From IMG/VR virus record IMGVR_UViG_3300017917_005083, positions 1-39,746 of that record: a stretch of 39,746 bases of DNA; one strand, written 5' to 3'. Source of the stretch: a virus. The position numbers and the translations under genes are program-made. Positions 1 to 39,746 of this stretch are shown here, in pieces (positions within the stretch are counted from its first letter, which is position 1; each line of letters starts with the position of its first letter). The notes under the pieces are model-generated. The model made no database searches. It saw nothing but the letters and a program-made list of their open reading frames with translations, and was not told the DNA's origin.

Positions 1-2
1 TA

Positions 3-575
3 AGTGAATTAAGAACACAATTGGTAGCAGATTCACCTGACATATTTGGATCAAAAGATGTCGGAGAAGGTAGGTTTGGAGAAACATCAACAATAGAAAG
101 CGAAGCATATGATCATGTATTTGACTTGTGCAATCCAAAATTTCCTTTGCCTAAACCAACACTTTATGATATGTTTATTAAAGTAGAAGAAATATGGGAT
201 CTGCATAAATCAGTTTATAGTAATGATACCTATGCAACTGATGATGATGAAATTTCTTCTTCTGGTTCATCTGGATTTGATGAAGATACATATGCAACTA
301 ATGATGATGATGATGATGAAACTTCTTCTTCTGGTTCATCTGGATTTGATGAAGATGATAATAAAATAAAAGTTGATTTATCAGACCCTGACATATTGGA
401 TAAAATAGATTATGCTCAAAATATAACATCTGTGAATGGAGATAATTTAATTGAACTAATTCAACGAGGACATTTACCTGATCCAAACAAGATGGATTAT
501 GAAGAATGGAAAAATGCATTTCAATCTGCTTGGTCATCTTACTTTAGACAAAACAATCAAAGACTGGGTTACTAA
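3..575 (+). CDS. Acidic low-complexity protein, 5' end outside window
   Basis: The frame is open from the left edge of the window, so the true start lies upstream and only the C-terminal part is seen. A TTG at 21 is the first possible start but has no ribosome site. The protein has a KDVGEG motif shared with the next gene, a duplicated Ser/Asp-rich segment (YAT-Dn-SSSGSSGFDED) and a C-terminal segment (GDNLIELIQRGHLPDP, then a Trp) that resembles a segment of the downstream 1004-residue protein. That segment has the look of a small helix-turn-helix or excisionase-like fold, but this is only a pattern guess. Poly-Asp linkers, shared modules and position next to a giant protein suggest a virion or assembly protein. 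No family is recognised. Confidence 0.6.
   Translation, partial: SELRTQLVADSPDIFGSKDVGEGRFGETSTIESEAYDHVFDLCNPKFPLPKPTLYDMFIKVEEIWDLHKSVYSNDTYATDDDEISSSGSSGFDEDTYATNDDDDDETSSSGSSGFDEDDNKIKVDLSDPDILDKIDYAQNITSVNGDNLIELIQRGHLPDPNKMDYEEWKNAFQSAWSSYFRQNNQRLGY
225..353 (+). repeat. In-frame tandem duplication with (GAT)n tract
   Basis: Two copies of the same segment lie head to tail: 225-284 (60 bases) and 285-353 (69 bases). They differ mainly by three extra GAT codons in the second copy, the signature of slippage in a trinucleotide run. Each copy encodes DTYAT, then Asp residues, then SSSGSSGFDE. The reading frame is preserved, so the array acts as an expandable acidic linker. Confidence 0.9.
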
Positions 576-666
576 CTTAAAAATATATTGTTAAAAAAAA
601 TTATGTTTGCAAATTTAATAATTTAAAAGTTTTAGAAATATATAATTTATACTTTGGAAATAAAAT

Positions 667-3600
667 ATGTTTGCAAGATATGTTTTTTTTGAACAAATGG
701 CCTCAGATTTACTTGATGCATATATCAAGAAACAATCATTAAAGCCAATACTTGAAAAATATATAAAAAAAGATAATTATTTAATTGAAAACTTCGATAA
801 AATTATAGATAATGCAGCAGAAAAAATTAGAAATGCATTACAAAATATAATTTCAATATTTCCACCAGCAAAAAATTATAAAGAAATTGTTGTAAGATTA
901 GCAAAAATACTTAAAAAAAGTTATGCCAAAAGATTACAGGAAGAAGAAAGTTTTTGGTCAAATCTAAGGGATAAGCATATTATTACTCCTGAAATGCAAA
1001 AAAAACGACCTTGGCATCCAATTGATACTCCTCGTAAACAACCAAATACAAACTCTGATACTGCTCCAAAACCTGATACTGCTCCTGCTAAAGATACTCC
1101 ACCAGCAACCAAGCAAGCTGATACAGATAATGATGATCGAGATTTTGATACACCGCTAGGTTATGATACACCGATAGGTTATAATAAAAAACAGGCTGCT
1201 GCAGAATTAAAACTTACTGTAGCAGAATTTGACAAATTACTTGAAAAACACAATTTTGATTTTAAAAATGAGACGCATTTTCTTGACTTTGAATTAGATC
1301 AAGTTAGAGAAAAAATGAAAAATGGTGCTGAATCTATTAATGATGATGATGATGATGATGAAACTTCAACGTCTTTAGATAGGGATAGTTATTATGATTA
1401 TATTTATGATGAAAGGATAAATGACGTTGCGACTACAACAGGTTGGGATAGAAAGTATATACAAAAATTAATAGATGAACGTAAATTACCAAATCCAAAA
1501 AATTTTCTTGATAATCAATGGAAAGAAGTGATACTTAAATTTTATCGAGATAATAAAATTAAATATGAAAACTTCGACTATTATAATAAATCAAAAATAA
1601 ATAATTATTTTTATTCAAAAAATATCAGAACATTTAAGAATTTTATAGTGAATGAAGAAAAATCGAATAAAAAATTTAATCGTATATTTCATGAAGTTAT
1701 AAGATCAAAATTAAGTACCGATAGTAAAATTAAAATTTTGTTTAATAATTTTTTTGTTGAAACTAATATGAGTCAAGATGAAAGATACAATAAAGCTTTT
1801 GGAATGCAATCAAAATATATGCCAATGTTAATTCAAAACATATTGAAAAAATTTTTAACTGAAATAGAAAAAGAAGCACAAAAAGTGGATGTTAATGAAC
1901 CAAATAATAAATACTTTGATACAATAGTTAATAATATAAAAGCCAATATTAATCAAATGATTAGCCAAGCTCAAAATGCAACAAATTCAGAAAAACTTAT
2001 AAAAAAATTAATTAAACCTGATCAAATTATTCACAAAGACGACAAAAAAAAGGGAATAATAGACAGTTTGCTTGGTAAAGAAACGCAGTATGAAAAACAA
2101 AGCAGATATAATTTTCTTAAAGATTTACGAGATTATGCTAAAATTGTAGGAATAGATACTAATAATATTAAAAAAGTCTCAATAAATACTTTGAATGATC
2201 TACAAAATAAATTACAAGAAAAATATAAAGAAAATCCAACAGCAATTAACTCATTATTGCAATGGAAAAAAACAAATGAAAAATATTTTACACCAAATGG
2301 TATTAAAAAATTAGCAGCATCAATTCAAAGCGATTATAGAGGATGGTTAGGCAGCAACTTAAATAAAGTTATAGGTTCACCAACGGCTATAATTACAGCT
2401 TTAGTTCTTTTAGGTGGTGCATTAGCTGGAGGAAATCAGATATATAAAGCCAATTATATTAAGTCTGGTTTAAATGATGCAAAAGCCATTATGACTGCTG
2501 TAGCACAAGATACAACTACCCCAACGCCTGATGATTTAGTTGTAAAGCCAGACACATCTACACCAGCAACAGGAGAAGCGCAGCCACAACAAGATACTGC
2601 TCAGAAAAATACTGCTCAGAAAGATACTGATCAAACAAAGCCTGCGGATTCAGAACAGTCTAAAAAGTTTACACAAGATGATATCAAAAACTATTACGAG
2701 AAGGGTGCTGAATTTGCTAAAAAGACCGGCGAAGGTTTTGCACAATTTGTTAAAACAGCGGAAAATTTAAAGCAACAAAATGATGCAAATAAAGAAACCC
2801 AAGAAAAAGATGATGCTAAAGATGTAGGAGAAGGATTGACGAAAGGTGATCTTAAGAAAATGAGTTTTTATGAGATAGAAAAGAAATTTAAAGATAATAA
2901 AGATGTGCTAAAAAACATGATACAACAAAAAATAGATGCTGAAGGAGGTTTTGATTGGGTCGCTCAAGATCAAACAAAATTAGGAAACATTTCAAACATC
3001 CAAACTGATAATGATATATCTATCATATCCGCAGAAAAAGCAAATGAATTGCTTAAAAATCCCAAATTCCAAGGCGAATATAATCAAGAAAAATTAAAAA
3101 ACATTATAAAGCAAGCCACAACGAAAGATTTAAAAAAACAAAATGATGCAAGTAAAGAAAACCAAGAAAAAGATGATGCTAAAGATGTAGGAGAAGGGCG
3201 TGGTTATAAGTCAGATAAACTTAAAATGTATCTGCAAGATTTCGCTAAACTGCATATTAAAAAGCAAGATTTTCGTGATGAGCGAACTGGTAAAATCATA
3301 GCTACTGATATTGGAATAGAAAAAGGTTATGGTTTTAATGAAATTGGAGGCCATTCTAGTTATAGTATTGTCTCCAAAGCATATAATGTAGCAAAAGGCG
3401 AAGGGAAAGTAACTGGTGCGGATTTGTGTAAGGCTATTGAGGATATTAGAGATAGTTTACCAGATGCATATGCATCCGGCAGCGACACAAAAATATACAC
3501 CTTAAAAGATGGTATAATGCTTAAATTAATTAACAACACTGATTTAAAAACTGTTACTCCCGATCAGGCAAAAAATATTATCAAGCATGTGACAAACCCA

Positions 3601-3681
3601 GAAAAAATACCCCAAAATCTTAAGCCGTATGATATCGAAGGAGTATATAATGAAATTATAAAAATATCACAAAAAAATTAA
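667..3681 (+). CDS. Giant modular acidic/charged protein, probable virion protein
   Basis: This 1004-residue protein has no family I recognise. Visible parts: a helical N-terminus; a Thr/Pro/Asp-rich linker around residues 120-170; two helix-turn-helix-like segments near residues 172-215 and 251-290, the second ending in LPNP as in the preceding gene; a long charged helical region; one hydrophobic segment near residues 570-595 (GSPTAIITALVLLGGALAGG) that could span or insert in a membrane; then a second low-complexity linker and duplicated modules. The phrase EKDDAKDVGEG occurs twice, 121 residues apart, and the last two modules look like diverged copies. The ATG at 667 has a weak GGA upstream; an ATG at 697 is an alternative. 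The VGE-G sites resemble prohead-protease cleavage sites, so processing in the capsid is possible. Confidence 0.75.
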   Translation: MFARYVFFEQMASDLLDAYIKKQSLKPILEKYIKKDNYLIENFDKIIDNAAEKIRNALQNIISIFPPAKNYKEIVVRLAKILKKSYAKRLQEEESFWSNLRDKHIITPEMQKKRPWHPIDTPRKQPNTNSDTAPKPDTAPAKDTPPATKQADTDNDDRDFDTPLGYDTPIGYNKKQAAAELKLTVAEFDKLLEKHNFDFKNETHFLDFELDQVREKMKNGAESINDDDDDDETSTSLDRDSYYDYIYDERINDVATTTGWDRKYIQKLIDERKLPNPKNFLDNQWKEVILKFYRDNKIKYENFDYYNKSKINNYFYSKNIRTFKNFIVNEEKSNKKFNRIFHEVIRSKLSTDSKIKILFNNFFVETNMSQDERYNKAFGMQSKYMPMLIQNILKKFLTEIEKEAQKVDVNEPNNKYFDTIVNNIKANINQMISQAQNATNSEKLIKKLIKPDQIIHKDDKKKGIIDSLLGKETQYEKQSRYNFLKDLRDYAKIVGIDTNNIKKVSINTLNDLQNKLQEKYKENPTAINSLLQWKKTNEKYFTPNGIKKLAASIQSDYRGWLGSNLNKVIGSPTAIITALVLLGGALAGGNQIYKANYIKSGLNDAKAIMTAVAQDTTTPTPDDLVVKPDTSTPATGEAQPQQDTAQKNTAQKDTDQTKPADSEQSKKFTQDDIKNYYEKGAEFAKKTGEGFAQFVKTAENLKQQNDANKETQEKDDAKDVGEGLTKGDLKKMSFYEIEKKFKDNKDVLKNMIQQKIDAEGGFDWVAQDQTKLGNISNIQTDNDISIISAEKANELLKNPKFQGEYNQEKLKNIIKQATTKDLKKQNDASKENQEKDDAKDVGEGRGYKSDKLKMYLQDFAKLHIKKQDFRDERTGKIIATDIGIEKGYGFNEIGGHSSYSIVSKAYNVAKGEGKVTGADLCKAIEDIRDSLPDAYASGSDTKIYTLKDGIMLKLINNTDLKTVTPDQAKNIIKHVTNPEKIPQNLKPYDIEGVYNEIIKISQKN
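2767..3197 (+). repeat. Direct repeat pair encoding the KDVGEG linker
   Basis: Two 68-base copies lie at 2767-2834 and 3130-3197, exactly 363 bases apart and in frame, with only a few mismatches. Both encode KQNDAxKExQEKDDAKDVGEG. The repeat brackets a 121-residue module and its second copy starts the C-terminal module, consistent with module duplication inside the giant protein. Confidence 0.9.
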
Positions 3682-3690
3682 TATGTGATT

Positions 3691-3718
3691 AGAAGATCTG
3701 TGTTATCCCTAATCTTCT
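3691..3718 (+). terminator. Weak stem-loop after the giant gene
   Basis: AGAAGAT (3691-3697) pairs with ATCTTCT (3712-3718) around a 14-base loop, ten bases after the stop codon of the giant gene. There is no clear T run after it, so terminator function is doubtful; it may mark the 3' end of the transcript. Confidence 0.25.
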
Positions 3719-3762
3719 TAATGTGTTCCACAGTCGTATCGTTGTGTCTTAAGGATGTCCCG

Positions 3763-3795
3763 TTCCAAGGCAAATATAATCAAGAAAAATTAAAA
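3763..3795 (+). repeat. Displaced copy of a segment of the giant gene
   Basis: These 33 bases match 3067-3099, inside the giant gene, with one mismatch. They lie 81 bases beyond that gene's stop codon but in the same reading frame, and read FQGKYNQEKLK followed by TAA. The intervening codons after the first stop stay open, including an ATG at 3721. This looks like the remnant of a longer gene end, or of an extra module, cut off by an in-frame stop or recombination. Confidence 0.7.
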
Positions 3796-3799
3796 TAAT

Positions 3800-5131
3800 T
3801 TAATTTACAAATTTGCTTGTTGAAAACCCTTCAACAAGATCAACAAGAACTACACGCTTTGCATATTGTGAACCGTGTAGTTCTTTATTTTTATAATCAC
3901 TTCCTTTTACATACACATCAGGTTTAATTACAGACAAAATATTTTCTGGTGTATCTTCATCAAAAACTAAAATAAAATCAACAAATTCTATGGATTTCAA
4001 AACTTCTATACGAGACTCAAGTGGCAATATTGGTCTTGTCGTTCCTTTATTTCTCTTAATACTTGCATCTGAATTAATCGCAACACATAATTTATCCCCA
4101 TATTTTTTTGCTTCTTTGAGTGAATGAATGTGTCCTTTGTGCATAACATCAAAACATCCATTTGTCATTGCTAGTTTAAAATTTCTCATCGCAAGGAATA
4201 AAGGATTTGAAATAATTTTACTTTCAATATAGAAATCAGAAATACATAATGGTTGATTATATTTTCTTGAAACATAAATTCTTCCAGCCTTAAAAGCAAA
4301 CTTGAGAGATTGTTCTAAGGAAAATGAATTACCTAAACCCAAAGCTAGAAAACTCATAAAACAATCGCCAGCACCAATCACGCTTTCTGGTTTCTCGATT
4401 TTATTTGTCGGCAAAACTTTTATGTAACCTTCTTCATCATTCCAACCATATACTCCTTCGCCTGACTTTGTTATAATAACATTTTTGCAATTTATATTTT
4501 TAACTATTTTATTGATCTGCTTGGTAATATCTGTTTCGCCAGTAAGTTTACAAGCTTCATTATAATTAGGTTTGAATACAGTACAATTTCTCCATTTGCT
4601 CATATCATTTTTGGGGTCAACAAGAGATATATAGTCATCTGTAATTTTAATTTTTTTATTAAATAATCCTTTATCATAATCAGAAAAGATAACTACATCA
4701 CTTTCTGGAATCTTTATATTTTTTATAATGTTGTTGATATTGTTCAAACCATAATTTGTACTTTCAACATCCCATCTCATAATTGGATGGTCATCATGAT
4801 AAAATCTTTTCTTTACAGGAACATGACATGGATCTACAAAAAGTGAATAATCTGTATTTACTTTTTCTTTTTGAGTTATTTCTTTGGCATAAAAATTTAA
4901 TATTGAAATCAGATTTGTGTTAGTGTTTAAATATTTAAATTGAGTTGCAACATTTGAAGCTCCACCACATACGGTTTTGTAAGGACTTGAATTATATGAT
5001 CTCATTACAGGAATAGGAAACTCAGGACTAACTCTTGAAACATTTGTGCTATAATATTCATCAATTAAAGTGTCTCCAACAACTGTAACACTCAATTTTC
5101 TATTAAATATTGAATTAAATAATTCGTCCAT
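3800..5131 (-). CDS. hldE: Bifunctional HldE-like heptose kinase / adenylyltransferase
   Basis: The 443-residue protein has both halves of HldE, which makes ADP-heptose by phosphorylating heptose-7-phosphate at C1 and then adenylylating it. The N-terminal PfkB/ribokinase half shows GGASNVA near residues 56-62 and the catalytic GAGD at 253-256. The C-terminal nucleotidyltransferase half shows TNGCFDVMHKGH with the HxGH signature at 331-334, and STSK near the end. Length is close to that of bacterial HldE (about 480). An upstream extension is open but runs over the oppositely oriented neighbour, so I chose MDELF. The gene is isolated on the minus strand between structural genes, which suggests a later insertion. 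It could supply donor sugar to the GT9 enzyme at 12068. The exact sugar substrate is inferred. Confidence 0.9.
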   Translation of the reverse strand: MDELFNSIFNRKLSVTVVGDTLIDEYYSTNVSRVSPEFPIPVMRSYNSSPYKTVCGGASNVATQFKYLNTNTNLISILNFYAKEITQKEKVNTDYSLFVDPCHVPVKKRFYHDDHPIMRWDVESTNYGLNNINNIIKNIKIPESDVVIFSDYDKGLFNKKIKITDDYISLVDPKNDMSKWRNCTVFKPNYNEACKLTGETDITKQINKIVKNINCKNVIITKSGEGVYGWNDEEGYIKVLPTNKIEKPESVIGAGDCFMSFLALGLGNSFSLEQSLKFAFKAGRIYVSRKYNQPLCISDFYIESKIISNPLFLAMRNFKLAMTNGCFDVMHKGHIHSLKEAKKYGDKLCVAINSDASIKRNKGTTRPILPLESRIEVLKSIEFVDFILVFDEDTPENILSVIKPDVYVKGSDYKNKELHGSQYAKRVVLVDLVEGFSTSKFVN

Positions 5132-5133
5132 GA

Positions 5134-5141
5134 TATAAATA
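5134..5141 (+). promoter_or_regulatory. TATAAATA late-promoter-like box
   Basis: This is a perfect match to the T4 late promoter core TATAAATA, 18 bases before the ATG at 5160, with a GAGG ribosome site between. A sigma-like protein is encoded at 31646 in this window, which would fit phage-directed late transcription. Confidence 0.5.
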
Positions 5142-5159
5142 TAGTAGAGGAAAACGCAA

Positions 5160-6428
5160 ATGAACAACTTTTTTAATTGTGAAAAATCAATTGTAAAAAG
5201 AGATTTTTTAAAATTTCTTGAAGAAAAAAGAATAAATCCATCAGATTTAATTTCTTTATCATTTAAAATCAAAAAAATGACTCTAAATGAAGGGTTTGCA
5301 AGCGGATTAGGTGGTGCATTTAGAGGTATGTATCATGGTTTTGTAGCTGGATTAGGAACCAGCAACATCAATTACGGTGTTAGAACTCTACGAAAACAAT
5401 TAGATTTAGCTTATGAAAAGTTTTTAGACAGTCTTATTGGAATTTATGGTAACGAACCGAGAGCAGTAAGAATAGTTTCAGAATTACGAAGAAACGCTGA
5501 TGATGATATTGATGAAAAACTATTTGGTATGCAGAAAAAACAACCTATGCCTGAAGAACCTCAACCTGAAAAGAAAAATAAAGCACCATTACCAAGTAGG
5601 CCTGGCATTCCTGAAGAAGATAAAGAGTCTGGAAAAAATAAAGCCAGTGGTGAAGATTCGGGCAGTGGTGAAGATTCTGGCAGTGATGATGATTCGGGCA
5701 GTGATGATGATCTAGTTGGCACAGAACCAGATTCAGATGGTGATAAAAAAGAGAATAGTGATGAAAATGATAATGATTTTGAAAGTGCTGACCCTGATGA
5801 TAGTGAAGTGGATGAAGACAAATCTGAACAAATTTCAGAAATTTACAGACATGTTGCCAAAAATAAATCTAATATAATTAAAGATGCAATTGTAAGTGAA
5901 TTATCAGATTCTGGTTGTGCAAAAAGCGATACTCTTGAATTATTAGTAATAGCAATAAATAATAAGGTGGATCAAAAAGATTTTTTAACTAAATTATTTG
6001 CTATTTTAACAGACTTAGAAATAGACTACCACACAAAAAATAACGCACCATGTAAACAAAAAATCACAGATGCAAAACATTCAATTTCAGACCAAGCTAA
6101 AAGAATTCAAAGTTCAAGTCACAAAGGATCTGAGGTTGCTCCTGAAGATTATACACAAAAAATAACCTTAATTAAAAACAAATTTGCTAAACAAGTTTTT
6201 TACGATGAAGACAAATTTTCAAATGAACCAGTCATTGCAAACTTTTTTAACGAAAATTTTAGAAGAATATTTGCCGGAATTGCTGGAGTATCACCAGGCT
6301 CTATTAGAATGAAAGACGAAACTTTAATGGGAAGTGATGTTTATGTAAAAATTATAAATGAAGAAGGAAATTTTATAATTTTAAATAAACAAGATATGAT
6401 GAAAATAGCTGCTCATGAGGGATATTAA
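5160..6428 (+). CDS. Acidic Ser/Asp-repeat protein, probable virion protein
   Basis: This 422-residue protein is not recognised. The N-terminus has a glycine-rich amphipathic stretch (GLGGAFRGMYHGFVAGLG, near residues 48-65) that could contact membrane. A long disordered acidic linker follows, with SGSDDD repeats around residues 160-220, then a predicted folded C-terminal half. A GAGG lies suitably before the ATG at 5160; an internal ATG at 5277 (MTLNEGF) is an alternative. Like the two genes before it, it combines folded segments with Asp/Ser-rich spacers. I infer a late structural or internal protein. Confidence 0.7.
   Translation: MNNFFNCEKSIVKRDFLKFLEEKRINPSDLISLSFKIKKMTLNEGFASGLGGAFRGMYHGFVAGLGTSNINYGVRTLRKQLDLAYEKFLDSLIGIYGNEPRAVRIVSELRRNADDDIDEKLFGMQKKQPMPEEPQPEKKNKAPLPSRPGIPEEDKESGKNKASGEDSGSGEDSGSDDDSGSDDDLVGTEPDSDGDKKENSDENDNDFESADPDDSEVDEDKSEQISEIYRHVAKNKSNIIKDAIVSELSDSGCAKSDTLELLVIAINNKVDQKDFLTKLFAILTDLEIDYHTKNNAPCKQKITDAKHSISDQAKRIQSSSHKGSEVAPEDYTQKITLIKNKFAKQVFYDEDKFSNEPVIANFFNENFRRIFAGIAGVSPGSIRMKDETLMGSDVYVKIINEEGNFIILNKQDMMKIAAHEGY
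5646..5711 (+). repeat. 18-base tandem repeats encoding SG(E/D)D
   Basis: Three full 18-base units (5646-5663, 5664-5681, 5682-5699) and a partial fourth (5700-5711) lie in tandem and in frame. They encode SGEDSG or SDDDSG and form part of the acidic linker of the 422-residue protein. Confidence 0.85.
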
Positions 6429-6442
6429 TAATTTTCACACTG

Positions 6443-6450
6443 ATATAAAT
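6443..6450 (+). promoter_or_regulatory. TATAAATT late-promoter-like box
   Basis: A TATAAATT box follows GA in the same context as the box at 5134 (TGATATAAAT in both), and is followed by TGAGG, a good ribosome site for the ATG at 6462. It probably drives the operon that runs to 9688. Confidence 0.4.
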
Positions 6451-6461
6451 TGAGGTAATTT

Positions 6462-7181
6462 ATGAAAACATTTTATGCTCTAGTGTTATGTGCCTTTATT
6501 TTTTCAAACACCTTGCTCTCCCAAGAACTATTGCCTACAAATGCCCCACTACCTATTACTGGGGTACTGAATAAAACTGATGGGCTTGAACTTCCAGAAC
6601 CCACAAATGTAGACAATACAGAGGGATTCGTTTTAGTACAAGCAAAATCTTTAGGTAAGGTCAAGTGGTTAGTTGTCAGCAGTAGTAAAGTTAAATATGT
6701 TGCAAATGATGACACAAACAGTCTAATTGTTGCCGTGCCTCAAACTGGTAAAGTCAATATTTTTGCAGTTGCTTTGCTCAAAGATAAATTGACTGAATTC
6801 GTTCAGACTACAATAAGTGTTAATGAATCTAAAGTTGATGATTCTAATGTTAATCCTAAACCTAAACCAACACCTGCTTACAAAGAAAATTTGCATATTA
6901 CATTTTTGTTTGACTTTAATGACAGTAATACAGATATTGCAAGTATAGTGAATTCAAAATCAATACGAGATACAATAACCTCATTAAAAAGTTACTTCAA
7001 GGTATATGATATTTCAAGTAATATCGTAAAAAGTAAAAAACTTGACTCATTGCTTAAAGAAACAGGCAATACACTTTTCATTGTACAAGCATCTGATGGA
7101 ACTGTACTTCATTACAGTGCCATACCTAAAACTGAAAATGAAGTTTTAGAAGTTATCAAAAAAATCACCAAAGGAGAGTAA
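6462..7181 (+). CDS. Exported protein with signal peptide and two small domains
   Basis: The 239-residue product starts with MKTFYALVLCAFIFSNTLLSQ, a typical signal peptide with Lys, a hydrophobic core and a probable cleavage near residue 20. A beta-rich segment (about residues 45-120, with KWLVVSSSKVKYV and an alternating pattern) looks like a small immunoglobulin-like domain. A Lys/Pro-rich linker follows, then an alpha/beta C-terminal segment (about 140-239). No catalytic residues are recognised. The ATG has TGAGG upstream. It is the first gene of a tight operon with the protease gene two bases downstream, so it may act in the periplasm or envelope with it. Confidence 0.75.
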   Translation: MKTFYALVLCAFIFSNTLLSQELLPTNAPLPITGVLNKTDGLELPEPTNVDNTEGFVLVQAKSLGKVKWLVVSSSKVKYVANDDTNSLIVAVPQTGKVNIFAVALLKDKLTEFVQTTISVNESKVDDSNVNPKPKPTPAYKENLHITFLFDFNDSNTDIASIVNSKSIRDTITSLKSYFKVYDISSNIVKSKKLDSLLKETGNTLFIVQASDGTVLHYSAIPKTENEVLEVIKKITKGE

Positions 7182-7182
7182 C

Positions 7183-7989
7183 ATGAGTTTTCCTTCAATA
7201 TATTTTGATGGCTATTATAGAGTTCTATCTCATAAACTAAGTCCAGAAGATACTAATATTCCGTATTTCGCATCGGCAAACTTTGCTGCTGCTCCAGAAC
7301 TTAAAGAAATTGATATGTCCTGGCAAAGTCACAGAATTCTGAATCAAAAGAATACTAGTTCTTGTGTGGCTCATGCTACTACTACTGGCATGGAGATTTT
7401 GTATAAGCAAAGACAAAATGTGAACGAAGATTTTAATCCATTTTTTATGTATGCGCTTATCAATGGCGGATCTGACGAGGGTGCATACATATCAGACGCT
7501 ATGGATGCAGCTATGAAATTTGGAATCTGCGAAAAAGATGCTATTCAATCAGATAGAGTGCTTTATAAAAATCAACTATCAAAAACATCTTACGAAAACG
7601 CATCCAGATTTAAATTGGAAAAAGCATATAGATGCACAACTTTTGATCAAGTTTGCCAAGCATTAAATCTAGGATTTGTAGTCAACATAGGAATTCTTGT
7701 GGGTAGTAATTTTGCTAGAGTTGATTCTGATGGGATCGCGCCTTTACCAAATGGTGGAGGTGGTGGTCACTCTATGCTTGCATGTGGGCTTAAAAAGCAT
7801 AGTAAATATGGATGGCTCGTAAAATTACAAAATAGTTGGGGTGAAAATTTTGGTCAAAAAGGTTATTGCTTTGTGAGAAAAGAACATTTTGAATACTATA
7901 GTAAATTAGACTGTTTTGCTTTCCAAGGTGTAATTGATGATCCGAAAGATCCAATTCCACAAGATGATGTTCCTACTGTAAAGGTGTAA
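7183..7989 (+). CDS. Papain-like (C1A) cysteine protease
   Basis: The 268-residue protein carries the catalytic elements of papain-family cysteine proteases: Cys61 in NTSSCVAHA, His196 in GGGGHSMLACG and Asn217 in QNSWGENFG. No prodomain inhibitor and no signal peptide are visible, so it is shorter than secreted cathepsins. A ribosome site AAGGAG lies 5 bases before the ATG. It sits two bases after an exported protein gene and is followed by a hydrophobic helical protein and a haem-binding-type protein. It could process virion proteins, attack host proteins or help lysis; the sequence does not decide. Confidence 0.88.
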   Translation: MSFPSIYFDGYYRVLSHKLSPEDTNIPYFASANFAAAPELKEIDMSWQSHRILNQKNTSSCVAHATTTGMEILYKQRQNVNEDFNPFFMYALINGGSDEGAYISDAMDAAMKFGICEKDAIQSDRVLYKNQLSKTSYENASRFKLEKAYRCTTFDQVCQALNLGFVVNIGILVGSNFARVDSDGIAPLPNGGGGGHSMLACGLKKHSKYGWLVKLQNSWGENFGQKGYCFVRKEHFEYYSKLDCFAFQGVIDDPKDPIPQDDVPTVKV

Positions 7990-7991
7990 TC

Positions 7992-8480
7992 ATGGAAAAA
8001 TACGAGCGTTATAATATGTTCGGTGCTGATACCATTGATTCAGAAGATGCAACAAATTTAAAAGATGAAGCGATTAGAATGGGTGCTTCTCCTGAATTTG
8101 TTGCAGAAGCTCTTCAAAAGTATGGCCCTGATGTTCTTTCAACTGTTACAGAAGGATTGAGGAATGGTTTTTCAATTTCCTTTATCCTTGAAAGTTTTAG
8201 ACTATTTGGCCCTTTTGTTATGGATTTCTTTATTTCACTGCTTTCAAAAAATAAGATGGCTGTAAATCTGCAAGAGCAACAGCAACAATTTGGCATGACC
8301 AAGATGGATAAAGAAGTCTTGGAAGCATTGGTTTTAGACGCAAATAACGATAAGATAAGCAGTAATTTACTTAAAGTTGTTGTTGAAAAGCTACTTCCTT
8401 TTATCTTTGAAAAGTATGGACCTAAGATTATTGATGCTTTGATTGATGCGATTGAAAAGGCAATTGACGAGGACAAGTAA
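7992..8480 (+). CDS. Helical hydrophobic protein of the protease operon
   Basis: The 162-residue protein is not recognised. It is mostly predicted helix, with a strongly hydrophobic stretch near residues 66-84 (FRLFGPFVMDFFISLL) and an amphipathic C-terminal helix pair (PFIFEKYGPKIIDALIDAIEK). No signal peptide. It may associate with membrane. It starts two bases after the protease gene stops, and the next gene starts immediately after it, so the four genes are probably made together. Confidence 0.7.
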   Translation: MEKYERYNMFGADTIDSEDATNLKDEAIRMGASPEFVAEALQKYGPDVLSTVTEGLRNGFSISFILESFRLFGPFVMDFFISLLSKNKMAVNLQEQQQQFGMTKMDKEVLEALVLDANNDKISSNLLKVVVEKLLPFIFEKYGPKIIDALIDAIEKAIDEDK

Positions 8481-8864
8481 ATGCGATCTATAATTGCTGT
8501 TAGTTTGTTTTTAGGCGCGACATTATTTGCACAGGAACCACCAGTAGCAAAGCATGTTACTGATGATAATAAGGCAAAGTTAAAGTCTCTTGTGTTTGAA
8601 CTTGACGAAGAAGAAAATCAAGCCAAGCTAAAGCAAGCTCACAAGAAAGACTGCGAAAAAATTATTAAAGATAATTGTTTTTCTTGTCACAACAACACTG
8701 CAAAAAATGATTCTATCAAATTGTTTGATGACAAAGATCAAGTCATTCTTCAAGATAATAAAGATTTGTTAGTTAAATTTACAGAAAATAACAAACAATA
8801 TGAGTACTGTAAGAAATTAGATGAAAAACACAATCTAAGAATTAAAAAGTATTTTGATAAATGA
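8481..8864 (+). CDS. Exported CxxCH (c-type haem) protein
   Basis: The 127-residue product has a signal peptide (MRSIIAVSLFLGATLFAQ) and one CxxCH motif (Cys66, Cys69, His70 in NCFSCHNNT), the site for covalent haem attachment in c-type cytochromes, followed by a helical, Lys/Asp-rich tail. Export is what cytochrome c maturation requires, which strengthens the reading. Two further Cys residues (near 58 and 112) could form a disulfide. A sixth haem ligand is not obvious. GAGGACAA precedes the ATG and the start abuts the previous stop. Its last bases overlap the next start (ATGA). A cytochrome-like protein in phage is unusual; a metal or redox role without haem is the alternative. Confidence 0.75.
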   Translation: MRSIIAVSLFLGATLFAQEPPVAKHVTDDNKAKLKSLVFELDEEENQAKLKQAHKKDCEKIIKDNCFSCHNNTAKNDSIKLFDDKDQVILQDNKDLLVKFTENNKQYEYCKKLDEKHNLRIKKYFDK

Positions 8865-9688
8865 AGTTTAGTATAATAATACTTTATTCATCTGATAGAA
8901 AAGCACAGTTAGAAAATTCCATAAAATGTTTATCAGAATCTTATAATTATGATAATGCAGAAAAAATAATTATATGTGATGGCAAATCAAACTTTACACA
9001 CCCTGACTGGACTGTATACGAAGTTAACAGAACCAAAAACTTTTATTGCTGGGCAGACACATTAAATTTTGGTGTAAAAATAGCAAAAAATGACATAATA
9101 ATATACATGGACTCTGATCGTGTTCTTCCTTTAAATTTTTTTGAATTATGTTGTAGTAATATTGAAAGCAATTCATTTGTATATCCAAAAAAATTATTCA
9201 AAATCAAAAAAGACTGTAATTTTGAAGAACTTAAAACAATAAGAGACAATTTTGAAAATTATAAATACTTACTTGAAGACGATCACAGGCATACAAATCC
9301 TTACAAACAAATAAGTGGAACAAATCCATTTTCTGGTTGTGTTTGTTTTTATCGTGAAGATTTTTTAAAATATGGCGGTTTCGATGATGAATTTATTGGT
9401 TGGGGATATCCTGATAGTGATTTTTTTATGAAAACTACCAAAAGTGGTTGTAAATTCATTTCTTTAGATATAAATGAATTACACCAAAAACACGAAAGAA
9501 ATATTTTAACATATGAATTTGCACTACACAATATATTTAATTTAAAAAAATATTGTGATAAATGGTCTATTGAAACAAATGAAATATATGAAAAATGCGA
9601 AAAACATAAAATTAAAATAAACGACTTAAATTCATCAAAAACATTACAAGAATTTTTAATAAAAACAAAAAAAATAAAAATATTTTAA
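8861..9688 (+). CDS. GT2-family glycosyltransferase
   Basis: The 275-residue protein has a GT-A fold signature: an N-terminal strand (SIIILYSS), the metal-binding DSD at residues 84-86 (IIYMDSDRVLPL), and the later SGCVCFYREDFLKYGGFDDE and GWGYPDSDFF segments typical of GT2 enzymes with a galactosyltransferase-like C-terminal part. It would transfer a sugar from a nucleotide donor in the cytoplasm. It overlaps the CxxCH gene by ATGA, linking the protease operon to the glycan island. Its stop shares the bases TTAA with the stop of the opposite gene. Confidence 0.85.
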   Translation: MKFSIIILYSSDRKAQLENSIKCLSESYNYDNAEKIIICDGKSNFTHPDWTVYEVNRTKNFYCWADTLNFGVKIAKNDIIIYMDSDRVLPLNFFELCCSNIESNSFVYPKKLFKIKKDCNFEELKTIRDNFENYKYLLEDDHRHTNPYKQISGTNPFSGCVCFYREDFLKYGGFDDEFIGWGYPDSDFFMKTTKSGCKFISLDINELHQKHERNILTYEFALHNIFNLKKYCDKWSIETNEIYEKCEKHKIKINDLNSSKTLQEFLIKTKKIKIF

Positions 9689-10617
9689 ACAAAACTTTTA
9701 ATTTTTTTTGTTATTTTAGAATTTAATATTCCTTGATAGAAATTATCTTTTCTTATCTTATCTTTAATACCAGAAGTGCTAATATATAAATGTGTATTTT
9801 TTATTAAATCAAGATTTTTTATTTTCATAGATGCTTCTTCTGCTGTTTCATAAAAAAATGGATATTCTTTTCCTAAGTATTCTTCAATTGCTGGCAACCT
9901 ATTTACTAATAGCGGAGTGTTTCTAGCCATACATTCAATAATTACATTGTTGGCACTACTATCAAACAAATTTAAAAAAACCAAATTTTTAGATAATAAC
10001 TTGTCATACTCTTCATTAGTTTTATTTTCTTCAAAATTTACTGTATTATTCACATTATAATATTTTGCTAATAAATCATATCTAAATATATTATCAGGTA
10101 ATTTTAAAATCTTTTTTTTATAAGATGTTTCCAAATCATAGAACGGCTGAAAATTTCGACACCAATGACCAATAAAATATACTGATTTATCATCGTTTGA
10201 TAAAAATTTATTCCACTCAAAAATTATATTTGGTACTTCTGTAGCATGATACACAACTGAAATATTAATTTTTTCACCAATTAAGGACTTTACAAACTTT
10301 GCATTATATTCAGATAAACAAAATATTCCTTTACACTTATTTCTGTTTTTATTCCAAGTTTCTGACTTAAACATTTTATCCAAATCAACATCATTTTCTT
10401 TCCCATAAAAAAACTCAATTGATCTGTTATGTTTTGGAACATTATGAGCAAATCCAACCCAGTATTTTGGTGCAATCATATTTTTTTTTATAAAATCATC
10501 TAAAGCATCTATCATCAACATTCCATCACTTGAATGCAATGATCTAATAGAATTCATGCAATAAGACCATCCTGACCTATGATGTTTCCAGTCTTGAGTA
10601 TTGCTTAAATCATACAT
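9685..10617 (-). CDS. GT-B (GT4-like) glycosyltransferase
   Basis: The 310-residue protein resembles GT4-type glycosyltransferases. The C-terminal Rossmann half has NVIIECMARNTPLLVNRLPA, the E-x7-E nucleotide-sugar region, and the middle has FCLSEYNAKFVKSL and SVVYHATEVP as in this fold. The N-terminal half is short, about 130 residues. It is divergent from the sulfotransferase gene with a 24-base gap and convergent with the GT2 gene. Sugar donor and acceptor cannot be inferred. Confidence 0.75.
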   Translation of the reverse strand: MYDLSNTQDWKHHRSGWSYCMNSIRSLHSSDGMLMIDALDDFIKKNMIAPKYWVGFAHNVPKHNRSIEFFYGKENDVDLDKMFKSETWNKNRNKCKGIFCLSEYNAKFVKSLIGEKINISVVYHATEVPNIIFEWNKFLSNDDKSVYFIGHWCRNFQPFYDLETSYKKKILKLPDNIFRYDLLAKYYNVNNTVNFEENKTNEEYDKLLSKNLVFLNLFDSSANNVIIECMARNTPLLVNRLPAIEEYLGKEYPFFYETAEEASMKIKNLDLIKNTHLYISTSGIKDKIRKDNFYQGILNSKITKKIKSFV

Positions 10618-10641
10618 AATAACTATTATAGTATTAGTTGA

Positions 10642-11349
10642 ATGAAAAAATCATACTTATCACCTTTATGGATATTATGCTTTCCTAGAACTGGTTCTTC
10701 TTATCTTTCATCACTACTAAATAACTTAAATTTATTCCCAACATTTAGTGAGTTGTATCCATGTGAATCATCTGTATTAAATAATGAATTAGGACCAACA
10801 AATAAAAATCAAGCTTTTGGTGAATGGATTCGTGTTTTTGGCAATAAGCATATATGCAAATATACAAAAGCTATAAATCATCAATTTAGTGATCATTTTG
10901 TTGCTGATGAAAAATTAATAAGAAATTTTTTAACTGATATAAAATTTATAAAACTTGTAAGACAAGACAAAATTGAGCAATCAGCATCCACATATATTGC
11001 AAAAAAACTAAATCAATATCATGTTTACAATGATATAATGTTACAAGAATACAAAAATAAAAACTTTGAAATTGATGAAAATGAATTGATTGCGATTCAT
11101 AATAAAATAATACAAGAACAAAACTTTTGGGATTTTATTGATGACAAGAATTGTATTAAAATTTATTATGAAGATTTTATAATAAACGAAAAAAAAGTCA
11201 TTACAAATATTCTTGAATTTGTAAGCATGGAAATTTCATCAGATAAAATTTATTATAGTATAAACAAAAGCAAAGAAAATATGAAAAAGATGAATCACAA
11301 TCTGAAAGAAGTTTGTAAAAAAATAATTACAAGCAAAATACTCTCATGA
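10642..11349 (+). CDS. Stf0-like PAPS-dependent sulfotransferase
   Basis: The 235-residue protein has the 5'-phosphosulfate binding loop of sulfotransferases near the N-terminus (CFPRTGSSYL, residues 13-22) and a 3'-phosphate binding segment (KLVRQDKIEQSAS, near 110-122), the pattern of the Stf0 group that sulfates carbohydrates using PAPS. IYYEDFI follows, as in that family. It is first in a chain of five plus-strand genes joined by overlaps, so it probably sulfates a glycan made by its neighbours. The acceptor is unknown. Confidence 0.82.
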   Translation: MKKSYLSPLWILCFPRTGSSYLSSLLNNLNLFPTFSELYPCESSVLNNELGPTNKNQAFGEWIRVFGNKHICKYTKAINHQFSDHFVADEKLIRNFLTDIKFIKLVRQDKIEQSASTYIAKKLNQYHVYNDIMLQEYKNKNFEIDENELIAIHNKIIQEQNFWDFIDDKNCIKIYYEDFIINEKKVITNILEFVSMEISSDKIYYSINKSKENMKKMNHNLKEVCKKIITSKILS

Positions 11350-12071
11350 TAAAAAACTTGTTGCATAATACTGAACCTTTCTTTGTTCATTTCCCGGGCA
11401 ATTCTTTTTTTTCTTGCTATTCACTAGAAATAAAAAAATATATAGAATCAAAAACTCAGGAAAATAAAAAACAAATGTTGGATTTTTGTATTATAACATG
11501 GAATTCAGAATATAATAAACAGAAAGGTATACTAGAAACTTCTTGCGAAAAATTTGGTTATGAATACAAAGTTTTAGGTATTGATTCACATTGGAAAAAC
11601 AACAGAGACAAAATAAATCTATTGTTAGAATATTTTTCAAATAATAACACTAATTACAAATATTTAATAGGTTGTGATTCATTTGATGTTGTTTGTGTAA
11701 GAAGATTAGATAACATAATTGAATTATTTAAAAATTTTGACTGCGACTTATTATTCAATGCTGAAAGAAGGTTTTGGCCACCTAGACATTTGCCAGAAAT
11801 AAAAGATTTTGAAAATTCGATAGCTCCAAAAAATGCATTTAACAAATATTTAAATGCTGGTTTGTGGATTGGAAAATATGATTTTTGTAAACACTTTTTC
11901 GCATATATAAAAACAATAGAAAAAGATTTAAATATAATGAAAGATTCAGAACAAATATTAATAAAACAAGGACATAAAAAATTTAATAAAAATATAAAAA
12001 TTGATTACAATTGTATTTTATTTCAAAATTTAAATTTACAAAATCATAAAAATATATTACTTAATATATGA
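11346..12071 (+). CDS. PLOD-like glycosyltransferase
   Basis: The 241-residue protein resembles the glycosyltransferase domain of procollagen lysyl hydroxylase (PLOD) and collagen galactosyltransferase-like enzymes, also found in large viruses. Visible marks are YLIGCDSFDVV with acidic residues at 111 and 114, FNAERRFWPP, and YLNAGLWIG. These enzymes transfer hexose from UDP-sugars to hydroxyl groups on proteins. It starts inside the stop of the sulfotransferase gene (ATGA) and ends inside the next start (ATGA). No lysyl hydroxylase domain is present. Confidence 0.75.
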   Translation: MIKNLLHNTEPFFVHFPGNSFFSCYSLEIKKYIESKTQENKKQMLDFCIITWNSEYNKQKGILETSCEKFGYEYKVLGIDSHWKNNRDKINLLLEYFSNNNTNYKYLIGCDSFDVVCVRRLDNIIELFKNFDCDLLFNAERRFWPPRHLPEIKDFENSIAPKNAFNKYLNAGLWIGKYDFCKHFFAYIKTIEKDLNIMKDSEQILIKQGHKKFNKNIKIDYNCILFQNLNLQNHKNILLNI

Positions 12072-12793
12072 ACATTTTAATAAATAAAAATAGACATCTT
12101 GGAGATGCAGTAGCCATAATAAACACAATACATAATATATCTTTAGAAAAAAATATTAAATTCAATGTATATGGAGCTTATTATCTGAAAGAGTTAACAG
12201 ATATTTTTGATTATTGCAATTTAAAATATTGTGGAATACCCGATGATGTATTTGAAAACAATTCATCTATTTCAGAATTTTTATTTATCAATAAAACAAA
12301 TGTTCCTTTTTTGTCAAATAGACATTTTTTTATTGATAATAAAATACAACATAAAATAAAAAAAATAGAAATGCCAAAAAAGAAAATAAAATCATGTAAA
12401 AAAAATGAAAATATTTTATTTCAATTTGATAGTAGAACTACACATGAAAATAAAATAAAAATTAATGATGAAAAAATAAATCGAATACTGTCATTAAAAC
12501 ATGAAAACTGTAATAAGTTTGGAGTTGGAGGAAAAGACACAAAACCTTACACAAATAAACAATTTATTTTAGGAAATATAAAAGAAATTTCAGAATCATT
12601 AAATTGTTGTAAATATTTTATTGGAATAGATAGTGGTGTTTCTCACATAGCTGGAACTTTAGAAATAAATGGACTAGTTTTAATCAATCATTTGTTGGAA
12701 CCACATTGCGAAGAATTAAAAATATTTTATCAATTATACTATACAAGTCTTGAAATAAAAAAAATATCCGAGGTTTTTCCAAATGAATTATGA
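12068..12793 (+). CDS. GT9-like heptosyltransferase
   Basis: The 241-residue protein has the marks of GT9 heptosyltransferases (WaaC/WaaF type): RHLGDAVAIINTIH at the N-terminus (Gly12-Asp13) and FIGIDSGVSHIAGTL around Asp188, where the DSGxxH region binds the ADP-heptose donor. It is shorter than the usual roughly 350 residues, so it is a minimal or diverged member. Its link to HldE at 3800, which would make ADP-heptose, is the strongest functional connection in the island. ATGA overlap upstream and an 11-base overlap downstream imply co-translation. Confidence 0.78.
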   Translation: MNILINKNRHLGDAVAIINTIHNISLEKNIKFNVYGAYYLKELTDIFDYCNLKYCGIPDDVFENNSSISEFLFINKTNVPFLSNRHFFIDNKIQHKIKKIEMPKKKIKSCKKNENILFQFDSRTTHENKIKINDEKINRILSLKHENCNKFGVGGKDTKPYTNKQFILGNIKEISESLNCCKYFIGIDSGVSHIAGTLEINGLVLINHLLEPHCEELKIFYQLYYTSLEIKKISEVFPNEL

Positions 12794-13349
12794 AAAAATA
12801 TCTTTATTTATGGATTTTGACGAAGCAATAACAAATACATATTGTATTGTTGATAATTTTTCTTTAAAATCAAAAGAAAAAGATGTGACAAATTCAGAAC
12901 TTTTTTTAGTGTATGATTTAATGAAAAATTTAAATATAAATAATACAATTATTGTTTCTGACAATGAAAATAGATTAACTTATTTTATTAAATCAATTTG
13001 TGAAAAAACAAAAATAATTAAAAATTTTGAAGAAATAGAAAATGAAAAAATTGATGATAATTTGAATAATTTTTTAATTTTTCAATCACTTAAACCATCA
13101 AGCTATAATGAAAAAAAATATGGATGGATGGAAATAATGGATTATTTTTGCAATATTAAAAATACAAATTTAATTCTTCAATTTAACTATACAGAAAAAT
13201 GTAAAAACATAATTTTAAATTATCATCAAACTTTATTAGTTAATGAATACAAAGTTCTTGTTGTAGATGAAAACATTCTAGCTAATTATTATTATTTTGA
13301 AAATAAAAAACAGTCATGTCCAATATTTGGATTAACTAAAATTATATGA
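12783..13349 (+). CDS. Unknown protein of the glycan operon
   Basis: This 188-residue protein is not recognised. The N-terminal LFMDFDEAITNTY faintly resembles a HAD-phosphatase motif I (DxD), and a later segment (NTIIVSDNENRLTYFI) could be a second strand of such a fold, but the remaining HAD motifs are not seen. Its start overlaps the GT9 gene by 11 bases and its stop overlaps the next gene by ATGA, so it belongs to the glycan operon. Confidence 0.65.
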   Translation: MNYEKISLFMDFDEAITNTYCIVDNFSLKSKEKDVTNSELFLVYDLMKNLNINNTIIVSDNENRLTYFIKSICEKTKIIKNFEEIENEKIDDNLNNFLIFQSLKPSSYNEKKYGWMEIMDYFCNIKNTNLILQFNYTEKCKNIILNYHQTLLVNEYKVLVVDENILANYYYFENKKQSCPIFGLTKII

Positions 13350-14293
13350 GAATTGCACACTTATGTCATTTCGGACCAAGAGCAAACATCATAATAAATC
13401 AAGGTTTATTTAATTCAAACATGGACTTTGATTGCAGTAAAGATTTTAGAACAACTAATAAAATTATAAAAAAAAGAAGTAAAGATATTATTTATAATTT
13501 AAAAAAGTATGACATTATTTTTTGTGGTGACAAAATTTTTTCTGCTGTTATAGATGCTCAACAAGTTTGGAATAAAATAATTTGGTACGATTATGAAGAT
13601 CAAACAAGCGTGGATACAAGCGTACTTCAAAATAGCTTAATTTACTTTAAACGATCTTTAGTTGATAAAGACAGAAACAGAATAGTTTATAATAAAAAAA
13701 TATATCCGATAGATTATTGTGCTTTAGATGAATATTATACAGACGAAATAGAAAAAACGATAAATATATCTTGTTTATTTGACAAACGAACATCTGGTCA
13801 AAGAAGAAATAATATTACTAATTTTTTAGAAAATGAAAACATTCCAAATTGTCAAATAGGGTTGGTAAGTGAAGATGGTTCTTACGGAAGAAATTCAATA
13901 TACAAGCCAAACAATAATTTCAAAAATTATATTCAAACACTAGCAAAAAGCAAGATAGTCTTTACTGCCTTTCCTGAACCTCATGATGGAGATTCAAGAA
14001 ATTGGGAGGCTTTTTCATCTGGTGCTTTGGTGTTTAGAGACAAAACTTTTATACAAAGTCCTAATCCATTGATTGATAGCAAACACTTTATTGAATTTGA
14101 TGCAAATAGTCATGAATCAATTCATCAAGCAATAAAAAAAGCAAAATATTTTTTATGTAATCATGATGAGCTAAAAACAATATCACAAGAAGGATTTAAA
14201 CATGTAAAAAAATATCATATGGCAAAAAACAGAATTTTTTATATGCTCGACCTTTTTAATCAGGTTAAAAAATCTAAAATTTATTATTTATAA
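13346..14293 (+). CDS. GT-B glycosyltransferase (Glyco_trans_1_2-like)
   Basis: The 315-residue protein ends with a typical GT-B C-terminal domain: GDSRNWEAFSSGALVF, a loop to EFDANSHESIHQAIKKA and a helical end (FKHVKKYHMAKNRI), as in the Glyco_trans_1_2 group used in spore, capsule and phage-encoded glycan synthesis. The N-terminal half is weakly conserved. It is the last of the five overlapping plus-strand genes and converges on the methyltransferase gene with a 20-base overlap of their 3' ends. Confidence 0.75.
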   Translation: MRIAHLCHFGPRANIIINQGLFNSNMDFDCSKDFRTTNKIIKKRSKDIIYNLKKYDIIFCGDKIFSAVIDAQQVWNKIIWYDYEDQTSVDTSVLQNSLIYFKRSLVDKDRNRIVYNKKIYPIDYCALDEYYTDEIEKTINISCLFDKRTSGQRRNNITNFLENENIPNCQIGLVSEDGSYGRNSIYKPNNNFKNYIQTLAKSKIVFTAFPEPHDGDSRNWEAFSSGALVFRDKTFIQSPNPLIDSKHFIEFDANSHESIHQAIKKAKYFLCNHDELKTISQEGFKHVKKYHMAKNRIFYMLDLFNQVKKSKIYYL

Positions 14294-14843
14294 ACATTAA
14301 AAGTCCTCTCTCGCACCTTTCGCCTTCAATAGATGATTTAGCAAAGTTTACAAAAGAATGATTTCCAAGCAAGTTAACATCAAACATAGATGAGTCATGA
14401 AAAAATATAATACCTTTATTTTTAGTTATTCGTTTATAATTTTCAAAATTACTACTAAAGTTTTTGTGACTTGCATCTTGTATTATTAAATCATATTCAT
14501 CATTTTTGCAAGATGAAATATAACTTTTTTCGTCAGAAGTAACTAACTTTATATTTTTATCAATATTTTTTATAAATTTTGGCATTTCATAATTCCAATC
14601 ACGCCAATTATCAACAAGTGTTAAGTTTCCGACATTATTTATTTTAATTGCTTCTACTAGGGAAGTTGTTACAAATCCTGATCCATAACCTACTTCTAAT
14701 ATATTTTTTGGTTTATGTGATAAAACAGTTGAAAAAATTAATAAATTATGACAAAAATCTACAGAAGAAGAATCAGTTTTGTAAGATGATAAAACTTTTA
14801 TAAAATCAGCTATGTCACAGTAAAATTTTTCTTTATAATTCAT
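14274..14843 (-). CDS. Class I SAM-dependent methyltransferase
   Basis: The 189-residue protein has motif I of SAM methyltransferases (NILEVGYGSGFVTTSLV), an acidic residue after strand 2 (LTLVDNW), and motif post-II (YDLIIQDASH), with FFHDSS after strand 5, as in Methyltransf_24-like enzymes. The substrate may be a sugar in the adjoining island, but protein or small-molecule substrates are possible. It is translationally coupled to the upstream leader-family gene by an ATGA overlap at 14840-14843. Confidence 0.8.
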   Translation of the reverse strand: MNYKEKFYCDIADFIKVLSSYKTDSSSVDFCHNLLIFSTVLSHKPKNILEVGYGSGFVTTSLVEAIKINNVGNLTLVDNWRDWNYEMPKFIKNIDKNIKLVTSDEKSYISSCKNDEYDLIIQDASHKNFSSNFENYKRITKNKGIIFFHDSSMFDVNLLGNHSFVNFAKSSIEGERCERGLLMFINNKF

Positions 14844-15355
14844 CTTTGTATCAAGCCACCGCCATAAGGATTTTTTACACCATGTCCCACAATAGGGGGT
14901 TCTTTAGCTGGTCCCCCTCCATAAACTTTAACTGAAGGTGCTTCTCCTCTACTTGCTCTTTCTATTAAATTATTTAAAACCCTCATCTGATCTGATGCTT
15001 TGTCTTGACGAGCCTCATCTGTAAAAGACCATGCTTCATCTCCATGTCCACCCGTCAAAGTAAAACGATAATAACTAGAACTTGGCCTATCTTTAGAAAT
15101 TGTTAATTTATATCTAAAATCTTTTAGAATTTTACCAAACTCTTTGTTAAGATATCTAAATTCTTCTTTAGCTCCAGTATTAATATTTCTTACTTGAGAA
15201 ACAATTGGACTAGATAATTCAGCAGCACCGGCTTTAGAACTACCACCACCAAAAATAGAATTAAGACCTAAAAGACCAGCAGCAAGCCATGATCTCCATG
15301 ATTCATCATATTGTTCTGGATGGTTTTCTTCAATATATTCAATAAATGTTTTCAT
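14840..15355 (-). CDS. Capsid-targeting-leader family protein
   Basis: The 171-residue product starts with MKTFIEYIEE, the same leader as T4 internal proteins (MKTYQEFIAE), followed by IEE-N, a plausible prohead protease site. A short hydrophobic glycine-rich stretch follows (WLAAGLLGLNSIFGGG, residues 24-39), then a hydrophilic domain (about 60-130) and a Gly/Pro-rich tail. No function is recognised. There is no ribosome site; AATAAATA ends four bases before the ATG. I infer a late protein packaged in the head. Confidence 0.75.
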   Translation of the reverse strand: MKTFIEYIEENHPEQYDESWRSWLAAGLLGLNSIFGGGSSKAGAAELSSPIVSQVRNINTGAKEEFRYLNKEFGKILKDFRYKLTISKDRPSSSYYRFTLTGGHGDEAWSFTDEARQDKASDQMRVLNNLIERASRGEAPSVKVYGGGPAKEPPIVGHGVKNPYGGGLIQR

Positions 15356-15359
15356 ACAT

Positions 15360-15367
15360 TATTTATT
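15360..15367 (-). promoter_or_regulatory. AATAAATA late-type box four bases before ATG
   Basis: On the minus strand this reads CAATAAATAATGTATG, placing the start codon four bases after the box. With T4-like spacing, transcription would begin at or next to the A of the ATG, giving a leaderless mRNA. The same arrangement occurs at 18401, 18432 and 28976. Confidence 0.45.
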
Positions 15368-15431
15368 GCATTTTATGATTTTTTACTAATTATAAATATA
15401 ACGAAACTTTTTAAAGTATAAGTAACAAATA

Positions 15432-15884
15432 TTACTTTTTATTCACAGCTGATTTAAATTCAACTAGACTTATATTTGTACACAGAGGCTTATTATCAAT
15501 CCATACCCAAATCGTTTTCAAAACACCCTTACACATAATTTTTACTTTTTTATCCAAATTTTCATTTCCAGAAAACTTTGCATCAGCCAATATCATTTCT
15601 CTATCATCAAAAAATTCTATAAACAAAATATTTTCATAGGCGGTAAATTTTGTGTCAAGCAAATTTAATTTAACATCTTTGCCAAATTGCCAAGAGCCTC
15701 CACTTGTTGGCATAGTTAAATCTACTATTTCTTTCTTTATATCATCATTCGTTATGTAAAACTTTTCTGCATGAGGTTGTATGCTCCAAATTTTAGTTGC
15801 AATAAAAGCTACCAATGCAAGATTTGAAAGCAACATAGACAACACTCCAAATCTAAACCAACCCAAATTACTGTGACAACCCAT
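15432..15884 (-). CDS. Single-pass membrane protein, unknown
   Basis: The 150-residue protein has one N-terminal transmembrane segment (residues 13-33, GVLSMLLSNLALVAFIATKIW) and a soluble beta-rich domain that would face the periplasm. Two Cys residues lie late in the domain (IMCKGV and PLCTNI). AGAGGTGAG gives a strong ribosome site before the ATG at 15884. It follows thyX on the same strand with 56 bases between. No family recognised. Confidence 0.75.
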   Translation of the reverse strand: MGCHSNLGWFRFGVLSMLLSNLALVAFIATKIWSIQPHAEKFYITNDDIKKEIVDLTMPTSGGSWQFGKDVKLNLLDTKFTAYENILFIEFFDDREMILADAKFSGNENLDKKVKIMCKGVLKTIWVWIDNKPLCTNISLVEFKSAVNKK

Positions 15885-15940
15885 AACTCACCTCTTATCA
15901 TTAAATTAGTAAGAAAAATTAATATTAATATTGCGGTCAG

Positions 15941-16822
15941 TTATACCTGTTCGTTAAAGCCAAGGTCTATAGCTTTTTCTCGCCATTCAGATTGTTCGCG
16001 TTTGTTATCACTAGCAATTTGAGGAATTTTTAGTTGCCAAGCATTTTGATTTATAAAGTCAGATAATGCTTCAACCTCCAAACTTGAAAGTTTAAGAGCA
16101 TCTCTCATGGTGTGATAATCATTCCAAGCCTCAATTGTCCAAGGAACAAGTGGTGAAATAAGTTGTATAATCGCATCTGCATATACCCTTATTTCTTTTT
16201 GGGCATGACTGTCTGATCTTAATGCAAGAAGGTGTAAAAGGTTATGTAAGTCTTGCTTCCAATACCATTCTGTGTATAAATTAAGTGGTAATATCATTCG
16301 TGCTTGTTCCCTAGCTACACCGGCATCAAGCATTTTTAAATATACTGCATAACAATCATAAGCATCTTGTTTTATTTTGTCACAGAACTCTTTTGCGATA
16401 TCTGTATCTAATGGTTCTGTTCCGCCTTGTTTGTTTGTTTTTGATTGTTGCCTTATCTCATCAGGAGATGGAAAATAAAATTCATCTTTCATAACTGAAT
16501 ATCTTCCTGAAATTTCATTCAGACTAGATGATCTATGTCTGATCATTTGTCTTGCAACAAATACAGGCAACTTCATGTGAAATTTAAATACAACACCCTC
16601 AAATGGAGATGTGTGACTGTGCCTCATAAGATAACGAATTAGACCTTTATCTTCATTTATAGATTTAGTTCCATCACCATACGAAACTCTTGCCATCTGA
16701 GCTACAGCGTAATCACAAGTTTGCCCATCTGGAATAATTCTAGGCATAACATCAATTAATTTTACAAAACCTTTATCAAGACAACTAATTTCTTTTGTTG
16801 GCACTAGATCAAAAGCATCCAT
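15941..16822 (-). CDS. thyX: Flavin-dependent thymidylate synthase ThyX
   Basis: The 293-residue protein makes dTMP from dUMP using FAD, NADPH and methylene-tetrahydrofolate. The diagnostic motif RHRSSSLNEISGRY (residues 95-108) matches RHRxxSxNExSxRY. ARMILPLNLYTEWYWKQDLHNLLHLL and the Arg-Ser-Asp-His region that completes the active site follow. The length suits the longer phage and bacterial forms. GGAG lies before the ATG. Together with dCMP deaminase (28312) and the dNMP kinase (19036) it completes a dTTP supply route. A sigma70-like promoter lies just upstream. Confidence 0.96.
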   Translation of the reverse strand: MDAFDLVPTKEISCLDKGFVKLIDVMPRIIPDGQTCDYAVAQMARVSYGDGTKSINEDKGLIRYLMRHSHTSPFEGVVFKFHMKLPVFVARQMIRHRSSSLNEISGRYSVMKDEFYFPSPDEIRQQSKTNKQGGTEPLDTDIAKEFCDKIKQDAYDCYAVYLKMLDAGVAREQARMILPLNLYTEWYWKQDLHNLLHLLALRSDSHAQKEIRVYADAIIQLISPLVPWTIEAWNDYHTMRDALKLSSLEVEALSDFINQNAWQLKIPQIASDNKREQSEWREKAIDLGFNEQV

Positions 16823-16845
16823 CTATTCACTCCAAGTGTTTATTT

Positions 16846-16873
16846 AATCTAGCAAAAATAAAGTTAATGTCAA
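16846..16873 (-). promoter_or_regulatory. Sigma70-like promoter of thyX
   Basis: On the minus strand TTGACA (16868-16873) is followed after 16 bases by TAGATT (16846-16851), ending 23 bases before the thyX ATG. The -35 box is a perfect match. Its first bases overlap the T run of the terminator hairpin just upstream. Confidence 0.55.
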
Positions 16874-16903
16874 AAAAAAAGAGAGGTTTTCAGGAAACCT
16901 CTC
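16872..16903 (-). terminator. Rho-independent terminator (minus strand)
   Basis: GAGAGGTTT and AAACCTCTC (16881-16889 and 16895-16903) form a 9-base stem with a 5-base loop. Read on the minus strand it is followed by nine T (plus-strand A at 16872-16880). It would stop minus-strand transcripts coming from beyond 17420 before the thyX promoter. Confidence 0.75.
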
Positions 16904-17061
16904 AAACCCCGGTGCGAACACCGCCCTATGAAATTATGGTATGAATTATTATTATTTAGTATATTTTATTTTATTATTTAGTATAGGGGGGAAGACCGAA
17001 GCCTTCATATTATTTATGCACTAGATTAAATTTTTAAATTTTACAAAGCTGTCAAAAAATT
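16904..17061. other. Non-coding stretch between terminator and promoter
   Basis: The gap between thyX and the small membrane gene is 304 bases. Besides the two promoters and the terminator it holds a short G/C hairpin (CGGTG-CGAA-CACCG, 16910-16923) next to the terminator and an A/T-rich stretch with a G run (16985-16990). I see no coding frame, and no acceptor stem or anticodon arm that would make the hairpin a tRNA. Confidence 0.5.
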
Positions 17062-17090
17062 TTGATTTTATAAAAATTTTCTGCTACTAT
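17062..17090 (+). promoter_or_regulatory. Sigma70-like promoter for the small membrane gene
   Basis: TTGATT (17062-17067) and TACTAT (17085-17090) are separated by 17 bases and lie 36 bases before the GTG start at 17127. Confidence 0.45.
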
Positions 17091-17126
17091 TCTGATGTCC
17101 AATCAATTTCAACAAGGAGACGATTT

Positions 17127-17339
17127 GTGAAAATTCTTGCTAATATTTGTTTCGTTTGTGGCTTTCTTAGCATCGGAGCAAGCATTGCAGTTTGGTATCT
17201 AGCTAAAAGTGGCGAAAATTTTCTGTGGCAAACTGGTGATGTCGCTCACAGCGAAAGGTTTGGAATTTTTGTCGGCCTTTGGGCACCAACTTTTTTTATC
17301 TTGAGCGAGAGGTTTGAAAAAATAACAAATAAACAATAA
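17127..17339 (+). CDS. Small two-helix membrane protein
   Basis: The 70-residue protein starts at GTG with a strong AAGGAG site upstream. It has two hydrophobic segments (about residues 3-25 and 48-60) joined by a polar loop containing QTGDVAHSERF, and a charged C-terminus. It has its own promoter and terminator, so it is transcribed as a single gene, which is rare in this window. Membrane location is likely; the function is unknown. A holin-like or superinfection role would be a guess. Confidence 0.75.
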   Translation: MKILANICFVCGFLSIGASIAVWYLAKSGENFLWQTGDVAHSERFGIFVGLWAPTFFILSERFEKITNKQ

Positions 17340-17376
17340 CTTGTTTTTTTATTTTAAATCAATCTAGACTATAATC

Positions 17377-17407
17377 TCCCACATTATAAAAGTGTGGGAA
17401 TTTTTTA
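17377..17407 (+). terminator. Rho-independent terminator (plus strand)
   Basis: TCCCACA (17377-17383) pairs with TGTGGGA (17393-17399), followed by ATTTTTT. It lies 38 bases after the small membrane gene and stops its transcript before the oppositely oriented genes. Confidence 0.8.
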
Positions 17408-17419
17408 CTTAACATCTTT

Positions 17420-17740
17420 CTAAAGAGATATTGTAATAATGCACATATAATCTTTAGAATATTTTTTTAATTCTGCTTTGATTGTCTGTATGGTTCCTGA
17501 AATTTCCCAACCCCACCAATATTCGTTCAGCCCAACTGGTTCATCATCAAAAGGTTTTGATTGTTTTTCTTTTGGCTTTAAAATACTTATTACTGCTTTC
17601 ATGTGAGGAGAATATTCTTCATCTAAAATATCAATTATTTCTTCTACAGTACCTTCAATTTCATCTTGGAAAGGTTTGCCAGAATGATCTTTTTGATGAG
17701 CCATTTCCAATGATTCTAACCATAATTTAAATGTTTTCAT
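17420..17740 (-). CDS. Capsid-targeting-leader family protein
   Basis: The 106-residue product starts MKTFKLWLESLE, the shared leader. The rest is an acidic helical region (EGTVEEIIDILDEEY) and a C-terminal segment with GLNEYWWGWEISG. No family recognised. The start overlaps the stop of the preceding gene by ATGA, and AGAGGCGAT provides a ribosome site. I infer a small virion or internal head protein. Confidence 0.75.
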   Translation of the reverse strand: MKTFKLWLESLEMAHQKDHSGKPFQDEIEGTVEEIIDILDEEYSPHMKAVISILKPKEKQSKPFDDEPVGLNEYWWGWEISGTIQTIKAELKKYSKDYMCIITISL

Positions 17741-17964
17741 GATCGCCTCTTTTTTCTTCTACGATTCTTTTCTCTTTTAGGCAAATAATCAGTATCTAAT
17801 AAATTTTGAACAGGTCCACCCAAACCATGATTTCCCACATCAAAAAACTGTGGGAAATTTCTGGTTACCATTCCACCAATCGGCAAAGAAAAATGAGCAA
17901 CATCGCCGGTTGATGTTCCAACTTCGTCAAGTTGTAACCATTTTTTGAAAAATAATTCGCTCAT
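17737..17964 (-). CDS. Small basic-tailed protein with leader-like N-terminus
   Basis: The 75-residue protein starts MSELFFKKWLQLDEVG, a looser form of the shared leader with LDE-V as a possible protease site, then TSTGDVAHFSLPIGGMVTRNFPQFF and a tail of Arg and Lys residues. I recall similar small proteins (T-S-T-x-x-I/V-A-x-F, then G-M-x-x-R) in large T4-like phages, probably virion-associated; this is from memory. AAAGGAA precedes the ATG. It lies between two other leader-family genes. Confidence 0.7.
   Translation of the reverse strand: MSELFFKKWLQLDEVGTSTGDVAHFSLPIGGMVTRNFPQFFDVGNHGLGGPVQNLLDTDYLPKREKNRRRKKRRS
17830..17858. repeat. 10-base inverted repeat inside a gene
   Basis: ATTTCCCACA (17830-17839) and TGTGGGAAAT (17849-17858) are perfect inverted copies with a 9-base gap, within the coding region of the 75-residue protein. 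The core TCCCACA/TGTGGGA is the same as the stem of the terminator at 17377. There is no T run, so I do not call it a terminator. Confidence 0.6.
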
Positions 17965-17973
17965 ATATTTCCT

Positions 17974-18396
17974 TTACGCCATTACAGTAGCCTGGGCACC
18001 TGGTTGCGACGAAGTTGAACCTTGTGCAGAATTATTCCAGCCAGCTAATCCTTGAGTAAATATCTTATTCAAGGTATCTTCGTCAATATCTCCATTCAGT
18101 TCAATTTCATTAACTTTTCTACCATCTTTGTATAACATATTTGCTGGATTTTTGTTCACTAATTTAACACGATACATTTTTCCACCTGGTTTTGCATCAA
18201 GACTTATTTCCGCCGAGCCGATTTGATCAATTCCAAATACTGTTTTTGCTATTGCTTGAGCAAATACTGGACTAGATGAATTAATCATTTCTCCACGAAC
18301 AAACCTTGGATCAATATTCAACACACTAGTCAAGGCATCTAAATACGGTGCGTTCTTAGATTCTTCTGCTTCTAAAAATGTTTTAAATGAAATCAT
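17974..18396 (-). CDS. Capsid-targeting-leader family protein
   Basis: The 140-residue product starts MISFKTFLEAEE, the shared leader. The middle (about 25-110) is a mixed alpha/beta region without known motifs, and the C-terminus is low-complexity (Ser/Gln/Ala). No ribosome site is present; AATAAATA ends four bases before the ATG. It begins a three-gene minus-strand run (18396 to 17420) of small virion-type genes, with 9 bases to the next gene. Confidence 0.75.
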   Translation of the reverse strand: MISFKTFLEAEESKNAPYLDALTSVLNIDPRFVRGEMINSSSPVFAQAIAKTVFGIDQIGSAEISLDAKPGGKMYRVKLVNKNPANMLYKDGRKVNEIELNGDIDEDTLNKIFTQGLAGWNNSAQGSTSSQPGAQATVMA

Positions 18397-18400
18397 ATTT

Positions 18401-18408
18401 TATTTATT
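18401..18408 (-). promoter_or_regulatory. AATAAATA late-type box four bases before ATG
   Basis: On the minus strand this reads CAATAAATAAAATATG, with the start codon of the 140-residue leader protein four bases after the box. The spacing equals that at 15360 and 28976. Confidence 0.45.
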
Positions 18409-18431
18409 GTATCAAAGTAAATTTACAAAAG

Positions 18432-18439
18432 CATAAATA
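18432..18439 (+). promoter_or_regulatory. CATAAATA late-type box four bases before ATG
   Basis: The sequence CATAAATACTATATG places a near-consensus T4 late promoter (TATAAATACTAT) with the ATG at 18444 four bases after the box. It faces away from the similar box at 18401, so the two form a divergent late promoter pair. Confidence 0.5.
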
Positions 18440-18443
18440 CTAT

Positions 18444-19043
18444 ATGATAAACAAAAACAGAGAAATTATGTGTTTTGTTTGCAGTGAAATGCAACCAGAT
18501 TTAAATCAAATGCAAATGCATGTTGTTGACAATCATAGAGAAGGTGATGATTATGTTATTTGTCCATGTTGTAAAGTACCTGTAAGAGACTTAATTCCAC
18601 ACTACAGAAGCAAGCACATTGGAATGAAAATACCAGAAAATATACAAGTTAGAGCAATTATTTTAAGAGATGTACACAAAAACAGAAAACATAAGTTCAA
18701 ACAAGGTAGTTATATATCTCAAAAAACAAATCGTACAGTACAATTTAGAAGTGGATTAGAATTAAAACTATATCAAAAATTAGAGAAAAACTTAAATGTT
18801 AGAGATTACAGAGTTGAGAACATAATGATAGAGTATTTTTTTGATGGTAGGTCACACAATTACATACCAGATGTTCTTGTTGAATACACTAATGGAAAAA
18901 TAGAACTTTGGGAGATTAAACCAAAATCACAAACCAAATGGCCTAAGAATATTGCAAAATGGACAGCTGCTAACATTTATTGTAAAAAGCGCAATTGGGA
19001 GTTTATTGTCGTTACTGAAAATGCTCTTAAAAAACCTAAATAG
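18444..19043 (+). CDS. Zinc-finger plus gp4/TnsA-like nuclease
   Basis: The 199-residue protein has two C2H2-like metal sites (Cys10, Cys13, His26, His31 and Cys40, Cys43, His53, His58), then a nuclease domain of the PD-(D/E)xK type: Glu106 in RSGLELKLY, Asp143 in YIPDVLVEY, and Glu157 and Lys159 in LWEIKPK. The domain closely resembles T4 gp4, a head completion protein (RSNWEKFFFEWL, FFIEIKPK), and TnsA-type endonucleases. T4 gp4 has no such fingers. I chose 18444 from the late box; 18468, preceded by AGAGAAA, is an alternative and would leave the first finger intact. Probable role: trimming or sealing the packaged head. Confidence 0.72.
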   Translation: MINKNREIMCFVCSEMQPDLNQMQMHVVDNHREGDDYVICPCCKVPVRDLIPHYRSKHIGMKIPENIQVRAIILRDVHKNRKHKFKQGSYISQKTNRTVQFRSGLELKLYQKLEKNLNVRDYRVENIMIEYFFDGRSHNYIPDVLVEYTNGKIELWEIKPKSQTKWPKNIAKWTAANIYCKKRNWEFIVVTENALKKPK

Positions 19044-19659
19044 AGTTTTCTGACATTTTCTTAATCAAATATGGAAGAAGTAAATCTTGGACTTTTTTTC
19101 TTAAATCTTCCAAACTACCATCATTTACTAAGAAGTAATTAAACATAGGATAAATTTCATCATATACTAGCTCGCCATCATAATTTTTTGATCTAAATTC
19201 TGCTGCTATTTGTCCTATAATTTTTTCGCTGTCGTTTAAATCATTGTTTTCATGTCCTGGCCTTAACATGATAATATTAATACCATTCATTTTACTGATT
19301 TTTATTGCCTCATTACAATACCTTACATCACTTATTACTAAATCTGTGGTTGGATTGTGTAAAACTGCTTCGATCCAAACATCAGACTTTATTTTTCTAA
19401 ATCCATCTCCAATTTGCTGTAAAGACTGTCTTACATTCAAATTAAACCCTGAAGGACATTCGGGTTTTCTTTTCCATTCTTCAATAAAATCAGTATTTAC
19501 ATGAAAAGTTTCTGAAAATATCTTTTTAACATTGTAACTAAAACTAGATTGAACAAAATTATATTTAGATATTTTATTTAATAATGGTATCAATATAGCT
19601 GCTACTGTATCTTTGCCACATGAGGCTTGCCCAGCTAAACCAATTATAAATTTTTCCAT
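19036..19659 (-). CDS. Deoxynucleoside monophosphate kinase (T4 gp1-like)
   Basis: The 207-residue protein has a P-loop (GLAGQASCGKDT, with Lys at residue 16), a helical lid region rich in Arg and Lys (EEWKRKPECP) and SDVRYCNEA, the pattern of phage dNMP kinases related to T4 gp1, which phosphorylate dNMPs to dNDPs. The start was set at the ATG at 19659 because AAGGAG lies eight bases before it; an upstream in-frame codon lacks a ribosome site. It overlaps the nuclease gene tail to tail by 8 bases. It works with ThyX and dCMP deaminase in DNA precursor supply. Confidence 0.85.
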   Translation of the reverse strand: MEKFIIGLAGQASCGKDTVAAILIPLLNKISKYNFVQSSFSYNVKKIFSETFHVNTDFIEEWKRKPECPSGFNLNVRQSLQQIGDGFRKIKSDVWIEAVLHNPTTDLVISDVRYCNEAIKISKMNGINIIMLRPGHENNDLNDSEKIIGQIAAEFRSKNYDGELVYDEIYPMFNYFLVNDGSLEDLRKKVQDLLLPYLIKKMSENSI

Positions 19660-19699
19660 GAAATTCTCCTTTATATTAGATAACAAGGAAAATAAATTA

Positions 19700-19960
19700 A
19701 TGCAAGAAAAAAAATGTCAAAACTGCTTATGTTACAAAAAAGATGATGGCTATTGTCAGGTTAATATAATAATTCATGATAAGAAATTTAAAATGCCAGT
19801 TTTTGAAAGTGATAATTGTCATTTTTTAGATATTGGTGTTGACATAAACCAAGTAAGATTATGGGAAGAAAGCACGGATGACGGCAAGTGTATTAAGATT
19901 GAGTATCCTGATGATTTTTTTGGATCAGGTAACAAGACTCAATCAGAACAGAAGCGTTAA
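19700..19960 (+). CDS. Small Cys-rich protein
   Basis: The 86-residue protein begins with MQEKKCQNCLCYKKDDGYC, a C-x2-C-x-C-x7-C cluster that suggests a bound metal (zinc ribbon or iron-sulfur), with more Cys residues later (DNCHF, GKCIKI). AAGGAAA precedes the ATG at 19700. Its last 68 bases run antisense over the 3' end of the helicase gene. Function unknown. Confidence 0.65.
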   Translation: MQEKKCQNCLCYKKDDGYCQVNIIIHDKKFKMPVFESDNCHFLDIGVDINQVRLWEESTDDGKCIKIEYPDDFFGSGNKTQSEQKR

Positions 19961-21863
19961 TTCCACAAATAGCTGATGCCTTGTCGATATTTTTGATAAT
20001 ATCTTCCTTGTTCTTCAATCCAGCGTTGTAAAGTTTTTCTGCTCTTACTTTCCCAATACCGCTTATCTCGATCAAACCAAACAACTCCGGTTTGACACCA
20101 TACATAATTCTTTTTGATAAAGTTCTAAAAAATTCGTCTTTCCCCCACCCACTTATTTTACTCAGCAAGCTTAAACAAGAACTTAGTCTTCCTAAATCTT
20201 TTATAATCTTGTCTCTCAAATAGGATAATGGACCCAAGCTATATCCATTCATCATGTAAAAATAGGCACAAGAAATTTTGACTGCAGCCTGATCATAATA
20301 AGATGTTCCAATTAAACTTTTCAATTTTTCTTCATACTTTGAACAAAACAACTTTTCTTCCTTTGATATAAAAACATCTTTGTTGCTATAAGTAGTTCCA
20401 AGTACATGACTTACTAAATAATCATTCATATCACCACTTTTTATAAGTTTTGAAAATGAAACTTTGTAGTGAAATATGTCTAAAGGATGAATAAAATATA
20501 TTAAAGATAAATTGCCATACTTTGATACTTTTGGCACTTTGTTTTCAAGATCAATTAAATTATAATTATACAAAACTGTAAGCACTGTTTTAAATTTATC
20601 TTCATCAATTTTTTTACCATCAAACACCGCAAAACATTCTTTAATAAACTTAAACATACCCAAATTGTACTGTTTCAGATTCATGAGAGCCATTACATAA
20701 AAATACAGGTTTTTATATTCTAAATTTTTATCCATTTCCAACATAGTCGATTTTACTGGATCTATCTTTTTGAGTTCTGTAGACAAAAATGTTTTTCTTT
20801 CAGGTAAATAAATGTAAGCATCACCTTCTGGATCAATTCCTTTTCTACCCGCTCTACCAACCATTTGCATAATTTCTGATTTTTCTACAAGTTGCTTTCC
20901 TCTTTGGACCCCGGCAATAATAACTCTTCTGGCAGGCAAATTTACTCCTGCTGCTAATGTACTGGTAGCTATGAGTATTCTTAAATCACCACTTTTGAAA
21001 TTTTCTTCAATTTTATTTCTTTCATTAGATTTTAAATCTGCATGATGAAATTCGCAATCAAACTGTTTTCTTTTAAAAAACGCTTTTAATTTTTTACCTA
21101 AATTTTTACTATGAACAAATACTATAAATTTGTCTTTGTCATGTTTTTTTACAAGAAGCAAAATTGATGAAAGTAAATCAGTAGGAACTCCATCTTCATA
21201 AAAATCTTCATCATATTTCCTGTAGTGTATTTGAAGTGGTACTGGCCTATATTTACTTGACAAATATATTGTTTGCTTGTTATTCAAAGTGCTTAACCAA
21301 GAACTTATCTTTTTGCCATTTTCTAATGTACCACTTAATAAAATTATTTTTGTATTTATAGCTTTAGCAGCAAGCATCGTACAAAATTCTAAAACATGAC
21401 CTCTGCCCTCAGCACCCAATAAATGCGCTTCGTCTACGATTACTGTATCAACATCAACAAATATTCCAGGCTTATTGATGAATTTGTGGCAGAATCCCTC
21501 TATCGTGAACAGTCCTACATCAAATGAATCATTGATTTTCCCGTCATTTTCTGTAAAAAAACCAATCGTTTTATCTGAAAACTTGTTTTTCCACTCATAA
21601 TACTTTTCACTTGTTAAAGCTCTTAAAGGACTAATATAAATGACTTTTTTGTTATTTTGATATACTGAGTTAGCTATAAAAAATTCAGCAATTACAGTTT
21701 TGCCACTACTTGTTGAAGCTGAAATCACAGCATTCAAATCTTGAGACACATAAGGTAAGATTGCGCTCTGAACAGGATTGAACTTATCAAACTTATCATA
21801 AGCTATATATTTATAAGATTTTGTATCAATTTCTATTGCGTCATGTATTTCTATTGGTTCCAT
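19893..21863 (-). CDS. Hel308/Ski2-like SF2 DNA helicase
   Basis: The 656-residue protein has all the SF2 helicase motifs: motif I ASTSSGKT (Lys55), Ia SPLRALTSEKYYEW, II DEAH (144-147), III SGTL, V TLAAGVNLPARR and VI QMVGRAGRKG (about 333-342). These fit the Ski2-like group, and the layout, with a long helical domain and a terminal helix-hairpin-helix (ISGIGKVRAEKLYNAG), matches Hel308/HelQ, which unwinds lagging strands at stalled forks. Two starts are possible: ATG at 21878, or ATG at 21863, six bases after a perfect TATAAT. I chose the latter. It probably acts in replication or recombination restart. Confidence 0.85.
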   Translation of the reverse strand: MEPIEIHDAIEIDTKSYKYIAYDKFDKFNPVQSAILPYVSQDLNAVISASTSSGKTVIAEFFIANSVYQNNKKVIYISPLRALTSEKYYEWKNKFSDKTIGFFTENDGKINDSFDVGLFTIEGFCHKFINKPGIFVDVDTVIVDEAHLLGAEGRGHVLEFCTMLAAKAINTKIILLSGTLENGKKISSWLSTLNNKQTIYLSSKYRPVPLQIHYRKYDEDFYEDGVPTDLLSSILLLVKKHDKDKFIVFVHSKNLGKKLKAFFKRKQFDCEFHHADLKSNERNKIEENFKSGDLRILIATSTLAAGVNLPARRVIIAGVQRGKQLVEKSEIMQMVGRAGRKGIDPEGDAYIYLPERKTFLSTELKKIDPVKSTMLEMDKNLEYKNLYFYVMALMNLKQYNLGMFKFIKECFAVFDGKKIDEDKFKTVLTVLYNYNLIDLENKVPKVSKYGNLSLIYFIHPLDIFHYKVSFSKLIKSGDMNDYLVSHVLGTTYSNKDVFISKEEKLFCSKYEEKLKSLIGTSYYDQAAVKISCAYFYMMNGYSLGPLSYLRDKIIKDLGRLSSCLSLLSKISGWGKDEFFRTLSKRIMYGVKPELFGLIEISGIGKVRAEKLYNAGLKNKEDIIKNIDKASAICGINASVLIESCYLIQKNHQDTQS

Positions 21864-21869
21864 ACCCTC

Positions 21870-21897
21870 ATTATACATTTAAATACTTTTGAAGCAA
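21870..21897 (-). promoter_or_regulatory. Sigma70-like promoter of the Hel308-like gene
   Basis: On the minus strand TTGCTT (21892-21897) and TATAAT (21870-21875) are 16 bases apart. The ATG at 21863 lies six bases after the -10 box, so transcription could begin at the start codon itself and give a leaderless mRNA. The promoter begins directly after the T run of the upstream terminator. Confidence 0.5.
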
Positions 21898-21898
21898 C

Positions 21899-21926
21899 AA
21901 AAAAAAAGGAGGGCCAGAAGCCCTCC
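21899..21926 (-). terminator. Rho-independent terminator (minus strand)
   Basis: GGAGGGC (21908-21914) and GCCCTCC (21920-21926) form a perfect 7-base G/C stem with a 5-base loop, followed on the minus strand by nine T. It lies 25 bases after the stop of the gene at 21952 and closes the uvsX operon. Confidence 0.9.
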
Positions 21927-21951
21927 TTCGGTGTCGATGGTAATCACCCCC

Positions 21952-22236
21952 TTAGATATAACTTGACACCTGATATTCATCCAAGTTTCTTTTAGTAAAT
22001 TCATTATGTAACGCTTGAGTTAGTGATTCAAGCTTATAATGAAATGTGCTACTATCTTCCACATTTGAAAGAGCCTTGTGAATAGGTTCCAAAGCCCTAT
22101 CATTACCTAAGAGTTCAAATGCTTCGTTCAAATCATCTCTGTATCTATACTTCAATCTTGAATACAAAAATTCAAGTAGCTTGTTATTTACTCCAGATAA
22201 AAGAACTTGCATTATGTAGGCTTCACTCTTTTTCAT
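21952..22236 (-). CDS. Small helical protein, unknown
   Basis: The 94-residue protein is predicted to be all-helical and charged (MKKSEAYIMQVLLSG, then KLLEFLYSRLKYRYRDD). No family recognised. AGAGGAA gives a good ribosome site before the ATG. It is the last gene of the uvsX operon, before a strong terminator. Confidence 0.7.
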   Translation of the reverse strand: MKKSEAYIMQVLLSGVNNKLLEFLYSRLKYRYRDDLNEAFELLGNDRALEPIHKALSNVEDSSTFHYKLESLTQALHNEFTKRNLDEYQVSSYI

Positions 22237-22284
22237 ATCGCTTCCTCTGCTAGAAAAATGGACAATATAATTTAGTTAGAAAAA

Positions 22285-22605
22285 TCAAACAACATTAATT
22301 GTTTTTATGTTTTTTCCATCATGGTCTACAAACTTATCATCCATAACGATACTATTAAGATCATCAGAAAATCTCAAACCAAGATTATACTTGTCAATAA
22401 CTGTTGCTCTAGATTCATTTTTAACTATCACATAGCAATATTGATCATTTTTATCAATCTTTGCATTTTCATCTTCTTCTGTAATTCCAATCTCTAATAT
22501 AAAATTATCAGGAAGATTTATTTGAATAGTACCGTGTTTTTCTAAGTGATTTATTAGTGAAGCCTGTAATCTTTTATTAATTACTTTGGATACGGGTGTT
22601 TTCAT
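22285..22605 (-). CDS. Small protein, unknown, in uvsX operon
   Basis: The 106-residue protein is not recognised. It starts with a basic helix (MKTPVSKVINKRLQASLI) and continues as a beta-rich acidic domain (IQINLPDNFILEIGI and CYVIVKNESRATVI). The MKT start is not followed by the leader pattern, so I do not count it in that family. There is no clear ribosome site; a stem-loop and an A/T-rich promoter-like stretch lie just upstream. Confidence 0.65.
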   Translation of the reverse strand: MKTPVSKVINKRLQASLINHLEKHGTIQINLPDNFILEIGITEEDENAKIDKNDQYCYVIVKNESRATVIDKYNLGLRFSDDLNSIVMDDKFVDHDGKNIKTINVV

Positions 22606-22612
22606 ATTATTA

Positions 22613-22650
22613 CACAGAAGTTATCTGTGCCCCCATTTATACTATTTATT
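22613..22650 (-). promoter_or_regulatory. 5' hairpin with TATAAATG/AATAAATA boxes
   Basis: Reading the minus strand, AATAAATA (22643-22650) and TATAAATG (22634-22641) precede a small hairpin (CACAGA 22613-22618 with TCTGTG 22624-22629), which ends seven bases before the ATG at 22605. The boxes may be a late or extra promoter inside the operon. The hairpin sits where a ribosome site would be. Confidence 0.35.
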
Positions 22651-22659
22651 AATTTGCTT

Positions 22660-23121
22660 TTAAAAAGAAAATTTTTCTTCTAACACAAAATATTGATAAT
22701 TACCATAAAACTTTTCTTCAGCAAGATCATCTACCGGAACTAATGTTTCTCCATCTTCACTAGTCATTTTTGTCCAGCAATATACCAATTTTTCTGCATT
22801 TCTAATTTGGAATAAACAAGCTCCTGATGATTTCATAAACTCTTTCACAACTTTTATTGCTACACTAAATGGCAGAAAGGATAAATCAGTAGACCAAATT
22901 TGAAGTGATACTACTCGCATATCAGATAAAGTGCTTTTACTAAAGTAAACACTAACTCTATATCCATCTAAACTAAAATTCCAGATTTTAAACCCAGCTA
23001 ATGCAGATTCTAACGATGCTCCATAATTTGGAAAACTGTATTCTTCCAAAATTTCAGACATCATATTAGCATTTTTTGCAGCCTCAAATAATGATGAGAC
23101 TGTAATAATTTCTTCTTTCAT
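22660..23121 (-). CDS. Unknown protein coupled to upstream gene
   Basis: The 153-residue protein (MKEEIITVSSLFEAAKN) has an alpha/beta pattern with WNFSLDGYRVSVYFS and a later segment with several aromatic residues. No family recognised. The longer open frame upstream overlaps the previous gene; the ATG at 23121 is chosen because it overlaps the previous stop as ATGA. It could assist recombination because of its place in the uvsX operon, but that is only context. Confidence 0.65.
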   Translation of the reverse strand: MKEEIITVSSLFEAAKNANMMSEILEEYSFPNYGASLESALAGFKIWNFSLDGYRVSVYFSKSTLSDMRVVSLQIWSTDLSFLPFSVAIKVVKEFMKSSGACLFQIRNAEKLVYCWTKMTSEDGETLVPVDDLAEEKFYGNYQYFVLEEKFSF

Positions 23122-23582
23122 GGTTTTTGTATTTTGTATAATCCGTTCTTGATCTTGGTTACTTCCCATCCACCAGCTATACACTCTTGCCTAACAATCT
23201 TAAAATGATTGTTCAAAGCAGCTAAAGAGTAATTTAAATTTTCAAACATTGTGCAAATTTCTTTAAATGTTATCTGCCCATTTTTAATAAGTGTTTCCTT
23301 AATCTTTTTTCTAATGAAAGCAGATGTGTTTATACAATCATTACTAGCAGCTGCAGAATCAGCACTCGTTTTTGAAATAAAATCTGCTGCATTAGTGTAA
23401 TTGCTATCAGTAAAAATTCTTGCTATTTGGTGCATATCCAATAAAATATTATCATCTTCAATTTTTATAAATCGAGTTTGAATATTAAAAGTATCAATAA
23501 ATTCAGCTAACAACACATAATTTTTTTCATCAGTCAAAATTTGCTTGCCATCTTTACATATCAGCAAGAGACATGTTTTCAT
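23118..23582 (-). CDS. Possible winged-helix protein next to uvsX
   Basis: The 154-residue protein has an N-terminal alpha/beta part and a C-terminal segment (IRKKIKETLIKNGQITFKEI, then a helix and GGWEVTKIKNGLYKI) that looks like a winged helix-turn-helix, a DNA-binding fold. The call is from pattern only. GGTGAGG lies before the ATG, and the gene starts eight bases after uvsX ends. Confidence 0.6.
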   Translation of the reverse strand: MKTCLLLICKDGKQILTDEKNYVLLAEFIDTFNIQTRFIKIEDDNILLDMHQIARIFTDSNYTNAADFISKTSADSAAASNDCINTSAFIRKKIKETLIKNGQITFKEICTMFENLNYSLAALNNHFKIVRQECIAGGWEVTKIKNGLYKIQKP

Positions 23583-23590
23583 CTTTCACC

Positions 23591-25876
23591 TCACCCAAGA
23601 AGGTCGTCAATTTCACTTTCGTCATCTTCATTTACATCAACAACATCTCCTTCACAAGTATAGTTTATTGCGTCCATGTGAGGATCTAAATATTTGTGAG
23701 ACTCCTCTTCATTCACGCAATCTATAAGCGATGGGAACTTATGCAAAACTTCTACAGGCACATCATTTCTTTCAGCTGACGATCTAAAAACAAATGGTTC
23801 CTCACCACAAAACTCTGGAACTACTAGAAACTTACCTGCACCTTGAGGTAATATTCTTCCTGCATCAATTAAAGCACCCAATAATCCACCAACAGGATTT
23901 ATTCCTTTGTCAAAATACAATGGAATATTATCAACCTCAACAAATGGCCGATGACTACGATTCTTTTTATTTTGAATCTTAATATTAATTCCTAAAATTT
24001 TCTTCTTTGCATAACCAGAAATTTTAGCTTCAATCTTCTTTTGTGTCTGAGAACGCATTCTAAGACTTGCATAAAATGGTAATCCCTGACCACCAGCTGC
24101 TGTGGTTTCTGGAGAATTGTGTACGACTGCTCCATCAACAACATAAGTGTGATTATCCTCAACTGTTATATCGAATTTAACTTTTGATTTTGTTGGTGGT
24201 TTAATATGAATATTTAATATTTCTGATTCTTGAATACCGTATTTAATAGATGTTTCATCAATATCTTCAATTTCGTAATCAAAACTATTTCTAAAATCTG
24301 GATGAAGTTTATATGACATAGATGGATGCACAAATTTTGAAATTAAAGAATGCAATTTGTAAGTGTTTTCTGAATCAAACACAAGACCTTTATCTGTAAG
24401 TTTTGATGTCAGATCAAATTTTTTCTTTAAAGCATTTTGTATTTTTTGTCTGTTAGAAAATTTCATACAACATATTGCTGATTTGCCTTTACCCCATTTA
24501 GCATAACTCCCCGCAAATGTGCCATCATCCTGATACCATATTGCCAAACCAAGAACATCCAAATTATTTATAACTTCATCTGGAATTATGCAATCTTTGC
24601 AAGACACACCTTTTTGTCTTGGTGAATTCCTAAATTTCAATCCGTTCAATTCACACATTGGAATTGTATCAAATCCAACACGCCTTTCTTCTGAATACGA
24701 ATATCCAATCCAAGGATTTAGTATAGATTCTTTCCAACGACAATATTCTGTTTGCTTAATTCCGTGATTAATCCGCAAATGATTGCAGGAATGATTTTTT
24801 CTCAAAGATCCATCACCTAAAATAGAACCATAAACAATTTGTTTTTGGCTCTCTGTCAAATATTTAGGTTGTATTTGAACCAATTTGTCTCCTAATTTCA
24901 ATTCTCCAGCTGGTTTTTCAACAATATTTCCATTTTCATAAACAAAAAGCATATGGTTGGAAGTACAACCAAATTGTGTCACACCATTGCCCCATGTTTT
25001 TCTTGCTGTGAATTGTAGAAAATGCTCACCCTTCTTCAAATTACCATTTTTGTGCCAAGCTACAACTTTCTTGGCTTCAATTTTTCCATTTTTTGGATTA
25101 TAGGATAAAACTTTTACAGGAAGTTTTTGGTTTACAATTTTACCAATCTTCATGGTTGTTCCATCTTCAAGCATAACTCTACTTGTATAATGGAAACAGC
25201 CATACATAACGCCAATCTTATCTCTAATTTGATTCAGAATTACAACTGTAACATCATTCTGTTCCATCTCTGTGTTTAACTTACGCAATTCTTTTGAACA
25301 AATCTTGGCTCGTTCTCCAGGTTGTTCATTGGCTCCTACAATTCGCTTAAAATCAGCTTTTGTATATCCCTCTGGCAATTGCGTCTCTCTCAACTCTCTA
25401 GCACTCGGAGAAACTGAAATTGAATCGTATAAGATTACAACAGGCACAGTAAGTTTCTTTTTCTCTCGCACATATTCAATAATTCTGTACATGGTTCCAA
25501 AACAATCTTCAAGAGTAACTGGTGTATATCTTATAATTTTATTAATATCGCATTTTGTTGCATTTTGAATAAATTCACCATTGATAGCATTTTCAGTATC
25601 AAGAATTACTCCTATGCCCCCTAATTTTTGAACTCCTGCTAATATGTTCATTCCAATCAAACTTTTGCTTGACGCGCTGGGTCCATAAATTTCAGTAAGT
25701 CTGCCACCTGGAATTCCACCAGTAGCAAATTTTCCACTACAACAATAGTTTATTGCTAAGTTTCCAGTATCTATAAAATATTTTGCAACATCAAGTTCAG
25801 CGACTACCTTGGCACCCGTATCTGATGCCATTTGTGAGAAAATATCGTCAACTGAGTCTTTCTTTGGTCTTGCCAT
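23591..25876 (-). CDS. uvsX: UvsX/RecA-like recombinase interrupted by an intein
   Basis: The 761-residue precursor would splice to a 400-residue recombinase. The first 226 residues hold the RecA/UvsX ATPase core, with Walker A GPSASSKS (65-72; T4 UvsX has the similar GPSKSFKS), VILYDSISVSPS as Walker B and LNQIRDKIGVMYG. The C-terminal 174 residues resume with SPETTAAGGQGLPFYAS, the L2 DNA-binding loop of RecA, and end in an acidic tail (DEDDESEIDD-like), as in gp32-interacting recombinases. The ATG at 25876 is preceded by AAAGGATT; an upstream TTG is less likely. It forms presynaptic filaments for recombination-driven replication. Confidence 0.95.
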   Translation of the reverse strand: MARPKKDSVDDIFSQMASDTGAKVVAELDVAKYFIDTGNLAINYCCSGKFATGGIPGGRLTEIYGPSASSKSLIGMNILAGVQKLGGIGVILDTENAINGEFIQNATKCDINKIIRYTPVTLEDCFGTMYRIIEYVREKKKLTVPVVILYDSISVSPSARELRETQLPEGYTKADFKRIVGANEQPGERAKICSKELRKLNTEMEQNDVTVVILNQIRDKIGVMYGCFHYTSRVMLEDGTTMKIGKIVNQKLPVKVLSYNPKNGKIEAKKVVAWHKNGNLKKGEHFLQFTARKTWGNGVTQFGCTSNHMLFVYENGNIVEKPAGELKLGDKLVQIQPKYLTESQKQIVYGSILGDGSLRKNHSCNHLRINHGIKQTEYCRWKESILNPWIGYSYSEERRVGFDTIPMCELNGLKFRNSPRQKGVSCKDCIIPDEVINNLDVLGLAIWYQDDGTFAGSYAKWGKGKSAICCMKFSNRQKIQNALKKKFDLTSKLTDKGLVFDSENTYKLHSLISKFVHPSMSYKLHPDFRNSFDYEIEDIDETSIKYGIQESEILNIHIKPPTKSKVKFDITVEDNHTYVVDGAVVHNSPETTAAGGQGLPFYASLRMRSQTQKKIEAKISGYAKKKILGINIKIQNKKNRSHRPFVEVDNIPLYFDKGINPVGGLLGALIDAGRILPQGAGKFLVVPEFCGEEPFVFRSSAERNDVPVEVLHKFPSLIDCVNEEESHKYLDPHMDAINYTCEGDVVDVNEDDESEIDDLLG
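24116..25198 (-). other. Intein with LAGLIDADG endonuclease in UvsX
   Basis: The 361-residue insertion starts with Cys (CFHYTSRVMLEDGT, block A) and ends VVHN before Ser, the standard His-Asn/Ser splice junction. Block B is TSNHMLFV, and block F ITVEDNHTYVVDG precedes the end. Two LAGLIDADG helices are visible, VYGSILGDGS and LAIWYQDDGT, each with an acidic residue where the catalytic one sits, so the homing endonuclease may be active. The insertion falls inside the L2 loop between MYG and SPETT, so splicing is required for UvsX function. Confidence 0.95.
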
Positions 25877-25910
25877 CTTACAATCCTTTGAGAACAAGAT
25901 ACCCAAAAAT

Positions 25911-25936
25911 AAAGTAGTGCTATGACTACTTTTTTT
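25911..25936. terminator. Stem-loop with T run before uvsX
   Basis: AAAGTAGT (25911-25918) pairs with ACTACTTT (25925-25932) around a 6-base loop, with T to 25936 on the plus strand; read on the minus strand, TATTTTT follows. It lies 35 bases before the uvsX ATG. It could be a second terminator or an attenuator in the uvsX leader. Confidence 0.45.
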
Positions 25937-25960
25937 GGAAATTTTTGACCTTGTGCATAA

Positions 25961-25997
25961 AATAAGGCGCAGATATGACTGCGCCTTATTTTTTTAC
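25961..25997. terminator. Strong bidirectional terminator between gp32 and uvsX
   Basis: AATAAGGCGCAG (25961-25972) and CTGCGCCTTATT (25979-25990) form a perfect 12-base stem with a 6-base loop. T-rich sequence follows on the plus strand (to 25995), and TTTTAT on the minus strand. It ends the gp32 operon (28914 to 26205) ahead of uvsX. Confidence 0.88.
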
Positions 25998-26204
25998 TTT
26001 TTTGTTTTTTTGAATAGTCGCAAAATCTCAACTTGCTGATTTGGACTATTCTGGTTCTGTTGTTTTTGCTTAACAACTACACCAGACCTATCAGTAGTTC
26101 TATCCGACCGGACAGATCTAGTTGATGTTGTTCAGGTCTGACATTGTTTTTGTGTTTGAAATACAACAAGTCCCATCAGAAACATTTGCAACATAGAGTT
26201 TGCC
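25998..26204 (-). other. Non-coding trailer after gp32 gene
   Basis: This part of the 328-base gap has no convincing gene; the one open frame crosses both terminators. It has a 7-base inverted repeat, CAGACCT (about 26089) with AGGTCTG (about 26134), around a segment with a short CCG-ACC-GG palindrome, so the 3' end of the gp32 transcript may fold. T4 gp32 is controlled by folded RNA at its own message, but here the structure lies downstream. Confidence 0.35.
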
Positions 26205-27143
26205 TCACTTTATGCCTAGACCATTCAAGGCAGAGTCCCAATCTGCGTCAACAATTTCCTCAATAACTTTTGTCGCATCCTTCTTTTCAACTTTAGGCAC
26301 AGGACTTACTGACTGTGTTACTGGAGCAGATATTGTTTCGTTTGTAGTCTGCGATCCACCTTCTAGGTAGTTTTGCAGAATTTTCTTAATGTCATCAACA
26401 GGAAGGATTTGTGGTATTGCTTCAAGTTGATGGTAACTCTTAACCCACTGAGCAATCTGTTCATCTGTTCCAAGTGGAGAAACATCTTCAAACGCCGACT
26501 GATCGTAGTTTGGATATGTTCCGCCCTTGAGAGTTTTTACAAGTCTAAAATCTCTGCCGGTTTGGGGCATAGCAATGTCACCCAAACCTTTCTTGCCCAT
26601 CGTTGGATTGCCATGAATTGACAATGTGATGAAGTCAAAAACAGTTTTACCGCAAGAGAATATCTTAGGACCAACATTTGTTTCAATGGTGTTGGTCTTT
26701 GGATTTAGTTGACTTCTAACTATTACATTAAAGTAATAGCGTTCAACTGGTTTAATTGATCTTGCTGTTTTTTGCAAGTTTTCAATATCGGTTTTGTTTG
26801 TGCATTTTTTAGATTGTTCCCAAAGACCATTGTACTTTTCACAGATAGGACATTTCTTGTCTGCAGGAGCTATCCACTTCAGACCTCTAGGAGTGTCAGT
26901 TAGCTTTGCAGTACAGAATACTGTTTTACTATTTGGATATTCTCCTAGTCTATGTACTCTACAAGATTCATACCAATTTCTATTTTTAAGTTTTGGAAGA
27001 ATTCGCATTACAACGAATCCCTCTTTCTCAGGCAGACGGACATAATTATCCATATTATTCTGATCTTTGTTGTTAATTCGGTCTGCAAGTTGAGAAACAT
27101 TCGTGAGGTCGAGTGTTTCAATGCCAAGATCATCTATAGACAT
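26205..27143 (-). CDS. gp32-like single-stranded DNA-binding protein
   Basis: The 312-residue protein has the layout of T4 gp32: a basic N-terminal segment, a core with a zinc site, and an acidic C-terminal tail (VEEIVDADWDSALNGLG region). Putative zinc ligands are His64, Cys77, Cys98 and Cys101 (HRLGEYP, VFC, CPIC); the first two have the same residue numbers as T4 gp32 His64 and Cys77, which supports the call. It coats single-stranded DNA and coordinates helicase, recombinase and polymerase. The ATG at 27143 has AGGAG six bases upstream; a longer frame would include the ribosome site as codons. Confidence 0.9.
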   Translation of the reverse strand: MSIDDLGIETLDLTNVSQLADRINNKDQNNMDNYVRLPEKEGFVVMRILPKLKNRNWYESCRVHRLGEYPNSKTVFCTAKLTDTPRGLKWIAPADKKCPICEKYNGLWEQSKKCTNKTDIENLQKTARSIKPVERYYFNVIVRSQLNPKTNTIETNVGPKIFSCGKTVFDFITLSIHGNPTMGKKGLGDIAMPQTGRDFRLVKTLKGGTYPNYDQSAFEDVSPLGTDEQIAQWVKSYHQLEAIPQILPVDDIKKILQNYLEGGSQTTNETISAPVTQSVSPVPKVEKKDATKVIEEIVDADWDSALNGLGIK

Positions 27144-27201
27144 GCCAAACTCCTGCAAATGTGGCTGCGTTGATTGTTGGGTAGAACTTTTGAAATGTAA
27201 C

Positions 27202-27507
27202 TTAACTCTCTGGTTGAGTCAAGGAAGAATTTTTGTCTGTCTCGTCATTTTTGCATTCGGCTTTTTTTTGTTCTTCTTCTCTCTTGATCATGTCTTGATA
27301 AATGTTTTCAAGAACTTTGTAGTTTTGTTCTAGTCTTTCCCGTATTTCCTGCTTGCTTAGATTTTTTAATTCCTTGTCTTCAAATTCCTTTTCCAATCGC
27401 TCCTCTTCTTTTCTTTGTTTTCTGATTTCTTCTCGTCGTGCCAATATTTTTTTCCTAACCAGTTTTGCACGGGTTTTTCTTTTTTGATCTTTCTTTCTCT
27501 GATTCAT
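27202..27507 (-). CDS. Small highly charged coiled-coil protein
   Basis: The 101-residue protein is almost entirely Lys, Arg and Glu with Leu/Ile spacing, a single long coiled coil (about residues 5-85). AAGAGGTC precedes the ATG. It lies between the gp32 gene and the gene at 27517, spaced by 58 and 9 bases. Such proteins often bridge complexes; no family recognised. Confidence 0.7.
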   Translation of the reverse strand: MNQRKKDQKRKTRAKLVRKKILARREEIRKQRKEEERLEKEFEDKELKNLSKQEIRERLEQNYKVLENIYQDMIKREEEQKKAECKNDETDKNSSLTQPES

Positions 27508-27516
27508 GATGACCTC

Positions 27517-28290
27517 TTATTTCCTCAAAACAGGAACATCTGTCGCATCACCTCTGAAATTCAACAAATCAACATTCCCATCTCTTTTCGTTATATTTAA
27601 ATCATCGCTGAATTCTAAATTTTGTCCTGCTGGTACAAAGAATTCATCACTAACATCTACTGAATTTCCACCATCATCAATTGTACTTAATATTTGCCCA
27701 ATTCCTGTTTCTGAAAATCTCTCTGCGTAAACAGGATATTTTTTATTTTTTGTAAATTTATAATTAAATTTAGACTTATCTAGTTGTAAAGGTGGGCTAA
27801 AAATTACAAATCTTATAGTTTTGCTACTCTTAACCAAGTTTTTTCTATTTGCTAAATCTTGAAATTGATTTTTTTTTGGTTTAGTGTCTACTTGTTGTGT
27901 AATATTAGCTTGTTCAATAATTTGATTTTGTGGAAATAAATTTTCATTTACAACATCAATAGTTCTATCACTTGGCAATAAATTTTCATTTACAACATCA
28001 ATAGTTCTATCACTTAGCAAATCTTCATAACTTAATTTTTGATTTTTTAGTAATAAACCATTTTTACTAATTTTAAGTGGAAGTTTCTTTTTAATAAATT
28101 CAAAAACCTCTACATCATGAACAAATATATCACGCCTAGCTAATTGTCCAGTAATAAATGCACATACTTTTTCTAGTGGATATTCGTTTTCAATAGTACC
28201 AAGTTTTTTCTTCAGAATATTATTTTCATTTTTTTTAAAACTTCCATCGTCATTGTACTCATGATAATGCAAATATATCTCATACGCCAT
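27517..28290 (-). CDS. Unknown protein of gp32 operon with internal repeat
   Basis: The 257-residue protein starts MAYEIYLHYHEYNDDGSF and has an N-terminal folded part (to about residue 85), a tandem 14-residue repeat (SDRTIDVVNENLLP), a Gln/Lys-rich linker and a C-terminal beta-rich part (RFVIFSPPLQLDKSKF, VYAERF). I recall similar N-termini in unnamed proteins of large T4-like phages but no function. AGGGGAAAA precedes the ATG. It shares an operon with dCMP deaminase upstream and gp32 downstream, so a replication or late-transcription link is possible. Confidence 0.7.
   Translation of the reverse strand: MAYEIYLHYHEYNDDGSFKKNENNILKKKLGTIENEYPLEKVCAFITGQLARRDIFVHDVEVFEFIKKKLPLKISKNGLLLKNQKLSYEDLLSDRTIDVVNENLLPSDRTIDVVNENLFPQNQIIEQANITQQVDTKPKKNQFQDLANRKNLVKSSKTIRFVIFSPPLQLDKSKFNYKFTKNKKYPVYAERFSETGIGQILSTIDDGGNSVDVSDEFFVPAGQNLEFSDDLNITKRDGNVDLLNFRGDATDVPVLRK
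27935..28017 (-). repeat. 42-base in-frame tandem repeat
   Basis: Two copies (27935-27975 and 27977-28017) are offset by exactly 42 bases and almost identical. They encode SDRTIDVVNENL(L/F)P twice. Near-perfect identity indicates a recent duplication, or pressure to keep the two copies alike. Confidence 0.9.
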
Positions 28291-28311
28291 AGATTTTCCC
28301 CTACAAAATAA

Positions 28312-28914
28312 TTAAGTAGATTTCACTTCATTTTTTTCAGTTTCTATAATTTTTACACAACATTCATCAAATAAATATCTGCTACCAAAAGAATAGTCCT
28401 TATCCTCTTTATAACAATACACTCTTTTAATACCTGAATTTATTATGAGTTTTGTGCATTCAATACATGGAAGAGGACACCAAGCAAACATAAATGTGCC
28501 TTCAAGATTACAACCTGCATTTACTATTGCATTTGTTTCTGCATGAACACAAGTGCATAAATTTAATCTTTCTCCAGATTTACAATTTAGTAATTTTCTA
28601 GGACAGATTTTACAATTTGAATATGTTTTAATAAATTTATCTTCATCAAACACTCTAGTTTTCATCATATTTGTTAACAAAAATTTATCATGTTGATCAA
28701 TTTGTGGTAGAAATATTTTTTGTAAATGTTCTGGTGAATCACAATGATGTATTTTTCTTGGCGGTCCATTATATCCTATGGAAATAACTTTATTAAAATT
28801 ACTGTCTACAATTACAACTCCAATTTGTCGAGAATAACATACATCATTTGTTTCTGCGATATATTTTGCTAAACTCATATATTTCTTGACAAATTTTGCT
28901 TCGCGACGATTCAT
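28312..28914 (-). CDS. dCMP deaminase
   Basis: The 200-residue enzyme converts dCMP to dUMP, the substrate of ThyX. It has HAE at residues 124-126 in CVHAETNAIVNAG and the second zinc motif PLPCIECTKLIINSGIKRV, as in the phage and eukaryotic dCMP deaminases. An insertion with extra Cys residues (NCKICPRKLLNCKSGE) lies between the N-terminal strands and the HAE motif and may bind a structural zinc. I chose the ATG at 28914 (MNRREAKF) with GGA upstream; a TTG four codons earlier is possible. It starts the gp32 operon. Confidence 0.92.
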   Translation of the reverse strand: MNRREAKFVKKYMSLAKYIAETNDVCYSRQIGVVIVDSNFNKVISIGYNGPPRKIHHCDSPEHLQKIFLPQIDQHDKFLLTNMMKTRVFDEDKFIKTYSNCKICPRKLLNCKSGERLNLCTCVHAETNAIVNAGCNLEGTFMFAWCPLPCIECTKLIINSGIKRVYCYKEDKDYSFGSRYLFDECCVKIIETEKNEVKST

Positions 28915-28975
28915 AATATGTTCCAAATTAGACTTTCATCCTTACAACTAAAATAGTCAATATTACGATTAGATC

Positions 28976-28983
28976 AATAAATA
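28976..28983 (+). promoter_or_regulatory. AATAAATA late-type box four bases before ATG
   Basis: The sequence CAATAAATAAATTATG puts the start codon of the leader-family gene at 28988 four bases after the box, the same spacing as at 15360 and 18401. No ribosome site is present. Confidence 0.45.
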
Positions 28984-28987
28984 AATT

Positions 28988-29605
28988 ATGCATACATTTT
29001 CAGAATTTGTCTTTATCAGAGAAAATAGTCTGAATGAAATATATGTTAGTGGTAAGTCTGAACCTAGAAAAAGTTTTGACTTAACATCTGTGGGTCATAC
29101 TGCTCATAGAATACTTTCAAGAATAAAAAGTAAATTTTTTGATGATCTAAATAGAATTGCTGAAGATGAAAGCCTACAAAAAGCATACAAGTGGATACAA
29201 AATGTTGATATGCTATTTGGCCTGGAGAAAATGTTAAGACTTGTCGGACCTACATTTTCAGCAAAGATATTAGTACTTAAATCTATATATGAATTTTCCA
29301 AGAATCCAACCAAACTTGAGAATTTAACTATTCTAAAAAATAATATGACAGAACTTGCAAAACTTATAGCAATAAATCCTTTATATTCAGTTCCATTAAT
29401 TCATACAGCTTTATCATCTGTTGGCATACACGGATGGGAAAACTTAATGCTGGTAAGTCTAGCTAAAATACCATCACTATTATTTTTGTACATTCTTCCA
29501 ATTTGCAAATATCTTATGCAAACTGAAAACAAAGCAATTAAAAAAATTGCTTCTAATATCAAAAAAAGCATTGATGTAATAGAACCAAAAAGTATTTCAC
29601 ATTAA
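28988..29605 (+). CDS. Capsid-targeting-leader family protein, hydrophobic
   Basis: The 205-residue product starts MHTFSEFVFIRE, the shared leader with IRE-N as a possible protease site. The rest is helical; residues about 140-170 are strongly hydrophobic (GWENLMLVSLAKIPSLLFLY), so it may insert into a membrane. It is a lone plus-strand gene within the minus-strand replication block, with its own late box, which fits separate late expression. Its stop shares TTAA with the opposite gene. No function recognised. Confidence 0.75.
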   Translation: MHTFSEFVFIRENSLNEIYVSGKSEPRKSFDLTSVGHTAHRILSRIKSKFFDDLNRIAEDESLQKAYKWIQNVDMLFGLEKMLRLVGPTFSAKILVLKSIYEFSKNPTKLENLTILKNNMTELAKLIAINPLYSVPLIHTALSSVGIHGWENLMLVSLAKIPSLLFLYILPICKYLMQTENKAIKKIASNIKKSIDVIEPKSISH

Positions 29606-30045
29606 TCGTCTGCTGTAGTGCTATTTCTAAATATGTCACCATGAAGCTTATCCATCTCTTTTCTAAGCATATGGCCTCGTTGGTGAGCATCTTCTCTAGC
29701 AGAATTTAATGCTTGTAAGTGTGCATAAATTCTGTCTTTCATGTACTTTGCATTTATTACTGTTTGTTTTAAAGCTATGCAGTCATTTTCACCTTCTGCA
29801 TAAAGTTCAGCTACCTTATCAGACTTACCCTGATCTTTGTAATTTCTAAACTTGTCAATTAAAGTTTGCTTATATGACAATTCGCAAACAGCAAGGTATC
29901 TCATGGAATTAGCATGACAACTTCCCATGTAGTCAATAATTCCACTTACACGCTCGAAAAATGTATTTAAAGATGCATCTGTGAAAGTGAGATCATCCGT
30001 GTCAATTTTGACTTCCAAATCTTGAATTTTCAGTGTTTCTACCAT
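29602..30045 (-). CDS. Helical protein, possibly a UvsY-like mediator
   Basis: The 147-residue protein (MVETLKIQDLEVKID) is mostly long helices with regular Tyr, Ala and Leu spacing (YMGSCHANSMRYLAVCELSY, then KYMKDRIYAHLQALNSARE). Size and character resemble UvsY recombination mediators, which load UvsX on gp32-coated DNA; I could not identify a diagnostic motif, so this is a weak suggestion. AGGGAG precedes the ATG at 30045, and a promoter with a perfect TTGACA lies just upstream. Confidence 0.7.
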   Translation of the reverse strand: MVETLKIQDLEVKIDTDDLTFTDASLNTFFERVSGIIDYMGSCHANSMRYLAVCELSYKQTLIDKFRNYKDQGKSDKVAELYAEGENDCIALKQTVINAKYMKDRIYAHLQALNSAREDAHQRGHMLRKEMDKLHGDIFRNSTTADD

Positions 30046-30067
30046 CGTGTGACTCCCTGTTTCCAAA

Positions 30068-30097
30068 ACAATAGCACAAAGCACTAGTCTGTGTCAA
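30068..30097 (-). promoter_or_regulatory. Sigma70-like promoter for gene at 29602
   Basis: On the minus strand TTGACA (30092-30097) and TATTGT (30068-30073) are separated by 18 bases, 22 bases before the ATG at 30045. The whole promoter fits in the 56-base gap after the helicase gene. Confidence 0.5.
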
Positions 30098-30101
30098 CAA
30101 A

Positions 30102-31634
30102 TTAGTCTATATTTATATCTTCGTTTGTATCTGCTTTTCTTCTTCTCTTTGATTTAGACTCTTCCTTTGAATCTGACTTATCTGTTGGACTTATTAATCC
30201 AAACTCTTCAGCTTTTAATTTTGCTACTGTGTGAAGAGTCGCTCTATATTCTTCATTTTTAATTTCATAAATATTAAGAACATCCTTATCATATTTTACA
30301 TTGAAGTGAAATTTGGAATTACCATTTCTGTGTTTGACAACAAATATTCTGCCTACATTTGCCGAAGCCTCTTCCAATGTTTGATTAATTGACCATAAAC
30401 CATCAAGTGGCTTAAACATATCGTAACTGGTTCCTATGTTTTGTTCTTCAATGAATTCACTACTGCCATGATCCCCAGCCACTTTATTTGCTTGCATGGC
30501 CGTGAATACAATAAGATTTTTCTCTCCTGCTAATCCTCTAAGATCACGAATCATTCTATACTTACTTTCCCATGTTGGTATATTTGGAGCATCTCTCATT
30601 TCTCCAGGATAATCAACTATCAATACATCAGGTATAAATCCATGTATGCTAAGTTGGTTTATGTATGATCTAATATCGTTAACATCTATGCTATTTGATG
30701 GAAATGATTTAATTATAAATCTATTTTTATCCTCGTGCTGTTGGTTTGAATATTCAACTAATTCCTTTACTTGCTCTTTTGCGTCTTGAAGTCCGCTAAA
30801 AGATAATCCACAAAACTGACTTGTAAATCTTTTGCTTATGCTTACCCAATCCATTTCCACACTAACAAAAAGAACCTTAAATCCCCTTTTAAGATTTTCA
30901 ACAGCAGTTTTTACCAATGCTAGACTTTTCCCTTTACCTGCCAAAGCGATATAAGCATAAATCTCACCCCTTCTACAACCTCCACCACTAAGAGATGCAT
31001 CAATACTTAAAAACCCGCTCGTAAACAAATTCATAGTTTCTTGTTCTTTATTTAATTCCAAGAAAAAATCATCTAATTTTTGAAAATACTCAAAACCTAA
31101 ATCAAAATTCCTAGTTATGTTCATGATAGTTTTAAATCTATCAAATATTTTAGTCCAAGTTTCTTCTGAATCTGGATCCTTCTTTATATCTTTTTGCGAC
31201 TCATCCATCGCTATTCTTAAACTCTGCATCTTGACAAATGTGATGAGTTTATCAAGCAATATTTCTCTTGATTCATGATTTGGAATAAAATAATCATAAA
31301 TTGATTTTAATTCTGACTTGTAGTACAGCTTAACTGCATCTGGTTTATCTTTTAATGAATCTAACAAATACTCTTCAACTAAATATGCTTCTACTTTGAT
31401 TTTGTATTTTTCATATACTTTTTTTGCTACTTTACATATATCAGCGTGACATTCATTTGTGAAGTACTCTGGTTTGATTAAATTAATACTTTGGTTGAAA
31501 AACTCTTTATCTGTCAAAAACAATCCAATCAATCTTTTTTGGAAGTTTTCATCCCATTTAAATTTCTGTTTTATGGTTTGCTTTTGTATGAGTGATTCAA
31601 GGAGCTTTTCTTGCTCTTCATTTAAATCACTCAT
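30102..31634 (-). CDS. DnaB/gp41-type replicative helicase
   Basis: The 510-residue protein has the N-terminal helical domain of DnaB-type helicases (about 20-150) and a RecA-like motor with GFLSIDASLSGGGCRRGEIY, Walker A ALAGKGKS near residue 230, VLFVSVEMD, Walker B LIVDYPGEM near 336, and a C-terminal hydrophilic tail. It unwinds the fork as a hexamer and recruits primase. T4 gp41 is close in size. GGAGAT lies before the ATG. It follows the sigma-like gene by 11 bases. Confidence 0.92.
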   Translation of the reverse strand: MSDLNEEQEKLLESLIQKQTIKQKFKWDENFQKRLIGLFLTDKEFFNQSINLIKPEYFTNECHADICKVAKKVYEKYKIKVEAYLVEEYLLDSLKDKPDAVKLYYKSELKSIYDYFIPNHESREILLDKLITFVKMQSLRIAMDESQKDIKKDPDSEETWTKIFDRFKTIMNITRNFDLGFEYFQKLDDFFLELNKEQETMNLFTSGFLSIDASLSGGGCRRGEIYAYIALAGKGKSLALVKTAVENLKRGFKVLFVSVEMDWVSISKRFTSQFCGLSFSGLQDAKEQVKELVEYSNQQHEDKNRFIIKSFPSNSIDVNDIRSYINQLSIHGFIPDVLIVDYPGEMRDAPNIPTWESKYRMIRDLRGLAGEKNLIVFTAMQANKVAGDHGSSEFIEEQNIGTSYDMFKPLDGLWSINQTLEEASANVGRIFVVKHRNGNSKFHFNVKYDKDVLNIYEIKNEEYRATLHTVAKLKAEEFGLISPTDKSDSKEESKSKRRRKADTNEDINID

Positions 31635-31645
31635 TCAAATCTCCA

Positions 31646-32203
31646 TCACTCAAACAGAAAATCATGTTCAGAAAGCGAAACTTGACCAACACGAATCGCT
31701 TTTTCCTTGGTTATCTTTTTACCAAGAAATCGGCTTGCGTTCCAGATGATTTTTTTGGCATAAATTTTGAATTTTGTATTTACCAAGATATGTCTCGATT
31801 TGAGAGGGATTTCATCTTCTGGAATGAATTTCTTAGCTAAACTTTCTAGTATCTCCTCTTGATCTTCGCCAAATTTCCTTTTATATGCACCGTGATGTGT
31901 TTTCTTACTCCATAAATACTGAAGACTTTTGTTTACATTATGCCAGATAATAGCATCTTCAGGAATGTACTTATTCAGCAATTCAAATACTGATTCGATC
32001 CAAGTTTGTCGCTTGTAATATGACCCAGCACGAATAACAGAAAGTAATAATTCCTGCTTGAAATCATCAATTTCATGTTGGTGATTGTTCTTGCAGTTAT
32101 TTTGCATCAATTGCCAAGACACGAAATAACAAAGCTGACTAAATTCCTTTTCTAAAACTTCGTACTCATCGGAAGATATAGCAAATTCTCTGAATGGGTT
32201 CAT
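31646..32203 (-). CDS. Possible sigma-factor-like protein
   Basis: The 185-residue protein has EFSQLCYFVSWQLMQNN, then HEIDDFKQELLLSVIRAGSYY, a pattern like sigma70 region 2.1-2.2 (DDLxQExxLAxxxAxxxY). Similar short proteins in T4-like phages are annotated as sigma-like or late sigma (gp55) proteins. The rest is helical and basic. The call is tentative: region 2.4 and region 4 are not clear. AGGAGG gives a strong ribosome site, and a promoter with perfect TTGACA lies upstream. A late sigma factor would explain the TATAAATA-type boxes seen in this window. Confidence 0.5.
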   Translation of the reverse strand: MNPFREFAISSDEYEVLEKEFSQLCYFVSWQLMQNNCKNNHQHEIDDFKQELLLSVIRAGSYYKRQTWIESVFELLNKYIPEDAIIWHNVNKSLQYLWSKKTHHGAYKRKFGEDQEEILESLAKKFIPEDEIPLKSRHILVNTKFKIYAKKIIWNASRFLGKKITKEKAIRVGQVSLSEHDFLFE

Positions 32204-32222
32204 TTGATGTCCTCCTATAATT

Positions 32223-32252
32223 GTAATATCGCATCAAAACACTTTTTGTCAA
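32223..32252 (-). promoter_or_regulatory. Sigma70-like promoter for sigma-like/helicase operon
   Basis: On the minus strand TTGACA (32247-32252) and TATTAC (32223-32228) are 18 bases apart, with the same geometry as the promoter at 30068. It lies in the short gap after the polymerase gene and 19 bases before the ATG at 32203. Confidence 0.5.
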
Positions 32253-32253
32253 G

Positions 32254-33561
32254 TTAATTTTTTATTTTTGTCATTTTATTCAAATACCTACCTACTTTAC
32301 CTTCAGCAAACAAAGTAAGTCCAGGTATAACATCTAAGTTCTCCTGTAGCAAACTTTTGACACTATAAAAGACTTCCCTAGCCTTGAACTTTGAAACTGA
32401 AATACAATACGCATCATAGACGGAATATAAAACTCTGTAATCAAATGCATTTTTTTTATCAACAAGTTTATTAAGCACAACTTGGTTTATAGTTGCTGTG
32501 CTTGACTGAATAATAAAATTTCTGGATTTGAAAATTTCATCTTGAGCAAAATGTCTTATTCTTCCAAATTTATCACTTAACTTACTATTTACCTTTGCTT
32601 CATTTTGTGAAGTTTCAATATAGTGAAATGATTTATTAAACTCAGACTTTAAATTTGATATAATATCAACAGAAGTTTCATATCCAAGAGAAAAAACTTC
32701 GGCTAAAGTTTTTGCACTCATTCCATAAATAACTGGTAAAAAAATGTTCTTACCATACTTTCTAAAATTACTACTTTCTAGTGGCATAATGATCTTACCA
32801 ATTCTTTCATATGGATCATCACCATTTGCAAACATCATAAGCAACTTTTCATCATTTGATAAAGCTGCTAAAACACTTAATTCCATAGCTCGATAATCAA
32901 AATTTATAAACACTTCATTTTCATAAGGATTAACAAGTTTATCTTTAGCTTCATAATCAAGAGTATGTGGATTGTAATTTTTACTGGATAAAACCTTAGT
33001 ATTCAGCCTACCATTTTCTTGCCCCTCAATGATGTAAAAAGGATAAACTTTTTCAGCATTATCATCGTTTATAAGAAACTGATTTTCAATATATGGAATA
33101 GTTGAACAAATTAACTTTTGAAAAACATTTTTGTATATGTCTAAAACATTAGACTTACACATAGATATAAAAGTTCCAGCTACTTCAACTAAACTTTCAA
33201 AATTTTTATTATTTTTTTGTCCAATATAAGATTTAAACCAACAAATATCGAAAACATATAAATTATTTAAACCATTGGAATTATGTTTCAAACAAAAACT
33301 TTGAAATGATTTTGCTTCATTGAAAACAATAGGTTTTTTATATTGATCTAATGAAAAATTTATAAAGTTTATAACAGTGTGCAGGTTTGAATAGTTTAGT
33401 TTTATTAAAATGTTTGTACCTTTAACACCTAGAATTGTTAGTTCAAGTTTATGATCAAAAATTGATACAGAATTTTGAGAGTTTGAATAATCGAAGTACA
33501 AAAATGGTTCAGTTTGGAAAGCTTGGATAATTCGGGAATATAAATTAAGGTCTTCGGACAT
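32254..33561 (-). CDS. Compact family A DNA polymerase
   Basis: The 435-residue protein is the palm and fingers of a Pol I-type polymerase. Motif A has Asp222 in INFDYRAMELS; motif B has Arg267, Lys271 and Tyr279 in FRKYGKNIFLPVIYGMSAK, with the same spacing as E. coli Arg754, Lys758 and Tyr766; motif C has Asp383. NGRLNT precedes motif A as in this family. Motif C reads VYDA instead of the usual VHDE, a notable change. The N-terminal 190 residues look like a degenerate exonuclease-like or thumb region. The longer open frame upstream runs through hairpins; the ATG at 33561 (MSEDLNL) is preferred though no ribosome site is clear. Confidence 0.85.
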   Translation of the reverse strand: MSEDLNLYSRIIQAFQTEPFLYFDYSNSQNSVSIFDHKLELTILGVKGTNILIKLNYSNLHTVINFINFSLDQYKKPIVFNEAKSFQSFCLKHNSNGLNNLYVFDICWFKSYIGQKNNKNFESLVEVAGTFISMCKSNVLDIYKNVFQKLICSTIPYIENQFLINDDNAEKVYPFYIIEGQENGRLNTKVLSSKNYNPHTLDYEAKDKLVNPYENEVFINFDYRAMELSVLAALSNDEKLLMMFANGDDPYERIGKIIMPLESSNFRKYGKNIFLPVIYGMSAKTLAEVFSLGYETSVDIISNLKSEFNKSFHYIETSQNEAKVNSKLSDKFGRIRHFAQDEIFKSRNFIIQSSTATINQVVLNKLVDKKNAFDYRVLYSVYDAYCISVSKFKAREVFYSVKSLLQENLDVIPGLTLFAEGKVGRYLNKMTKIKN

Positions 33562-33668
33562 AAAGAAAAGTTTAAGCACAAAAAAATCATTTGTCAAACA
33601 CAATTTTGTCAGCGATTGGCACGGCGTTTGCTTCGTGCGTGCGCGGATAGTACTTAGTATTATAATAT

Positions 33669-33701
33669 GTCTACTAATGCTCCTGCGGAGCATTAGTAGA
33701 C
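33669..33701. repeat. 15-base perfect palindromic hairpin
   Basis: GTCTACTAATGCTCC (33669-33683) and GGAGCATTAGTAGAC (33687-33701) are perfect inverted copies with a three-base loop TGC. No T run follows, so it is not a simple terminator. Confidence 0.95.
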
Positions 33702-33722
33702 GCTTGGTACTTCGTACCAAGC
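33702..33722. repeat. 9-base perfect hairpin adjoining the first
   Basis: GCTTGGTAC (33702-33710) and GTACCAAGC (33714-33722) with a TTC loop directly abut the preceding hairpin with no spacer base, so the two stems could stack. Confidence 0.95.
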
Positions 33723-33788
33723 ACTAGATTTAACTTTTTGATAAAATTACTTTTCATTACTTTTCATAATGTTTCTTAGTACTATCTA

Positions 33789-33807
33789 AGTACTACTAAG
33801 TAGTACT
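33789..33807. repeat. 8-base hairpin made of AGTACT units
   Basis: AGTACTAC (33789-33796) and GTAGTACT (33800-33807) with a TAA loop. AGTACT itself is palindromic and also occurs at 33649 and 33778. Confidence 0.85.
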
Positions 33808-33942
33808 AGCGCGTGGAAAAAATATCTCTTTTGTAGCAAATACATCAGAACAAACCATCATGAAACAGCGACTTGACTCTGAATTACGATCAATGGATCT
33901 GTTCATCCATTTAACTTCAATGAGAACGCTTCAAATTTTGAT

Positions 33943-34018
33943 TTTAAGGGCCAAATTGTGTTTCAGCTTAGGCTCAACCCAAAAGTGTTTAAATAGACCC
34001 CTTAAACAAAAAATTTGG
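33943..34018. other. Two crossing inverted repeats (switch-like)
   Basis: TTTAAGGG (33943-33950) can pair with CCCTTAAA (33999-34006), while CCAAATT (33951-33957) can pair with AATTTGG (34012-34018). The two pairings cross, so they would form either a pseudoknot or two alternative folds. This lies in the less A/T-rich part of the non-coding region. Confidence 0.4.
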
Positions 34019-34077
34019 GCCTCTTGATTTTTGTGACTTGAGAGATTACCTTACCATGAACGAGCAAAGATTATTCT

Positions 34078-34099
34078 TGAGGTATGTTTTTTTACCTCA
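34078..34099 (+). promoter_or_regulatory. Stem-loop 17 bases before gene at 34117
   Basis: TGAGGTA (34078-34084) pairs with TACCTCA (34093-34099) around a T-rich 8-base loop. It ends 17 bases before the ATG of the plus-strand gene and could affect its translation, whose ribosome site (GATGAG) is weak. Confidence 0.4.
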
Positions 34100-34116
34100 G
34101 AGTGTGATGAGTTGTC

Positions 34117-34815
34117 ATGATTCCAAAAGTTTACACAGCTTCATTTCAGGCAATTGAAAAATATTGCAAAGATGACACAATTAGATTTTTATATGAGTTG
34201 TGTATATTTTTTATGAATTGCGAGTTTTTTTACTTTCCACATATTACACATACAAAATTTAATGCAGCTAAAAATCCAACAAAACAATTTCTGTATAAAA
34301 ATATTAAAAAAATGTTTGAAAAATATAAAGATAAAATCAGCAGTCAAGAATTTGTAGGATTTATAAAAGCACAATTTGAAATATTTAAACTTAACGAACA
34401 ACACAGTCCATTAATAGGACCACATATATTACATTCTAAAGCTTCAGAATATAGATATATCATTTGGTTAAGATTGGTAGCTGAAAAACAAATCATGGAA
34501 AAAGATAATAAAGTGGAGGTTACAAACAAGTATATCGACTGTTCTATGAAATTAACAAAATTTAACATTGATAAAATTTTTGGTCCGACATTAACCTTTG
34601 AGGATTATAAGAAAAATATAAGAAAAATTCTGCTTATGGTAAAAGCACATCAGTTATGTATTTTTTATTGTTACTGTAGCAGATGGATTAAAAAATTGCC
34701 TCAAGAAATTTTGGAAGAAATACAAAAATATCATAATTTTGGAGCTTTAGAAAAATGTGATTACATAAAAATACAAAATTCATACGATAAATTTTTTGAA
34801 TATGAGAAAAATTAA
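34117..34815 (+). CDS. Helical protein, unknown
   Basis: The 232-residue protein is helical, Lys- and aromatic-rich, with Cys residues clustered near the C-terminal third (HQLCIFYCYCSRW). No leader and no known motif. It is the only gene reading away from the hairpin region, transcribed opposite to the polymerase. Its stop shares TTAA with the next gene on the other strand. Confidence 0.65.
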   Translation: MIPKVYTASFQAIEKYCKDDTIRFLYELCIFFMNCEFFYFPHITHTKFNAAKNPTKQFLYKNIKKMFEKYKDKISSQEFVGFIKAQFEIFKLNEQHSPLIGPHILHSKASEYRYIIWLRLVAEKQIMEKDNKVEVTNKYIDCSMKLTKFNIDKIFGPTLTFEDYKKNIRKILLMVKAHQLCIFYCYCSRWIKKLPQEILEEIQKYHNFGALEKCDYIKIQNSYDKFFEYEKN

Positions 34816-35624
34816 TATGTTAAGAATATTTTTTCTAAAATTGTAATTATCTCTTCAGGATCTTGATATGGACTAAAGTATTCATCCCATTCAGGCGGGG
34901 AAGGTCTATATTCGTAACCCATATTTGTTGATGAGTGTTCTGCTCCCCATGAATGTATTAAACCTGTTGATGGATTGAAACTTAAATAAACATTAAACTG
35001 ATTTACTTTTTTATGATCAGGGGCTTCTAAACCAAAACCTTTATAACTGAAATAAATGATATAATTATTGTCATCAGTTTTTATAACTCCATCAAAGTTC
35101 ATTACTTGAGGATGTTTAAGTTTCATATTTGATGCGACTTTTATTACAAGATTTTGCAGATTGTCATAATTTTTTTGTGGAGATTCAAGATTTGTTTCAT
35201 CAATAAATTTAAGAATATCATATGCTCTGTTTGCAAGAAGTTTTTCTACAGCTACATCTTGTGCAGTTAAGTGTTCATAATCATTTATTACAGGAACTGC
35301 ATATCTTGTAATCCAAACAAAATTTCCCTCTAGGTCAGTTGTAAGTCTTCTAATACTAATTCTACATGATCCCAAAGGAGAAAATTCAACTTCCAATGAA
35401 CCAACTGATGTGTTATCTCCATATCTTACAACGCTACCTATGCCTCTTTTTGGTTCTCTTTTCCCTATTTTGCCCAATGCTATAAGTTCATCAAGACAAG
35501 TTTCAATTTGTAATGATTCAATTGGATGTTCTTCATATGACAAGGCAACAACACTTGTCTTATTTGGATTTTCATATCCAAAAAGTTTTTCAGGTGATTT
35601 TCCTATCCATTCAAAGAATTTCAT
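34812..35624 (-). CDS. Leader-family protein with large C-terminal domain
   Basis: The 270-residue product starts MKFFEWIGKSPEKLFG, a variant of the shared leader, followed by an N-terminal segment (30-130) that looks like a helix-turn-helix plus beta-rich domain (ESLQIETCLDELIALGKIG, then SVVRYGDN) and a second alpha/beta domain (140-270) with KGFGLEAPDHKKVNQFNVYL. Function unknown. It is the second gene of a minus-strand pair, 17 bases after the gene at 35642. Confidence 0.7.
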   Translation of the reverse strand: MKFFEWIGKSPEKLFGYENPNKTSVVALSYEEHPIESLQIETCLDELIALGKIGKREPKRGIGSVVRYGDNTSVGSLEVEFSPLGSCRISIRRLTTDLEGNFVWITRYAVPVINDYEHLTAQDVAVEKLLANRAYDILKFIDETNLESPQKNYDNLQNLVIKVASNMKLKHPQVMNFDGVIKTDDNNYIIYFSYKGFGLEAPDHKKVNQFNVYLSFNPSTGLIHSWGAEHSSTNMGYEYRPSPPEWDEYFSPYQDPEEIITILEKIFLTY

Positions 35625-35641
35625 ATATTAACCTAGTATTA

Positions 35642-36079
35642 TCAAGCTGCTCTTCGTGTTAGCCAATTTGCCCAAGAAGTAGAAGATAATTTTGGTTTTG
35701 GCTTTGGCTTTGGTTTATTACTAGATGGTGATATTTCTACTTTTGTACCTTTGTCTGCAAAAAATTGATTTTTCTGCATATGAACTAATCTTCCTAAATT
35801 TTTGCCTAGACTCGACATTTTTGTTTTCATAGATTGAAACATTCTATTTATCGAAGCCTTTTGATTGTCTGGTAATGTTTGTGTATTTTTCATTATTTCT
35901 GGTATAAGTTTGTTAAATTTTATAATTAAATTATCATAAGTCTCGTCATCTATGTTTTCAGGTTGATTTATAACTGAAGTGTAAAATGTTTTAGTTTTTC
36001 CCAATAAATCCAAGCCGCCTGTTCTATCAATTTGATAATAGTCTTCTTTTAATTCTAACCACTCAGCAAATGTTTTCAT
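35642..36079 (-). CDS. Capsid-targeting-leader family protein
   Basis: The 145-residue product starts MKTFAEWLELKE, the clearest copy of the shared leader, with LKE-D as a possible prohead protease site. A helical region (40-110) follows, then KPKPKPKP and a short Trp-containing tail. GGTGAAAT is a modest ribosome site. It is divergent from another leader-family gene at 36122, 42 bases away. Confidence 0.75.
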   Translation of the reverse strand: MKTFAEWLELKEDYYQIDRTGGLDLLGKTKTFYTSVINQPENIDDETYDNLIIKFNKLIPEIMKNTQTLPDNQKASINRMFQSMKTKMSSLGKNLGRLVHMQKNQFFADKGTKVEISPSSNKPKPKPKPKLSSTSWANWLTRRAA

Positions 36080-36109
36080 ATTTCACCAACAAAAATTTTA
36101 AATTATATA

Positions 36110-36116
36110 TTAAATA
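36110..36116 (+). promoter_or_regulatory. TTAAATA late-type box five bases before ATG
   Basis: TATTAAATAACTTTATG places a degenerate late box five bases before the ATG at 36122, close to the spacing of the four clearer examples. There is no ribosome site. Confidence 0.3.
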
Positions 36117-36121
36117 ACTTT

Positions 36122-36415
36122 ATGAAATCATTTAAAAATTTTCTAGAACAAAAAACAGAATCTAAATCTGAGGAAAATCAAAAAGCCTTTTTAAATCAAC
36201 TTGGATTACCAGGTTTTGATATTGGAGAAGGAATGCAAATAAAAATGAGTTCTTTTGAAGCATCTAAACTTGATGACATTAAAAAACGTATTTTGCCTTG
36301 GACAAAATTTCAAGCAATAGAGGATCAAACAACAAAAAAAGACATTTTGAGTATGATATACAATCCTAAAACATCTTTAAATGACATATACAAAATAATT
36401 TATAATGTATCATAA
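36122..36415 (+). CDS. Capsid-targeting-leader family protein
   Basis: The 97-residue product starts MKSFKNFLEQ, the shared leader, and later has FDIGEGMQ, where IGE-G fits the prohead protease consensus and echoes the VGEG sites of the first genes. The remainder is short and helical. The 3' end overlaps the uvsW-like gene by 16 bases. Function unknown. Confidence 0.72.
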   Translation: MKSFKNFLEQKTESKSEENQKAFLNQLGLPGFDIGEGMQIKMSSFEASKLDDIKKRILPWTKFQAIEDQTTKKDILSMIYNPKTSLNDIYKIIYNVS

Positions 36416-37824
36416 TCTTTAATCTCTATTTTGTGTCCTTCTTTTTCTAAAATCTTAATTCTTTTCTTTGAATGTTTTTTCAGATATGGATTATTTTCAA
36501 AAAGGAAATCAATGTAGAGGACTTCATCTTTATCGTCAGCAGTTCTTAATCCTCTTCCCATTCTCTGTATAATAAGATGATCTGCTTGACCTCCAGCAGC
36601 ATTAATTAAGCTATGTATTCTTACATTAATTCCTGTATTGAAAATTTGTTGAGTAGCTATAGCAAAACAACTATGCTTAGAATTTTGCAACATATCTACA
36701 ACTTGTTTTCTTGTTTCATTAGTATCCTGGCCAGTAATCCAATATGCGTGTGGAATGAGTTTTTTAAGATTGTCTCCATGCGCTACTCTATCAACCAGAA
36801 TAAGAGTTCTACCACTTAGTCCAGAACAAATATCAAAAACCTTCTTGTGAAAAATATCATTGTTTACGATTCCTTTATCAATAGTATCCATGTAAAGTTC
36901 GTTTTGTAAGTTTGGTTCATTAATCTTGTGAAAAACACAAGTTGATTTACTTAACTTTCCAATCTTTTGCAAGTCGGCAGTTTTAATTAAACCAGTTTCA
37001 GTAGTTGTAGTTTTGAACAGAGGGCCAAAAAAACCTTTTACCAAGAATTTATGTACCTTATCAGTTTCGCCATGTTTGAATGGTGTCGCACTTAAACCTA
37101 TTCTAACACTTGCATTAACAAGTTTTTTATAAATATTTTTTGATTGTAATGAAACCATATCGTGAACTTCATCTACAATTAAAACTTGTATATGCCTAAG
37201 ACTATCGCCTAAATGGTCTGCACTTTGGACAGTAGCTACAGTAATGTCATTGGGATCGCAAGCATTTCCCCAAAGTGTTCCTACATTGTCGATTTTCCAT
37301 CGCAAGAGTTCTCCATGATTTTGTATAGCCAAATCTTTTTTATTTTGAAGAACCAAAATTTTAACACCAGGAGTTATGCATTTAATTATACTTGCTAATA
37401 TAAAGCTTTTACCAGCTCCAGTAGGCGCATGAACTATTCCTCTTTTGTATTTTAATGCTTGGTTTACTAAATCAACTTGATAATCAGTTAGTTCAATATT
37501 ACTTTCTGGCATAAATGTCTGAACAAAGTTTTTATCAATTTCTGTTCTTAATAATTCAGGATGAGCATATTTTACTTCTAATTTTGGAATTTCTTCATAT
37601 TTTTTTATAACACTAAGAACTTCAGGTAATAGTCCAGTTAAGAATTTGCCTGTTTTATCACTAAAAAATTTAACAAACCCATCCCATTTTTTTGACCTGT
37701 ACAGAGGATGAAAGTGATAACCCTTTTGACGAAATTTTAAATTATCCGCAAGAAATGTAATCAAATTTTTATTGTCAGAAACAATTTGAGAATAGTCTGA
37801 ATTTATAATGAGTTTAGTTGTCAT
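36400..37824 (-). CDS. uvsW: UvsW-like SF2 helicase
   Basis: The 474-residue protein has an N-terminal domain like that of UvsW (FRQKGYHFHPLYRSKKWDGF), then motif I APTGAGKS (Lys139), motif II DEVH (218-221), motif III SATP, motif V-like NTGINVR and motif VI QRMGRGLR. T4 UvsW, of similar size, unwinds R-loops and branched DNA and promotes the switch to recombination-dependent replication. The ATG starts directly after the stop of the dda-like gene with no gap, so the two are translated together. Confidence 0.92.
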   Translation of the reverse strand: MTTKLIINSDYSQIVSDNKNLITFLADNLKFRQKGYHFHPLYRSKKWDGFVKFFSDKTGKFLTGLLPEVLSVIKKYEEIPKLEVKYAHPELLRTEIDKNFVQTFMPESNIELTDYQVDLVNQALKYKRGIVHAPTGAGKSFILASIIKCITPGVKILVLQNKKDLAIQNHGELLRWKIDNVGTLWGNACDPNDITVATVQSADHLGDSLRHIQVLIVDEVHDMVSLQSKNIYKKLVNASVRIGLSATPFKHGETDKVHKFLVKGFFGPLFKTTTTETGLIKTADLQKIGKLSKSTCVFHKINEPNLQNELYMDTIDKGIVNNDIFHKKVFDICSGLSGRTLILVDRVAHGDNLKKLIPHAYWITGQDTNETRKQVVDMLQNSKHSCFAIATQQIFNTGINVRIHSLINAAGGQADHLIIQRMGRGLRTADDKDEVLYIDFLFENNPYLKKHSKKRIKILEKEGHKIEIKDYDTL

Positions 37825-38895
37825 TCATCTGTACCATAGAATTTTTGATTCTGCCCTACTCGCTGCGGTGTAGTTCCATCTATTGTTATCCCAATATCTA
37901 CATGGTTCTTCAATAACAGCAATAGATTCAAATTGATCACCCTGAGCCTTGTGACAAGTGATAGCGTAAGCAAAATCAAGCACAACATACTCCCTCATTT
38001 GATTTAGTATTTCTTGATCAATTTTTTCTTGATTAAAAAGATCTTTATTATAAGGCAAATTATTTAATTGTCCTTTTTCAAACTTTATACTTACAGAGTT
38101 ATTGCTGATGTTTGTAATGACACCTTGTTGGCCATTAAAAACACCAAACAACTTATTGTTTTTAAGAACAATAACTTTATCACCAGTAACAGGTTCTGGA
38201 GGTAATTTTAAATACTGTCTGATTCTTTGATTTAATGCAAGTCTAGTTTTATTAAATCCACAAATTACTTGATTTACTGTAACAAGGTCATTCATAGAAA
38301 TTGTTTTCTTAGAAAGTATTGTAATTTGATCATTTTCTGTAACGAATGTGTTTGCAGGTAAATTGTTTCTTAGATGATTTGCGAATTGTGCTATCTGACC
38401 TGCATTTCTATGAATTGTTTCAAGTCTATATTGAGGATTTTGCATTAAATTAAATGAATCACCAACAGGAGGTAATTGTCCATGATCACCAACATACAAA
38501 ATAGGTTTTCCAAAGTAATCAATATCATTAGCAATTTCTCGACTAATCATGCTAGATTCATCAACAATAAAACCATCATAATCGACACAATCTTGATTTT
38601 TCAGTGAATATGTTATAGAATTATTGTCAAAATTTACATCATAAATTGTGCTATGTATTGTTTGAGCTTTTGATAAACCTTTTCTTTTTAGTACATTCGT
38701 TGCTTTACCTGTATATGCACAAATAGCAAAATTTGGAAATCTAGAACTGATTTTTTTTATTATCGAAGTCTTTCCAGTGCCAGCAAAGCCACCTAGAGTA
38801 ATCTTAGTGGGAGAGGATGCTTTTGTTGCAGAATTTAATTCATCACAAATTTTGTTTATGATTTGATTTTGTTCATCCGTGTACACAATTTTCAT
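37825..38895 (-). CDS. dda: Dda/RecD2-like SF1 helicase
   Basis: The 356-residue protein has Walker A GGFAGTGKTS (Lys42), motif II VDESSMI, motif III GDHGQLPPV, and C-terminal TCHKAQGDQF and YTAASRAE, as in Dda and RecD2, 5'-3' helicases that help start replication and displace proteins. It is a little shorter than T4 Dda. The ATG at 38895 (MKIVYTDEQ) has GGAGG seven bases upstream; a longer open frame crosses the promoter and is rejected. Confidence 0.93.
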   Translation of the reverse strand: MKIVYTDEQNQIINKICDELNSATKASSPTKITLGGFAGTGKTSIIKKISSRFPNFAICAYTGKATNVLKRKGLSKAQTIHSTIYDVNFDNNSITYSLKNQDCVDYDGFIVDESSMISREIANDIDYFGKPILYVGDHGQLPPVGDSFNLMQNPQYRLETIHRNAGQIAQFANHLRNNLPANTFVTENDQITILSKKTISMNDLVTVNQVICGFNKTRLALNQRIRQYLKLPPEPVTGDKVIVLKNNKLFGVFNGQQGVITNISNNSVSIKFEKGQLNNLPYNKDLFNQEKIDQEILNQMREYVVLDFAYAITCHKAQGDQFESIAVIEEPCRYWDNNRWNYTAASRAESKILWYR

Positions 38896-38914
38896 CTTGT
38901 TTCCTCCATAAAAA

Positions 38915-38943
38915 ATTATAAATAAAAAAAACGACAATTGCAA
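38915..38943 (-). promoter_or_regulatory. Sigma70-like promoter of dda-uvsW operon
   Basis: On the minus strand TTGCAA (38938-38943) and a perfect TATAAT (38915-38920) are 17 bases apart, 20 bases before the dda ATG. The -10 box shares its bases with a TATAAATA on the other strand. Confidence 0.6.
38917..38924 (+). promoter_or_regulatory. TATAAATA late-promoter-like box
   Basis: A perfect T4-type late box on the plus strand, 71 bases before the small gene at 38995. It overlaps the -10 box of the opposite dda promoter, so late initiation would compete with the early one. Confidence 0.45.
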
Positions 38944-38994
38944 TACTAAATAATGAGGCGAATTTGAATCCCTAATAACTGGAGGGTGTGCATT

Positions 38995-39162
38995 ATGGAT
39001 GCCTCTATATTGAATAACACCTTTGATCGTGTAGTAGATACTGAAAAGCATTTAGATCAGCTTCAAAAAAGACAAACATATCTAGATGGGTTATTAGATA
39101 AGTTGTTAGGAACAAACAAAGATAGTAATGATAAAATTATAAAAGAAAAAATAAAAAATTAA
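38995..39162 (+). CDS. Small helical protein (55 residues)
   Basis: A 55-codon gene with a strong ribosome site (GGAGGG at 38981, nine bases before the ATG). The product (MDASILNNTFDRVVDTEKHL) is a single charged helix. Its stop shares TTAA (39159-39162) with the stop of the opposite gene, an arrangement seen three more times in this window, which supports it being real. Function unknown. Confidence 0.65.
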   Translation: MDASILNNTFDRVVDTEKHLDQLQKRQTYLDGLLDKLLGTNKDSNDKIIKEKIKN

Positions 39163-39590
39163 CTTCTTTTCTTAATATTACAGTAGAACAAATAACTATC
39201 TTTACCACCTGGAGTAAGGGCTTTAGCATTTTGTCTATAATCTATAACTAATTTCGTTTTCTCTGTTTCATACAAAGCTAAATCTTTCAATCTTGATAAA
39301 ATTGTTGCTATAAACTCTTTAGATCCAGTTATTCTGAGTCCATCTTCTTGAATTGTTGAGCCTTTGTGCTGTGCATCAATTGGGTTGACTCTAAGTGGAA
39401 TGTTTGGGCTTAATGAATTCCAAAATGCAAGTGAATCTTTCTTGGTAGCCTTCCAAGGTTTCATTTTTCTCTGAGTAAAAGACATAGGTGTAGGTGCAGC
39501 AGATGTAATCTCAGGTTGCTCCGGTTCGTATTCTGCTTCTGCTGGCGACATTTCAACCTGTTCGCGCATATAATCAGCAAATCTTTTCAT
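39159..39590 (-). CDS. Capsid-targeting-leader family protein
   Basis: The 143-residue product starts MKRFADYMREQVEMS, the shared leader, followed by an acidic Pro/Glu-rich linker and an alpha/beta domain (55-143) with IPLRVNPIDAQHKG and a C-terminal KKRS. No ribosome site is evident. It is divergent from another leader-family gene at 39609. Function unknown. Confidence 0.72.
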   Translation of the reverse strand: MKRFADYMREQVEMSPAEAEYEPEQPEITSAAPTPMSFTQRKMKPWKATKKDSLAFWNSLSPNIPLRVNPIDAQHKGSTIQEDGLRITGSKEFIATILSRLKDLALYETEKTKLVIDYRQNAKALTPGGKDSYLFYCNIKKRS

Positions 39591-39608
39591 CTTATACTAT
39601 ATACTAAT

Positions 39609-39746
39609 ATGATAACAATTTATGAATTTCAAAAGAAAAATGACTTGTTAACAGAAGCAGATGCACCAGCAGCACCAGGCGCAGCACCAGCAGCACCAGC
39701 ACCAACAGGAGGAGATATAGGTGGATTAGGTGGCGGGGATTTAGGA
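39609..39746 (+). CDS. Leader-family protein, cut by window end
   Basis: Only the first 46 codons are seen. The product starts MITIYEFQKKNDLLTEAD; LTE-A exactly matches the T4 gp21 prohead protease pattern (L-x-E, then Ala), then a low-complexity Ala/Pro and Gly/Asp-rich stretch follows. No ribosome site; TATATACT lies just before the ATG. The divergent start 19 bases away belongs to a leader-family gene. Confidence 0.7.
   Translation, partial: MITIYEFQKKNDLLTEADAPAAPGAAPAAPAPTGGDIGGLGGGDLG

Follow-up and report, generated by a model that had tools for sequence, protein, structure and literature searches.

The DNA analyzed here (the window) spans positions 1–39,746 of an IMG/VR record. It is a genome fragment from a huge phage of the T4 type and is collinear with a section of LR756511.1, a 595-kb record. 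Relatives were found via tblastn to LR756511.1 and two-sequence alignments. Direct searches with single window proteins (polymerase and SSB) gave no IMG/VR relatives, and a megablast search against phages with 24 kb of the sequence was likewise without a match. Genes were called in this analysis as longest ORFs, not taken from annotation, and are named below by start position and strand. The initial annotation had listed ten window proteins with a shared N-terminal leader, and all ten were found to start where it placed them. Seven of them (15355-, 17740-, 18396-, 28988+, 36079-, 36122+, and 39590-) score at least 9, the threshold of the leader profile described below. The other three fall below it by their own sequence (35624-, -12.6; 17964-, 1.6; 39609+, 0.3) and have leader-bearing orthologues, with variant leaders in the case of 39609+. 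The initial observation is confirmed. Several leader genes are interspersed among the replication genes of the window.

The gene 15355- (14840–15355, minus strand) encodes a 171-aa profile-positive protein that begins with MKTFIEYIEENHPEQYDE and continues into a glycine-rich hydrophobic stretch. It has a leader-bearing homologue in G001 (27159+) and further homologues in L039 and L040. A TAAATA box resembling a late promoter lies at 15360–15365 (minus strand), at -10 from its AUG. Three leader genes then stand in a row on the minus strand. The first, 18396- (17974–18396; 140 aa, MISFKTFLEAEE), passes the profile and has a TAAATA box at -10 from the AUG (18401–18406, minus strand); its family occurs in six contigs, as gathered among the leader matches. 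The second, 17964- (17737–17964; 75 aa, MSELFFKKWLQLDEVGTST), has a variant leader and no box, and shares 68% identity over 59 aa with a leader protein of G004 (75989+) that scores 11.8. The third, 17740- (17420–17740; 106 aa, MKTFKLWLESLE), passes the profile and is also without a box. Homologues of these three and of 36079- were sought in contigs L018–L110, and none was found for any of them.

On the plus strand, 28988+ (28988–29605; 205 aa, MHTFSEFVFIRENSLNE) passes the profile, has leader-bearing orthologues in G001, G002, and L018, and carries a TAAATA box at -10 from the AUG (28978–28983, plus strand). The 270-aa protein 35624- (34812–35624, minus strand) starts with a short leader variant, MKFFEWIGKSPE, and has no box. 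By alignment, it belongs to a widespread family with 57 matches in L018–L110, and its orthologues in LR756511.1, G027, and G020 carry the leader. Its structural model (mean pLDDT 84.5) has a low-confidence N-terminus and a confidently predicted α/β body. A fold search with this model found nothing in the PDB at E ≤ 0.001; the four BFVD matches within this limit were all to uncharacterized proteins, with TM-scores of at most 0.26. The adjacent 36079- (35642–36079, minus strand; 145 aa, MKTFAEWLELKEDYY) meets both the strict regular expression and the profile and has no box near its AUG. The profile-positive 36122+ (36122–36415, plus strand; 97 aa, MKSFKNFLEQKTE) also represents a widespread family (39 matches in L018–L110), in which the aromatic pair of the leader is kept in 21 of 21 aligned members; its TAAATA box lies at -11 from the AUG (36111–36116, plus strand).

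At the end of the window, two leader genes diverge from a common TATATA palindrome (39598–39603), and their AUGs are 18 bp apart. The same spacing occurs in G002, G003, G004, G005, and G026, and it is 20 bp in G001. The leftward gene, 39590- (39159–39590, minus strand), encodes a 143-aa protein beginning with MKRFADYMREQVE. Its family occurs in 10 contigs, and alignment distinguishes the leader, a variable linker, and a conserved basic domain. Its model is of low confidence (mean pLDDT 56.5), with a helix at residues 4–13. The rightward gene, 39609+ (39609–39746, plus strand; MITIYEFQKKNDLLTEADAPAAPG), is cut by the window end and encodes a Pro/Gly/Ala-rich protein with a variant leader. It has 11 matches in L018–L110 and orthologues at the same divergent site in six relatives, whose variant leaders are below the threshold. 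A further member may be encoded at 5160–6428 (plus strand), outside the range reported initially; leader-like residues 13–24 (KRDFLKFLEEKR) are followed by a glycine-rich stretch. The codon at which the score reaches 11.4 is not a start codon, and alignment with the homologues in G001, G003, G004, and G005 begins at residues 1–7. When nine of the ten window proteins (all except 39609+) were scanned for known families, the best E values were 0.0015 for PHROGs and 0.0053 for Pfam, and none of the nine was over a Pfam cut-off.

The leader profile was built from 102 non-redundant leaders of the clade, without those of T4, and was applied to the whole records of 12 contigs (the window, LR756511.1, and ten related contigs; G012 and G013, both without an S77 protease match, were left out). 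It passes 159 of 14,950 near-start codons versus 4 of 13,690 internal codons. The leader set above the threshold consists of 156 genes, and these sort into 101 families by single linkage, consistent with the initial description of the remainder of each protein as unrelated. LR756511.1 has 34 profile-positive genes spread over its 595 kb, so the set is indeed bigger and more dispersed than that of T4, as had been suggested. The strict regular expression matched 93 of 9,500 near-start ATGs versus 3 of 9,340 internal ATGs in the 12 contigs, and 7 of 107 versus 0 of 132 in the window. One of the seven, 18387+, is probably a false match: its score is 4.8, and this nuclease/head-closure-like gene shows conservation from residue 22 onward only; 39590- passes the profile, yet does not match the strict expression. 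In stretches of other genomes, a score of 9 was reached by 0 of 403 candidates in E. coli (50 kb), 0 of 263 in SPO1 (50 kb), and 1 of 444 in P-SSM2 (100 kb).

Position 8 of the 102 leaders is Leu in 40%, Ile in 19%, Val in 15%, and Met in 12%. The conservation of positions 3, 4, 7, and 8 in this set is circular, because the same positions were used to choose the seeds. Three families were grouped by whole-protein similarity and not by leader. An aromatic pair three residues apart was found within the first 30 residues in 35 of 36, 21 of 21, and 10 of 10 of their members, as against 5, 10, and 0 members at residues 41–70 and 5, 4, and 0 at residues 71–100. When a hydrophobic or small residue was also required after the pair, the counts were 33 of 36, 21 of 21, and 8 of 10 in the first 30 residues and 0–4 in three later stretches. 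In short and extended leader variants, the aromatics are displaced by at least one position. Short motifs do recur, and four internal codons pass the profile; the contrast between near-start and internal codons, the absence of any threshold-level hit in the stretches of E. coli and SPO1, and the conservation of the leader within orthologous families nevertheless refute a chance or common N-terminal pattern, whose probability we consider negligible.

The leader genes are also linked to a promoter-like element. The T4 late promoter is described as TATAAATA, occupying -13 to -6 relative to the transcription start (PMC1524935). In the clade, TA[AT]ATA boxes are most frequent at -11/-10 relative to the AUG, and a box that places the predicted start site on the AUG precedes 55 of 90 leader genes versus 251 of 2,958 others (leader proteins shorter than 60 aa and near-copies were dropped from this count and from the flank and body counts below). 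When genes were grouped by the box alone, the aromatic motif occurred in 131 of 318 box genes versus 189 of 3,227 others (Fisher p = 1.5e-62). Counted over ORFs, the motif accompanies a correctly placed box in 124 of 320 cases and occurs in 251 of 5,249 without a box; in a shifted control, with the box 16 bases further up, it was found rather often (17 of 83). Of the 12 clade records, 9 gave a match to a gp55-type sigma factor (phrog_234; E values between 3.6e-6 and 2.9e-11). A conserved 185-aa window protein (31646–32203) was considered as a late sigma factor, although the gp55-type gene of the nine records is located elsewhere; it gave no meaningful match to P-SSM2 gp55 and no PDB sequence match, and its profile misses T4 and P-SSM2, so this assignment is not supported.

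A start site on or beside the AUG would yield an mRNA with almost no 5' leader. The conserved start could in that case be an RNA-level element for the translation of leaderless mRNAs rather than a protein signal, and the codons of K2, T3, and E9 do lean to A-ending forms; the position of the box would make the AUG the 5' end. On the other hand, T3 is encoded by all four ACN codons, L8 by six leucine codons, and F4 by 44 TTT and 22 TTC; a box is missing from 68 of the 156 leader genes, and 187 of 318 box genes have no aromatic motif. This explanation is thus highly improbable.

The clade profile was further applied to a 100-kb stretch of T4 (60–160 kb; 498 candidates). The internal proteins ipI (11.6), ipII (7.6), and ipIII (5.7) rank first to third, and the next best candidate scores 3.5, although ipI is the only T4 internal protein over the threshold of 9. 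In T4, targeting requires CTS positions 4 and 7, and processing requires positions 8 and 10 (PMC9026906). LR756511.1 has both a T4-type S77 prohead protease and Gp23, with a 310-aa gene between gp21 and gp23, in the position of a gp22-type scaffold, the putative docking partner. Among 30 contigs, S77 was matched in five (G002, G009, G018, G020, and G027), all with Gp23; among the 25 without an S77 match, two contigs are 381 and 430 kb long. No S77, Gp23, or gp55-type match was obtained in the window, which is a fragment. Six of six Gp23 sequences retain a hydrophobic-N-E site close to where the likely propeptide ends.

The initial annotation had also proposed a gp21-type cut after (I/L)-x-E, and the IEE, LKE, IRE, LDE, and LTE tripeptides were each located where it had placed them. 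The case for an exact cut site is weaker than initially stated. Glu occupies residue 9 in 45 of the 102 leaders and residue 10 in 25 (either position in 61). [LI]xE occurs within residues 7–20 in 43 of 102 leaders versus 24.5 ± 3.8 in shuffles, and alanine is not preferred after the putative cut (5 of 56). Because Glu is commoner at 9 than at 10, the site is not simply that of T4. The reversed motif Ex[LI] is also raised beside the leader (19.8 versus 11.8 per thousand), and part of the [LI]xE signal is therefore plain acidity. In the bodies of 71 leader families, the ratio of [LI]xE to Ex[LI] is 0.68 versus 0.985 ± 0.12 in 2,000 length-matched draws, 0.2% of which are as low. This is weak evidence for site avoidance, since [LI]xE is not below within-protein shuffles (64 versus 63.4), Glu is rarer in the bodies (5.1 versus 6.6%), and [LI]xD is also low (72 versus 93 Dx[LI]).

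For the bodies, Pfam and PHROGs were scanned with 74 representatives of the 101 families (at least 90 aa and not cut at a piece boundary) and with ten variant-leader proteins picked by eye from 57 such genes. The leader proteins include those with NADAR, tRNA nucleotidyltransferase, and cREC domains, and variant leaders are found on a HAD protein of the RNA-repair type, kinases, and a C39 peptidase. LR756511.1 has three NADAR copies, and only the copy 1 kb from gene 23 has both leader and box. A PARP-like protein with a variant leader (G027 69605-) matched at E = 1.8e-4, under the Pfam cut-off, and the scan of the representatives included a head-protease PHROG match (3.3e-4). HExxH-type motifs were seen by eye in LR756511.1 303354+ and 269324-, with a weak metalloprotease match only for the former (8.9e-4). 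Three proteins taken by eye for ADP-ribosyltransferases were rejected: G004 16068+ and G027 250726- gave no Pfam match at 0.01, G027 43191- gave none at 0.1, and none of the three matched a named PHROG.

The leader might instead be a docking peptide for another phage partner (the replisome, the late transcription complex, or a membrane), with the head uninvolved. A short amphipathic helix could fit many partners, and several window leader genes lie among replication genes. Against this, the three T4 internal proteins top the profile ranking, hydrophobic-x-Glu sites are enriched near the helix, and 0 of 74 representatives matched a replication family, the sole tail-type match, to a tape-measure PHROG, being weak (2e-4). 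We regard this possibility as improbable. A head-related alternative is that the leader docks proteins to the prohead core and that most of them act in assembly or as part of the core and are then degraded or lost from the head, with few of them, if any, being injected. In T4, the core proteins gp67 and gp68 are described as being cleaved into fragments (PMC9026906), low-complexity sequence is found in several leader proteins, and the families of 35624- and 36122+ occur widely (57 and 39 matches in L018–L110) instead of being variable, so that not every leader protein need be variable cargo. The cell-acting enzyme domains on leader proteins (NADAR, tRNA nucleotidyltransferase, and cREC) and the RNA-repair HAD, kinases, and C39 peptidase with variant leaders speak against it, and we consider it rather unlikely.

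Here, we interpret the leader as a T4-type CTS used in a clade of T4-type huge phages with a repertoire far larger than that of T4, and assign this reading a probability of roughly 0.8. It accords with the capsid targeting suggested initially and draws on the leader itself and its conservation apart from the unrelated bodies, the top three ranks of ipI, ipII, and ipIII among 498 candidates, and the S77 and Gp23 genes of relatives; the late-type box on leader genes, the gp55-type sigma factor in most relatives, and the presence of NADAR with and without the leader in one genome give further support. Late expression, docking, cleavage, packaging, and injection are what we infer from these data. 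The leader genes would be read late, over half of them from a TATAAATA-like box that puts the start site on or beside the AUG, and those without a box may be read as downstream genes. The first ~12 residues would form a short helix, whose aromatic pair at positions 4 and 7 (one earlier in the short variant) may dock to the prohead core. The S77 protease would then cut after a nearby hydrophobic-x-Glu site, and the mature body would remain in the head with the DNA, some bodies likely being injected. Such a system suggests that phages of this clade load a large kit of helper proteins for delivery with their DNA. More tentatively, at somewhat less than even odds, the leader may define a regulon in this clade, in which one tag marks some 20–50 proteins per genome that are made late, mostly from leaderless messages, and in part from a TATATA promoter that acts in both directions on a pair of tagged genes. 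These proteins would be packaged into the head and delivered by injection as a first-strike kit for RNA repair and ADP-ribose metabolism, and the tag and promoter would form a cassette that could precede any gene.

If this is true, the head content of uncultured huge phages would be largely readable from a dozen residues and a promoter box, and the leader would tell which NADAR, cREC, or tRNA nucleotidyltransferase paralogue enters with the DNA. It would also provide a testable list of early counter-defense and takeover proteins, widen the T4 CTS beyond its three internal proteins into a general code for packaging, and perhaps yield new tags for loading proteins into phage heads.

The T4 CTS is the closest known counterpart in our comparison. 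Both are N-terminal leaders of 10–19 residues on unrelated bodies, with aromatics at 4 and 7, a hydrophobic residue at 8, and Glu at 9–10, and both occur with an S77 protease and a gp23-type capsid; the clade profile places the three T4 proteins on top. In contrast to the three internal proteins of T4, up to 34 genes per record carry the leader here, Glu is more often at 9, known enzyme domains are found among the bodies, and two leader families are widespread in the clade. A late-type box lies beside the AUG in over half of the leader genes, whereas T4 ipI, ipII, and ipIII have Shine–Dalgarno-like stretches. A second counterpart is T4 Alt, an ADP-ribosyltransferase that is packaged and injected. 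This head-packaged enzyme is described as having a short propeptide at its N-terminus, with the cut at ITE-6 (PMC5694885); the PARP-like variant-leader protein of G027, with its match under the Pfam cut-off, is a possible analogue here. In phiKZ and SPN3US, many proteins are reported to be targeted into the giant-phage head, and a protease related to gp21 is reported to cleave them behind a short motif whose last residue is Glu (PMC5694885 and PMC9026906). Several of the propeptides described there, however, exceed 100 residues, and among them only that of gp45 (20 residues) has the length of a CTS (PMC5694885). Finally, for phages with contractile tails, packaging into virions has been proposed for NADAR, ART, Macro, and Nudix proteins (PMC9503650). 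The proposal, as presented in that source, rests on gene neighborhood and fusions, whereas the leader described here singles out, among the NADAR copies of a genome, the one predicted to be packaged.

All ten window proteins to which the initial annotation had assigned a shared N-terminal leader of the T4 capsid-targeting type are present, starting at 15355, 17740, 18396, 36079, and 39590 on the minus strand, at 28988 and 36122 on the plus strand and, with a looser leader, at 17964 (−), 35624 (−), and 39609 (+). Across 12 contigs, the strict leader pattern, M-x-[TS]-[FWY]-x-x-[FWY]-[LIMVCF], was found at near-start ATGs in 93 of 9,500 cases and at internal ATGs in 3 of 9,340. The corresponding counts were 7/107 and 0/132 in the window, and 48/5,007 and 1/6,424 in the IMG/VR loci L018–L110, which are partly the same contigs and include near-copies. 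One of the seven window matches, 18387 (+), is probably false. It lies at the called start of a nuclease/head-closure-like gene (18387–19043, +; phrog_218, 4.5e-24) that overlaps the opposite-strand start of 18396 (−), and the match in the related huge-phage record LR756511.1 begins at residue 22, so this called start is probably wrong. After removal of near-copies, 141 leaders were reduced to 102, whose consensus is M-K-[TS]-F-K-E-[FYW]-[LIV]-E-E-K-E; positions 3, 4, 7, and 8 were preset by the search pattern, K2, E6, E9, E10, and E12 were free, and the information runs out at about residue 13. Three families were gathered by similarity over the whole protein. Within the first 30 residues, 33/36, 21/21, and 8/10 of their members have two aromatic residues spaced three apart and then a hydrophobic or small residue, as against 0–4 matches in later stretches. 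If the residue after the pair is left free, the counts are 35, 21, and 10 members, with 0–10 in two later stretches. In the family of 39590 (−), the leader and a basic domain are conserved, and the proline/alanine-rich linker between them is not.

The window is a linear fragment (39,746 bases, 30% G+C) that encodes a gp32-like SSB, a DnaB-like helicase, UvsW-like and Dda-like helicases, a DNA polymerase match, and a UvsX-like recombinase (23591–25906, −) with a LAGLIDADG-type insert resembling an intein. These replication genes are matched by LR756511.1, an unannotated "uncultured phage" record of 595,163 bases, and 18 window ORFs are collinear with one 41-kb stretch of it at 25–48% identity. 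A three-gene block (6462–8480, +), including a papain-like peptidase as judged by eye, is kept there at 480926–482975 with identities of 40%, 46%, and 33%. Two-sequence alignments of shared proteins gathered 93 IMG/VR loci (80 + 13), some from contigs of 220–511 kb; the last ten of the second batch are distant helicase matches only. A 185-amino-acid protein (31646–32203, −) has 82 IMG/VR matches and is present in all 12 clade records, eight of them collected by means of it; it had no match in PHROG, PDB, or T4/P-SSM2, and might serve as a clade marker.

Near-start codons in the 12 contigs passed a profile built from the 102 leaders (threshold 9) in 159 of 14,950 cases, and internal codons did so in 4 of 13,690. 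This gave 156 genes: 7 in the window, 34 in LR756511.1, and, in related contigs, 6 in G002, 8 each in G001, G003, and G005, 11 in G004, 18 each in G027 and G009, 5 in G026, 10 in G018, and 23 in G020. Single linkage, which joined some doubtful members, grouped them into 101 families, 78 with a single member. All three looser window proteins fall below the threshold, and their orthologues carry the leader or a variant. Within a 1004-residue ORF (667–3681, +), the internal stretch IRTFKNFIVNEEKSN, at an ATC codon at position 1624, scores 14.6, one of 25 internal scores of at least 12 in 599,341 positions. Neither half of this ORF was matched by tblastn in the 11 other contigs (1e-3), and the stretch is perhaps a decayed or fused leader gene. 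By eye, leader proteins at G005 18063–18833, and similar ones in G020, G004, and G027, have glycine-rich hydrophobic stretches and then a Q-rich part, which in G005 consists of long GQQQ-type repeats.

T4 was absent from the training of the profile. Among 498 near-start candidates in two 50-kb T4 stretches, the three best were the internal proteins ipI (11.6), ipII (7.6), and ipIII (5.7), followed by a fourth at 3.5; ipI alone reached the threshold. In two 50-kb stretches of P-SSM2, 1 of 444 candidates passed, PSSM2_115 (20.5), which adjoins a gene annotated as a virion structural protein. No candidate passed in 50 kb of Escherichia coli (0/403, best 1.8) or of SPO1 (0/263, best 4.3).

The leader is also tied to a late-promoter-like box. 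A TA[AT]ATA hexamer beginning 10–17 bases upstream of the AUG was found for 55 of the 90 leader genes, compared with 251 of 2,958 other genes; three different A/T hexamers each gave 0/90 in the leader genes. In T4, the late promoter has TATAAATA at −13 to −6 (PMC1524935), and with this spacing a box starting at −11 predicts a transcription start on the AUG. The box position peaks identically in genes without the leader, so this layout is not confined to leader genes but common to a wider part of the gene set; a box beside the AUG is absent from all six Gp23 (major capsid) genes. When genes were grouped by the box only, the N-terminal aromatic motif was found in 131 of 318 with it and 189 of 3,227 without it (Fisher p 1.5e-62). 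For the first ATGs of all ORFs, the counts were 124/320 and 251/5,249, and a box 16 bases further up gave 17/83. A further 57 genes combine the box with a variant leader, which in many cases lacks one residue (M-x-F-x-x-[FWY]). Chance will account for part of them, because the 251 first-ATG ORFs without a box also match this looser pattern; one of the 57, LR756511.1 30486 (+), does match the strict pattern; an upstream-distance limit had excluded it earlier. Of the 12 clade records, nine have a gp55-type late sigma factor; the window, G001, and G026 gave no match. In the window, six of ten leader genes have the box. Genes 17964 (−) and 17740 (−) lie closely downstream of 18396 (−) on the same strand, and 35624 (−) lies downstream of 36079 (−), which has no box near its AUG; by their arrangement, the three could be downstream genes of these two. 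Genes 39590 (−) and 39609 (+) diverge across one 18-bp gap with TATATA at its center. Among ten contigs with the 39590 (−) family, this arrangement recurs in G002, G003, G004, G005, and G026 (18 bp) and G001 (20 bp), and is absent from LR756511.1, G009, and G018. Eight divergent pairs within 80 bp have one member above 9 and a partner above 3, the G026 pair of this type being one.

A T4-type protease and capsid are present in some of the leader-bearing phages. LR756511.1 has two matches to the S77 (gp21-type) prohead protease and one to Gp23. The second S77-type gene (242621–242989, −; E 3.5e-9) lies away from the head-gene block, and a portal-like protein (531014–533587, −) that seems, by eye, to carry an intein insert is encoded beside the gp21–gp22–gp23 block. 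Among 30 contigs, S77 was matched in five and Gp23 in nine (eight above the cut-off), including all five with S77; one of these, G002, is closely related to the window (79% identity in one shared family). The other 25, including records of 381 and 430 kb, gave no S77 match. A hydrophobic-N-E site close to the probable end of the propeptide is common to six Gp23 sequences.

Targeting by the T4 capsid targeting sequence involves its residues 4 and 7, and processing its residues 8 and 10; gp21 cleaves C-terminal to L/I-x-E (PMC9026906). At residues 7–16, [LIMFV]xE occurs at 82.7 per thousand in leader proteins and 23.0 in other N termini, and [LIMF]xD and [LIMF]xK are depleted; the reversed Ex[LI] is raised as well (19.8 versus 11.8), so part of the excess is acidity. 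Within residues 7–20, 43 of 102 leaders contain [LI]xE, compared with 24.5 ± 3.8 in shuffles that kept composition and residues 7 and 8. For bodies from 71 leader families, [LI]xE and Ex[LI] stand in a ratio of 0.68; in 2,000 samples of other proteins matched for length, the ratio was 0.985 ± 0.12, and 0.2% of the samples were as low. This would fit cut-site avoidance weakly, because [LI]xE in the bodies equals within-protein shuffles (64 versus 63.4), E is rarer than in other proteins (5.1 versus 6.6%), and [LI]xD is low too. The Glu lies at residue 9 in 45 of the 102 leaders and at residue 10 in 25, and alanine follows the putative cut site in 5 of 56, without preference; both argue against a simple T4-like site.

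Of 74 leader-family representatives of at least 90 residues, drawn from the 101 families, at most 19 matched Pfam at 0.01. Clear matches were NADAR (2.3e-19), poly(A) polymerase head/tRNA nucleotidyltransferase (2.2e-25), cREC (2.4e-13), and DUF5661 (4.8e-11). Ten variant-leader proteins, chosen by eye from the 57, gave clear matches to an RNA-repair-type HAD (1.6e-15), AAA_33 kinases (5e-15 and 3.3e-11), and a C39 peptidase (5e-14); four had no match at 0.01, and a PARP match in one was weak (1.8e-4, below cut-off). LR756511.1 has three NADAR copies, one with the leader and box, separated from gene 23 by 1,045 bases that contain a single ORF, and two leaderless with Shine-Dalgarno-like stretches; this is a natural experiment. 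The G027 homologue begins where the LR756511.1 NADAR leader ends (alignment by eye), and its start, MPTFTTF, faintly resembles the leader pattern (4.9). After the leader-bearing copy comes a phosphoribosyltransferase gene (2.9e-7), whose start is leader-like when translation is taken from a GTG that has a Shine-Dalgarno-like stretch. The leader is present in one of four cREC copies and in the long tRNA nucleotidyltransferases of LR756511.1, G009, and G020; a G008 copy scores 8.6, two G012 copies resemble short variants and fail the profile, and the short forms of G009 and G013 lack the leader.

A shared leader with its own conservation is associated with a late-type box and lies near the T4 internal-protein leader by profile. 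We propose that leader genes are expressed late, and that the leader may dock to the core as a helix and be cleaved, so that its proteins would be packaged and possibly injected. Such an enzyme set would fit early RNA repair and removal of ADP-ribose marks or signals. In the portion of the open-licence PMC literature consulted, we found no report of so large a leader repertoire in huge phages, of its link to start-on-AUG boxes, or of paired promoters serving leader genes, and the available text on the "moraphages," a different large-phage lineage, mentions none of the three (PMC12619734). Capsid-targeting leaders, late promoters, and packaged effectors are already known, and packaging of NAD/ADP-ribose enzymes in myoviruses has been proposed (PMC9503650).

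Follow-up and report, generated by a model that had tools for sequence, protein, structure and literature searches.

A conserved hairpin element between diverging genes of a huge-phage relative as a candidate replication origin

We analysed the whole of a 39,746-base IMG/VR virus record (henceforth the window), which derives from a relative of the huge phages. In the phage collection, LR756511.1 (595 kb) comes closest, its DnaB-like helicase being 34% and its family A DNA polymerase 27% identical to those of the window. The polymerase gene (henceforth pol) and a plus-strand gene (henceforth the plus gene) are divided by a non-coding region whose extent in a preliminary description of this DNA proved exact (Table 1). 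Along with pol, genes for a DnaB-like helicase, a gp32-like SSB, and UvsX-like and UvsW-like proteins are neighbours of the gap. A model of the plus-gene product gave structural matches without weight (best Z 2.7), and the highly conserved protein encoded beyond pol matched sigma region 2 at a Z of about 5-6, a value that unrelated helical bundles reach as well. Elsewhere in the window, the UvsX/RecA-like gene (23591-25906) harbors an intein with a LAGLIDADG endonuclease domain; a single protein (3800-5272) joins PfkB kinase and cytidylyltransferase domains and resembles the bifunctional HldE of heptose synthesis; glycosyltransferase-like and unassigned genes lie in a run (8861-14293), with 8861-9688 matching glycosyltransferase families; one gene encodes a papain-family cysteine protease (7183-7989); and another (18387-19043) encodes a zinc-finger-like N terminus followed by a TnsA-like endonuclease domain.

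Table 1. Features of the gap and its flanks (window coordinates).
Feature	Position	Strand	Remarks
Highly conserved protein	31646-32203	minus	weak similarity to sigma70-family region 2
Family A DNA polymerase (pol)	32254-33561	minus	435 aa; ATG at 33561
Sigma70-like promoter of pol	33559-33597	minus	TTGACA, -10-like TTAAAC region; ends beside start codon
Conserved non-coding gap	33562-34116		555 nt; pol (minus) and plus gene diverge from it
Sigma54-type motif, TTGGCACGGCGTTTGC	33616-33631	plus	points into the hairpins; exact to TGGCAC-N5-TTGCT counting the next base
Hairpin 1	33669-33701		perfect 15-bp stem; loop TGC (minus strand GCA, C-GNA-G type)
Hairpin 2	33702-33722		perfect 9-bp stem abutting hairpin 1; loop TTC (minus strand GAA, C-GNA-G type)
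A/T-rich stretch	33723-33774		tandem ATTACTTTTC x2; sequence different in every relative
AGTACT-type repeats	33775-33812		three, 10-11 nt, with the 8-bp hairpin; private to window
8-bp hairpin	33789-33807		perfect; loop TAA
Putative -12-side half-remnant of second motif, GCAAATAC	33838-33845	minus	-24 side lost; picked out by eye
All-helical protein (plus gene), no assigned function	34117-34815	plus	conserved; diverges from pol in every close relative

The three hairpins of the preliminary description, with 3-base loops on the first two, are all present and all perfect. The whole window holds three triloop hairpins with stems of at least 8 bp, all inside the gap. The 15-bp hairpin is far beyond chance, the mean number of such stems per window in 20 mononucleotide shuffles being 0 (0.85 for stems of at least 9 bp), while the 8-bp hairpin alone is unremarkable, since the shuffles yield 2.45 stems of at least 8 bp. 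The segment 33600-33820 folds with a z of about -7, as RNA (either strand) and as DNA alike. The crossing inverted repeats noted earlier do exist (33932-34022), but the segment around them (33815-34116) folds only at shuffle level (z -0.9 and -0.6). The hairpins also lack T runs, as had been stated (ACTAGATT follows hairpin 2), and an intrinsic terminator is ruled out, there being no T run directly behind the hairpins in the window or its relatives. A MITE or other mobile repeat is likewise ruled out, since each contig has a single element and this always lies between pol and the plus gene. An exact search of viral contigs with the 33-nt palindrome gave no match, comparison of the gap with annotated phages found no DNA similarity, and no Rfam 15 family matched the window or its relatives at the gathering score.

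The simple repeats fared less well than the hairpins. AGTACT does occur four times in the gap (at 33649, 33778, 33789, and 33802), but these copies are private to the window rather than conserved in relatives, and only their clustering is unusual, because the window total matches expectation (7 observed versus 6.8 expected). The tandem ATTACTTTTC (33746-33765) is also present, but the relatives do not share it. A protein-binding array built on these two repeats, one of three functions proposed for the region, is thus unsupported, because both are private to the window. So is an imperfect outer inverted repeat (77%) formed by 33775-33812 and 33641-33662. The A/T-rich stretch might act as an unwinding element. 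Just before the plus gene (34078-34098) lies a small hairpin (TGAGGTA/TACCTCA, T-rich in the loop), which is absent from the relatives.

Single-protein scans with pol and with the plus gene alone found no relatives. Alignments that paired two proteins encoded nearby with the corresponding proteins of LR756511.1 led to 80 and 36 viral loci, among them eight distinct relatives (L005/L006, L008, L009, L010, L011/L012, L013, L014-L017, and L018/L019), contig fragments that are mutually non-independent. In all eight, pol and the plus gene again diverge, from a gap of 439-526 nt (439-555 nt with the window included), and in each the parts follow the same order from pol: a motif described below, a hairpin, a second hairpin, a stretch rich in A/T, and the motif again in inverted orientation. 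Hairpin 1 is perfect (13-16 bp), and hairpin 2 abuts it directly or follows close after, with stems of 9-22 bp across the relatives and the window. Beside the second motif of L008 (about 3335-3440) lies an iteron-like array of about ten AATTAAACC units, which the other relatives lack.

The stem sequences differ between relatives, yet the two neighbouring hairpins persist. With the alignment of hairpin 1 anchored at its apex, 117 of 117 cells are paired, 47 of them with double-sided changes; 12 of the 13 pairs changed on both sides and none changed one-sidedly, and shuffled or slid alignments fall far below these values. Hairpin 2, in the longer form that six relatives have, shows 96% of cells paired, with eight double-sided pairs and no one-sided change. 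The compensatory changes that the preliminary description had proposed to look for in relatives are therefore there; the loss of the stems in close relatives, which it had named among its refuting outcomes, does not occur, and this covariation argues for selection on the hairpin structures themselves. Helices in RNA commonly change by way of G.U pairs; hairpin 1 has none (0 of 117 cells), which, together with the absence of one-sided change in hairpin 2, argues for selection at the DNA level. The loops are also shared. That of hairpin 1 is TTC in the relatives and TGC in the window, giving C-GAA-G or C-GCA-G on the minus strand, and thus a C-GNA-G triloop on that strand in all nine types. Hairpin 2 has the same loop type in the window, L005, and L008, and most others hold GCTTCGC, the complement of GCGAAGC. 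In phage N4, the C-GNA-G closing pair and the G..A are needed for hairpin extrusion (PMC4496689).

The most conserved part of the element is one that the preliminary description missed: TTGGCAYRNNNNTTGC, a match to the sigma54 (-24/-12) promoter consensus, TGGCAC-N5-7-TTGCT (PMC12316311). The left, pol-side motif lies 44-54 bp from the pol start in all nine types and is directed through the hairpins. The relatives bear two convergent TTGGCAYRNNNNTTGC copies, 201-261 bp apart (the second copy of L011 ends in TTGT), and the window keeps the pol-side motif whole and only half of the second, inward-facing copy. The 18 distinct sites are most informative at TTGGCA-C-G and at TTGC; the spacer between them varies, the sequence upstream is rich in T, and many sites share a TTCGTGCG tail beyond the sigma54 boxes. 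Exact matches in 13 contigs (12.5-111 kb) occur at this element only, as two convergent copies in ten contigs and one copy in the window and the L011/L012 contigs. More distant kin (11 records, 2.87 Mb) showed five scattered hits, none paired. The motif with a TTCGYGC tail was also seen in unrelated viruses (loci L120-L136), where chance would give a few, and in the unrelated contig L123 (6756-6826) TTGGCATGNNNNTTGC is repeated and inverted, followed by TTCGCG. The fit to the consensus suggests recognition by sigma54, with an RNA start from TTGGCACGGCGTTTGC predicted at about 33643. As to who would supply the factors, the phage contigs contain no Sigma54_DBD match over the cut-off and no convincing activator gene (AAA matches were weak and partial only), and a host search through genome contigs found no relatives. 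Nor did we find a described case of sigma54 promoters in lytic phages in the open-access literature.

A promoter aimed through two hairpins could simply belong to a non-coding RNA gene, in which the sigma54-type promoter would drive a small structured RNA containing both hairpins and the second promoter, where kept, would run antisense. The strong RNA folding (z about -7) and the presence of the left motif, aimed through the hairpins, in all nine types agree with this folded-RNA proposal, and a structured RNA becomes more possible because a sister clade (L020, L021, L100/L101, and L119) conserves in the same gap another sequence, RNA-like and about 330 nt long. That sequence, ACCGGGNGGCRGG ... 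GGTTCCCGTATTACCTAATGGG ... GCAGGGAGTACCGC (L100:4613-5018 and L021:3155-3560, both minus), has no Rfam match, and its core is single copy in the four contigs where it was found. The hairpins themselves speak against an RNA product: the pairing pattern described above lacks G.U and one-sided change, and the loops are triloops (C-TTC-G / C-GAA-G), not the tetraloops that are common in RNA. Moreover, there is neither an Rfam match nor a shared terminator, and the inverted-repeat flank precedes the point where the RNA is predicted to begin. Folded RNA thus stays a rival, though an unlikely one.

Could the gap instead be a shared regulatory region of the divergent genes, each sigma54-type promoter sending a long-leader transcript to the gene on the far side? 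The convergent geometry does set each promoter upstream of the far gene, and the left motif keeps its fixed distance of 44-54 bp from the pol start. We scanned for a sigma70-like pattern, TTGAC[TA]-N16-18-TANNNT with its end immediately ahead of a start codon, and this marks the pol start in five of six contigs (the window, G001, G002, G004, and G008, hence four of five relatives) and the plus-gene start in two (G006 and G008). Its support comes from position, because the number of hits, one to eight per contig, is not clearly above that in shuffles. Since pol has a sigma70-like promoter of its own, the element is probably dispensable as a basic pol promoter, and regulation alone would leave perfect hairpins without G.U unexplained, so that we regard a purely regulatory role as quite improbable.

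We next turned to strand composition. Once gene direction is allowed for, GC skew at third positions shows an upward step at the element in eight of nine contigs (permutation p 0.000-0.069), which are related fragments, the exception being a contig with four genes on one side; in several contigs, positions other than the element fit the step better (9 of 105, 15 of 90, and 51 of 93). In pooled bins of minus-strand genes, skew is negative throughout on the left side and mostly near zero or positive on the right.

Taken together, the skew, the single copy, the polymerase and helicase neighbours, and the extrudable hairpins make a replication origin the best reading among the three functions first proposed: the hairpin cluster would be the central part of a cis-acting DNA element present in single copy, and this element most likely the phage replication origin, a reading to which we assign a probability of about 0.5. 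Support for the origin comes also from the conservation of position and architecture in the eight distinct relatives, from the confinement of the motif to the element, from the signs of DNA-level selection in the stems, from the separate promoter of pol, which leaves the element free of that task, and from C-GNA-G loops of the kind that favours extrusion in N4. Of the parts of a T4-type origin, a promoter-type motif is present, as is an A/T-rich stretch, whose sequence is not conserved. Against the origin stand the lack of a whole second motif in the window, the lack of any such gap between pol and the plus gene in LR756511.1, the unrelated sequence in the sister clade, the better-fitting skew positions elsewhere, and the lack of a sigma54 or activator gene in the contigs. 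In LR756511.1 the place of the gap is taken by a 387-aa gene of no assigned identity (L003:15204-16367). Another kind of DNA transaction site (for packaging, recombination/resolution, or binding of an unnamed initiator), its likeness to sigma54 promoters coincidental, would suit the inverted-repeat boundaries, the palindromes, the single copy, the missing sigma54 and activator genes, and the TTCGTGCG tail common to many sites, but is hardly favoured by information peaks at both boxes, which are spaced exactly as for sigma54 and have T-rich sequence before them, by adjoining replication genes in place of a terminase, or by an inter-copy spacing that varies over 201-261 bp, and we hold it to be improbable.

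If the element is an origin, RNA polymerase with sigma54 from the host, or else a phage protein that recognises this sequence, would start short transcripts that run into the hairpins and the A/T-rich zone. Negative supercoiling would extrude the hairpins, and the opened DNA or an R-loop would allow the phage DnaB-like helicase and polymerase to load and leading strands to begin. In the relatives the convergent motif pair could launch forks both ways, and in the lineage of the window initiation would depend on the left promoter. More tentatively, as a possibility that we consider doubtful, the element may represent a class of huge-phage origins switched on by host sigma54 RNA polymerase, in which convergent promoters fire into the hairpin pair and prime bidirectional replication; if true, copying of the phage genome would be tied to an activator-controlled host sigma factor. 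Huge-phage replication has so far been read mainly from GC skew (PMC7162821). As a candidate origin the element is compact, conserved, and present once, its parts can be recognised, and it is open to cloning and testing; a sigma54-type sequence within it would link phage replication with a host regulator.

Three known systems offer comparisons. The early promoters of phage N4, extruded hairpins with stems of 5-7 bp that are read by the virion RNA polymerase, share with the element C-GNA-G loops of 3 nt, which favour extrusion when the DNA is supercoiled, but the stems here are longer (9-22 bp), there is one locus rather than several promoters, and a virion RNA polymerase is not known here. Bacterial sigma54 (-24/-12) promoters have the same TGGCAY-N5-TTGC boxes, spacing, and T-rich upstream flank, whereas here the boxes are putative promoters that form a convergent pair around hairpins in a phage. 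At oriF and oriG of phage T4, a promoter and an unwinding element together produce an R-loop, from which the leading strand is primed (PMC3016281). Like these origins, the element places a promoter-like sequence beside A/T-rich DNA, and the phage has gp41-, gp32-, UvsX-, and UvsW-like genes; unlike them, it has a sigma54-type rather than a MotA/sigma70 promoter, two perfect hairpins, a merely postulated R-loop, and, in the relatives, a convergent promoter-type pair.
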